Below, piece after piece: positions 1 to 64,000 of a stretch of DNA of 64,000 nucleotides. The translations under genes and the position numbers were made by a program. The notes below the pieces were generated by a model, which was not told where the DNA came from, searched no databases, and saw only the letters and a program-made list of their open reading frames with translations. Positions within the stretch are counted from its first letter, which is position 1, and every line of letters begins with the position of its first letter. The stretch spans positions 2,205,001-2,269,000 of the forward strand of contig NC_083515.1 in assembly GCF_032362555.1 (NCBI RefSeq). The letters are read 5' to 3'. Source of the DNA: Amyelois transitella (lineage: Eukaryota > Arthropoda > Insecta > Lepidoptera > Pyralidae).

Positions 1-326
1 GAGCGCGCCGGCCTGCAGCTGGTGCGGCGGACCCTGGGCTCGCCGCGTACCTGTCTGTGCAGCGCCTCGCAGGCGAGCGCGCCGGCCTGCAGCTGGTGCG
101 GCGGACCCTGGGCTCGCCGCGTACCTGTCTGTGCAGCGCCTCGCAGGCGAGCGCGCCGGCCTGCAGCTGGTGCGGCGGACCCTGGGCTCGCCGCGTACCT
201 GTCTGTGCAGCGCCTCGCAGGCGAGCGCGCCGGCCTGCAGCTGGTGCGGCGGACCCTGGGCTCGCCGCGTACCTGTCTGTGCAGCGCCTCGCAGGCGAGC
301 GCGCCGGCCTGCAGCTGGTGCGGCGT
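1..326 (-). repeat. Array A: 74-bp tandem repeat covering exon 29 3' end and donor
   Basis: Near-identical 74-bp units start at 1, 75, 149 and 223, with the parental exon segment at 297. On the minus strand each unit has about 52 nt of exon 29 (coding [18 protein letters not shown]), the donor GTACGC and about 20 nt that still resemble the exon upstream (GCGAGCCCAGGG against GCGAGCCCAAGG). The period is not a multiple of three, so use of a later donor would shift the frame. The array continues past the left edge. Confidence 0.9.
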
Positions 327-3300
327 GGCCTTGGGCTCGCGCGCCGCCAGGATGGGCCGCGAGTACCGCGCCGTGAACTGCCGCTCCGTGCCCAGGAGGC
401 CCGGCATCAGGAAGTCGAACAGCGACCACAGTTCTAGCACGTTGTTCTGGAAAAAAATATCAGAGCGGTCATTATTACGACAAACCCAAAATTGCTGGAT
501 AAAGGATAATTGTTACGGCATGCGTACCTTAATTGCTATTAAATAGTGAATCAATCCAAAAACAACTATCAATATAAAAAATCCATTACTGAAAAAGCTC
601 ACCTGTATCGGCGTTCCGGACAAAATCAGCCTATGATTCGCAATCAGCTGTTTTATTGCTTTGAACGCCTTCGTCTTCACATTCTTGATCACGTGGCCCT
701 CGTCCAAAATGCAGTAATTCCACCTGATACTGCTGAAGAAATCTATGTCCTTCCTCACGATGTCGTACGAGGCCACTATGAGGTTGTGGAACGGAACGCG
801 CGTGCGCAGACGTTCGCGTTCGACCGGAGTACCCACGTACTGTAGTGGCTTCAGGTATTGGGACGGAATGAATTTGGTCACTTCGAAGACCCAGTGGCCT
901 GGAATTCAAGATTTTTTTAATTTATAATACAAAAATACTTAGAAAGGTGTTCCAACTAACCCGGACCAACTGTCATGATCAGAGATCGGAATAGGTAGAT
1001 TGATTTTATGTACTTGCATCATGAATTACCATAGAAAGCATAACATAGATAAGCCTCTTTTCCAGGATTCCATTTCAGTACTTACACTTACAGTAAACTA
1101 CATTGTCCGCGGGTAACATAGGACTACAATTTACGTGAACGAAGTCGGGGGAAAACAGCTACCACTAATATATTCTTCATCCCACTTGTAAAAATTCCGG
1201 AAAAAATCTTAATAATTTACAAATCCCGCAATCCCGGACGGAGGCATGTCCATATTAATATATACGATTCAGTTCATTGACCCCAATTCAATCTACCTAT
1301 TCCAATCTTTATTCATGATATTTGACACAGAGACAAACAAAACCGTCAAGGTAACATAGGCTTCTCTTTTTCTGAAAATACCCATGGGAGTTTCAATTAA
1401 TTATAAGTTATATCTTATATTTATTTATTTATTTATTCCATTAAAGGTTTCCCTGTTTTTTTTATCTTTATTAAGTAAATACCTAACTCCTCCCAATGGA
1501 TGTTGTAAAAGGCGACTAATAAGACAAACACATTCATATCTAGTGCAAAACAAATATCGTTCATTCAAAATGTGTTAACAAAATATTGATATACTGAACC
1601 CCATCAAAGGTTTCCCTGATTTTTTTTTATCTTTATTAAATAAATTCCTAACTCCTCCCGATGGATGTTGTAAAAGGCGACTAATAAGACAAACGCATAC
1701 ATTAGTGCAAAACAAATATCGTTCATTCAAAATGTGTTTACAAAATATTGATATACTGAGACCATCAAAGGTTTTCCCTGATTTTTTTTACCCTTATTTA
1801 GTAAATACCTAACTCCTCCCGATGGATGTTGTAAAAGGCAGCTTATAGGAGAAACACATTCATTTCTAATGCAAAATATTGATATACTGAACCCCATCAA
1901 AGGTTTTCCCTGTATTTTTTATCTCTATTCAGTAAATACCTAAACAAATAAGTTAAAGAGAGAGAGAGAGTTACCAGTGAGAGTGGGGGGACACACGACC
2001 AGCGAAGGCATCTCGGGCACGGGGGGGCGGATCTGCTGCCTCTCCCAGTGGGCGCCCGCCACCACCACGATGGACTGCAATGTCTTCCCGAGGCCCATGT
2101 CATCACATAACACTCCGTGGAGCTTGTACGTGTATAGGAAACGGAGCCAGTTCACTCCTGCCTGAAATAAAATATAAAGGGATATCGATTTATGTGTCAT
2201 TTACCAGGTGCAGTGGGGTTCCCGGCACCAATTCAAAAAAGAATAGGACCATTCCATTTCTTTCCCATGGATGTCGTAAAAGGTGACTAGGGATAAGCTT
2301 ACACACTTGGGATTCTTTTTAAGAGATGGGCTAGCAGCTGTCACTATTTGAATCTCAATTCTATCATTATGCCAAACAGCTGAACGTGGCCTGTCAGTGT
2401 TTCAAGAATGCTGTTTCTGTCTTCAGTTGTGAAATGTCTCACAAATTTATGTCTCATATCTCCTCGGGCTTGGAGGAAATTAAAAATGTTAACACCAAAT
2501 TACCTGCTGATAACTCCTCAGCTCCGTCGACACTTTGATCGGGATCTTATAGTCTTTTATAGACTTTGGGTTGAACAGTTGTTCCAGGAAATGTTTATCC
2601 CTTGCTCGCCTTTCCCTGAGCTCTAGTGACAGGCCGTCAGGCTCGGGTATGGCCCCGTCCAGAGGCATCAGTTGTATGAGCGATGCGAAGCAACGCGTAG
2701 ACATAATGCGAACGGCTTCGCAGTGGTCGCTCATACGACCTGAAAACAAAAAAATATTGTTTTCTCTATGTACCAAATCTATACATGCATATAATCATGT
2801 CTATATCCCTTGCGGGGTAGACGGAGCCAACAGTCTTAAAAAGACTGATAGGCCACGTTTAGCTGTTTGGCTTGATAATATAGAATTGAGATTCAAATAG
2901 TGACAGGTTGCTAGCCTGTCGCCTAAAAGAAGAATCCCAATTTTGTAAGCCTATCTCTTAGTCGCCTTTACGACATCCACCGCCTCCGCGGCGCCGCAGC
3001 AGACACCTTCGTCCAATGTCGGCAATGACTAACTCACTGACCCAGCAGCGGCAGCACCAGCAGCGCGATGTAGGGCACGAGCCGCAGCTGCAGCGCGTCC
3101 ACCGCCTCCGCGGCGCCGCAGCAGACACCTTCGTCCAATGTCGGCAATGACTAACTCACTGACCCAGCAGCGGCAGCACCAGCAGCGCGATGTAGGGCAC
3201 GAGCCGCAGCTGCAGCGCGTCCACCGCCTCCGCGGCGCCGCAGCAGACACCTTCGTCCAATGTCGGCAATGACTAACTCACTGACCCAGCAGCGGCAGCA

Positions 3301-4516
3301 CCAGCAGCGCGATGTAGGGCACGAGCCGCAGCTGCAGCGCGTCCACCGCCTCCGCGGCGCCGCAGCAGACACCTTCGTCCAATGTCGGCAATGACTAACT
3401 CACTGACCCAGCAGCGGCAGCACCAGCAGCGCGATGTAGGGCACGAGCCGCAGCTGCAGCGCGTCCACCGCCTCCGCGGCGCCGCAGCAGACACCTTCGT
3501 CCAATGTCGGCAATGACTAACTCACTGACCCAGCAGCGGCAGCACCAGCAGCGCGATGTAGGGCACGAGCCGCAGCTGCAGCGCGTCCACCGCCTCCGCG
3601 GCGCCGCAGCAGACACCTTCGTCCAATGTCGGCAATGACTAACTCACTGACCCAGCAGCGGCAGCACCAGCAGCGCGATGTAGGGCACGAGCCGCAGCTG
3701 CAGCGCGTCCACCGCCTCCGCGGCGCCGCAGCAGACACCTTCGTCCAATGTCGGCAATGACTAACTCACTGACCCAGCAGCGGCAGCACCAGCAGCGCGA
3801 TGTAGGGCACGAGCCGCAGCTGCAGCGCGTCCACCGCCTCCGCGGCGCCGCAGCAGACACCTTCGTCCAATGTCGGCAATGACTAACTCACTGACCCAGC
3901 AGCGGCAGCACCAGCAGCGCGATGTAGGGCACGAGCCGCAGCTGCAGCGCGTCCACCGCCTCCGCGGCGCCGCAGCAGACACCTTCGTCCAATGTCGGCA
4001 ATGACTAACTCACTGACCCAGCAGCGGCAGCACCAGCAGCGCGATGTAGGGCACGAGCCGCAGCTGCAGCGCGTCCACCGCCTCCGCGGCGCCGCAGCAG
4101 ACACCTTCGTCCAATGTCGGCAATGACTAACTCACTGACCCAGCAGCGGCAGCACCAGCAGCGCGATGTAGGGCACGAGCCGCAGCTGCAGCGCGTCCAC
4201 CGCCTCCGCGGCGCCGCAGCAGACACCTTCGTCCAATGTCGGCAATGACTAACTCACTGACCCAGCAGCGGCAGCACCAGCAGCGCGATGTAGGGCACGA
4301 GCCGCAGCTGCAGCGCGTCCACCGCCTCCGCGGCGCCGCAGCAGACACCTTCGTCCAATGTCGGCAATGACTAACTCACTGACCCAGCAGCGGCAGCACC
4401 AGCAGCGCGATGTAGGGCACGAGCCGCAGCTGCAGCGCGTCCACCGCGCGCGCCACCGCCTCCGCGGCGCCGCAGCGGGCGCGGGGGCAGGGGCCTTCAT
4501 CCAATGTCGGGATTAA
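273..4516 (-). CDS. BTAF1: BTAF1 exons 25-29: end of solenoid and SNF2 ATPase lobe 1
   Basis: Exons are 25: 4,384-4,516; 26: 2,504-2,739; 27: 1,975-2,161; 28: 603-898; 29: 273-446. Exon 25 gives [16 protein letters not shown] and joins exon 26 at [18 protein letters not shown]. Exon 27 has the Walker A (DDMGLGKT) and [11 protein letters not shown]. Exon 28 has [17 protein letters not shown], the DEGH box and LSGTPIQ. Exon 29 starts [13 protein letters not shown] and ends at CEALHRQ before a GTACGC donor. The next expected exon (second half of lobe 1) is outside the window. Exons 25 and 29 are the parents of two of the tandem arrays. ATPase residues visible here appear intact. Confidence 0.95.
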
Positions 4517-7500
4517 CTGATAAAAAAAAGAACAAATTGAGTTAAAAAAAATACACTTTGAGGGTTATTACCCCGAATTTAAGCTATTTCCTACCACCCT
4601 TGGCTTTAACAGGCAGTTTCAGTCATGTCACATGTCACGGATGCGCGCGAACGTGTTACTTGTATATGTGATAGACGATACATCGCTGAGGAAAATGACC
4701 TCGACCACTATAAAGTGCGCGAACTGTAATGTTGTGATAAGTGAACTGTTGACGTTTCTGCGAAATGTAATTGACTTCACTGATATAAAGAGTGTCCACC
4801 AGTTGTGTATCTCGACATATTCATCGGAAGAAATAACTAAAGCAAAATCACTGTTATATGATGCAGTACCGAATGCGAAAAAGATGCCAATACTGAGGTA
4901 AGAAGGTAAAAAGAGAATATCCAGAGACCTCGACGATATTATCTTTTTGATGAAATCCGGGAATAAAGAACTTTTTCCGATATTTGCAGCCGTCAATTTA
5001 AATAAATTTCCTCCGGTTTCTTTAGATCATGTAGACGCTAGAAGAATACTTAAGGATATTCTTAAAATACAAGAGGAGCTGAGGGTAGTCTTTGCAGGGG
5101 GAACCTAACACGTATTGGATCATATGGTTACACATCCATTTGTCTGAATGTGCAGGTTTCCTCTCACCGTAACAGTATCTGTTAGTCATCAAACTAATGT
5201 ACATAACTTCGAAAATAGACATTGGTACATGGCCGCGGTGGGTTCGAACCGGTACCTTTGCGTTTGCTTTCCTGAACTCCCTTCAAAAACAGTTTGTTTC
5301 TTTGCAGGGTTGTCAAAAACAAGTGCGCCGTAGGAAAGAGCGAACGAGAGAGCAGTGCACCCCTCTCTTAATTCGGTGAGTACACTTCAAACGAGCTTAC
5401 AGTCGGTTCTAAATTGTAATCCGATCAATAGGTATTTATTCGCTTCAATATTTATTATAAATAAATTTATTTAAAACTTTACTGCACGAAAAAAAATTTA
5501 CAAAAGGCGGACTTAAAGTCGTTTGGCATTCTCTCCCAGTTAACCAGCTGACCAAACAGAAAAACTAAGATGGTGGTGCGATAAATATTATATGACAGTT
5601 AAATACCGTGCCGTAAATGTGCCGTGTGGTTCCCGGCACCAATAGAATAATGAATAGAAACACTCCCTCTTTCCCATGGATGTCGTAAAAGGCGACTAAG
5701 GGATAGGCTTAAAAACTTGGGATTCTTTTTTAGGCGATGGGCTAGCAACCTGTCACTTGTTGAATCTCAATTCTATCGTTAAGCCAAATAGCTGAACGTG
5801 GCCTATCAGTCTTGTCAAGACTGTTGGCTCTGTCTACCCCGCAAGGGATATAGACGTGATTATATGAATGAATGAACGAATGACAGTTAAATAAACTTTG
5901 CCACGTACCGGTTAGTTTCAAGCTATTTTGAGCTAAACCCTACCAGTCTTACAACCCTACGAAAAAGAATTGTGGTTTTACGTCAGTTTCTACAATTACC
6001 TGTGACATTACAGTCTGCATCACAGCGACGGAGTCCCTATCGGCCATCGCAGCCAAAGCCCTGGCGGCCATATGCCGCACAGCCGTGTACGTACTACGTG
6101 TCAATGCGCAGGCGGCGGTCGCGCAGCCATTGAGACGCTCCCACAGTTTCTGGTGGAGGGATCCGCAAACAGCTTCGAATACTTGCAAACGCGAGATTAG
6201 TTCTTCGGCCGCGTCCGCGGTCTGGGATTCCAATTCTGTTGAAAAGTAATACATAAACTCACGCCTCTTTCCCGGAGGGATAGGCAGAGACTACCTCTTT
6301 CCACTTGCCACGATCTCTGCGTACTTCCTTCGCTTCATCCACATTCATAACTCTCTTCATGCAAGCTCAGCGGTTTCGGGTACTTCTGACCTGACCCTTT
6401 ACCAGGACGTCCTTAATTTGATCAAGATATGTACGTTCGTCTAGGTCTTCCCACTCAGTTTGTTTGAAAAGTAATGTTTATTAAAAACGACTACAGTAAG
6501 TACACAAGTCGTATTGGCAATATTCGATGGCGCAGAGTAGCGTAACGACCTTATTACAATTTACATTGAATCTAAATTGCAAAAATATTTCTCCTACATC
6601 TCGCTTATAATAGCAGTATATTAGCGGACAGTTCAGTACGCGGGTTCAAAGGCTCGACTGCTCTTAATATAGTCGCGCTATAAAAAAAAAAATACTACTA
6701 CGCAGGTGTAACTTATAAATGTAATAATACTGTACAAAAGCTAAAACTAACTTTTTTTAAGTAAGTCTGGCATATTCGTGCGTCGAGGGTCAAAACTCAT
6801 TTCGATTTCTGAGCAAATTATTTTCAAGAAAGCTAAACGTGGCCAGTGTTCCAGTCTTTTCAAGACAGTTGACTCTGTCTAATCCGCAAGGGATATTGAC
6901 GTGACTATATGTATGTATTTTAAAACAATAACTCGTTACCATATTCATTCGGAGATTAAACAAAGACTCACCGGCGTCTGTCATAACGGTGGAGAATGGT
7001 TCAGTGATGAACTCCCACAATTTGGGCAGTTTATCCGGGAGCTGATCTTCGAAATACTCCGTCAAACTGGTCAGAGCCAACGTTGCACCACGCCGCTGTA
7101 TTCTCAGAATCTTTCGGGCCTGGATAAATAACAACATAGATTAATAATAATAGTAGTATTAAAATAATAGTAATAATAGTAGTAAAATAATAGTATATAA
7201 GATTAAAGTGACAAACAAACAAGCTTACTTTCACATCTCTACTAATATTATAAAGCTGAAGAGTTTGTTTGTTTGAACGCGCTAATCTCAGGAACTAATG
7301 GTTCCAATTGAAAAGTTCTTTTTGCGTCGAATAGACCATTTATCGAGGTAGGCTTTAGGCTATATAAAATCACGCTGCAACTATAAGGAGCTAAAAAAAT
7401 AATGCAAAAAGTGAAAATAAACAGGGGAAACTATTTATCCTTGATGGGATTCAATGATGCCCAAAATAATTATTCCAAGCGGACGAAGTGGCGGGCACAG

Positions 7501-10500
7501 CTAGTTTATAATATAAGTATGGATTAACAATCTATTAAATTCATGTCAGTCAAAAGACTGAAAGGTCAAGTTCAGCTACTTGACTTAATGATGGAGTTGT
7601 GATTCAAATAGTTACAGGTTGTTAGCCCATCGCCCAAAAAGAGGAAATCCCAAGTATATAAGCCTATTCGCCTTTCACGACATCTTTGGGCAAGAGATGG
7701 GAGTTGTCCAATTCTTTTTTGTATTGGTGCCGGGAACCATACGGCACATATTGGCCAGTACAACTTGCGCATAAATACCTCATCTTCGTGGGAGAACAGC
7801 TGATCCAGAGCCAGCGCGTCAGGCGTGTGGGGGGTGAGGGGGGCGTGGGGGGCGGCCGAGTGCGCGGGGGGCCGGCCCCGCCGCGGGGTCACGCGCTCGG
7901 CGTGGCGCTGCTGTTCGCGGAGGGTCACGATGCCGTTGTGCCTGTCCACTGTGGTGACAAAACATTACAAAATCAAAGTTAATGGAATCTTAGGTAATGG
8001 TTTAGTAGGGTCTCGAATCATCAAACGACCTGACCTTAATGTCTACAAATTGTCTGATATTCATACATACATACATACATATGGTCACGTCTATATCCCT
8101 TGTGGGCTAGACAGAGCCAACAGTCTTGAAAAGACTGAATGGCCACGTTCAGCTATTTGGCTTAATGATAGAATTGAGATTAGTGATACGTTGCTATTAC
8201 TGTCTGATATTCACTTTTTCATAATTTCATTGCATTACATACATGCTTCACAATAATTGAAGACACATTTATTTATTTTGCATTGCGCCAACGCAAATCT
8301 CCTGTAAGGTTTCCTTCCACCCAAAGGTTGAATGGAAGAGATTGCATTAGAGACAAGTCCGCCTTTGTACCATCTCTGTCTGTTTGACGTCCGATGAAAA
8401 CGCTGCAGTGTAGTTTGTTCCGCCGCTTCTTCTACACATGCGCTTTGGAAGCGGTAGTAGTTATAATTAGATTTAAGTGATGTGACGTCAATAAGTGATA
8501 CCTTGTATCCATTTTTGAAAATAAATCTATTCTATTCTGTTTTGTATGTGTTAATCTTATGGTGCAATAAAGAGTTTTATCTATCTATCTATCTAGATCT
8601 TAGATTTAGTTCACTTACGCCCCCGATGCAAGGCGTGTTCAGTCTTCCCCTCGGCGCCACTGTCGCCGCTGCCTGAATCTCCATTCGGCTCATCTGCGTT
8701 CTCGAGACTGACGCGAGGTGTGTATTCTGGATCACATCTAGAATACATTCAGTCAGAAAAGTATCGGGAATGGATTATTTATTTATGGTTCCAAATTCAA
8801 ATTTTTGTTTTTTTTGTTGTTGTTAGATTGGCACAACTGTTTTCCATTTTGGCGCGGAGTTTGAGTTGCATCTGTTGTTTACATTAAATACAGTGCTATT
8901 TTTAGTTATATCATATCTAGTGTGTATTGCTAATTTTATAATGGATAAAAACATCGAACAAAGAGTTTGTCTTAAATTTTGCATTGCCAATGGAATATCG
9001 TGTTCGGAGTCACTGAAAATGTTACAGAAGGCTTACGGTGAATCGACTTTATCAAAAACTCGTGCTTATGAGTGGTACAAAGCGTTCAAAAGCGGTCGAG
9101 ATGTGATGGAAGATTTGCCTCGCTCTGGTAGGCCATCAACGTCTGCAACTGAAGTTAACATCGCAAAAGTGAAGGAAATAGTGACTGAAAATCCTCATTC
9201 AACTTTGAGAGAGATAGCCACCGAACTTTCTGTATCTCACGAGTCGATCCGTACCATTTTAACTAATAATTTGGGTATGAAACATGTTGCCGCTCGGCTA
9301 GTCCCAAAAGACCTGAATTTTTTTCAAAAACTCAATCGCATGAGAGTCGCTGAGGACATGCTAGAACGAGTCAATTCTGACCCAACATTCATGAAACGCA
9401 TTGTTACTGGTGACGAGACGTGGGTTTACGAGTTTGACATGCAAACTAGTCAACAAGCTTCGGAGTGGCGCCTTCCAACTGAACCGAAACCGAAAAAACA
9501 ACGGCAAAGTCGTTCAAAAGTCAAAGTCATGTTGACTGTTTTCTTTGACTATCGCGGTGTTGTGCACTCGGAATTCTTGCCGGAAGGTCAAACGGTAAAT
9601 AAGGAATATTATTTGAGTGTTATGCGGCGTTTAAGAGAGCAAATCCGACGAAAAAGGCCAGATTTGTGGAAAGAAAATTCTTGGATTTTGCACCATGATA
9701 ATGCACCTTCGCACAAGGCCATCATTGTGAACGAATTTTTAACCAAACACTCAACAAATACCATCGAGCAACCACCATATTCACCAGATATGGCTCCAGC
9801 CGACTTTTTTATTTTTCCTAAACTCAAATTACCACTTCGTGGCACCCGTTTTCAATCGGTAGAAGACATAAAAGAGAATTCGCGGCGAGAACTGACCTCA
9901 ATTCCGGAAACAGCGTTTAAAAAATGTTTTGATGATTGGATTATTCGTTGGCGTAAGTGTATCGTTTCTAAAGGAGCATATTTTGAAGGTGATAAAATAA
10001 ATTTGGATGAATAACAAACAGTTTGTGTATTATTGATCTTTTCCTGCTACTTTCTTGACAGAGTAGTACGTGGTCATTATTAATTTATTATCCTTACTTA
10101 AACATACATATAGTCAAGTCTATATAGACTTGACTATATGTATGTATCCCTTCAATACTGCATAACTCGCTCACTATTCCATGGTTAATGAAACATAAAT
10201 TTCTTGCATTGCCAAAATGTGAGGAGCTGTAAAGTGACCGTACCAAACAAAATGCTATGGACATACATACATAGAGTCACGTCTATATACTTTGCGGGGT
10301 AGACAGGGCCAACAGTCCTGAAGAGACTGACAGGCCACTTTCAGCTGTTTGGCCTTATGATAGAATTGAGACTCAAACAGTGACAGGTTGCTAGCTCATC
10401 GGCTAAAATAAGAATCCCAAGTTTAAAAGGCATCACTACATAGTATAAAACAAAGTCGCTATTTTAGTCTGTTTGTCTGTATGCTTAAATCTTTAAAATT

Positions 10501-13500
10501 ACGCAACGGATTTTGATGAAGTTTTTTGTAACAGGTAGAGTGATTCAATAGGAAGGTTTTTATGTATAACAACATTTATAATTTTGCACCCGTGCGAAGC
10601 CGGGGCGGGTCGCTAGTTCCCTATAAATGGTATGGACTTACATACCTGAGGAAGGCCTTGAGGTTGACGAGCACCTTGTTGTTGGGCGAGGCGCCGCGGC
10701 CGGCCAGCCGCGCCAGCAGCGCCGCCAGCGCGGCCGCCGCCAGCCGCTGCAGCAGCTCGCTGGGCTCGCGCTTGGCGCTGTCCATGAGCGGCCGCACCAC
10801 GGGGTTGAGCTGGCGCGGCGCGCAGCGCAGCCATGCGCACGCGCCCGCCAGCGCCGCTTGCACTCTGCGCATGCGCGTATCGCATCGTTATGTTATGTTA
10901 TGCTGTATATTGATAATATTATCTTAGACCAAAACAATACAAAATTAAGATTAAGTAATTTAGAAACATTAACAGAAAACATAGAGAAAAAAATAGAAAC
11001 CTTAGAATCTGACATGAGCACGATAACTGATAGTTCCTCAACACAAGCTACGATTCCATCACCTGCAATAAACTATGAAGAAATTATTAATGAAGTCTAT
11101 GAGCGAAATATAAGATCCAAGAATATTGTGATTGTTGGTATCCCTGAGCCAACTACTGCGGGGAATACTATGGAACGTCAGACCTACAACCAAATGGAAG
11201 TGTCTAAAATAATAAAAACTATCTCGAACGACTGCCCAGAACCATTTAAAATTATCCGACTTGGTAAATACAAACCTGAACATACTCGTCCTGTCAAGAT
11301 CTGCTTCAATTCTGAAGAAACTGTAATGAACTTACTACGAAATAAAAATAAAGCACAGTTTGATAAAATAAAAATTTTCTCTGACCGAACACCATTCCAA
11401 ACAAAGCAAATGCAGAAACTAAAAGAAGAATTAGAAAGACGTAGTGTTGCAGGAGAGAAAAATTTGACCATAAAGTTTTTTAAGGGAACTCCAAAAATTG
11501 TATGCACCACAGCAGGAAAACAAGGTGAAAAGACATTACCTTCAAAAAACTAAGTAGTTCGACAGGTAAGGTGTCTCACAAACTTGCCAAAAACTACTCC
11601 GAGATAAAATGCACTAAAAAGACCTTAAAATGTTTCTACATTAATTCACGCAGTCTCGTTAAACGGGGAAAATTCGATGAATTAAAGTGTATAGTTGCTT
11701 ACACTCAGCCTCATATTATAATAGTAACAGAAACCTGGATAAAAAACGAAAGTGATGTCCAGAAACTCCAGATTGCGAGCTACACCCACTACAATAACTT
11801 TCGAAAGGACAGGAAAGGAGGAGGTGTTTCAATCTATGTTCAAAATGACCTACAGCACAGTTTGCTCGAAGAGCACTGTATAGCAAATGACAGCCATTAC
11901 CTTTGGGTTCATCTAGAAAAACAATCCTTGGATATTGCTGCAATATACAACCCTAATGGGAAAAAATCTGATGATTTTTTTGACTCATTTCCACAACAAC
12001 TAAAACGTAGCAAGAGGGCCATTATCTTTGGCGACTTCAATCTTGATTTATTAGTCCCAGATAAAGAAACTCGTAAATACAAGGACGCCTTAAAGGAAAA
12101 TGATTACAGAGTTTTGAACAAAATAAATAGAAAGTACTGCACTCGTGTGACACCTACCACCAACACTATTATTGATCACGTTTGCACTAATCTGAAAACA
12201 AACAACTTTAGCTTTTATTTGTTGGAATCATCAATGTCTGACCACAGGCAGATTTATCTAGAAATTGAAAACTGCAAACCAACACCATTACAAAAAACGA
12301 AATACGCTGCTGTTAACTATGATAAACTATGTGAAACTATGGAAAACGATCTAAGGGCAAGTGATAAAATCTATGAATACGATATACTGGAACAAAAAAT
12401 GCTGAATTGCCTCTCTGAATGTAAAACTACTAAATCAAAATTATTTAATCCCCCGCGACAGGTCTGGATTAATAAAGACATAATGAAAGACATAAATAAC
12501 AGAAATGAAATATGGCAAAATTACAAAACGAACCCACAAAATATATTTTTGGAAAAAGAATTAAAAGTTGCTAGATCTAAAGCATTCAACAACATACAGA
12601 AAACTAAAAAATCGTATTACTTTAAGTACTTCAAAGAACACACAAGCAAACCGAAGAGGATGTGTGTGGGGCTATTCAAGAATTGGCTAATAACAAAAGA
12701 AGAGATCCTGTGAAGCTGAACAAACTTGTCATGGACTCAGCGACAGTAACGGATGAACAAGAAATTTGCGAATGTTTCAATCGCTTCTTTTCCACCATTG
12801 GCTCAACTCTTGCTTCCCAAATCCCGAAAAATCGATTAGCCGGCACTCGTACTTCACGTGCATCTGCAACGAGATCTACTGAACTCACGAACTTCGCACC
12901 TGGAACCGCAGACGAAATCAGTCAGATAATTGATGATCTGGACCCCAATACGAGTTCCGGTATTGACGGAATCAGCCCAAAAACAATTAAGTGTCTGAAG
13001 AACGTAATCCTCATTCCCCTCACGGACTGTATAAATTATTGTCTGGAACGAGGAGTTTTCCCGGATTCCCTAAAACTTGCCAAAGTTACGCCTATCTACA
13101 AGTCCGGTAGTAAATCTGACCCATGTAACTATCGCCCAATTTCGGTTCTGCCTGTTATTTCTAAAATATTTGAAAGAATAATTTATTTTCGCCTAGAAAA
13201 ATATCTGACCTCGATAGACTTTCTGTACAAAAAACAATATGGTTTTAGACCCAAATCGAATACGCTCTCGGCGACCGTGGACCTCGTAACCAAAATCAAA
13301 AACAAAATTGATGAAAAACAAATAGTTATCGGTATATTCATCGACTTAAAAAAGGCGTTTGATACCATCAGCCACAAATTACTACTCAAAAAACTGTCTG
13401 ACATTGCTATATCTGGAAAGGCACACGATATGTTCAGATCATATTTTGAAAATCGTAGACAAATAGTCAAAATAGGTATACATCAAAGTTCTACCAGTCA

Positions 13501-16500
13501 AATTGATTTCGGTATCCCACAAGGTTCAATATTGGGTCCACTTCTGTTCCTCATATATGTCAATAACATCCAACACATAGGCCTAAATGCAGATATCTCT
13601 CTCTACGCAGACGACACAAGTTTATTCTATTACGGTAATTCAATTAACAATATGATATCAAAAGCCCAAAAAGACTTGAATAAATTAAATAAATGGTTCT
13701 TGTCAAATTTACTTACAGTAAATGCCGATAAAACAAATTATGTCGTATTCACTGTAAAAAACAAGAAAATAAGTGAACCAATTCAACTTAAGATAAATGA
13801 CATAGAACTTAAACAAAAAACTAGTGAAAAATATCTTGGACTCAATTTGGATCACTACCTTAACTGGAATAAACATATAAATTTAATCAAAGCTAAACTA
13901 ACCTCATTAACCGGTACTTTGCGTGGAGTAACAAATTGCCTTCCACATAAAATAAAACATCTAATTTATAACTCCCTAGTAAAACCGCATATAGACTATT
14001 TGATTGAGATCTGGGGTACAGCAAACCAAACTAATTTAAAAACAATACAAGTAGCTCAAAATAAACTTATAAAATGTCTTTTTAATTATGACTTCAAAAC
14101 ACCTACTGTTAATATATACAAAAATACAAAAATAATGACAATAAGGCAAACATACTTATACTACACATGCCTGTTAATATATAAAATTATAAATAACCAT
14201 GTCCACACACTAATATCTTTCCGTAGAAAAAGTGAAATACAAAAAACCAAACTACGCAGCGCAAACCATTTAATACTACGCACTCCAAGAACAAACTATG
14301 GAAGATTTAACATACAATATGAAGGAGCGAAAATGTATAATAACCTACCAAAAGAGATGAAAGGAGTAAAATCAATAGCTATTTTTAAAAGAAAACTAAA
14401 AACATATATACACGATTTTTATAATTAACAAACTTACATCACCTTGCGGAAAACAAACAAATATAATATTACAAAAAAAAAAAAAAAAAACAAACTAAAT
14501 TCATTGCTGACACATCTAGAATAAAGTAATCCTTGTGTTGCCGGGCGCGATCGCATGCAGTCGATGACGAAGACGACGTCACTCCGTAGCTCCGTAGATC
14601 TACCCTACTATTTTTTTTCATATTTATTATTCTATACCTTCTGTGTCGAGGCTATTGGTTTTTTATATTTATATTTATTTTGTATAAAATGCATGCCCAT
14701 ACTTTATATAAATATTGTTTTCTCAGTAAGTGATTTATTTTATGTAAATCTTATGAGAATAAAGTTATTCTAAACCTGAAACCTGATGCTGTATCATTTA
14801 CAATTTATAGACATACCAGCAGAACGTTGCGAGCTTGTGAAAGGCTTCTTGTAACAATATGTACACATATTTTTTAAATACTTTTGTTTTTACAATTATT
14901 TGATAAATTAATCTATACTAATATTATAAAACTGAAGAGTTTGTTTGCTTGTTTGAACGCGCTAATCTGAGGAACTACTGGTCCGAATTAAAACAAATAT
15001 TTTTGTGTTAAATAGACCATTTATCGAGGAAGGGTTTACGCTATAGAAAAAAATTTATAAAAAATGGGGAAAAAAATTGGGAAAATTATTCATCATAAAG
15101 TGCTTCAATGATGCCCAAAATAACATATCCACGTGGACGAAGTCGCGGGCACAACTAGTAATTAATATTTGGAATTTATATAGGAAAATAAAATACATAC
15201 GAGACATTGAGGGTGCCGTGCTCGCTGCAGCACTGCGTCACGGAGGCCTGCAGGCAGCGGCGGCGCTCCTCCAGGGTGGTGGCGATCCGCTTTATCTTCA
15301 CGCTGGCTATCATCGGTTGGGTGATCGTTGTCAGGTGCACCACCTGGTTCGGATTTGAACAACTTTATTTTTCCTACTAATAGGTATTATAGATGAGAAA
15401 GTTTGTGAGTGTGTCAGTATGAAACGCAAAAACTACTGAATCGATTACGATGAAATTGGGTATGTAGGTAGCTGAAGACACAGAATAACATATAGGCGGG
15501 CGGCTTCGAGTCTCTCAAAAAAAATAAAACAATAGTATTTCACTTACTAAGAAACACTCGCTTACAAACAAAATTTACATTAATACTAGGTACTTTAATA
15601 AAACAAAATATAGATAGTTAGCCCAATAATTGGACAATTTAATACAAAATATTAATAAAGACAAAATCTGTGTATTTTATATATGTATCTTTTTTTGTAT
15701 TTCTTGTTATGTTTGTAACGAATAAACTACTCAACAGATTTTCACGAAATTTGGCACAAATATTTGTAGAAGAAATTTGTAAATACAATCTATAGATACT
15801 CATTATTATTGATTACAATAATTTCAGAGGAAAGCGTAAATCCAGCAAGAACATGTCGATACTGGACTGTCGTACTCACGACACAATTCAGGAATCGAAA
15901 AAAAAGGCCTCTTAGAAAATGTAAAAAAAAAAAAAGTATAAATAAAAAAAAAAAAGACAACAACGTCCCCGCAATGAGATAGTGACTTACAAATATAATA
16001 ACCCGCTAAAAAAAATAGAAATTCATTCACCTGTTCCAATCTCAATATGTTGTTGAACTCCTCTCCATCAACCGGCAACTTGTAATGTTTCATCAGCGCG
16101 TGCAAATCGCGCGCTTCTTGTAATATCCTGCAATTATAAAAATAAATCGTTAATAATAGTCGTTATATAAAGCATAACAGCCGGATTATACATACATATA
16201 AATAATCACGTCTACAAACCTTGCGGGGCAGACAGAGCCAACAGTCTTGAAAAGAATGACGGGTCATGTTCAGATCATAAATACAAAAAAATAATCACGT
16301 CTACATCCCTTGCAGGGCAGACAGAGCCAACAGTCTTGAAAAGACTGACGGGCCACGGGTTCAGCTGTTTAATAATTTGAATCTCGATTCTATGATTAAG
16401 TCAAACAGCTGAACGTAGTCTTTTCAGTCTTTTCAAGACAGTCGGCCCTGTCTAACCCGCAAGGGATATAGACATGCTTATATGCAGTCCAATCAATCAT

Positions 16501-19500
16501 GTCAGTCTTTTCAATCGTGTGGTGCTTAACCAACCCTCGTGATATTTCACACACATAATATAAGAGTACTAAGAGAAGCATATTCATACCATAAAAAGTT
16601 CTAAACCCATGGAGATTTGATATACTTGACACATGATTTTTAAACGCGAGCAAAGCCGCAGGCAATAGCTTATAATATATCAATGACACGTTTGTTTGTT
16701 TGTTTGTAATATCTTTATTGCATAGATATTTACACAGTAACAAGAAAATACCGTGCCGTGAGGTTCCCAGCGCCAATACAAAACAGAAAATGACCACTCC
16801 ATCTCTTTCCCATGGATGTCGTAAAAGACGACTGAGGGACAGGCTTACAAACTTGGGATTCTTTTTTTAGGCGATGGCCTCGCAACCTGTCACTATTTGA
16901 ATCTCAAATCTATCATTAAGCCAAACAGCTGAAACGTGGCCGATCAGTCTCTTCAAGACTGTTGGCCCTGTCTACCCCGCAAGCGACATAGACGTGACCA
17001 TATGTATGTATGTAACAAGAAAATAGTACATAGTAACACCTGTTACAGTTGAGAGCCACTTCGTCGTAGTAGAGAGATTGGTTGAGGGCGGTGTGAAGCG
17101 TGTTCACCAGCAACGGTGGCGCCAACCGCGATATTATGTCACAGTTCGTCACGTCATCGCCGTGACTACATGTTTCCGTCGTGTTTGCCTGCCAAAAAAG
17201 GGAAAATATCATTGCAATCTATTAAATAGGTATATAGACGTGACTTTATGTCCGTGTGCCGTGTGGTTCCCGGCACCAATACAAAAAAGAATAGAACCAC
17301 TCCATCTCTTTCCCATGGATGTAGTAAAAGGCGACTAAGGGATAGGCTTACAAACTTGAGATTCTTTTTTTAGGCGATAGGCTAGCAACTTGTCACTATT
17401 CGAATCTCAATCTATCTTAAAGCCAAATAGCTAAACGTGGCCTATCAGTCTGCTCAGGACGGTTGGCTCTGTCTACCCTGCAAGGGATATAGACGTGATT
17501 ATATGTTACATACAAGTGACTTTATGTGTGAAAAAAATATTGTACCTACATACATACACAAAGTCACGTATATATATATTAAAGAAAAAAAATAAAGAAA
17601 AAGATCTGATATTTAAAATAGACCAGCTGTGCCCGCAACTTCGTCCGCGTGGAATAGTTATTTTGGGCATCATTGAAGCCCTCAAGGATGAATAATTATC
17701 CCCGTTTTTTTTTCATTTCTCCATTATTTCTTTGCTCCTTAACATGATGTTATACAGCCTAAAGCCTTCCTCGATAAATGGTTTATTCGACCCAAAAAGT
17801 ATTTTTCAACTCGAACCATTAGTTCCTGAGATTAGCGCGTCCAAACAAACAAATTCTTCAGCTTTTTAATATTTTAAACTAGCGACCCGCCCCGGCTTCG
17901 CACGGGTGCAAAATTATAAATGTTATTATACATAAAAACCTTCCTCTTGAATCACTCTACCTGTTACAAAAAACCGCATCAAAATCCGTTGCGTAATTTT
18001 AAAGATTTAAGCATACAGACAAACAGACTAAAATAGCGACTTTGTTTTATACTATGTAGTGATAGATTACGGGATACCTGAATGTTGGGCGGGTATAGTT
18101 TCAACTCGGCGGTGTGTCGCGCCCAGGCCGCCACCACCAGCGCGGCCACCAGCCGTTGGAGAGCGCTGCCTGAACGCAGGTACACCACTATCACCTGCGA
18201 CAAACAAACAACATTATATATCATCTCGGTCATCATCAATCTATTGAATTGTGCTAGCTATTAATGATAGTGTAAGAAAGACATACCGTTTAAGCAGAAA
18301 AATTGTTATACATATGAACTCTTGATGAACTGAAACTGCACTTTGATTTGAACTTAAAAACATGCACTTTATTAAAAAAATAATACTTATGCTAAACATC
18401 AAATCGGTCTTATCGTTTTACTTAATGGTATTCCAAGTGAACTCAAAAATTTTCTTTTTATTTTTTTTTTGTAAGTGGCCAGTTGCAACCTGGTAAACGA
18501 AGTAAACAGTTTTAACTAATACTCATTTTGAATTATACTAAACACATACTTATTAATAATTAATAAAATTATCATCTTAGTCGCAAGAAATCTATCCTGG
18601 ACATAGACTTTTCCTCAACATTTTTACCGATTGAAAATGGATAATCAATCTAGCGTATTCCTAGATTATCGGCTCATTTAGTTGTTAAGTTTTTGGGTTG
18701 TACTTGACTTACATACATACATTTAATCACGTATATATCTCTTGCAGGGTAGACAGAGCCAACAGCCTTGAAAAGACTGATAGGCCACATTTTTGATTGC
18801 CTTAATTCAAATTCAAAAATTCAAATTCAAAATTTTTATTCATTATTATAGGATACTATTATATCGCTTAATAATTGTCGTATGGTTTAACAACTTGGTT
18901 GACGTCAAATAAATTACTTAAAAACTAAGTTTACTGCCGCTTCCAAGGCGTCAGTGCAGAAGAAGCGGTAACAAACTAATGATATAATTGATAATTAAAT
19001 AGACATCTTTATACGAGACTTTTAAAAATCTTACAGTAAAGTTTTTTAACAATGTATATAAAAAAATAATATGATGTGAGATTCTTAAATATTCAAAATT
19101 CAAAATATTTATTCATTATTATAGGATACTTTATATAGCTTAATAATTGTCAAAACGTATGGTTCAACAACATTGGTTGACGTCAAATAAATTACTCAAA
19201 ACTAAGTTTACTGCCGCTTCCTAGGCGTCAGTGCAGAAGAAGCGGTAACAAACTGCACTGTAATAAATGAGCACATACCTTAACGTAACAGTCTATTGGA
19301 CTCTCGTCTTCTGCTTTGTACTCTATACCAGGTGCCGGCTGGACCAGGTAACATGAGAGGTAGCCTGCAAATAAAAGATACATTATCATATAACATGACA
19401 GGATTCTCCTTACTCAGTAGAAAACAGAACATCCTTAGAACATACTCCTTAACGCTCTAATTTCCGTCGTATTTATTATGCTTTCATACTTCTTCTTGCA

Positions 19501-22500
19501 CACCCAAATTCACACCCATAAAACACACACCCGGCACCAATGAAAAAGAATAGGACCACTTCATCTCTTTCCCATGGATGTCACAAAAGGCGACTAAGGG
19601 ATAGGCTTACAAACTGGGGAATATTTTTTTTAGGCAATGGGCTAGCAACGTGTCACTATTTGAATCTCAATTCTTTCATTAAGCCAAATAGCTGAACGTG
19701 GCCATTCAGTGTTTTCAAGACTGTTGGCTCTGTCTACCCCGCAAGGGATATAGACGTGACCGTATATATGTATGTCTCTCTGATGACGTAGACTTTGATG
19801 CGGGAGGCCATCGTTTTATGGGAGGGGGGATCGACTTTGACATGATATACGTATGGGCGTGTTACCCAGCATATCCGCAGCCTTGGTCCTGGCCCTGGTG
19901 ACGTGGTGCTCCCTCTGCTGCTGAGCCTCGCTGCCGCCGAGCAGCCACTTCTGGTTGCGCAGCTCGCTGGTGCCGGAACTGCTCTCCGATGACGTCGACG
20001 TGGTGCGTGGGCGGCGTTCTTGCTGTGGGTAGGAAAAAATATTGAAAACAAATTGATTTTGAGCGAAATTTATTTTGAATCACTCACTGTCACTATTTGA
20101 ATCTCAATTCTAGAACTAAGGAAGGAAGTATGCAGAGATCGTGGTAAGTAGAAAGAGGTAGTCTCTGCCTACCCCGCCGGGAAAGAGGGGTGATTTTATG
20201 TATGTATTCTAGAACTAAGTCACAGCTGAACGTAGTCTATCAGTGTTTTCAAGACTGTTAGCTCTGTCTTAACGGCAAGGGATATAGACGTAATTACATA
20301 TGTATTTAATGTATGTTATTTTAATATGCACGCACATATAGTATGACGCTCTTGAAAAACCGGCTTAGTCAAAGTAAAAGCGCCGATCACCAACATATGT
20401 ACATATGTATAGAGGCTTGACCACGTAAACGGAGCCACATGCTTTTCCTGGGGTTCCAGGTTCTGGTGAGGTGGTTCCAGGTGAGGTGGTGAGTGCATCC
20501 GAACAGAATCTTGATGGAGAAAAATTGGAATTATTGACTCCGAGTGGGCACGATACTCAATGGGGCGACATTCCGACTGTCACACAGCAGCGAAGAATCT
20601 AAATCGCGATTACAAAGATTTCACGGATCGAAGCATAAATACAACCTTCAACTCAACAGTCTGTCACAGGGTGCCCCAGGCATAACACCTAGCCTGGCGG
20701 AAAATCTTCCCTTAGTTAATAATAGATAATAGCAAAAGTAAGTCAAAAGTCAAAAAGAATAAACAATAGACAGGTCCCATATATTTAGCGGCCTCTGTGG
20801 CGCAGCGGTAGTACGCTTGTCTGTGACACCGGAACCCCCGGGTTCGAATCCCGGCCAGGGCATGATGAGAAAAGAACTTTTTCTGATTGGCCTGGCTCTT
20901 GGATGCTTATCTATATAAGTATTTAATATAGAACCGTTGTGTTAGTATCTCGTAACACAAGTCTCGAACTTACTTCGAGGCTAACTCAATCTGTGTAATT
21001 TGTCCCATATACATACATACATAAAGTCACGCCTCTTTCCCGGAGGGGAAGGTAGAGACTACCTCTTTCCACTTGCCACTATCTCTGCATACTTCCTTCG
21101 CTTCATCCACATTCATAACTCTCTTCATGCAAGCTCGGCGGTTTCGGGTACTTTTGACCTTACCCTTTACCAGGACGTCCTTAATTGTCCCATATATATA
21201 TATGTATATTTATTTATTCATACGTGGTCTAGCGGTGCACAAAAGGAGGAATTCTCGAAATTTCCAATTGGAAACTCACCTTGAGCGGCGTGTGCAGCAA
21301 CAGCGCAGGGTCCACCGGCAGGCGGGCGGGCTGCATGGCCAGGCACAGCCACGTGGCCAGCAGCGGGCAGCCGGCCAGGAGGGTGACTTCCAGGCGAGCG
21401 TGGCGGAGGAGGTTCTCCCACACCTGGCATGATACAAGATTCAAATCAAATCGTTTATTTTGTGAACATAGATTAAATTTAAACTAGTGAACAGTGCCGT
21501 GTGGTTGCCGGCACCAATAAAAAGAGAATAGGACCGCTCTATTTCGTTCCCTTGGATGTCGCAAGAGGCGACTAAGGGATAGGCTTGGAAACCTGGGATT
21601 CTTCTCTCAGGCGGTGGGCTAACAATCTGTCGCTATTTGAATCTTAATTCTACACGTGGCCAGCAGCGGGCAGCCGGCCAGGAGGGTGACTTCCAGGCGG
21701 GCGTGGCGGAGGAGGTTCTCCCACACCTGGCATGATACAAGATTATACAGGGTGACTTTTAATTCAACTGCATAAATTTAACTGTTAAATGTACTCATCT
21801 AAAGGATATTTAAAAACGTTAAAAGAAAAATATCGGTTCAAATTTCAGAGAGTACGGGAAAAAATAAAAGTATCAAAATCCACGATCCTAAATACGTCAT
21901 ATCACCCCGGCCGGCAGAAAAGCGACGCGTAAGATTGAGAGGTCAACGACACAATTCATTCAGTTTTTTAAATGTGAAAATGATGACGTTTAATTGTTTA
22001 ATTTAAATAAAAATAGGCTCAAACAGCTCAGAAGCATGGGTAATTGGGTATAGTCTATGTTTAAAAGGATGCAGTTGTTTTAAATGTTACCCTGTATTTA
22101 AACTAGTTAATAGTGCCATGTGGTTCCCGGCACCAATAAAAAGAGAATAGGACCGCTCTATTTCGTTCCCTTGGATGCCGTAAAAGGCGACTAAGGGATA
22201 GGCTTGGAAACCTGGGATTCTTCTCTTAGGCTTCGATGGGCTAACAACCTGTCGCTATTTGAATCTCAATTCTATTCTTAAATTATTGATTAACTAAATT
22301 ACTTATATTATTGAAACGAAATATATCCGAAACAAAAAACTCACTTTCAAAGCTATATCTTGTATCTCACACACATGTTCAAACAGCACCCTCTGATATA
22401 TATGTCTCATCGCTTCTTGCAGCAACTCAGGGCTCCACATCAGGTATTGGTCATCATTCTTCGTTTCCTGACTCTTAACTTCCTCAACATTATTCACTTC

Positions 22501-25500
22501 CTCACCCTTCTTCAACTCCTCACTTTTGACATCTCCATTCGTCTCACCGTTCTCTTCAGTGGTAATTAATGGACGTGTCAAGGTACATAAAGTTTGTAGG
22601 GTCGCTTTTCTTACGGAAGATGTAGAATGGTCTAGATACGGCCAGAGACGAGGCAGAACATCTGCGAGGTCGATTGGGCTGTGAACAGATGAGACATTGT
22701 TTATGATCGGTTACCAACAAATTCGATATTCTTTACCATTAAAATTAACATAGGTCTGCCCGCAAGATGTCCTATGTTGGAAGGGACTCGTATCCAGCGT
22801 CTTGTTTATTTATTTGTTTGTAATATCTTTATTTCACAGAAATTTACACAGTTAGAAGAGAAAGTACATATTTATAAAAGAAATAAATCAATTGCAATGG
22901 CGGATTTCTCCATTAAAGGGATAATCGTCCAACCAACTGGCAAACAATAAAGAAACTAGATAACTAAGTAAAAAAAAAGCGGCCTTTCACTATATTATAC
23001 CTTTATTGTACGAGAAAGAACAAAATATGTCCACCCACAAACATGGTAAGGTCTAAAATTGTTTTATAAATATACAAGAAACAAACACAGGAGTCTTTTG
23101 AAATACATACCTATCAATCTGTAGGTAACATTCATTTTTATAAGCTTCAATCGTGAAAAATTAAAATGAATTTATTTGTCCGTCTCTTTCTAAGTCATGT
23201 AATTAGAATGAGACTAGTGGGTCTAACTTGCAGCAAATGGGAAAAAAGGTTTAGGAAATGGAAAGAAAACCGGGTAATATTTATTTATGAATTTTTTGTT
23301 AATGCTTCCAGTTTGTATGTACTTTAGTGCTGGATCACATATATGTATGAAATGGTTCGTTTTTTAAAATTCATACTGAAATTAATTTTAAAAAGAAACT
23401 AAGATGCTATCTCGCTGTCGTAAACTCACTGCAACATCTTGGCGGCCTGCGGCAGCGCGCACAGCGCGGCCAGCAGCGCCATGTAGGAGTGCGCCGGCGC
23501 AGCCAAATCGTCCTGCTCCTGCAGCAAGCGCCACAGTCTCGCGGCCACGTGGGGAACCGTCTCGCCCTACAATTATTGTATAAAAATTCTAAATATTCAG
23601 GTTCACGCAAAGCTTTATGATATTTCAGTTAGCCGCAAACATAGCGATAAACAGGGTAGTAAGAGTCAAGGCTGATAGGCCAAATACAGCTGCATGGCAT
23701 AATAGTAGAATTGAAATCCAGATAGTGACTGGTTGCTAGCTCATCGCCTAAAAGAATTCAAACTTTAGTCCTTGATCTGAATTACATACATACATACATA
23801 AAATCACGCCTCTTTCCCGGAGGGGTAGGTTGAGACTACCTCTTTCCACTTGCCACGATCTCTGCACACTTCCTTCACTGCATCCACATTCAACTCTCTT
23901 CATGCAAGCTCGGCGGTTTCGAGTACTCTGTTTCGATCTGAGTCATCTCGCTAAAAACATGGCGGAGGCTGATGTTATGTTATGATTATACAGGGTGACT
24001 TTTAATTCAACTGCATAAATTTAACTGTTAAATGTACTCATCTAAAGGATGTTTAAAAACGTTAAATGAAAAATATCGGTTCATATTTCAGAAAGTACGG
24101 AATAAAATAAAAGTATCAAGATCCAATGAGCGTCACCTGTGCGGAGAGCGCCCTGGCGGCGGGCACGAGCGCGCCGGCCGCCACCGCGGACACGTCCTCG
24201 GCCGCGTCCTCCAGCCCCGCCACCAGCTGCTCGATGGCGCCGCAGCATGTCGCCACTTCCTGTCGCAGAACATTATTTTTTTATTTTCATATAAGTTCCT
24301 TTCTACAAAGGAATACAAACAAATATTGATTTTGCAATAAATTTCAATTTAAATCAAGAATGATACTTTCCTAGACGAACGTATCTTGATCAAATTATGG
24401 ACGTCCTGGTAAAGGGTCAGGTTAAAAGTACCCGAAACCGCCGCTTGCATGAAGAGAGTTATGAATGTGGATGAAGCGAAGGAAGTGTGCAGAGATCGTG
24501 GCAAGTGGAAATAGGTAGTCTCTGCCTACCCCTCCGGAAAAGAGGTAGTCTCTGCCTACCCCTCCGGGAAAGAGGTGTGGTTTTATGTATGTATGTAATG
24601 ATACTTTCATACATACATATAATCACGTCAATATCCCTTGGGGGGAAGACAGAGCTAACAGTCTTGAAAAGACTGAAAAGCCACGTCATCTGTTTAGCTT
24701 AATGATAATCAACTAAAAGAAGAATCCCAATTTTATAAGCCTATTCCTTAGTCGTAGGCGACTAAGGAATAGGCTTGATAGAATACATGGGAACGAGATG
24801 GAGCGGTTCTAATCTTTTTTTTATTGGTACCGGGAACCACGGCCCGGCATCAAGAATGATATCTCTAATAATAATGCTTCTCTTTCTCCCTTTCGATTTA
24901 CTTGAGTGAGTGAGATAGTGGGACAATCATTTTTGTCTTGGCTACTGGAGCGTTGGTAGGCAAACTGGTAAGATATTAGTTTCCTACTGCGGGCGTGACG
25001 TCATCTGCTGGTGTCTCACCTCTCTCGCGGCCAGCAGGTACTTGTACCCGAGCAGGGCTCCGTGGCGCGCCTCCCACTGCGGCTGCGAGGCCAGGCGCGA
25101 CAGCAGCGCCGCCATGGCCGCCACTCGCTGTGACGTCATCTGCTGGTGTCTCACCTCTCTCGCGGCCAGCAGGTACTTGTACCCGAGCAGGGCTCCGTGG
25201 CGCGCCTCCCACTGCGGCTGCGAGGCCAGGCGCGACAGCAGCGCCGCCACGGCCGCCACTCGCTGTGACGTCATCTGCTGGTGTCTCACCTCTCTCGCGG
25301 CCAGCAGGTACTTGTACCCGAGCAGGGCTCCGTGGCGCGCCTCCCACTGCGGCTGCGAGGCCAGGCGCGACAGCAGCGCCGCCACGGCCGCCACTCGCTG
25401 TGACGTCATCTGCTGGTGTCTCACCTCTCTCGCGGCCAGCAGGTACTTGTACCCGAGCAGGGCTCCGTGGCGCGCCTCCCACTGCGGCTGCGAGGCCAGG

Positions 25501-28500
25501 CGCGACAGCAGCGCCGCCACGGCCGCCACTCGCTGTGACGTCATCTGCTGGTGTCTCACCTCTCTCGCGGCCAGCAGGTACTTGTACCCGAGCAGGGCTC
25601 CGTGGCGCGCCTCCCACTGCGGCTGCGAGGCCAGGCGCGACAGCAGCGCCGCCACGGCCGCCACTCGCTGTGACGTCATCTGCTGGTGTCTCACCTCTCT
25701 CGCGGCCAGCAGGTACTTGTACCCGAGCAGGGCTCCGTGGCGCGCCTCCCACTGCGGCTGCGAGGCCAGGCGCGACAGCAGCGCCGCCACGGCCGCCACT
25801 CGCTGTGACGTCATCTGCTGGTGTCTCACCTCTCTCGCGGCCAGCAGGTACTTGTACCCGAGCAGGGCTCCGTGGCGCGCCTCCCACTGCGGCTGCGAGG
25901 CCAGGCGCGACAGCAGCGCCGCCACGGCCGCCACTCGCTGTGACGTCATCTGCTGGTGTCTCACCTCTCTCGCGGCCAGCAGGTACTTGTACCCGAGCAG
26001 GGCTCCGTGGCGCGCCTCCCACTGCGGCTGCGAGGCCAGGCGCGACAGCAGCGCCGCCACGGCCGCCACTCGCTGTGACGTCATCTGCTGGTGTCTCACC
26101 TCTCTCGCGGCCAGCAGGTACTTGTACCCGAGCAGGGCTCCGTGGCGCGCCTCCCACTGCGGCTGCGAGGCCAGGCGCGACAGCAGCGCCGCCACGGCCG
26201 CCACTCGCTGTGACGTCATCTGCGATGCGCACACGCCGAGCGTTTGCGCGCACGTCTCACGGACTGGGGCTACCACCTGAATAAGGCACACGACTTTAGA
26301 ATAGAATAGTTCTATTTTTTTCAAATTGGATACGTATTAAAGTCACATCAGCTTAAATATAATTATATCTACTATCGAATATATCAAAATATAACTACAG
26401 ATAATCCAGAATTTGAAAGGGACAAGGGGGAAATAGAATCTCAAAAACCAATCAAATCTCAATGAAATAACCCAAAACAACATTTCACGTACAAAAAGTT
26501 ACATAACACGTTTAAAAAAAAAATTCTAGTTCAATTTCGACAACATCATCTTTTAACGTGAGACAAATAAAAAATAATAATGTGAACGGTAGGTAACCTG
26601 ATCAGATACGAAGTCACCAAATCTGTCCAATGCGAGCACACACAGAAGTCTAAGTGCCATGTCTTCAAGCCATTCTTGGTGAGCTTCTTCCATCTTCAAC
26701 AGACAAAATTAAAATCATTAATAACTTTAATTAGAATAGAATAGATTTATTTTCAAAATTGAATACAAGGTATCCCTTATTGACATCACATCACTTAAAT
26801 CTAATTATAACAACTACCGCTTCCAAACTGTATGTGTAGAAGAAGCGGCGAAACAAACTACACTGTAGCATTTGCACCGGCAATTCATAAAACAACTAAA
26901 ATTTCGGCGGCTACTGGATCTAGATCCATACTTCACGATAGGAACACGAAGTCATGTCAATTTAATAGTAATGTCTTTCCGCTTTCTTTTATTTTTGCGT
27001 GTGAACCCTCCGCCATTACGGTTTGTTAATGTCTGGGAATGTCTCCAATACCCACCATGTTTCTCGGATATTGCACAGATTACTTTCAAAAGACCTATTT
27101 CTCCTGGTAATTTTTGTAAATTGTAAAGCACCACACCAACCCCCTAGTGGTTAACGAAAACATTCATTTTCAGCCCCGGATTCCGAAGACCTTTAATCTG
27201 GCCAAGTGTTTGAACTGAACTGAGTTTGTAAATACACACCAGCCTAGCGACTAAACCCAGCATTCTAGAGGTTCCAGAGTCAGACCCACCTGTTCCCTGG
27301 TCATGTGTGACGTCATCCCCGCGCCAGAAGCCACTTTAACACTCAGTAGGGCCAACACCGACCTCTAGCATTCTGCAGTGAGACCCACCTGTTCCCTGGT
27401 CATGTGTGACGTCATCCCCGCGCCAGAAGCCACTTTAACACTCAGCAGTGCCCACACCGGCCTCTAGCATTCTGCAGTGAGACCCACCTGTTCCCTGGTC
27501 ATGTGTGACGTCATCCCCGCGCCAGAAGCCACTTTAACACTCAGCAGTGCCCACACCGGCCTCTAGCATTCTGCAGTGAGACCCACCTGTTCCCTGGTCA
27601 TGTGTGCCGTCATCGCCGCGCCTGAAGCCACTTTAACACTCAGTAGTGCCCACACCGGCCTCTAGCATTCTACAGTGAGACTTACCTGTTCCCTGGTCAT
27701 GTGTGACGTCATCCCCGCGCCAGAAGCCACTTTAACACTCAGCAGTGCCCACACCGGCCTCTAGCATTCTACAATGAGACCCACCTGTTCCCTGGTCATG
27801 TGTGACGTCATCCCCGCGCCAGAAGCCACTTTAGCTTTCAATAGCTGCCGCAGAGCGCTGGCGGCCCCGTGTCGCGCCTCCCACGAGGGCACGAACAGCT
27901 GGGCCTGTAGGGCTCCACACCAGCCCTCTAGCGGCCAACGGCTGCATTCGGCCCACGTGCCAGAACAATCGGGTACTGGTAAGCTGGTGTCCACTGAAAA
28001 TATGCTCATCATTATTAATATACCCCCATAATCCAGTGGATCCGACGAGCGTCTACATATGAGTATGAGACGACATGATAGCGTTCTACTAATTGCATTC
28101 TCAATTTAAGTGTGATTGTTTATTCCTGTTGAATGTGGGTTGGAACTTGAAATTAATGGAGAAAATGAAAATTGGTACTTGTGACGAAAAAAAAGAACTG
28201 TATTAATGCACTGATTTTCACAATATTTGGTTAGACAAAATGAACTAAGATTGTTAGCAGTATAGTGAGTTATATAGCCTAAAGCCTTCCTCGATAAATG
28301 GTCTATTCAAAACAAAAAGAATTTTTCAATTCGAACCAGTAGTTCCTGAGATTAGCGCGTTCAAACAAACAAGCAAACAAACAAACTCAACAGCTTTATA
28401 TTATAATATTAATATAGATTTAATTCAGTCAAATTTGACTATCTCACCGATTAAATCCTCATGCTCCAACTTGATCTTCTTGCGGTCTGGCTCCACGGGG

Positions 28501-31500
28501 GGTGTGGGGGGAGCCGAGGGGGGGTCGTCGCAATCCCGAGACTTCTGTTTGCTGAACGCCAGTCTCGCTTTCCTTTTGGCGAGGTTTATTTCTCGAGAAC
28601 TTAAGTGTTTCGACGTGGGGACTAGCTCTTGTACCGGCCTCTGATGGATAGAAAATAGAAATGGTAAATTTTATTAAACCGTGCATTCATTTTATTTTAT
28701 TGATTCAAATTTCAAATTCAAATTCAAACGTTTATTTGACAACTATGAGTCATAAATATAATACAGGTGGTATGCATAATTTTGTTCGTATCATAGCAAC
28801 TCGGTGAGTATTGCAAATGTAGTCAATTACAATATAATAATTATTTTACTTACATAAAACAATTTTGATTTAATTTATTAATTTTGATTCATTCCTTACT
28901 AGCTGCTGCATGCAATGCAATTTCATACGCGTGGAAAAATCTGTTTTTTTATATATATATATATATTTAAAACAACCAACAGCTGTTAGTACATTACAAA
29001 CTAAACTATACTATTATAGTAATGCTTGTACTGCTTGCTATATTAGTGATTCTGAATATTTGTGTGTACAAACAGAAAAACAGACAGGATTGTTTCTAAT
29101 CTATAACAGTGATTAAAAAGTACTAACTAGATCCGAAATTAAAATATAATAGTACGAATGCCGTGTGGTTCCCGGCACCAATAGGCAAAGAATAGGACAA
29201 CTCCATCTCTTTCCCATGGATGTCGTAAAAGTCGACTAAGGGATAGGCTAATAGACTTGGGATTCTTCTTGCAGGCGATGGCCAAGCTAACTGTCACTAT
29301 TATATCATTAAGCCAAAAAAATGAACGTGGCCTATCAGTCTTTTCGAGACTATTGGCTCTGTCTAATCCGTAATGGATATAGACGTGATTATATGTATGT
29401 AGAACGTAGTCGCGTTTTGCCTTGCTGTTGATCGTTTTCGTCAAACCTAACAATTATCTGCATACTTTATTTCAGAAAAACAATGACGTCACTTACTCTA
29501 AGCGATTCAGTCTTGCTCGGTTGAGCTCTGGAGGGGCACAAGTCTTCGTTGGAGTATACAGTAGTGAGATCTACTCCTAATTGAGCGGCCACGTCCAAGC
29601 CAAGTCGGGCGTTTAACTGTTGGCGTTGTTTCGCCAGTTTCTCTTTCATGTCTGCAAAATAAATAATAAAAAAAATAATAAAAATAAAAAACATACACAA
29701 ATAAATCACGCCTCTTCCCCGGAGGGGTAGGCAGAGACCACATCTTTACAATTGGCACGATCCCTGGACACTTCTTTCTACTTTTCACCATACCATAAAA
29801 ACTTTAACATTTGCACTATTATTGGTTGATGACTTTGGACAAGTAGTTAGGTATATAATTATTTAAAATCTGTAATGTGTGGTTTCCTGCGCTTTACAAT
29901 AGAACCACTCTACTTCTTTCATAAAAAGCGACTAAGGGATAGGCTTATAAACTTGGTTTCCATCTTATCGGCGATGGGATAGCAATCTGTCATATCCAAA
30001 ATTTTTATTCATTTAGTATTGGACATTTCAACATCAATTAATTTAAACAAAGTTTACTGCCGCTTCCAAAGCGTCAGTGTAGAAGAAGCGGTAACAAACT
30101 GCACTGCAGCATTTTCATCAATACCGTCAACTGACATTTGAATCACAATTAAGCTATACAGCTGAACGTGGCCTTTCAGTATTCTGAAGACTGTTAGCTC
30201 TGTCTTGTATGTATGGTTGTAAAAGGTTTAAATCCGACATTAAATTCCGGCTATTGCAACTATAAGTATAGGGTAGCAGACAAAAACCTTTTTCATGTGT
30301 AAATAAATGGTACAATACCATAACTATATTTATGAAGAGAATATTTTTTTTTGTTTATATTTTTTGTTTATAATGCATCATCATGGGTTGAAATAATGAT
30401 AAGATAAGCAAATGCTTATTACTTGCAGTTTTAAGTACATTCATCATAACTTGGATAAAACATTCATTAATGGATCACTAGCTTTTGCTCAGTGATCTGC
30501 CTGCATAATTTTAATAACGCGCTTTACAATACAAAATTGCATTTATATTTTCTTAAATTACTTAAAATTTAGCGTCGTTTAAAATGTTGTATACTTGTAT
30601 GTTCATTCCGGGAATCTTCAAATTGAATTTGGAATTAATAAAAAAACATACTGATTTTAAAACATATTTAAACAAGTATTGCATGTAAAAAATTATAGTT
30701 TGTACGGATAGCAGACATCAATCTACTATCTTTAGTTCGTAATCGTGAACAAGGAAAATAAAAAGGTAATTGTAGTTGTTGTAACATCGCATTAGAAATA
30801 TGCAAGTTGGTGCGTTATAAGTGCACATATTAATTTCTTTATTTGCATATCACCTTAGCTAAGGCGACGAAAGATATATCGTATAATTATTGCCACCCAG
30901 GGTTTATTTACTGATATGTGTTAAAATTCCTTGATGTTGCAGTGTAGTTTGTTCCGCCGCAGTAGTAGTAGAATTAAAAAAAATATTCCAAGAGCGTACA
31001 TTTAATTGCGGTTGCAATCCTGCAAAGGTTGCCAAGGTCAGATAGGAGTCGCTTCGTGTAAGAACCTGACTCACCCAATCCCGGATCCATGGTCAAAGGC
31101 GTACCAACTTCAGCAGGCTAATTTCTAGAGTGGTGAGGACATAGTTGGGTATAATGTCCAGGAGGGTGAACATGTGCCGTGTGGTTCCCGGCACCAATAC
31201 AAAAAGAATACCTAAGACCACTCCGTCTCTTTCCCATGGATGTCGTAAAAGGCGACAAAGGGGTAACCTTACAAACATGGGATAATTTTTTAGGCGATGG
31301 GCTAGCAACCTGTCACTATTTGAATCTCAATTCTATCATTAAGCCAAATAGCTGAACGAGACCATTCAGTCTTTTCAAGACTGTTGGCTCTGTCTACCCC
31401 GCAAGGGATATAGACGTAACCATATGTATGTATGTGTGTAGGGCGAACATATTGAACCTGTATACCTGCGGGTGAGAGAGCCTCCTCGTCGTTGTCGTAC

Positions 31501-34500
31501 TCGCGGCCCTCGGAGCCCATCAGGTGGGCGCCGTTCTGAAGCACCCGCTCCAGGTCGAAGGTGTCACACCGCAGACGCCCCGTATCCTCTGACTCGCTTT
31601 TTATATCTATTCAAGAAGTAAATATAATCTTAATCTACATATATATAAAGGGCTCAGTTTCACTTCGCAACAGGTGATATCCTGAAATTTATGCGGTCCC
31701 TATTCAGAGAACCTAATGCGAGTGATTTGTTTATTTTATAACTTGTATTTACTTACTATTTTCTTGTTACTGTGTAAATTTCTATGCAATAAAGATATTA
31801 CAAACAAACAAACAAACGAGCGAGTGATTACGCGCGTGGTAAGTACGATAAACACCATTGGTTGACATAATTCAGCGTATCGGACCACGAACGAGAACGA
31901 AATAAAGGAGGACACTGACTGATTGATTGACTGACAGACATAATATCAATGCACAGTCTAAACCGTCACAAGACAGAATTTCCCGAAACTCCCGCTTCAG
32001 CCCGAAAGGCTGTAATAACCTGGGGATATTATTTAAAGCAATGGGCCAGCAACCTTTCTCTATATGAATCCCAATTCCTCCTAAATATTATAGCTTTTTA
32101 GTAATTTAAATCAGATGTAAGGTGTACTCATTATTTCATTATTCTTATGTAGGTCTACAGTAAATAACTGCGAGTTATTAGAGGACCAATTAGGCTCATT
32201 GAACGACCACTTTTGTTTGTGAAATTTCCAAACGTGTGAAATGTCGTTTTAGCCAACACTATGAATAAACTCTTCAATTATCATACGCATGCGAAGATCA
32301 TAAATTTAATACCTATCCTATAGCTACATTTATCGGAAACTGCATTTCAATTATAATATCTGCGTCATAAGAACATACTTCGTGGTCAATAGGTATTTTT
32401 TCAATTTATTTAAAAGCTGTGTCTATTTTGCAATGATAAAACGATATGTCATCGCACTGCGCCCGCGCCGGATATCCAGGGTCACATGCAAGTCCTGTAT
32501 GTCTGCATTTTAATGTGATACCGACATTATTTTTATCCCCTTCCGTCGTCGCAGGAAATGAAGCTTGTTTGTGGCGTCAGCGTGGATATAATTTATTTGC
32601 CTATTGTCTTAAATAATTCAATTTATTTTGAGTGTGTTTATGTAATGAACTTATCAGATAAATTCAATTGTTCCCGTTCAAGGAGTCAACACCTTGTGAG
32701 ATTTATAAAAAATGATTAAGTACTTTTTGTTGGTATCGATAATTGAATTAATCTACACTTTGGCCAGTTTGGCATAGTCGATGATATTGGTCTCATCTTG
32801 ATTTTGGTTTGTATGAACGAATATATACGAGAATATATTTTACTCATCACCCAAAGGTTGACTGGAAGAGTTTACTTTAGTACCGTCCGCGTTTGTAACT
32901 ACTCTGTCTCTTTTTGTTCTGTTATCTTTATTATTCTTATGATGCAATTGATTTTTTATCTATCTCATCATGATTATTAAAATCCATGAATAAACACGCC
33001 AATTACAAATTACTTTCGCAGATCCGCAACCGGAACAGACTATCTAGTGATATCTGACCCCCGGGTCACATATCCGCAAAATTAAATTGCTCTCCATTAT
33101 GCCATTGTAACAATAAACGCAGCAAGGTCGGCGTGAACTCCCGTCTATTTCGGATCTGGGTCGCCGATCGACTTGCGAACATGTTTAATAAAAAAACAAC
33201 ACGCTTTCCTATTATCGATAACTTGTCGATAAGTTACACACGTCACTTGAAATTTAGTCTCTTTTGTGTTTCAGACTTAAGACAGTAATTAGACTAACTA
33301 ATGATCATGATAGATATATTGGAACGTAATAGACAACCAAAAGGCATTCCTACTATTAAACTCGTCGGTAAGTTACAGAACATCCATCATTTATACTTTG
33401 GGCTACACTTAAATTATAAAAACCAGTCCCTAGTCAGTCACGTTTGTGTTTCAGATTTCAACCAACATCTAAGAGAGGTACAATACGCGAGGTTTCAAAA
33501 GAAATCACAGATGTGTAGTAAAATTTCAAATGTATAAAACAATGTAGTAACCACATATATTATTTACAGTCTACCACCATGGTAATCTTTTAGAATGACA
33601 ACCAGATTGTTACTAATTCTTTCATGGATCTTACCTGTTTTGCCTGTAAACGGCGCCGGTTTCCATTCTGGGACATTCGACAGTATAGCTTCCACGGCCT
33701 GAAATCATAAAACGAAATGAAAACTTCTTTATTTATACCAAGGTTTACAGACTGAAAATCTTCATTGACGAGTAGAATATTTTTACTTTTACTAAGTGGG
33801 TGACAAAATTAGCAAACAAATAAACAAACGATGTCTAGCCGTGCCTCGGATTACAACTGTCATTATGTTTTACAAATGTATTAGATAATGAAGGCAAAAC
33901 AATAGGTTAGGTGTTACTTCAATAAGTGTTGAAGATTACGCCAAGGCCTTTGACTGCATTAACTTAAGTATTTAATGGAATTTGCATAATTGTAAGTAAA
34001 CCAAGAGTATTTATTATAAGCGCTAGCATTATAATCTATAAATTTAGCTTTTACAATTTGACCAATTAGATACAGTAAATCGGCAAAGATAAATGCAAAG
34101 AGAAAAATGGGTTCCACAGGGTAGCATAATTTCGCCAATATTATGTATCTAACATTTGCGGAAAATTAAATTTTAATATTTTCACAAGAAAAATTTTGCT
34201 TTTTATGAAATGAATGAATGCCATTGTTCATATTAAAGGAAAAGGATCAAAGTTTAATAAATAAATGGGTTTAAAAACCGGAAAATAAAAGAGCGGATCA
34301 GGTAGGTTTGTTTCCAACAAACAAATATATTTTCGAAACTCTGATTTGGCCCCAAATAACAAGGAAAAATATAGAAATAATTATAAAAGCAAACATAATA
34401 TAATTTTATGAATAACATAAAAACGTCCTGCGTTCAGAAACGCAATAGAATATGGTAATTTTCCACGTCAACGAGCGAATTATGGCAAATGAGTATCGGG

Positions 34501-37500
34501 ATTAGTTATAATGTTCATGAAAGTCAACTTAAACTATACATACAATTGCTTCATTCAAAATGACATGTAATTATTGAACGAAATACATTTCAACATACGT
34601 ATGTTTTATGATTTGTTTTGGTGTAAATCATTTTTACACAAGTCTATCAAGAGATTTGGTAATTATGATGCGGTAATGAAAAATGTGTCCGTAATATTAT
34701 TGACCTCTTTTGTCATGCCTTGAATAAAAACTAGCACATGGAAATTGTAACTCTATCTTGGTTAAATTTTCCTTCTTTTTGACTGGTTCCTGATATGCGC
34801 AAATAGGAAAGTTAATCGCTTTTTCTTTACATACATATATTAAGCTTGGATCTAATAAATTTATTATCGTGTTAAAATAACTTTTATTGTAATCTTAATG
34901 AAAATAGGGAAATGCATTCTGGTGCTATGCACTCTAGTAAATAGATTGTCGAGTCATCACGTATAAATCACAAAAGAACATGCCAAGCCTCTCCACGCAG
35001 AGAACGCATTCACGAGATAAATCTCTTCATCAGAGTACAATAAAGCCAATTATGCGATAACAAAGCGATCAACAAACAAACAAACACACAATCTCGCGTG
35101 CAATGTGTCTGTATTCCACGCGGGCTGAATAGCAACGACCCGTGAAATAATATGGTCTCATTCGATTTTGAATACAATAGCAGTGAAGTCAAATCTGGAT
35201 GTACCATTTAAATAATTTAATGCGTAATCTTTAATAATTGCATCACATTGTTATATCTCGGAGTATAAGATGAACTGACTGTACTTTCTACATAGGTACT
35301 ACGTCTATATCCTTGCAGGGTAGACAGAGCCAACAATCTCGAAAATGCCGTTCAGCTGTTTGGGTTAATGATAGAATTGAGATTCAAATAGTGACAGGCC
35401 CATCCCCTCAAAGAATCCCAACTTTATAATCACATCCCTTAGTCGACTTTGACGACATCCACGGGAAAGAGATGGAATGGTCCTGTAATATCTAGAACAC
35501 CGAAAAATTCTGGGCGAGTGGCATTCCTATCTGAGGAATAGTAATACCTAGGCAGTTTGCCGACGATAAGTACTTGTCAAATAAACAGCAAAATATGTAA
35601 TTTACATCATACTATTGCATGATGTCTTTAGCAGTTGCGCTTGAATAATCCTGCCTACAAATATTATAAATGCGAGAGTTTGTATGTATGTATGGATGTT
35701 TGTTACTCTTTCACACAAAAATACTAAACGGATTTTTATGAAAACTCTCAGTAACATTAGCTTAGACATTGGAATAACATAACAGTTAAGTTTAAATTTA
35801 TAGAGATTTAAGGCGAAGGAATTCGCGGCTAATTATATCTAACAACCAACTCCCATTTATTATTGATTCAATTAAAAATGTGTAATTACGTTACTATATG
35901 TACAATATGAATCTGAATAAAATCATCTTTGACGCAAAAGAATAAATGGTTTATAATCAAGGCGATATCGTTACCACCTCGCACGTCAGCAGAAATTGCA
36001 ATTAAATTTGCAATATCGGAGGTTATTTACTTTGTTTCATACAAATATAACTTTTGAATAAATTATATCAATCCATATTCCTAAATATACAAAAGGGCGC
36101 AGCACAAACCCGGGTGTAGAGATTTGAAAATTTTACATTTTAGTGGTTCAGCAGTATGTCACTGAGAGAGGTTTAAACATTCCTCAAGTAGCCGCGTGTG
36201 TACTCCTATTTATGTATATAAAAAATCGCGAGTACGTTTATGACATTTTTATCTCAAAGACAGCTTTGGTTCTAACAGTGCTGACCACGCCTTTTTTATC
36301 GCGAGAAAAACTACCACTGTCCCGTTTCACGACATAATAAAAACCAAACAGCGATAGTTTATCGCGCGATAAAAACGGCGTTGCGCGTGCGCGTTTTTAC
36401 GGGGGCTTGACTAAAATTATCTATCTAGAATGTGGTAAGCGAACATAATCATTTAATTTTAACAAAGATGTTGCATCTACATTTAATCATATCACAAGAT
36501 ATACCTACATCCAATCATAGTATCGTTATCAAGAAAACGATGTATTTTCAACACGTCTTTTGCACATTCTTCTCGGAATACGTAACGCAACAATCGTTCG
36601 CGTTTTGTATCAATATCGAATATCTACGCAACTCGTGAAACAAAACAAACCATTATCACAGCTCAGCGTAGACACAATAAGAGTTGCCGCAACCGTTGAT
36701 TTTTATAAAAAGTATCAAGATGTTATAATCAACATTTGAGCCGTAGGCTTCAGCTCAAATGTTGATAATAATATCTTGATACTTTAGGTCCTCTACCTCG
36801 TAAGGGATGAAGACGTGACATGAGTGCGTAAATTTACCCGGTAATTTTATTACTTTGAAAAATAAAAGTAAAAAATATTTGTTTCAATCACTTACAAAGC
36901 GAACAAAATTTTTGCTGGAGCCTTCATGTAAGCAGTATTTGTGTTTAAAGTATTCGGTCATTTAATTATGTAAGTTAATAAAATCTAAGGTTACAACAGT
37001 AAAACATTAGACCCTAGTCAATTTATATGTACAACTTTATCCCGGAATTACTAAGTGATTGCAATCCTTATGCAAGATTTGAAGGAAAATGAACAAGAAT
37101 CGACGAGTCAATCTTTCTCGAACTATTTTCCTCATCAAAGGTTATCAGCGATAACAGTTTTGATGGAACATAACTACAGGAACAGTCATTCTATAATGAT
37201 CTTCGTCGCAACGTTTATATACTAAAATATAGAGATTTTTTTTAAAGAAAATCTTTGACTTCTTTTTTTACTGCTCGCTGAATAGGTACGTAAACTTTTA
37301 TTTAGGACTGGGACACCTAAGGGTACCTCCAATTTTCTCCGGGAATAAATACCATTACGCCCGTTTCCCAATGGGGTAGGCAGAGACAATAGATTTCCAC
37401 TTCCACTCTCGGGGAATAGATCATATCTAAACCAGAGCGACGCCGAGCTTCAAATATATTCCAATAGCCGCTGAAGATACCGCCAATGTCCGAATAAACC

Positions 37501-39738
37501 CGGACACAGACATTTTTGATTGCCTGTCCGGCCATTTTCAGTGGAAAAAATATTCGCATGGCGATCCCCACGTCTTGTTCTTTTACATTGATACATAAAA
37601 TTCTTAACAATGTTTTCTATCAAAGGTTTTTATCAAATGTTAGGCCTATCTTTTCAAGACTGTGGGCTCTCTCTTGCGGGGTGCAACGAATGTGGACGTG
37701 AATATATGAATGTATGTATGTATGTTATATATTGTCTGCCCAGCCATTAAGGTATTGCGACCAGACAACCCTCACAAAGACGAGCGTAAGTAAAATGACC
37801 TGAGCCGCAGCGACCCGTGTCTCCCACGCCGGCGATTTGAGGTGCTTCATCAGCCGGCCGAGCAGCTTGTGGAGCTCCTCGGGGTGGGCACGCTGGACTT
37901 CGCCCAACTGACGCGCGGCAGCACGTCTGGTGGCGGCGCCGACGCCAGCTTCCAGCAGAACAAACAGCCGGTCCAACCTAGAACAATTCATGATATACGC
38001 ATACACAAACATACATACATAAAATCACGCCTCTTTCCCGAAGGGATTTGCAAAGACTTCACCTTTCCACTTGCCACAATATCTGCAAAATGCTTTTGCA
38101 TTCATAACTTAACTCTCTTCATGTAAGCTCGTCGATTAAGGGTACTGTTATTTTAATCATGAAATATAAAAACAAAAATTTTTACTATGTTTTTTACACG
38201 ATTTTAATGCCGCTAGGCTAGTGTAGTGCAGGCTAATGTTTGTTGGTTGATGTTGGCGCAGGCAGAATCAAAAAAGTGGAATCAATAGAGAGACAATGGT
38301 TAGACCAAAAATTAACTTTATTTAAACAACTACTGCCATGCACGTCTATGAAGTCATGTTTTAATTATGAAATCTATCAAGTTTTAAATTAAGGCATCCC
38401 AGTTAGCTTATTCGCTGAGATAAATTAAGAAAATTAAATTTAATCTCACTGCGGCCTGCGTCATAACTCAAGGCATCAATTATGTACTCGATCCTACGAA
38501 TAAATTGAAATCGATTAACTAGTTTGCCAAGCCGATAAAGTTTCGTATAGTTCAATTAAAAATCGCATAAAACCGCAGCTCGGACAAGCAAATAAAATAG
38601 AAATAAAACACTTATTCGCTCACGTTTCAAATTTAACAAGAATGTATTTGAATATAATTTTCTAGTTAAATAATGTTTAACTAAATTCATACATGAAATT
38701 GTACATGTAAGGTGTAAGAACGCATGTAGTAATAAATTTTATTCAAGCTTGGGTTTTGAAATAATCAGCATCAGTTTACTAACTGAAGGTGTAGTGCCTC
38801 TGTCGCGTAGCGGTAACACGCTTGTCTGTGACACCGGAGGTCCCGGGTTCGAATCCCGGTCAGGGCATGATGCGAAACGAACTTTCTCTGATTGGTCTGG
38901 GTCTTGGATGTTTATCTATCTAAATATTTATTATAAAATATAGTATCGTTGAGTTAGTATCTCGTAACACAAGTCTCGAACTTACTTTGAGGCTAACTCA
39001 ATCTGTGTAATTTGTTTGTTACAGTTCTAACTTTAAAAAATTATATTTAAAAAGACAATTTTTCGATAAAATAAGAGAGATTGAAAGAATAAGCCCATGT
39101 TTTACGTTTAAAATCCCTTTAAAGACAACCTTCTATTCATTTGTGCACTATATCCTTATTTTGTGGTCGCGCAGTAAATCATGGCATGGGTTCTCCTCTA
39201 CCATACATCCCGTGTAATTAGTAAGTAATGAACCCAAAATGGTCGCGTCACGGGCCCTCATGATATGATATGATGACGGACCCTATTGACCTCTGCCCTA
39301 CTCATATAAAGCGAATTAAGGGTTCAATGACGTGGATACGACGAAGAGACAAAAGTATAAGAAGTGGTGCATCGAAAATTGCCAAGGCGAGTAAGTGTTG
39401 GGCTAAAAGCTGACTGTAAAAGCTCAACCTTTCCACAGATTACGAAGTTATGTGGCATACTAGCTGTGCCCGCGACTTCGTCCGCGTGAAATAGTTATTT
39501 TGTATGTAATGTACATTACTCATTGGAGTCATTAGTACGTGGCTGAAGGAGGTTTTAAAGAAGTGCCTCCACACGCATTACGAGTACTAACCCATAAATC
39601 AAGGATGCGGTATCCTGAGACAGGAAACATATAATCACGTCTTCACTCCTCAAATGTAATGTAAATCTTACATTAGAGAGATGAGACTACTAATATTCCA
39701 GGCATTTTAAATCTCTATTCTACTTACCGAGAAGTCAT
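273..39738 (-). CDS. BTAF1: BTAF1/Mot1 TBP-associated SNF2 ATPase, 29 exons, 3' end outside window
   Basis: This gene encodes TATA-binding-protein-associated factor 172, a nuclear ATPase that removes TBP from DNA and so redistributes it between promoters. An N-terminal HEAT-repeat solenoid holds TBP and a C-terminal SNF2 motor drives the reaction. I placed 29 exons with consistent phases, giving 1,543 codons; the human protein is about 1,850 residues, so the last helicase lobe is missing to the left. Diagnostic motifs are DDMGLGKT (about residues 1344-1351), the DEGH box (about 1452-1455, typical of BTAF1/Mot1 rather than DEAH) and LSGTPIQ followed by [17 protein letters not shown] signatures include WEARHGA twice and AVRHMAAR. 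The start is ATG at 39,738, giving M-T-S-R joined to [11 protein letters not shown]. Introns are packed with dispersed repeats. Identity is very secure; single splice borders are inferred. Confidence 0.95.
1440..1960. repeat. Array E: ~160-bp intronic tandem repeat
   Basis: Three full copies and one partial copy of a unit of about 160 bp begin near 1,443, 1,606, 1,767 and 1,899. Each starts with an AAAGGTTTTCCCTG-like motif and contains a fragment of the dispersed R1 family (GGATGTTGTAAAAGGCGACTAA). The array fills BTAF1 intron 27 up to about 20 bp from the exon 27 donor. Unlike arrays A to D it contains no exon sequence. Copies are clearly diverged. Confidence 0.8.
2780..2976 (-). repeat. 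R1 family, minus-strand copy abutting array B
   Basis: This reverse copy of R1 (CATGTCTATATCCCTTGCGG to GTCGCCTTTACGACATCCA) truncates the last unit of array B at 2,977. Other minus-strand R1 copies are near 7,545-7,748, 8,063-8,195, 10,259-10,425, 16,193-16,375 (two in series), 18,711-18,795, 23,660-23,760 and 35,295-35,485. A head-to-head pair lies at 24,608-24,845. Confidence 0.8.
2977..4440 (-). repeat. Array B: 122-bp x12 tandem array of exon-25-like units
   Basis: Twelve units of 122 bp are apparently identical. Each unit, on the minus strand, reads AG, then 109 nt coding [19 protein letters not shown] and on to LPLLG, then the donor GTCAGT, with only 13 bp before the next unit. The 109-nt copies start in phase 0 and end in phase 1 exactly like the 133-nt parental exon 25, but lack eight codons. 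Donor positions run every 122 bp from 4,384 to 3,042; the lowest copy (to 2,977) is cut off by an R1 repeat and has no donor. Confidence 0.92.
6000..20022 (-). CDS. BTAF1: BTAF1 exons 14-24: central HEAT repeats
   Basis: Exons are 14: 19,866-20,022; 15: 19,279-19,364; 16: 18,078-18,194; 17: 17,040-17,188; 18: 16,031-16,127; 19: 15,201-15,343; 20: 10,646-10,864; 21: 8,619-8,737; 22: 7,779-7,948; 23: 6,972-7,119; 24: 6,000-6,235. Recognisable stretches are [16 protein letters not shown] (14/15), [16 protein letters not shown] (16), [15 protein letters not shown] (17), [16 protein letters not shown] (20), [16 protein letters not shown] (22), [17 protein letters not shown] (23) and [16 protein letters not shown] (24). 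Exon 20 is extremely GC- and alanine-rich. A mariner sits directly before exon 21 and a non-LTR element before exon 20. All phases join without gaps. Confidence 0.92.
7233..7512 (+). repeat. R4 family, ~270 bp
   Basis: Conserved blocks are GAAGAGTTTGTTTGTTTGAA, AATAGACCATTTATCGAGG and a terminal GACGAAGTGGCGGGCACAGC. Other copies are near 14,913-15,163 and 50,823-51,080 (+), and 17,618-17,880 and 28,255-28,420 (-), with a fragment at 39,460-39,505. The terminal motif is common at RTE-like or SINE 3' ends in insects; the class is inferred. Confidence 0.75.
8746..10063 (+). mobile_element. mariner transposon, apparently full length
   Basis: A Tc1/mariner-type element of about 1.3 kb is flanked by TA dinucleotides at 8,744-8,745 and 10,064-10,065. 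The inner part of the inverted ends (8,750-8,775 against 10,036-10,061) matches at about 19 of 26 positions, for example GTCAGAAAAGTATCGGGAA. It contains one transposase frame. It is inserted antisense in BTAF1 intron 20, its left end 8 bp from exon 21. Confidence 0.85.
8941..10014 (+). CDS. mariner transposase (DD34D), 357 aa
   Basis: This is the cut-and-paste transposase of the mariner family. The N-terminal helix-turn-helix region reads [19 protein letters not shown] and includes WYKAFKSGR and the linker [10 protein letters not shown]. Catalytic residues are the D of [12 protein letters not shown], the D of LHHDNAPSH and, 34 residues later, the D of PADFF, so the DD34D triad is intact. The first ATG (8,941, [14 protein letters not shown]) gives 357 residues, close to the usual 340-360. 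There is no stop or frameshift, so it may be functional or only recently silent. Upstream in-frame sequence lacks an ATG and was not included. Confidence 0.95.
   Translation: MDKNIEQRVCLKFCIANGISCSESLKMLQKAYGESTLSKTRAYEWYKAFKSGRDVMEDLPRSGRPSTSATEVNIAKVKEIVTENPHSTLREIATELSVSHESIRTILTNNLGMKHVAARLVPKDLNFFQKLNRMRVAEDMLERVNSDPTFMKRIVTGDETWVYEFDMQTSQQASEWRLPTEPKPKKQRQSRSKVKVMLTVFFDYRGVVHSEFLPEGQTVNKEYYLSVMRRLREQIRRKRPDLWKENSWILHHDNAPSHKAIIVNEFLTKHSTNTIEQPPYSPDMAPADFFIFPKLKLPLRGTRFQSVEDIKENSRRELTSIPETAFKKCFDDWIIRWRKCIVSKGAYFEGDKINLDE
10102..10145. repeat. 44-bp perfect palindrome from two R1 tails
   Basis: ACATACATATAGTCAAGTCT joins its exact reverse complement at 10,123/10,124. The arms match the R1 terminus (TAGACTTGACTATATGTATG), so it is two R1 ends joined head to head just beyond the mariner. 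Confidence 0.8.
10906..11553 (+). pseudogene. LINE ORF1 remnant (gag-like, coiled coil)
   Basis: The open frame ends at 11,553. It has a heptad-like coiled coil ([19 protein letters not shown]), then [10 protein letters not shown] and [18 protein letters not shown], a layout typical of LINE ORF1 RNA-binding proteins (RRM-like core). No zinc knuckle is visible. The open frame runs upstream into antisense BTAF1 exon 20, which is chance. No ATG is visible at the LINE-derived start, so the element is probably 5'-truncated. Confidence 0.7.
11529..14428 (+). pseudogene. LINE ORF2: APE endonuclease and reverse transcriptase, broken by a GT insertion
   Basis: The first part (to about 12,665) is an APE-type endonuclease with [13 protein letters not shown] and [13 protein letters not shown]. 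The second (about 12,662-14,428) is a reverse transcriptase with [48 protein letters not shown] and the catalytic YADDTSLF. The two lie in different frames. The break falls in the run ATGTGTGTGGGG at 12,660-12,671, where an extra GT dinucleotide would explain it. There is also no ATG before the endonuclease; the frame opens at 11,529. RT motifs are otherwise intact, so decay is recent. Confidence 0.85.
16749..17015 (+). repeat. R1 family, near full-length reference copy
   Basis: R1 is the commonest dispersed repeat here, about 260 bp. It starts GTGCCGTGTGGTTCCCGGCACC, continues through TTTCCCATGGATGTCGTAAA and TGAATCTCAATTCTATCATT, and ends GGGATATAGACGTGA plus an ATGT microsatellite. It resembles the microsatellite-associated interspersed elements described in Lepidoptera. 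Other plus-strand copies are near 2,205-2,425, 5,619-5,880, 6,830-6,916, 16,376-16,485, 17,255-17,512, 19,526-19,774, 20,214-20,312, 21,494-21,652, 22,112-22,275, 29,159-29,400, 29,876-30,210, 31,174-31,436, 37,640-37,724, 41,620-41,768, 43,885-43,977 and 50,290-50,548. Confidence 0.85.
17878..18062 (+). repeat. R3 family, ~185 bp
   Basis: It begins CTAGCGACCCGCCCCGGCTT, has AAAACCGCATCAAAATCCGT in the middle and ends ATACTATGTAGTGAT. It abuts the exon 16 donor of BTAF1. Other copies are near 10,430-10,619 (-), 52,038-52,224 (+) and 54,776-54,955 (-); a diverged one is at 56,731-56,902. It looks like the 3' tail of a LINE or a LINE-mobilised SINE. Confidence 0.8.
18805..19268. repeat. R5 family, two adjacent copies
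   Basis: Two similar copies (18,805-19,000 and 19,085-19,268) carry GGTTGACGTCAAATAAATTA and CAGTGCAGAAGAAGCGGTAA. Related sequence is near 29,995-30,115, 8,380-8,545 (-), 26,733-26,880 (-) and 30,935-30,970 (-). The second copy stops about 10 bp from the exon 15 donor of BTAF1. Confidence 0.7.
20789..21003 (+). mobile_element. tRNA-derived SINE
   Basis: The head carries Pol III promoter boxes: a box A-like TGGCGCAGCGGTAGTACG and a box B GGGTTCGAATCCCG, followed by a non-tRNA body (CTGATTGGCCTGG...) and a tail ending ACTCAATCTGTGTAATTTG. A second copy is at 38,793-39,019 and a tail fragment at about 52,225-52,290. It is not a tRNA gene because the cloverleaf is not closed and a SINE body follows. 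Confidence 0.85.
20998..21190 (+). repeat. R2 family reference copy
   Basis: This is a second dispersed family: a CATA microsatellite, then TCACGCCTCTTTCCCGGAGG, GCAGAGACTACCTCTTTCCA, CATAACTCTCTTCATGCAAG and a tail CCCTTTACCAGGACGTCC. Other copies are near 6,255-6,455, 23,790-23,935, 29,695-29,790 and 38,010-38,140 (+), and 20,108-20,206 and 24,370-24,600 (-). Confidence 0.8.
21280..27993 (-). CDS. BTAF1: BTAF1 exons 7-13: TBP-binding HEAT solenoid
   Basis: Exons are 7: 27,785-27,993; 8: 26,598-26,693; 9: 26,100-26,276; 10: 24,137-24,259; 11: 23,430-23,566; 12: 22,345-22,678; 13: 21,280-21,423. Family signatures are [13 protein letters not shown] and [10 protein letters not shown] (exon 8), [15 protein letters not shown] (exon 9), [14 protein letters not shown] (exon 10), [16 protein letters not shown] (exon 12) and [14 protein letters not shown] (exon 13). 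Exon 12 holds an acidic, low-complexity insertion of about 40 residues ([17 protein letters not shown] onward) that I do not expect in the vertebrate protein. Exons 7 and 9 run into tandem arrays described separately, and a partial copy of exon 13 lies 303 bp upstream of it in transcription order. Phases are consistent throughout. Confidence 0.92.
21350..21744 (-). repeat. Partial duplication of exon 13 with its acceptor
   Basis: The 92 bp at 21,350-21,441 recur at 21,653-21,744 with one visible base difference. The copied segment covers the exon 13 acceptor and its first 74 nt. The copy lies upstream in transcription order and lacks the exon's own donor; R1-family sequence fills the gap. The TA-flanked MITE begins 4 bp after the copy. 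Confidence 0.85.
21748..22094. mobile_element. TA-flanked MITE with CAGGGT ends
   Basis: This 347-bp element starts CAGGGTGAC and ends GTTACCCTG, with TA on both sides (21,746-21,747 and 22,095-22,096), as in Tc1/mariner-type non-autonomous elements. It has no coding frame and lies in BTAF1 intron 12. Confidence 0.75.
23991..24124. mobile_element. Truncated copy of the CAGGGT MITE
   Basis: It begins TACAGGGTGACTTTTAATTC and follows the 21,748 element for about 130 bp with a few changes, then stops. Its truncated end lies about 12 bp from the exon 10 donor of BTAF1 (24,136), so it is nearly in the 5' splice site. Confidence 0.75.
24996..26224 (-). repeat. Array C: 135-bp x9 in-frame tandem array of exon 9
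   Basis: Nine units of 135 bp begin at 24,996 and every 135 bp to 26,076, with a 14-bp partial unit at 26,211. I see a single base difference (GCCATGG in the lowest unit against GCCACGG). On the minus strand a unit encodes 40 exon residues ([17 protein letters not shown] to LLAARE), then GTGAGACACCAGCAG, which is both a donor plus acceptor and an open VRHQQ. Because 135 is divisible by three and there is no stop, the frame stays open through all copies and ends MTSRPQ-stop just beyond. Exon 9 donors fall at 26,100 and each 135 bp down to 25,020, all in phase 0. Confidence 0.93.
27282..27832 (-). repeat. Array D: 99-bp x6 tandem repeat covering exon 7 3' end and donor
   Basis: Six copies of a 99-bp unit have starts near 27,282, 27,381, 27,480, 27,579, 27,678 and 27,777. 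The highest one is the real end of exon 7 ([14 protein letters not shown], donor GTGGGT). Copies differ at several bases, so this array is older than A to C. Reading through the donor gives VGLIVEC and a stop, so unspliced copies would truncate the protein. The intronic half of the unit (CACACCGGCCTCTAGC) resembles an inner part of exon 7 (CACACCAGCCCTCTAGC). Confidence 0.88.
28448..39738 (-). CDS. BTAF1: BTAF1 exons 1-6: N-terminal HEAT and basic linker
   Basis: Exon 1 coding part is 39,728-39,738 (ATG plus three codons, donor GTAAGT). Exon 2 is 37,800-37,977 and carries the first HEAT repeats. Exon 3 is 33,635-33,698 ([17 protein letters not shown]). Exon 4 is 31,466-31,606, acidic. Exon 5 is 29,497-29,651 ([14 protein letters not shown]). 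Exon 6 is 28,448-28,640, a basic stretch ([17 protein letters not shown]) followed by a proline-rich loop and a KKIKLEHED patch resembling a nuclear localisation signal. Exon lengths 11, 178, 64, 141, 155 and 193 nt join in phase. Exon 1 was found by searching for an ATG ending in phase 2 before GTAAGT and is the least certain; its context (CAAAATG) is favourable. Confidence 0.88.
35668..35850 (+). repeat. R6 family, dispersed intronic repeat
   Basis: AATATTATAAATGCGAGAGT, TACTAAACGGATTTTTATGA and TTATAGAGATTTAAGGCGAA recur in altered form near 39,815-39,985 and partly near 15,386-15,490. No coding capacity is visible. The class is unknown. Confidence 0.55.
36281..36413. repeat. Diverged relative of the 55,731 MITE
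   Basis: It shares two blocks with the 55,731 element: TTTTTATCGCGAGAAAAACT, and the TAAAAACGGCGT-GCGCGTGC core. The ends are not well preserved. It lies in BTAF1 intron 2. Confidence 0.55.
36711..36784. other. Long near-perfect hairpin
   Basis: Two arms of about 31 nt (36,711-36,741 and 36,753-36,784) pair with roughly two mismatches around an 11-nt loop CGTAGGCTTCA. The arm reads AGTATCAAGATGTTATAATC and so on. It is in BTAF1 intron 2, and both strands could fold. It may be a miRNA-like precursor or the remnant of a small palindromic transposon; sequence alone does not decide. Confidence 0.6.
38793..39019 (+). mobile_element. tRNA-derived SINE, second copy
   Basis: The same head (CTTGTCTGTGACACCGGAGG, box B GGGTTCGAATCCCG) and body as the 20,789 copy, ending CTCAATCTGTGTAATTTGT. 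It lies in BTAF1 intron 1. The box A region differs (TCGCGTAGCGGTAACACG). Confidence 0.85.
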
Positions 39739-42700
39739 TTTGGCAGTTTTTGATCAGCGAAGATTGAATTTTTCCTGCAACAAGTAAATATTCACGTCAG
39801 AACAAAATTCATTATCAATCTTACAAATAAATACGACATTTTGTAAGGATGTGTGTTTGTTACTCATTCGCTCAAAAACTACAGAACGGATTTTCATGAA
39901 TCTTTGCAGTGTTATACCTACAAGTAACTTAGACATTGAAAAAACACATAATATATAAGTATAAATTATAGAGATTTAGGGCAAATGAAGTAACAAGCAA
40001 CAGCTAATACACGTACAAATAAAACAGTCTAAATCCTAAAGAGAATAGTGACTCCATCATGCCACAGAAGAACTGCCATCTGTTTGTCTACGGGATTCCC
40101 CGTTTTATTTTTATATATTCCTAAAATGTACACTTCGTGTCAGGGGAATCCTGAAGTAGGTACCTAGTTTTTTTTAGTATTATTTAAATTGTTTATTTAA
40201 TAATTGATAAATCAAACAGGTTACATTGAATCGTATCCGTTGGAAAGACTATGGTTTATGTGTTTTATGTGTGTCTTTTTAGGTCAAAAATTGACCTACT
40301 TTAGTTACGTAGGTAAACGTTGCTCCAGCGAGCAGTGCCAAATAACATTGAAGGATAATTTGAAACAAAAAAAAATTTTGTTACATAATCAACATTAACT
40401 TTTATTGATGGCATGGTCATGTCTCACTTCGGTAGAAACTTGATAACTTGAAAAAGTCAAATGGCTCTACATGGTTTAGTACATTTGAGGTGATTAGATT
40501 GCGTAGTATAATGCTGCCTGTAAACTCGACAGTTTGAGGTCGCGCTGTCGTGAAACCTGACTCTTATCATTATCAATCATTTCGTGACAAAAATACACAT
40601 TTCCAACGTGGATGTCCCGAATCAAAACAATGTACAGTGACGAGCTCAGAAACTCGACCTCCGTGAGACGGTTGATCGCTTCTCATACAGATAGTACTCG
40701 CGCGAATAGGGTTGCCAGGCAACATAAGAAATGGCCGGACAGACCAGCGAGTTTGGCCTGACGTTTGGGTAAAAAAAATCCGGACACCTTGTATTTTTCT
40801 CATTTTTTTTTTTTCATTTCCGAGACGCTGGGTACATACATATATACTTTACGGCTTGTTCAACAGTTGGTTTTTTTTCGTCGCCTGTTTTGGTATTCTT
40901 CAGTTTTAGTGAAAGCTAAAAGCCTTGAGCCTTCCAACCCTACGCGCGAAGCCGGAGCAAGTCGCAAGTTTAGAGATTTGATAAATAAAAAGTCGACATT
41001 TCCGTACAATGTTTGCTTTAAGCCCGTGCGTGAATAGTTTGCGAATAGTGGAGACGACGACGTACAGACGACCACGCAATATTTAATCAAGGTGAAAGTT
41101 AAATTTACAGGTTTTACTCATGATGTTATCCGACGACCTCTTATCTGGCACTAGCTGTGTCATCCTGCTTTACGCTTAACCAGTACTTATCTAGAGCGGT
41201 TTGAGCATTGGTGTGAGTGAATGTTTACACTACGTATTCGAGCTACAACAAGTGTAACCAAACCATGCTACGGCTGAGGGCCCCCCCACACTCAGCGTCT
41301 TCGTAGGCCTTGCAAGAAGACGATGGTTTAAAGACGCCCAGTATGAGGTGGCTCTTATGGAGTAATGGAGTCGCTGCGCGTATCTTCCTTCCCAATTCCT
41401 GAATGCTACTCACAGGTAGGTTCTCTCTACAGGGAGAAACCAAAAACCATCTAAATACTTGATGACCTTTCGTATTTTTGAATTGTTTATACTGGCCAAT
41501 TGTAAGTCAGACTCCAAAATGGTTCAGTTCCTTTATTCTTTTATACAGTTTCATTTGAAGTTTTTATTTAATTCTATACATATGAAAACCTAATATTTTT
41601 TTAGTAGAAGGGTCTTCTTTTTAATTATGCAATGAGCTAGCAACCAGTCATTATATGAATCTCAATTTGCCATCATTAAACCATACAGCTGAAAGTAGCC
41701 TTTTAGTAGTTACGAGATAGATGGTAGGTACATCTACCCCATAAAGGTTAATACATGATTATATGTATGCAGTAGCATTTAAGTGGAATTTGGACCCGTA
41801 GTTAATAACCTTTTTTTTCTTATTTATGTACATATATAAAAAATAAAAAAAAATTAAATAGAACTTAAACTAAAGATACATTTACAGGGGCTCTACTTAT
41901 TTCTAGAGAAATTTCTTCCAGCAGGCCCACGACAGGAAAATGTAAAGAAAGGAATTGGCTTGTGTACATAATAATAAGATATCATTGTATTAAGTATATT
42001 ATTTATAGCAGTTATTTTTTGTAAAGACCTGGGTAAGGGAAAAAAGTATGCTATGTTTTATCAGGAAATACGGCCTGAGATTTTTTCCATACAACTGATG
42101 ACATCAAATTATTTAATTTCTTCAAAATTATAAAAGCCCAATGGGACTTGCTTGTTGTAAAAACCTGGCATGTGAGATTGGCAATGGGACTAACCCCAAG
42201 AGGATAACAAACAACAGAAGAGGATACATATGAAAGAATGAAAGCGCACACCTGCAAATAATTTCATTACGTACTTCTTCATATCATATTCATAGTAATA
42301 ATTTAAAAAGAAAGTGTATATTTAGTATCTATGATTGTAAAAAGCAAACTCAAAAACTACTAAACACATACAAAAAGCATACTGCAGGTACATTAACGAC
42401 TTTCAGACTTCCTTTTTATCTTACTGGGTTGAACCAGTTGCATCTTTAGCCATTGGACTTCAGTTGTCCGGTACTGCTACCAGATGACTTACATGTAAGG
42501 GTTTGTTTCTTAGTACATTCAAATTAATATTATTAATCTGTAATTACAATAATACCTCCAACTATCAATAATTAACAAGTATGTAAATACCTACATACCA
42601 TAACTTATTAGGAACTGATTGAAGAATAAAAATGATATATTAACATATGTATGTGAATTATTCTTAGAAAGATTACTTTAGTACTTAAGCCTTTAAATAT

Positions 42701-44459
42701 TCTTCAAAGAGACCTATAATACTTAACAATGTCAACAGGTCACTATATTATTAGAAATGAAAATAATAATGAATATCATTGACCCCTATCTTCAACCCTT
42801 CCCATAAAAACAATTGTAATAGGTATTGGATCGCTCTCAATCTGGGAAGGTAAGGTATTTTATGCAATAGACAAACAAGAAAGTGGCTTGGCTACAGTAA
42901 TCATAGAACAGTGGGTAACGGTACGGAAAGTAAAACGACCCTTTCACGCATGTTAACATATGGCCGAACCATAATCGTATTGATTAAATCCAATTACTCA
43001 AATTATTTTTGTCCGCACTAGAATTCACATGCGAGACGTTTTGAACGACCTTGAATTATCTAAATTAAATAACGACGAAAGACAGATAACGTTGCATGTT
43101 TCAGACTGATTTTAATTCCTTATTTATTGAAGGCAGTTTACAATCGAACAATATTAAATTAAAAACATTATTTCGTCCTGATAAACCATATCTTTGAGCT
43201 CACCTTGCGTAACAAGGCAGATATCAGGTCACTGCACCTAAATCTCTCCATATTTTGTGCCACATAATATCACAAACGAAATCATTTTCGTCAAAATGCA
43301 CAAACAAAAAAAACCAACACGACGAGAGGAAGCGCATCGTTCAAGCTTCAAATATATACTGACAGCCATGCTGCTGATGAGTCCGTCTTTATTGTAGAGT
43401 TGCGCGCTGATTGGCGGAGCTAGAGTCCCTAAAAAATAATAATTACCACGATCGACCAATCACGATGCTACAATTCAAAAATTCTTGATCTCCTGCCAAA
43501 AAATTTGTAAATTGAAATGCAATACCGTCGATGTTTTATTATTCACGTTGTGTTTTCATTCATTTATTTATTTTTACGTTAAATTTTCTTGTCCTCTGAT
43601 GATCATAAAATTAAATGTCTATAAAAGTTTTTGTCATAGTAGTTTTTAAAACCGGTCGATTCTTAACAATCCTTTTGAAACAAAACGCAGTAATTAATCT
43701 CAAGGTTGCTAACTTATTATATTTACAGACTTTTGGGGACGTGGAATTATAATAATAAGGTAAAGAAATATAGGTTTTTTCTCAAAAAGTTTCGTGAAAG
43801 AACGACCCTTTTTCCATGAAACAACACAAATGCTTTTAGTGAGACACAGGTTGGATAATGACACATTTATTTCAACATTACGCCTGATAGCTTAATGTGG
43901 CGTTTTAATCCTTTTGAGACTGTTGGCTCTGACTACTCCATAACGAATAAACACGTGATTGTATGTATAAGTATGTATGAATAAAGGAGTGCGAGACTGG
44001 CATTTTTTATTTGGGAAACGTAGTTTAATTTTTATTGTAAGTTTTAGTACGTACCTATGTAGGTATGTTAATTTACACTGTGTGCCTATAGTGGAGTTTC
44101 TGTGAATCGCTTTCGCCACTTGCGCAGATTTGTTGGCGGCGTCCTACCTGCATGTGACCAGTAAACATGCTGGTGCAGCGGTGGACGACCGGGAACGGTT
44201 TAATTAGTTCTAATTTAGAATAGTTTTTTTTAGTTATTAAATAATATTATTGGCCTAAAGTTTTAGTTTATTGTTATTGATAGGGTAACTTGATTTTAAC
44301 GTATGGTATTATTTTAAGAATTGCTATTGCTGTCAGTGTCATTTTCTCAGTAAAATCAAATGTCAATTCATTCAGTCATTGACATTAATAAACAAACAAA
44401 CGAAATTATAGGTTAACCTCGTGTTATTTGTTTTATTTATCGAAGTTTTCCTAATAAAA
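39739..44459. other. Intergenic region between BTAF1 and NOL12
   Basis: It holds the divergent 5' flanks of the two genes. The BTAF1 start is at 39,738; R6 and R1 fragments lie at 39,815-39,985, 41,620-41,768 and 43,885-43,977. The segment 43,375-43,470 has two opposite CCAAT-type motifs (GATTGGCGG and CGACCAATCACG) and could be a promoter, but no transcript start can be set. No convincing coding exon was found. Confidence 0.45.
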
Positions 44460-45774
44460 ATGGGGAAGCGTAAAACCCAAGAGAAGAAGAAAAAAGTTGC
44501 TCTGGTGTTTGATGAGAACAAACGAAAGTATGCTACAGTATTAAATATAACTTTTATGTAAGGTCTGCAAATTATTATCATAGCTACCTTTATTTCCTTT
44601 TATTACGATTTTTTTTTTCAGAGAATTTCTTTGTGGTTTCCGTAAGAGGAAGTTAGAAAGAAAGAAAAAGGCCCAGGAGGAATTACAAAGATTATTAAAA
44701 GAAGAGAAAAAGAGGATAAAACAGGAGGTGAGAAAGAAAATGTGAAACCATGTCATAATAATGTTACAATAATACTTAAATTTGGATGTATTTGCTTATC
44801 AATCTTCCAAAGATTATAGTCATTTATTCATGCCAAATCTACCGAGCTGGTAAGGATGAATAAATTACAGTATACCTTACAAAAAAATTTAACACTGCCT
44901 ACAATTAAATATAAGTGAATGCCAGTACTCTATAAAAGCAGTAGTAGGTCAGGAAAAACTAGAGACAAAACTATCAAAAAAAGTAGTGCATATGTATGAA
45001 TATCAATAGAGTCTACTTGTGACCATAATGCTGGCCTGCACTTTGCCTAAAGCAAAAATGCAGCAGATTTAATTAGTCATATTTATAATTAATTATCAAA
45101 AATACAATCAACATGTTATGGCTTCTCTCTAGAATATTTCTTAGAACAATTAGATTATTAAACTCTAAATAGTGCCTGTAGATCCTCCTATGTAAAATGT
45201 AAAATCTATAACACTGTCAGATGTTATCAAATTGTTCATTATTTTTATTTTATACTTTCAGAATAAAGAAGCATACAAGAAGCTTGTGGTTTCAAGTCGC
45301 CCCATACCAGACATAGAACAATTATTGCAAGAAGAGTATGAAGATGATGATGTTAATGTTAAAATAGTTGAGCTTTCTTCAGACACTCTTCAAAAGAAAG
45401 ATTTGGTTATAGGTGAGAACAAGCCTAAAGTAATTGAGGGGTCTGCTAAGAAAATGGTCAGTAAAAAGAAAGACAGTGCACTTAGAAATGAAATTCCTGG
45501 TATGGCTTCAGATTTTGAAAGTGAATCAGAAGAGTCATCACCGGAAAATGATTCTGAAGACAAGAAAGAAAATAAATTGAAAACCAAGAAAGAAGTTAAA
45601 AGAATGCTCAAAAAACAAGCTACGAAAAAGATACAGAAGAGTAAAGTATTTCAAATGAAGAGTAAATTAGACCGAGTGCAAAATAAAAAGAAGTCGCTTA
45701 AAAATAAAAGTCATAATAAAGGAAATATGGATCATAGAAAATCTAAAAAGAAAGCTAGTAGAAAGAAACATTAA
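44460..45774 (+). CDS. NOL12: NOL12/RRP17-family nucleolar rRNA-processing protein, 228 aa
   Basis: Members of this family (human NOL12, yeast Rrp17, fly Viriato) bind RNA in the nucleolus and act in pre-rRNA processing for the large subunit. Exons are 44,460-44,527, 44,622-44,727 and 45,262-45,774. The start MGKRKTQEKKKKVALVFDE and the following KEFLCGFRKRKLERKKKAQE match the family's N-terminal signature (VLSFDEEKR-hydrophobic-GFHKRK type). A helical charged coiled coil follows (LQRLLKEEKKRIKQENKEAY), then an acidic middle (EEYEDDDVN, SESEESSPENDSED) and a lysine-rich tail typical of nucleolar proteins. Lengths 68, 106 and 513 nt join in phase. It is convergent with NTHL1. Confidence 0.9.
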
Positions 45775-45895
45775 ATCATTTGTAAATATTCTTTAGTTTA
45801 ATTTGTGTTAGAAATATGTTACTAAAACTGATTAAGATTATTCGATGTGGGATAGGGGATGGACATAAAATATATAAAAATCTATTGAAATTACA

Positions 45896-45952
45896 TTTAT
45901 TAACAAAATCATATGAGGTAGACATGATTATCATCAAATGAAAAATAATAAA
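45896..45952. terminator. Overlapping poly(A) signals of NOL12 and NTHL1
   Basis: AATAAA on the plus strand at 45,947-45,952 would serve NOL12 (stop 45,774). Its reverse, TTTATT at 45,896-45,901, would serve NTHL1 (stop 46,026). The plus-strand signal lies beyond the minus-strand one, so the 3' UTRs should overlap by about 50 bp or more. Cleavage sites are inferred. Confidence 0.55.
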
Positions 45953-46025
45953 AGTACCTAACAATAACAACAAAAATTAAACTTAACACCAAGAAATTAA
46001 TACAAAATCTTATAATTTCATATTT

Positions 46026-49000
46026 CTAAACTAAAACTTTTTTTCTCTTTGATTCTTTTGTTTTATCAACTTTATTAGGTTCATCTATGGTAGCTTTGCT
46101 TCGTGGTGATTTTCGTTTTAATGGTGATTTCTTCACATTGTTTACCTCTAATGCTGAATCTTTACTACCATCCAGGACATTTTTTTTCTTTTTGTTTTCA
46201 ATGTTTACTGTTTGTACAACACTTTCACTTTCATTTTGTTTTTTAGAAATTATTGACGTTCCATCCTTTATGACATTTTGTTCTTCTGTTTCAACTGTCT
46301 CTACTTCAAAATTATCTTGTTTAACCATTTCTTTTTTAGACGGTTTTTGTGTGGGAGACTTGCCTATTTTAATCGCATTTTCTTTTTGCATTTCACTACG
46401 TCTACCTTCAAGTTTATCTTCTTTGGGTGTCTTCTGTTTAGGAGATTTTTTACCTTGCTGCAAACTTTTAGTTGGTACTTTGATATTTTGCATTTTTACA
46501 TCATTATTTTTGTGCAAATCTTTCTTTGATATCTTTGGCTTAGGAGATTTATCATTCTTTTCTTTTGTATGTTCCTTTAATTTTGTATCAACTTGAGTAG
46601 ATTCCTTTTTGGGTGTAGTCTTTTTTATTGGGACTTTATGAATTGAATTTTCAACAAATTCATCTTCCGAATTAACTTCTTCCTTAATTTCGAGTTTGAT
46701 AGGAGTTCTTTTACTTGGTGATTTCCTACCCTTACCGCTTGAAGGGCAAATGTCTCTGTTAAGACATTCATTGCAAAAAGGACTTATTGGTGTGCATATG
46801 GTTTGTCCAAAGCCAACCATAAGATGGTTGACTTCACTCCAAAGGTCTACTGGTAACCAGGATTCTAAGGCTTTCCTTGTATCTTCTGGCGTTGCTGTAG
46901 GTTTTTTCACCCATCCAATCCTATTGCTGATCCTGTGGACATGAGTGTCAACACCTGGAATTAAAAAAACAATATCTCTAATGCAATTCTTAACAGACAC
47001 TAACTGATTGTGTTGGTTAGTGCAAAAATTACTAGTGATATAATAGCGAAAGCTAGCCGTAGTACTTCCATTATCAGAAATTTTTCACAGGTGGGTTTTC
47101 TTGACAGTAACCACAGCAATACTTAGAAACACAGCAATACTTAGAAATGCTTGGAAACGAGTGTTGAATGAATTTCTAAACTGACTACAACTGACCTATG
47201 CCAGTAACTTTATTCCAAGCAACCTGCATGCAGATATGAGCCATTTTGGGGCCCACACCGGTGAGTTTGCACAGCTTCTCCACGGAGTCTGGTATGTCTC
47301 CGTTGTACTGCTCCTTCAATGTTTGTGTTGTCTTCTTTATGTACTTCACTTTAGTCTGGGAACATGAATAAGTTCTGGATAAAAAGTAGGCAATTTTTAA
47401 GTGGTATCTGGTTAAAGCTGCCTCTCATGATTCTGATATTTGATCAGGTTGCATGTCTCAAGTGTGAAGATTACATACCTTCCAAAATCCCACAGGGTAA
47501 ATCAACTGGCCAAGCTCTTCATCACTCATTTTCAGAATGTTGTCTATGGTTAGACCTCTAGCCCTCAGCCGCTCCATAGCTGCGAATGTGACCTGGTCTT
47601 TCGTCTGGCTGGAGAGCATCAATGAAATCAGACTTTGATATCTATAGACCTGTAGCAATAAATTGAATCAATATTAGTACATTCATAACTTTCTTATTTT
47701 TAACTCTATATAATAAGCTAAAAAAGTACTGTCAATTATAGAAAATTGTTTGATATGTTGTGTTATAATAACATAAATAAATACAAATATAAAGATTCAG
47801 CTATGAATACAACTTATTCCGTATCTCTTTTCTTCAGCGTACTATTCAACCAATTCTTCTATATATTTCCACCTAAGTCTATCAAAGGTTTTTCTGGTCC
47901 AGGTTATCCTGACATGGATTTTTATGTTGTCAGAGGGCTAATTTTACCTGCACTTATTAGCCATCTAATTTTGATGATGAAATCAACAAGAAAGCATATA
48001 CAAACTGGGTTTACTTATAAATAGGCGTTAATCCAAAGATACCTCTGGTGCCGCAGTGGCATCCATGTTCATGTGGCAGCCCATGGAGTCAACAGGTGCA
48101 TCTTTATTAGACCTCATAATTCTCAGGTTCACCATGAACTCTTCCCAATTTGCTGGCTCCCATAACCCTTTAGGACCCTTGAATAAAAAAAAAAATTACC
48201 TCCGGTGTCGCCTTTTTGTCTATGGAACTCTTACACCCCATAGAGTCAACAGGGGCATCGTGATTGGCTCTCATTATTCTTAGATTGATCAGAAAGTCTT
48301 TCCAGTTTGCGGGCTGCCAGGATCCTTGTGGTTCCTAGATTAAAGGTCTTAGATTTCAAGAAATTTATAATGAGTTGAATAGCTTGACTTTATGAAGCAA
48401 GAGAAGGAAGAGGACTATAATATTATGTACCAGAATTGAATTATTATAATTTTACTAAGAAGTTATAAATAATGGTGCATTAAATATTGTAATTACTTTT
48501 TATACAAATTACTATTTAATATAGAACCAAAGCAAATCTAGACTAGAAAAATTTGATCAAATTATCTAAAAATTGTGAAGTAGGCAAATCTTCTTTTTAT
48601 AGAAGAAAATATTTTTGTCATCCCAAACAATTAAGCAAGTGGCTGACAAACACTTTGCATATTAAGAAAGTTATTCTGAAAGTTTATTTCGCTTGTGTTT
48701 AAAAACCTTCCCAGTATATTCCACATAGACCTCCAGTCAGATCAGAGTTTGTATTCCTAGTAGAACCCTCACTTAAAAATAAGACCAAATTATGATCAAG
48801 GAATAAATTGCAGAATCTCAGCACTGCCCAATATTTCATAAAATATTAAAGGTCTATTCATATAATATACTATAATATTAAAGGTATATCTCACTTGTTT
48901 TTCAGGTGATGCTTTTTCAAATTCTATCTTAATGTGTGGTTTCTTTTCAAATTTGAACTTGCTCAGGTCTGGGAGACTGAAGCCATTATTATCCAGCGGA

Positions 49001-49107
49001 TCGTGTTCTTTTGTTCTCCTGGCTATCTCTTGTTCCTTCGCGGAACTTACAGCTTTATTGGTTTCTGTCGTCGTAACAGCCAAAGATTTTGTTTTACCGC
49101 GAGGCAT
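46026..49107 (-). CDS. NTHL1: NTHL1, endonuclease III-like DNA glycosylase/AP lyase, 535 aa
   Basis: This is a bifunctional base-excision-repair enzyme for oxidised pyrimidines. Exons are 1: 48,895-49,107; 2A: 48,200-48,334 or 2B: 48,043-48,177; 3: 47,479-47,649; 4: 47,196-47,355; 5: 46,026-46,954. The catalytic lysine is in [12 protein letters not shown] (about residue 133), the helix-hairpin-helix in [10 protein letters not shown], the catalytic aspartate in VDTHVHRI (about 229), and the 4Fe-4S cysteines at about 280, 287, 290 and 296 (C-X6-C-X2-C-X5-C). All key residues are present. Unusually, about 235 residues follow the cluster, rich in KSP/KSPKQK-like motifs and ending [10 protein letters not shown]; vertebrate NTHL1 ends soon after the cluster. 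I start at MPRGKTK; an upstream in-frame ATG at 49,155 is less likely. Confidence 0.93.
48043..48334 (-). other. NTHL1: Tandem duplicated NTHL1 exon 2 (2A and 2B), predicted mutually exclusive
   Basis: Exon 2A (48,200-48,334) and exon 2B (48,043-48,177) are each 135 nt, phase 0 to 0, with their own AG and GT borders. They encode versions of the same segment ([17 protein letters not shown] and [17 protein letters not shown], both then DAPVDSMGC), identical at about 28 of 45 residues. The 22 bp between them (48,178-48,199) are too few for a spliceosomal intron and would shift the frame if retained, so only one can be used per mRNA. Both frames are open. Confidence 0.85.
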
Positions 49108-49767
49108 TATAAAAATAGTTCTGAGTCTAAAGTAAATTCTTAACAAGGGTTTCAAAATATTTGATAATTATCTTTTTATTACGACGGTAAAATATTATGA
49201 ATTTCTAACAGTTTTGAAACTTCTGAGCTTTTTTCGAACTCTATTCCTATTACGCTTGTTTCCCATCCATCATTTCATATGCTGACATAGCGTTAGTTGA
49301 CCGAAATGACTTTGATGTGACATTTTCTTAAGCAAAGAAATTGACAAAGTAAATATAGCCTTGTCAACGTTTGCAAATAAGGGGTTGTAATAGGTTTGTG
49401 GTCCTGTGTTACGTCAATAGTTAGGATGAAATGACTATGATGGAACTTCATCTAAGTTAAAAATAAAGTAGTAACGCAATAAAAGACAGAACTCAAATAA
49501 GTAGAAGTAAATAAAGACTTAGGAATCTTAACTTTGGCGAGCTGGCAATGTCAATGTGCTTCGCCTAACTAGTTTAGCAAAAATAAATTTACTATACAAT
49601 TTTGCCGTCAAATCGTCAAAATAATTAAAAATGACATTGTGGTGTGATATGAAGTAGCCTAAGGAAATATCCAATTTATCCAATTTTGTATAAATTAAAA
49701 TTTGGGATAAGACAGTACCAACTAGATTAAATTTAAATTAAATAAACCAATACGATAGCCAAAAATA
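49108..49767. promoter_or_regulatory. Divergent promoter region of NTHL1 and EMC3
   Basis: The two start codons lie 660 bp apart, head to head. No TATA box or repeat family is evident; the sequence is AT-rich. Shared regulation is inferred from the arrangement alone. Confidence 0.45.
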
Positions 49768-52542
49768 ATGGCTGAGTTGCTTTTAGATCCAAACATTCGC
49801 TTATGGGTGTTTTTACCCATTGTTATCATCACCTTCTTGGTTGGAATCGTGAGACACTATGTGTCGCTCATTTTGTCCTCCCAAAAGAAAGTTGAGTTAC
49901 TGCAGATGCAGGACAGGTTAGTGTTATACAGTAAATCACAGTGATATATAGTAAATATTATCCAACAGGATAATAGGGCTCTTATGAGAAATTTTATCTT
50001 ACAACCGACCACATATACATATTTTCTTTTTCAGTCAAGTGATGATAAGAGCTCGTTTATTACGAGAGAATGGGAAATACCTACCCCGACAGTCTTTCGC
50101 GATGCGGCGCCACTGGTTCAACAATGAAGAGACTGGATATTTCAAAGTGCAGAAGCGGGCTGCTGCCTCTCAGGCGAGTTTTCTGATGATTTTTCACTTT
50201 AGTACACATGTAGTCATGTGTCATGTAGTAGTATTATCTAACCTCAGGGCAGGTTTTGTGTTACATCCATTATAAATTTTATAAAGCAGGTGTTTTGCCA
50301 TGTGGAATCTGGCACTTTAGGTTGGGACCACTTCATTTGTTCCTATGAATGTTGTAAAAGGCGGCTAAAGGAATGGCTAATAAACTTCTTGTAGATGATG
50401 AGCTAGAAACCTGTTACTATATGTATATATTTGAATTTCAATTTCATCACTTGGTCACACAGCTGAACATGGTCTTTAAGTATTTTCAAGATTGTTGGCT
50501 CTGTCTATGCGCAAGAGATACATACCTGATTATATGTAAGTAAGTACCATTGTTTTTACAGAACCCCATGACTGACCCCGCAATGATGACGGACATGTTG
50601 AAAGGCAATGTGACAAATGTGCTGCCAATGATTGTTATCGGAGGCTGGATCAACTGGATGTTCAGTGGATTTCTCACGAGTAAGTTTTGTAGCTTCCATG
50701 CTTGCTTGTCTTGTAGCAATAAAAAAAAAACATTGTGCCAATCAAGGGAAACACTAATGAACTTGCGAGTTAGCAACCTGTCACTATTTGAATTTTAATT
50801 CCATCGTGAAGCCATGCAGCTGAATACTAATATTTTAAAACTGAAGAATTTGTTTGTTTGTTTGAATGCACTAATCTCAGGAACTACTAGTTCCAATTGA
50901 AAAATTGTTTATGTGTTGAATAGACCATTTATCGAGGAAGGGTTAAGGCTATATAACATCACGCTGCAACTATTAGGAGGGAAGAAATAATGGAAAATGG
51001 GGAATTATTCATCCTTGAGGGCTTCAATGATGCCCAAAATAACTATTCCATGCGTACGAAGTCGCAGGCACAGCTAGTGATAGATAAAACACTTTATTGC
51101 ACCATAATAATTTAACATCAAGTCAACCTTTGGGTGGAAGGAGACCAAACAGGAAAATATAGCCTTTCAGTCATTACACAACTGTTGGGTCTGTCTACCC
51201 CGTAAGGGTTCTCCCTTAGGGGTAGACAGACAAAATTTGCATTCATACAACTATGATAGTTGTATGCATGCAAATTTTGTCTGTCTTGATAATGTCTTCT
51301 TTAAAGCAATTGTGTCTAGTCCACCCTGGTTATTTCTGTCAGTGCTGTTCCTCCAATGTCGTTTTACAATTCATGTCACAAAAAAATATTTGTCAATAAT
51401 TTTAAAATTCTTTGGAGAGCATGTCCCATCCATCTATACCTTGCCATCATCAATACGTATCACTTATTAGTGATGTCGCCGGTGGGCGTTGACATGTTTC
51501 ACACAGTTTAATAACTTCTACAGATGTCATTATTATCATTTATAATTTAATTGTTCTCTTTCCAAATAATTTTTTTCTCATTTTTAATTTTTTTTTACTA
51601 TTTCATTTCTGACCTACTCATAGTCGCCATCTTTACGACTGTAATGATTTTTCAGCCAAAGTGCCATTCCCACTGACTCTCCGCTTCAAGCCCATGTTGC
51701 AGCGGGGCGTGGAACTGGCGTACCTGGACGCGTCCTGGGTGTCATCAGCGTCGTGGTATTTCCTCAATGTGTTTGGATTGCGCACCATCTACACCCTTGT
51801 GCTCGGGGAGAATAATGGTAAGAACACTCCAGCAGCCTTCTTTATTTATCTATTACCCGCAACTTGTCCTGCGTGAATTAGCATTTGCAGATGTAGATAA
51901 AAATACAGGTTTTTCGTAAATTCCATGGGAACTTTAGTTCTTGTTGGGATAAAAAGTACCTTATGCCCTTCTCCGGATAATTATATGTACGCAAAATTAA
52001 ATACAATAAATCAAAATGACTTTCGCAATTATACCTAACTAGCGACCCGCCCCGGCTTCGCACGGGTGCAAAATTCGGAAAAAATTATACATAAAAACCT
52101 TCCTCTTGAATCACTCTACCTGTTACAAAAAACCGCATCAAAATCCGTTGCGTAATTTTAAAGATTTAAGCATACGGACAAACAGACTAAAATAGCGACT
52201 TTGTTTTATACTATGTAGTGATATAACATAACACAAGTCTCGAACTTGTTTTGGGGCTAACTTAATATGTCAATTTTATCCGTATATAATAGGTAATTAT
52301 TTGCAAAACTAGAGTACAAGAATTTATATCCGCCCACATTGCTAATTTAATTTTTGCCTACAGCCGCTGACCAGTCTAAGATAATGCAAGAGCAAATGTC
52401 TGGGGCCGCAATGGCCATGCCCCAAGACCCAAAGGCTGCGTTCAAGGCTGAGTGGGAAGCCCTGGAGATCACTGAACACAAGTGGGCCGTTGCCACGGCC
52501 GAGGCTGATTTACTTGCAAGCGCTGCCGAAGCGAAATCTTAA
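49768..52542 (+). CDS. EMC3: EMC3, ER membrane protein complex subunit 3, 248 aa
   Basis: EMC3 is the Oxa1/YidC-like core subunit of the ER membrane complex, which inserts tail-anchored and multipass membrane proteins. Exons are 49,768-49,916, 50,035-50,173, 50,562-50,679, 51,656-51,817 and 52,364-52,542. The start [20 protein letters not shown] begins the first membrane helix. The cytosolic loop has [20 protein letters not shown], then [16 protein letters not shown] and the second helix [38 protein letters not shown] precedes a third helix near [13 protein letters not shown]. Length is close to the human 261. Intron 2 has a GC donor (CAG|GCGAGT). Phases agree. Confidence 0.95.
51190..51286. 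repeat. Two adjoining hairpins in EMC3 intron 3
   Basis: The first hairpin (51,190-51,230) pairs TCTGTCTACCCC...AAGGG with CCCTTAGGGGTAGACAGA. The second (51,224-51,286) pairs AGACAGACAAAATTTGCA and CATACAACTAT with their complements. They share the AGACAGA segment, so the folds compete. The first arm is an R1 fragment. Confidence 0.65.
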
Positions 52543-54458
52543 CTATTGAGTTGAGTTTTCGGGTTATGGTGAACAAATAGGTAGTTGAATTTGTTGTGTA
52601 AGTGTGGATGGATGTTAATTTATGTGTTAAGATAAATATACATATAATGTAACTTAATGTGTTTTTTTTAATCAAGTGGTGAAGGGTCCCATACATCTCA
52701 ATGCGCGTGATGCGTTCTGCTAACGAATGTTAGGTTTATCCTTTAGATCTCAAAATTTATGGATAGAAAGGGTAGTCAGGCTTCTAAAAACAGGTGTGTG
52801 ATAAGAACGTTAAGGTAACGGTATGGGACTGAACAGAGCTAATAGAGAATCAAGAATGGGTGCGGTGTTAGAGTAAGCGAGAGCAGCGCACTCTTTCGGT
52901 TCAGCCCTTTCAAATCGGCGTACTTACGTAGACTTAAGTCGCGTTTCGCCTAAATGTCAAATTGATTGGCTCTGTTCCCAAAATAGTGTTTCGTCTATTT
53001 AGCAATTTGACAAATTCATTTGGTGGAAGGACTCTCTCATAAGAGAAAAATTCTAAATCTATTGTTCTTTACCTATAATATCTCAGTTTAGTTCAGAGGT
53101 TTGACTAAGAACACCACATTGCAGTAAGTCTTATCTGTTGCTTATATTTTGCATGAATAATATTTAAATCAGTACTTCTTACCATTCATGGAAGTGATAG
53201 TCTTCCATGAAATAATTAAACCTTTTTGAATAAATAAAACAGCATTCGCATTCAAAACGTTTATTTAATGCAAATTTATTGAGTATATACAATGACTTAT
53301 CATACAAACGCAGTAACAAAGGGCTTACAAATGCTTATTGCTGGCGTAGGTTAAGGGCCACAACTTTGTATCATATCAGCGTTACGATTAGGCACTGGGT
53401 TAGTGGTTATACATCTAAAATCTGCACGATTAACTTATTTTGGTAATTAAACCGACAAAGAAAACATTATTTTCAAAAAAATACCTCTGATGTTAAAATA
53501 CGTCATGAATCTTTCTTAAAATTGTATCTCTGTATAATTTAAGTTTTTGGCGGCTTCTATACGATCTTCAACCTGCGCAAGCGCCATTTTGGTTAATCTT
53601 ATTTTCTGGATATTGTATAAAAATTATGTTTTAACACAATAAAATTATGTTGCGCATACACTATTTAATTGAAAATAAACGAATAAATAAATATTACATG
53701 TTAATACAAGTTAAATGGATCAAATTAAGAAACTTTAATTTCATTAAATGAAATGTGTAAAAGTGCCTGCCAAGGCCAATTTTGTTATTTCACAGGGCAT
53801 AGGTATTGTCATTGAAAATTTAATCTAACGAATATTTTCGATAATTTAAATTTATAACAATTTAATATATTCACTAGCATGATTTACTAAGGCTTAATTA
53901 TGATTTGTACACTATGTAGGTAGTGACCATTTCCTGCTACACTAAACCATGAAATAAACCACCAAAATGATATAAAACTTTAAACTGTATCATTATTTAA
54001 ACATGAAGACAAGACGGCACTTAGCGCCACGTATAAATACACCCTTCATCGCTAGACGTCTTCACCCTTATTACCTAAACAGAGCCAACAGTCTTTAAAA
54101 CAACTGAAAGGCCTCGTTCAGCTCATAGAATATCGTAACTGGGCGTAAATCGGACAATGGATATAGCGACGTACAGCCGCATGCAAAAAAACATTACCCC
54201 CTTTAAATACAAACCAAAACCAATAGTGAATCAAGTTTACTCGCAGGTGACTGTATATTTGAAGGCATATACCCCCCTATAGCGTTATATGGCCAAGGTT
54301 TACGTACCCGACTGTACATATTGCAGTGGTAGGTGAAAACAGTAGGTAATAAATAATAACAACAATCGTATTGATTCCGACGCCTCTCTATTGGTGTTGC
54401 CATAATCAAAGTTGCATAAAAGATACCTATCACCTCGCATTAAGCATAATACCGTTGG
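52543..54458. other. Convergent 3' region between EMC3 and DRG1
   Basis: There is no coding sequence I can support. Poly(A) signals of both genes cluster at 53,229-53,265: AATAAA at 53,229 and 53,233 on the plus strand, and TTTATT (AATAAA on the minus strand) at 53,260-53,265 with another at 53,275. This suggests 3' UTRs of about 0.7 kb (EMC3) and 1.2 kb (DRG1) that meet or overlap here. A short R1 fragment is near 54,070-54,125. Confidence 0.5.
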
Positions 54459-57400
54459 TTATTTCTTGATGAGCTGCACCACGTCCTCGTCTTGTACGGT
54501 GTGACCGAGTCCCACCCGCTGAGGGCTGTACTTGGTGCTCGTGCCCCAAACCAGGGCATATTTCAGTTGAGCCGCCAATGAACGGTGGATCGCGTGACAA
54601 ACGTGCTCGATCGTCACGCCCTGAAAATTAATGTTGGAATGAAAAAGTGGTAATCGAAACGCTTTAGTTTTTAATTCATTCGTTAGGTGTAGTTTTGGTT
54701 ATTAACGGAAGGAGACTGATTCATCAATCAACTAGTATGTATATTTCTCGCAAGAGTTAACAAAAGTACTTCTATCACTACATAGTATAAAACAAAGTCG
54801 CTATTTTAGTCTGTTTGTCTGTATGCCTAAATCTTTAAAATTACGCAACGGATTTTGATGCGGTTTTTTGTAACAGGTAGAGTGATTCGAGAGGAAGGTT
54901 TTTATGTATATTTTTTTCCGAATTTTGCACCCGTGCGAAGCCGTGGTCGCTAGTAACCTATAAATTTTTTTTTTTCGTTTACGCCAATACAGAGAAACGG
55001 ACTGATATTTATTTTTGAGATTCCTTGTATGGAGAAAATTTAATGGCTGTAGAGAAATATAGTTCCATGTATTAATAGTATTAGTATCTGGTGTAGTCAA
55101 CCACACATCATCTGGTGGAGTACTGGATACCTGGTCTGGTGGTGAATATCTTCCCTTTGCGACGTTCAATCTAGAAACTTTACTCGTGCTTAATAAATAA
55201 TGATGACTCGCTTATCTTCTAAATATTACTCCATCCTCAAGTTAAACCACTCCACTCAACTCTTCTAAATATTATTCCGTCCTTAAGTTTAACCACTCCA
55301 TTCAACTCTATCATCTTATAAGGACAATTCCTATTAACACCTTTTGATGGAGACTCACCCTCCTAAGTATAAGTCCATCGTCGAAGTCCGGCGGCTGGCC
55401 CGGCTTCTTGGTGTACACGCGGATCAGAGACAGGTACTCCCACAGTGTCTCCAGGAGGTAGTCCAGGTTCAGCTTCATGTTACAACTGGAAACGATATTT
55501 ATATATAAAAACGAGAAAAGTTAGGATGGCGAATACAGGTTACAGACCCCAAGATCTGAAGAATGAAAGTGATATGGTGCAGCAGTAGCAGTTTAAAAGA
55601 GTTGGGTACCACAAAAATTGTATCAACCATTATTCTATTAAATTTAAGTTAATTTCACATGGCGCAGTCGGAATGATGTTTTCAATGGCGCAGTCGGTAG
55701 GCAGTTTTTAATGGTTTAGTTGGTAAGATTTCAGACCACCTCCGTAGTATGGCACGGGCGTTTTTGTCGCGCGAAAAACTAAAGCTGTTTCGCTTTTTAT
55801 TATGAAGTTCAACAGAACCGCGGTAAAAACGGCGTAGCGCGTGCCTTGTTATGGAGGTGGTCTGAACCTGAAGTCTGAAGGAACCCGTGTTACCTGACGA
55901 CCACTGAGTTGGGCTCCCTGGCTATCCGGTCCACCTCCTGTATGGAGATCTGATCGATCTTGTTGTACACGTATATGCACGGCAAGTACACCCTGTTGGC
56001 CAGGATCACGTCTATCAGCTCGTCCGCTGTGCAGTCTTCACGGAATAGCACCTGCGAATTAACATTTAAACATTATAATGAATATAACAAGATAAATTAC
56101 TGATATTTTTTTTATATCATATTTTCAATGAGGTTTTAATCACTTGGTGTAACTATGCCAGCCTCAAAGGGAACTTCACAGTGAAAAGCTGTCATCTCAC
56201 AAAGAGTTCCGCTCTGTGTTCACGGCTCTTCAGAACAAACAAATTGATGTTGCCTTGTGACAATGGCTCACACAACGTAAATTTAAGTCCGCTATTGGCC
56301 AGAGGAATACTGTGTAGAAGTTTGTTTTTCTACATCTTTACACTGGCCACATTCCAGCAAAACATGGAGTACGTCTTCAGTTTGCTCATAATTGGATCTG
56401 TCAGTTCTGGTTAATTTCATTAAATGATAAAACTTGTTCACTGGAATGTGATCAGATAATTGCAAAAGCAGCCACCAAAAGTTCTTTAGAACAGCTAGCA
56501 CAATCAAACCAAGGCACCAGGCTGGAGAGCCAAAGAACATACCTCGGCATTGAATATTTTATACTCGTGTAGTATCATTTGCACCATCTTCTCGTCGACC
56601 TTGGTGAGCTGGCACGTCGAGTTGAACGAGAGTCCACCGCCTTTCTTCACCTGGGTATGAAGAAATTCCGTTTTTTTAGTGTTCTTTGGCAATTGAATTC
56701 TTGACACGATTTAGAATTATTACTATTATTCAGCGACCCGCCCCGGCTCCGCACGGCTATCCGTGCTGTATCCGTTTATAGACAAAAACAGAAACCCACT
56801 TTCCAACATTTCAAAGAGAAACAAAATCCGTCCACTACTTTCTGGGATTAGCGCAAACATACAGACAGAGAAACAAGAGGGACTTTATAATATGTAGTGA
56901 TTAGCATTTTGCTATTATATATATATATATTTGAGATTCTGTGATAATTGGCATAGCCAACTAACCTTAAAATATATGTTAGGCTTGTTCTTGTTGAGCC
57001 GAATCCCAACACTTTCCAGCTCCTTCTCCAACAGTTGGCGATGCACGTACGGCTTGGTGGCGTCCAACATCATTAGAACGAGATCTGCTGTCCGGGCCAC
57101 GGCTATAACCTGGGAAGACATACGTAAATTTTTTATTTTCATTAAATTCACTATCTATACTTATTAAGTTTTCTCAGATTCATCCTATATTGTGTTTGGA
57201 ACACCTTTTATAGTAATTATATTTCATTAATGCATTTCCTTAAAAAAGGTGAGTAAAGTGTCTTATGTCTTATATAAATGTGTATGTTACTTTATATCAT
57301 TTCTGCATTTCATTGAAACAGCAGAGTAACATTTTTTAATACAATCCTTAAAACAGTTTGTTTTTCTTTCCCACAAAACGGCATGTGCAATTCAGTATTT

Positions 57401-58414
57401 GATAAAGGGACGATATTAAACGACCAGCTTACCTGTCTCCCTCTGCCCTTGCCCTGGGCAGCACCTTCAATGATTCCAGGCAGATCCAACAGCTGAATGT
57501 TGGCTCCCTTGTACTCTATCACACCGGGGATGCATGTCAACGTAGTGAACTCATAGTTGGCTGCCTCAGAGTGTGTGTGCGTCAGTGTAGACAGCAATGT
57601 TGACTGGATTTGAAATAATGAGATTGGACTTAAGGCATATTGTTAAAAAGTTCAGTTCAAAATGTCATCTCTAAATGAAAAGTATATTTTATCCAGTAGT
57701 TTTATTACTTAAATTTAATTGACAATACATAGTAGTAGGTACAAGTTTATTATATACATCAGCTGAAAGTTGTTTGTGTATACATAAACTGGCCAACAAG
57801 CTGTTACTATGTGAATCTCAATTACATCATCAAAGTTGAGTTTAATACACAATTTCAGTAATAAAATAAAATTTAAGACAATATATTGTGCAATATTCTT
57901 ATCTTGATGTTATTAGAAAAATTAGTCCTTTTTTCATATAGGTACATTGAGAACTGGTTATAGGACAATTTGTAACCTCACCTTACCAACAGAAGGAAAA
58001 CCAATTAATGCAACTCTCGCATCACCAGACTTGAGGACATCAAACCCTTCTCCTTTATCACCCCCCTTTTTAGACGGTTCCAATAACTGCGAGCGATATT
58101 TGGCTAATTTTGCTTTAAGCAGCCCCAAGTGGTACTCAGTTGCTGTGAAAAAAATAATATTATGTTACGGTCATTATTGATAAAGGTTTTATGAATATTC
58201 CGTTTGTAAAACAAACAAAAACCGGCTAAGTATGCAGGTACTTAAATATTTATATCAAAATAGTTGAGGCGCAAAGATATTAACTTAGCAATTAAGTAGT
58301 TAAACTGAATAGCTATACTTTATAATAGTTAAAAGAATTTTGTTTCTTACCTTTATTCTTTTGAGTCCTAGCTATTTCTTTTTCGATTTCAGATATCTTT
58401 TCCAAGATTCCCAT
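54459..58414 (-). CDS. DRG1: DRG1, developmentally regulated GTP-binding protein 1, 364 aa
   Basis: This is an Obg-family GTPase of the cytoplasm, associated with ribosomes and translation and normally stabilised by a DFRP1-type partner. Exons are 58,351-58,414, 57,982-58,142, 57,433-57,603, 56,966-57,109, 56,543-56,650, 55,894-56,051, 55,359-55,485 and 54,459-54,620. The start is [21 protein letters not shown] motifs are GFPSVGKST (P-loop, split between exons 2 and 3), the [10 protein letters not shown] switch II with GKGRGRQV, and NKID; the S6-insert region has [16 protein letters not shown] domain occupies the C-terminus ([20 protein letters not shown] to [13 protein letters not shown]). 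Length 364 matches the human 367. All phases agree. Confidence 0.97.
55731..55865. mobile_element. Short MITE with ~26-bp inverted ends
   Basis: The left end TCAGACCACCTCCGTAGTAT is mirrored by the right end ATGGAGGTGGTCTGA with few mismatches over about 26 bp. The 135-bp element lies in DRG1 intron 6, about 28 bp from the exon 6 donor. A related, less complete sequence is at 36,281-36,413, sharing the GATAAAAACGGCGTTGCGCG-like core. Confidence 0.75.
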
Positions 58415-59251
58415 ATTTCTCTACCACTTCACTTATCACCAAAAGCAACAAGTACTTCTAAAATATAAATGTATTACTACCTATTAGTACATAAAAACAC
58501 TAAACATTTCGTCTTGATTTATAAAACATTGAATTTGTGGAGTTACTTTACACTTACTTATTTTTTATTTAGGCAAAACAAGAAGTTAGGTTAACACGTT
58601 TGATCACAAATGTCAAGTCAACACACAACGTTGGTTGGCATTTTTATATAAGCGTGACATTGACAGATTTATTTTAGTCAGTTTGATCTACCAACAAAAA
58701 GAGATTTTCCGGTTAGAACTGCCAAATTATTACAAATTGTTATTGTAATAATAATTATTTCGTTCACACTGAGAAACGAACGAAAATAAAAGAACAGGAA
58801 CAAAATGTACCCCGTCACATTTTTTGTTTCTAGTGTATGGGGTTATCTAGGGTTCGTTATCTTCTCCACACGAACCTTTATTTATTACAATTTGAAATGC
58901 ACATAGATTAATATGTAAACTAGATCTCTTCTTATGTAAGCAATAAAATCTAAGGTTAAATAAATTAAATAGGTAAAAAAATATTTTCCCAAAAATACTT
59001 AAATGAAGTTATTTATTCATAATAATTCCAAATAACGATGCCTCGATCAAAAGTATTTAATTTCTGGCTTATAAATAGTTAATTGAGAATGATAAAATGG
59101 AAATGAAAAATTGTTAACTTCCTATCCAGATATACATGAGTATACAAGAAGTAACCAACTAGAAATCTTACCATTGTTAAATTTGAAATACATACAAGTC
59201 ATTGATGAGCATATATTTCAGATTAAGTATCGTATTATCTACGTATGTAAA
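58415..59251. promoter_or_regulatory. Divergent 5' region of DRG1 and the mesothelin-like gene
   Basis: 837 bp separate the start codons of the two head-to-head genes. It is AT-rich with no recognised repeat family. I see no coding exon. Promoter function is inferred only from position. Confidence 0.4.
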
Positions 59252-61064
59252 ATGGAAGCTTTGCTGCTTATTTATTTAAATTTGTTTTCTGTTTCTGCCA
59301 GGTGATGAAATTTTTATATGCACCACAATAAAAATCTCAATGTAGATCATGTCTTATTTAAAATTTGTATAAATTTCTCTTTGTACTATTAGTTAGATGC
59401 AGACTATATTTTAAAAGTTATATTTATACTTATTAATTATACTTAGATTATTCTTTGCTGAACATGAAAGTGCTACAAAATCGATTGAAGAAATGGCCCT
59501 AGATTACGACGATGATAAGAATGCTATGCTAGCTCTGGGCGGAAAAGGCAAGCGGTAACATATAATATTTCCATAAAACATCAACAACTGTAGAAATTGC
59601 TTTAGAAATGAAATAAAGTTAATGTATTAAGTATAATTGATATACCCGTGATATTCTTTTTTTAGAAAACATTAATTTTTACGAAGACTTTTATGACGAA
59701 TTTGATGCTCGAAGTAATCAACAACAGTCTATGAATATGATTTTCTTTGGTCCCTCAACTTCTTTTATGAGATTGGATTCAGAAAGTGTCCTCCATATAT
59801 TGATGTACACTAAAAGACATTTAGTGCCAGTTGCTAGAGCATTATTAGCGTGGGATATGATAACAGGTAATAAACTTTCAAAGTGATGTAACAATCTTGT
59901 GAGTATCTGTAAAAATACATCAATTATTTTTTTAATTTTAGATGGCAAAACTGCGGCATTTCTGCAGGGGCGAGAATATGTTGCCTTTGGAACTCTATTG
60001 AACGTAATACCCGAGGAAGATTTATATTACGCCAATTTTGGAGATAATACTGTTCTTTCATATTTTGCCAGTACTTATGTGAATTTGAACAACCGAAAAG
60101 TACCTAATGGATTTATTAATTGGAATAGGTTTTTATATATTTCAGTTTAGCAACAAAAATATTTGAAAAAATATATTTTGTCGCAGTTTGGTGTCCTTGT
60201 AGCTGCATTCAGGCGGTATTATGGAGATCAGTGGTACAATAACAGCACGATAATAAACAAACTTGGTTACTTGATATGTGGCTTTCCGTCCCTCGATCTG
60301 CAAAATATTAGCCCTGCAATATTCAAAGAGATAACCATTGAGGTTTTAAGTAGGCTACGTAGGTGTAACCACAAACAAACTAAGGTAAGTGTGGCTAAGT
60401 ACAATAAATTACTTGGTTGCGAACAATTTTTTTAAAAGTAATTTAAAATACATCTATTTTACAGACGCTCTATGATATAGCGACTCATCCTCACGCGTAC
60501 GGAGAGCCATATAAATGGTCATCACATGAAATTGTTCGACTTGACAACTTATTCAATTGTAAGAACCGTCATTTAATTGGACATAGAAAAGCTTTACATT
60601 CAGCGTTAGTCATAGAATTTGGAAAAATTATGTCTTAGTACAAGGTTGTACGACTTCGCCGAAATGCTGTTTACTTTCAGCAGTATTCATACAAATGGCT
60701 TCTTTATTTTTCATACACAAACATTTAAGTAGCCTATGAAATGTTGGTGTATAGCGAATAAAAAAAAAACATCTACAAACCTATAATTTCAGGTATCCCA
60801 GAAGAAGACATTGGATCTCTGCCCCTAGAAGCAATAGCCGCGATATCCCCAGTTGTTATGAAATCAATGAAGCAAGACAAATTGGATTATTTCACGAAAG
60901 AACAAATACAACGGATGCATCCCAAAACGCGACGTATTTTCATTTTAAGAATGCAACTAAGCAACAGCCTTGATATGAACCTCATCACACGACGAGGAGT
61001 TGTATCACATTTATCTACTAAAGCTTTAATTTTTAATATTTTACTTTGTGTAATTACTAAATAA
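59252..61064 (+). CDS. Secreted mesothelin/stereocilin-like protein, 357 aa
   Basis: Seven exons: 59,252-59,301, 59,447-59,547, 59,666-59,866, 59,942-60,099, 60,187-60,384, 60,465-60,558 and 60,793-61,064. The first encodes a signal peptide (MEALLLIYLNLFSVSA). Mature sequence is helical with repeated LPLEAIAAISPVVMKSM-, FTKEQIQRMHPKTRRIF- and LGYLICGFPSLDLQNISPAI-like segments and paired cysteines, resembling the superhelical repeats of mesothelin, stereocilin and otoancorin. The end (STKALIFNILLCVITK) is hydrophobic and could be a GPI-anchor signal, as in mesothelin relatives. Intron 2 needs a GC donor (AAAAG|GCAAGC) to keep frame; a nearby GT gives a stop. The family call is by eye and moderate. 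Function in insects is unknown to me. Confidence 0.6.
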
Positions 61065-61963
61065 ATATTCAAAATAGATTAATTATGCAGTTATTTACAC
61101 GACCTACCTTCAATTCAAGTTTCTGTCTTTTGTCTCGCCAGCTTACTCTCTGAGGAGTATCAAGTCGTCCACCAGGATGGATCAATGGATCTTAGATCAC
61201 GGTGAACGTTGCATGAATGAGTAGTTTATATTTTTTAGCGTCAAACTAATGCACGTTACTGAGAAAAGAGTCATTCTGCAATATGATACGTATCATTTAC
61301 AACTTATTTGATATGAAAATAAAAGAGTTTTCAATATATTTAAAGGGCCGAAAAAATAAACTATTACTTTAAAAAATCTTTTTTTGAGTTTTGTTAAATA
61401 GTTGTTAGTTTTGTTTTTTACTGGGGCTTCCTATGGGAATTCCCCCAAAATAAAAGTAGCATAATTTTCTTCTAAAGGATTAGACCAAATTTTTGATTTT
61501 GTTCCTTGCAAAACAAAATAATTATGTTTTCCTTTTTTTAATCCTACTGAACCCTAATTTAATGACAGCAGACAGAACAATTTATTTTGATCTAAATATG
61601 AAATTCAAATTCAAGGAATATCCGCATCCGTTTTTACGACTTTTTATTTAATAATGGTAACTTATTGTAATTTATTACATACAAAGTTTTATCAAGATCA
61701 CAAATATTATTAAAAATGCAACTTTTCTGTTTTACTATGCGTTTCTTTATACATTTAAACTAAACAGTACTTTTTGAGTGCACGAATTTTTGGTTGTTTT
61801 TCAAGGTCATTTGCCATTTTGTTTACAATCGCCATTTTCATTTTTCAATTTCGCAAGCCACGAACTTGATTCTCTCTTTTTGGGAGTCGTCTGTGAAGAT
61901 CTACACCTTTCCGAATCATTTGCGAATAATATAATTATAAGAAAATATTTTTTATTGCCTAAA
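61065..61963. other. Intergenic, AT-rich
   Basis: It lies between the mesothelin-like gene and the RNA-binding gene, both on the plus strand. There are possible AATAAA signals near 61,062 and 61,319 for the upstream gene. In-frame codons without a stop precede the downstream ATG from 61,778, but the homology begins at 61,964. No repeat family is recognised. Confidence 0.4.
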
Positions 61964-64000
61964 ATGCCCCCTGTTAAGCATTTTTCATCTAGTGAAGTGA
62001 ATCAGTATGAATTATCGTCTAGATTATTAACTTTAACCGAAAATACTTCATATACACTAACACAAATAAATGGACAGAGAATCTATAGAAAAGCTCCACA
62101 TGCATGGAGTGGGCCGGAGCCTTCGAGAAATTGTGAGGTAAGTTGGTAGTCAGATATTTGCAGTTTTCGATATTTTTCCCCAAAGGTGAACAAAAGTTTG
62201 GCTTTAGAAATATCTCATGGCATACCTACCAGCTCCGTCTCTACCATTAGGTTATGAACAAAGACTGCATTCAAGGGTTTATGTAGTCATCTATCTAGTT
62301 AAGTAGTGGAATAATAAGCATAAGTAACTAGAATATTAAACTAGAAAGTTTTGGCGCCAAGCGTTAAAAAAGTCTCCTTGAAGATGGTGAGTTCTTCTGC
62401 CTCATTATCATTCATTATAATCTATAATATTCCTCTGCACAGGACTATGGCGCTGTTAAAAAGAGGCAAATTTGCAGTGAATTTGGGTAGAATGACTGTT
62501 ATACCACGTAACTTAGTAGGTAGATACCTATTTACGCTAGAGGTATGAACTTTGCCCACAGAAAGTTAGATAAAGCGAACATGCTCTATTCTAATAAGCC
62601 GGGCCACTACTAGGTACTTCCTACGTACCTATACAAGGAGAGTGTGAATGGGGAATGTAAGAAAGCGATCGAACCTTGATAAAATTGGGGACGTCTTGGC
62701 AAAAGGTCAGGTCCTTAGGTCAGGTCTCTCGAGGAAAGAGATATTCAAACATCATTAATTGATAACCGTCCGTTTTGTCACGGCAAGGGCGGTTTACACC
62801 GAGACGACACGACGAGACATTTTGATAGAGCGACATCGACAATCAGTTCCATTAGGTAGATTTTGGTATGGTATAGATATTCCGTTTTCTCTGTAATGTA
62901 ATAGAGATAGATTCATATTTCTGCTTCTCAGAAAAACTGAAATTGAGTCCTATGCTCTATTAAAATGTCACGTCGCGTCTCGTCTCCTGAAGTAACCTCG
63001 GCGTATGGCGAAACAACTCGTGTCAGCAAACTATTGTTCCCGTGAGATTTATAATCACGACTGACTTATGGTAACGGAGCCCTGAGATATAAGATAGGTA
63101 CAGTATAAAAGGTGTCCTCAGGTATTCATCGGGCGGATTCCTCACGACTGCTTTGAAGACACCCTCGTGCCGCTGTTCCGCCAGGCTGGGGAGCTGTTCG
63201 AGTTTCGGCTCATGATCAACTTCTCTGGGTGGAATAGAGGGTGAGTTTTTAGAATTATCTTGAATATTTACGAATAGAAATAGAAACATCGCTATAAACC
63301 TCGAAGGCTACATGCATTTACCGATTCTTGCATTGGCAAGAAACTTTAACCTGTCTTACCTATTTTTTTCGTCAAACTATATTGGTTGTAGATACGCATT
63401 CGCGATGTACACTACCGATACCGAAGCGAGCAACGCCATCAGGATGTTTAACAACTACATGATCCGGCCTTCTTGGCAGCTGGGTAAGCATAGTTATTTC
63501 CAGCGACCTAATTTACCTATAAAATGACTAAAAGTTTATGGCGTGATATTTTTAGTAAATTATGTTTGTATATAAGTACTTTTGTATTCAGATCCGGAAC
63601 ACCTCACATAAAATCGGTCATGTTTCATTCTAAAATCGACGAAGTCGCAATCATCAGCTAGTTAAAAAAATCTCAAAGTCGCTGGCGTTTTCATAAATCA
63701 TGTTTGTACCTATTATCTCACGTAATCTTTTTACAGTCGCCCTTTTTGCTTCTTTCTTTTCTCCCAATATTTAGCAATCAATAAATTGAAAGAATTATTC
63801 TACAAAACAGGCGTTTGCCCTTCGATCAACAACTGCCGCATCTTCATATCCCGCATCCCCCCTACAACGCCTTCAGCGGAGATCGTTCGTTTGTTGTACG
63901 CGCTCACCGATGAAGTGCAGGAGGTCCGCATCAGGCGGTCCATTGCTTCATGTGCTGCTATCGTGGAGTACAAGTCTCATCGCGGCGCGGCAATGGCAAG
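61964..64000 (+). CDS. RRM protein of the A1CF/RBM46/RBM47/DND1 family, 5' part
   Basis: This family binds mRNA; members act in RNA editing, germ-cell fate and mRNA stability. Exons are 61,964-62,137, 63,122-63,240, 63,392-63,483 and 63,811 to beyond the right edge. The N-terminal family motif reads [22 protein letters not shown]1 has [19 protein letters not shown] (RNP2), then [20 protein letters not shown] (RNP1). RRM2 starts [19 protein letters not shown] and reaches [19 protein letters not shown] and RPSWQL recall dead end (DND1), whereas [10 protein letters not shown] recalls A1CF/RBM46, so the exact member is unresolved. The start is the first ATG giving the conserved N-terminus. The gene continues past the window. 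Confidence 0.85.
62138..63121 (+). other. Intron 1 of the RRM gene
   Basis: 984 bp between GTAAGT and CTCAG. It contains no repeat family I recognise apart from a short R2-like piece near 62,680-62,745 (GGACGTCTTGGCAAAAGGTC). A frame at 62,351-62,548 is open but has no supporting features. Confidence 0.5.

Follow-up and report, generated by a model that had tools for sequence, protein, structure and literature searches.

Why should four exons of a single gene each run directly into a tandem array that repeats the end of the exon together with its 5' splice site? The question is raised by a BTAF1/Mot1 gene lying in a 64,000-nucleotide stretch of the Amyelois transitella genome (hereafter the window), where a sequence-only reading had noticed four such arrays and had ascribed them, as events unlikely to be due to chance, either to a local mechanism or to selection for repeated donors. 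The answer that we consider probable is that tandem duplication recurred at GC-rich exon edges and was tolerated by splicing, and that the arrays are not batteries of donors favoured by selection.

The BTAF1/Mot1 gene and its neighbourhood

The minus strand of the window carries an insect-like BTAF1/Mot1 gene, which a curated GT-AG model divides into 28 exons; the gene extends off the low end of the window, with its C-terminal part beyond it. When only the parental donors are used, the model yields a product of 1544 aa with zero stops. Pfam matches on the spliced product comprise DUF3535 (5.8e-90) and SNF2 (2.5e-51). PDB chains that bear the name 'Helicase-like protein' (7zb5, 6g7e and others), and that we take to be Mot1, are matched by the SNF2 part with E 5.5e-78 and by exon 8 with E ~9e-7. 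The presence of HEAT repeats, DUF3535 and an SNF2 ATPase domain in a single protein places the gene in the BTAF1/Mot1 family. Every exon boundary in the model was set by hand, so the model is not independent evidence for use of the first donor; its support comes from the frame that stays open across 28 exons and from the protein and domain matches. An automatic 17-exon model was dropped, as it skipped exons and read the exon-8 and exon-28 arrays as coding. The exons numbered 7, 9, 25 and 29 in the sequence-only reading are exons 6, 8, 24 and 28 here, its numbers being one higher.

Several other elements lie in or beside the gene. The intron between exons 19 and 20 contains a mariner-type transposase (Transposase_1, Mos1 HTH) in an unbroken 395-codon frame at 8827-10014 on the plus strand. 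The intron that separates exons 18 and 19 holds two long frames (11529-14428), also on the plus strand; since the latter of the two has a match to the reverse transcriptase family PF00078, a retroelement of non-LTR type is likely there. Matches to the tRNA family at 20791-20862 and 38796-38867 (32.3 and 35.6 bits) may represent SINE heads or tRNA genes. At 46029-47667 on the minus strand are frames of the HhH-GPD base-excision-repair type, with scores of 40.2 bits (above) and 23.8 bits (below) against a curated cut-off of 26.2, presumably belonging to an NTHL1-like gene, and an EMC3/TMCO1-like exon lies at 49759-49944 on the plus strand.

Anatomy and history of the arrays

All four arrays and their parents are on the minus strand and, as the earlier reading had it, the parental exon (taken from the gene model in each case) stands at the high-coordinate end of every array and further donors follow in register. 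Exon 6 (27785..27993; GC 0.64; donor CAG/GTGGGT), which is in frame in the gene model, is the parent of a 99-bp array at 27278..27833, to which TRF assigns 5.6 copies at 95% identity and which supplies five extra donors; its unit also contains a short stretch ending in CAG, seen by eye. Exon 8 (26100..26276; GC 0.71; donor GAG/GTGAGA) leads into an array at 24995..26223 made of 9.1 copies of a 135-bp, 45-codon unit (99%), with eight extra donors. Exon 24 (4384..4516; GC 0.74), which has the weak donor TGG/GTCAGT, is followed at 2976..4447 by 12.1 copies of a 122-bp unit (100%) bearing 11 extra donors. Exon 28 (273..446; GC 0.71; donor CAG/GTACGC) is the parent of a 74-bp array at 1..340, clipped by the window edge, with 4.6 copies (98%) and at least three extra donors. 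Altogether at least 27 extra GT donors stand in register, and each array copy consists of exon sequence plus a GT donor. These figures bear out both the placement of the arrays at the ends of four BTAF1 exons and the description of three of the four parents as very GC-rich. Among the 17 TRF rows of the window (periods up to 500), only the four BTAF1 donor arrays combine a unit longer than 30 bp with at least four copies.

In form the arrays are minisatellites, being head-to-tail repeats of high identity with units of 74-135 bp (two of the four exceed the usual 100 bp), and they can be called multi-donor minisatellites in that every unit bears a splice donor. They do not have the form of tandem duplicated exons: each copy adjoins the donor of the preceding copy, and no clear pyrimidine tract is visible by eye. 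The top-scoring similarity between units, judged without a null distribution, is one 12-mer shared by those of exons 6 and 8, which supports the independent origin that had been proposed from the differing unit lengths; a common ancestral unit was rejected on the same comparison. Of the 19 occurrences of the CRE palindrome TGACGTCA in the window, 15 fall within 24995-27833, the span of the exon-6 and exon-8 arrays and their parents.

The arrays differ in how far their copies have departed from the parent. The exon-8 copies equal the parent over the aligned 135 nt, and a single base differs, in the last copy. Those of exon 24 are mutually identical; aligned with the parent exon, they are missing two stretches of 12 nt and otherwise differ at few bases. 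Those of exon 28 are likewise mutually identical, and it is at the start of the unit that they depart from the parent. In the exon-6 array, each copy shows 3 to 11 differences per 99 positions from the first copy, and the donor itself is altered in one of the five copies, to GTAAGT. The arrays of exons 6, 24 and 28 hold a unit that has drifted from its coding parent, and in exons 24 and 28 this drifted unit appears to have been multiplied subsequently. At its distal end (2940-2990), the exon-24 array is fused inside a unit to SINE-like sequence; the fusion was read by eye and the SINE-like match was computed.

Intron 6 also holds older material on the minus strand. A decayed copy of nt 45-88 of exon 6 lies at 27122..27165 (score 20, whereas the best of 300 shuffles scored 15), and a second decayed piece, from nt 45, lies just past the array at 27235..27265 (score 14, where 500 shuffles reached at most 12, the exon piece tested having been chosen after the similarity had been noticed). 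These two pieces, together with the array in the same intron, suggest that duplication at the exon-6 border probably occurred more than once.

All 28 exons were compared with the sequence flanking them, as far as 1.5 kb to each side, and a hit had to exceed the highest score among 30 shuffles by more than 6. Five exons proved to have self-copies beside them. The copies are on the donor side in the four array exons and on the acceptor side in exon 12 (21280..21423, minus strand; GC 0.72; gene model and self-comparison). The upstream copy at 21653..21744 (minus strand) comprises the intron end, the acceptor and the first 74 nt of exon 12, is identical at 91 of 92 nt and lies at an offset of 303 bp, the whole two-copy region extending over 21350-22274. 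A SINE-like piece sits between the copies; its identity is 92% to one further upstream and no more than 84% to any other copy in the window, and the duplicated unit therefore probably included this piece.

Chance, base composition and competing explanations

How surprising is it that four arrays should span donors? With the arrays collapsed to one copy and units of the observed lengths placed at random, the fraction spanning a BTAF1 donor was 0.033, 0.043, 0.052 and 0.056, with a product of ~4e-6. When units were required to have a GC content of at least 0.65, or 0.60 for the 99-bp unit (own GC 0.556), the fractions rose to 0.112, 0.249, 0.302 and 0.373 (product ~0.003), and with wholly exonic units also excluded the donor-spanning share reached 0.54, 0.55, 0.60 and 0.60 (product ~0.11). 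The view that four such events in one gene are unlikely to be chance thus holds against random placement, weakens once GC is taken into account and is lost when wholly exonic units are left out. Nearly all of the GC-rich DNA in the window is exonic. GC content and the selective removal of exonic arrays can therefore account for the donor bias but need not be its cause, since both filters were picked after the data had been seen and the calculation shows their sufficiency, not the actual cause. These fractions, like the counts of borders given here, cover the BTAF1 borders only.

Base composition is nevertheless associated with duplication. GC content is higher in the array exons than in the remaining 24 (one-sided p = 0.028), and likewise in the five exons with self-copies, exon 12 included, than in the rest (one-sided p = 0.010). 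The whole window contains 15 direct-repeat clusters, nine of which have an offset of up to 350 bp; the five of these that cross BTAF1 exon borders have a GC content of 0.57-0.78, compared with 0.30-0.44 for the four elsewhere. This comparison leaves out the remaining six clusters, whose offsets are larger (435 to 1041 bp; GC 0.23-0.47). The proposal of a local mechanism thus survives in the form of mutation at GC-rich edges, although GC alone is not sufficient: exons 9, 10, 19 and 21 have no array at GC 0.70-0.77, and exon 6, judged by its last 75 nt, reaches a GC content of only 0.57 and ranks 18th of 28. A special DNA structure or hairpin is not supported as a cause, the four units folding no better than shuffles (z 0.01 to 0.86).

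What donor choice would mean for the protein differs from array to array. When splicing was modelled in silico, a stop resulted with each of the later donors of exon 6 (five) and of exon 24 (11); a frame that continues across the first donor of exon 6 ends at a stop after 21 nt. The later donors of exon 28 shift the frame save every third, the next exon lying outside the window. At exon 8 the frame is kept through the rest of the model whichever of the nine donors is chosen, and each unit of 135 bp adds 45 residues; on the gene model, this is the sole array at which every choice of donor could alter rather than destroy the protein.

These consequences bear on two adaptive explanations. Selection might favour repeated donors, either to have a poor 5' splice site better recognised or to provide U1 snRNP platforms that shield long AT-rich introns from premature cleavage. 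The number of extra donors, with GT in register in all of them, would be in keeping with this, as would the weak donor of exon 24 and the GTAAGT of one exon-6 copy. However, in strength the array donors do not fall below the remaining 24 BTAF1 donors (p = 0.87), and 12 of the 13 weakest among the 28 have no array, so weak donors are unsupported as the cause; the later donors of exons 6 and 24 would cut the protein short, and the identity of the copies may stem from homogenisation, not constraint. The selective half of the original proposal is accordingly without support, and we regard such selection as distinctly improbable. In a second, equally improbable explanation, the exon-8 array would be a device for setting protein length: depending on which of its nine in-frame donors was used, the HEAT solenoid of BTAF1 would gain between 0 and 8 modules, each of 45 residues. 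The exon-8 read-through is indeed predicted to form a regular series of helical hairpins (mean pLDDT 67.8, pTM 0.61), and the model resembles HEAT/ARM solenoids in the PDB (best E 1e-5), though only in a general way, the TM to the query being 0.18-0.37 among the 50 matches listed. This prediction comes from a single-sequence model of moderate confidence, only one donor in three keeps the frame at exon 28 and no later donor of exons 6 and 24 leaves the protein intact, and the near-identity of the copies to the parent means that the open frame may reflect youth alone, which is the simplest reason for it. A bolder combination, in which the exon-8 array is a splice-controlled ruler with 45-residue HEAT steps and a copy number varying between individuals, and the other arrays are poison donors tuning BTAF1 dosage, is highly improbable.

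Two further explanations concern the reality and the age of the structures. Amplification or assembly might have multiplied GC-rich exon ends, and copies that are up to 100% identical within GC-rich DNA are what such an artefact would leave. Yet the copies of exons 6, 24 and 28 have common differences from the parent, unlike the product of a simple artefact, and decayed older pieces past the exon-6 array would not be expected from one; we consider an artefact unlikely, with exon 8 the array most open to this doubt. The arrays might instead mark introns recently born by tandem duplication as in the Rogers model, for which duplications of exon and splice site are the substrate (PMC4974935, PMC2891723). 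That model derives both intron ends from a duplicated AGGT, whereas introns 6, 8 and 24 run 584, 735 and 236 bp past their arrays to separate acceptors and do not have both ends from the duplicated segment (intron 28 leaves the window), and exons 7, 9 and 25 have no self-copy upstream. Intron birth is therefore a very improbable source of the arrays.

Recurrent duplication at tolerant exon edges would proceed as follows. GC-rich exonic DNA at an exon/intron border would be duplicated in tandem, several independent times, by slippage, template switching or unequal exchange. Where the duplicated segment lay across the 5' splice site, the copy would consist of an exon tail, a GT donor and a few intron bases. 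Splicing from the first donor, if this is what cells do, would still yield normal mRNA, and such duplications would thus be nearly neutral and able to persist. Duplications entirely within a coding exon would usually break the protein, and AT-rich intron DNA would supply few GC-rich units. The copies would then drift as non-coding DNA through indels and base changes, until a diverged copy re-expanded and homogenised the array. Array donors no weaker than the rest, the scarcity of arrays among the weakest donors and ordinary folding together lead us to read the arrays as tolerated by-products.

Some observations count against this explanation. Four high-copy arrays in one gene are still many, exons 9, 10, 19 and 21 are just as GC-rich and have none, and the exon-6 unit has a GC content of only 56%. 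When the GC filter alone is applied, four donor hits out of four keep a probability of only ~0.003; the explanation needs the added step that selection purges wholly exonic arrays. The sequence GATGACGTCAC is present in both the exon-6 and the exon-8 units. Reed and Maniatis reportedly found in 1986 that among duplicated donors the one nearest the intron is preferred, a preference that would predict use of the later donors, which would be harmful here.

Known systems and significance

GC-rich minisatellites and VNTRs are arrays with units of tens to ~100 bp that have re-expanded recently. The BTAF1 arrays resemble them in being GC-rich, tandem and seemingly re-expanded of late, and differ in that each unit spans a splice junction. 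The minisatellite of IFI6 has a short unit, of 12 bp. It offers, by analogy, the nearest precedent as a multi-donor minisatellite in which the units bear splice donors; two of its downstream repeat units act as donors and give rise to three mRNA species, according to a paper citing the original work (PMC4526556). Unlike in IFI6, the BTAF1 units measure 74-135 bp and contain long exon stretches, four independent arrays occur in one gene, and the donors are known from the sequence alone.

Tandem duplication across exon borders is also a route of intron gain, described for a potato RdRp gene (PMC4974935) and for Drosophila (PMC2891723); the former study also refers to fission yeasts, in which an exonic segment of 24 bp underwent multiple tandem duplication. 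As in those cases, the duplication in BTAF1 crosses an exon/intron border and doubles the splice signals. Unlike the introns described there, which arise anew, the BTAF1 introns are filled with copies of the preceding exon, which requires no new intron. Mutually exclusive exons that arose by tandem duplication, a class treated in PMC9741552, share with the arrays the presence of exon-sequence copies within one gene; the BTAF1 copies, however, adjoin a donor without a proper acceptor and are mostly non-coding. The titles and abstract openings found in a literature search, in which BTAF1 was not itself a term, describe no such arrays in Lepidoptera or in BTAF1.

If the pattern proves general, minisatellites would repeatedly arise at the exon edges of GC-rich genes and be tolerated by selection where they lie on the donor side, which would link the mutation of tandem repeats to the choice of splice sites and the growth of introns. 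Such arrays would then offer natural test cases for how the spliceosome chooses among identical donors in series, and that of exon 8 would illustrate how a repeat protein may gain modules in one step.
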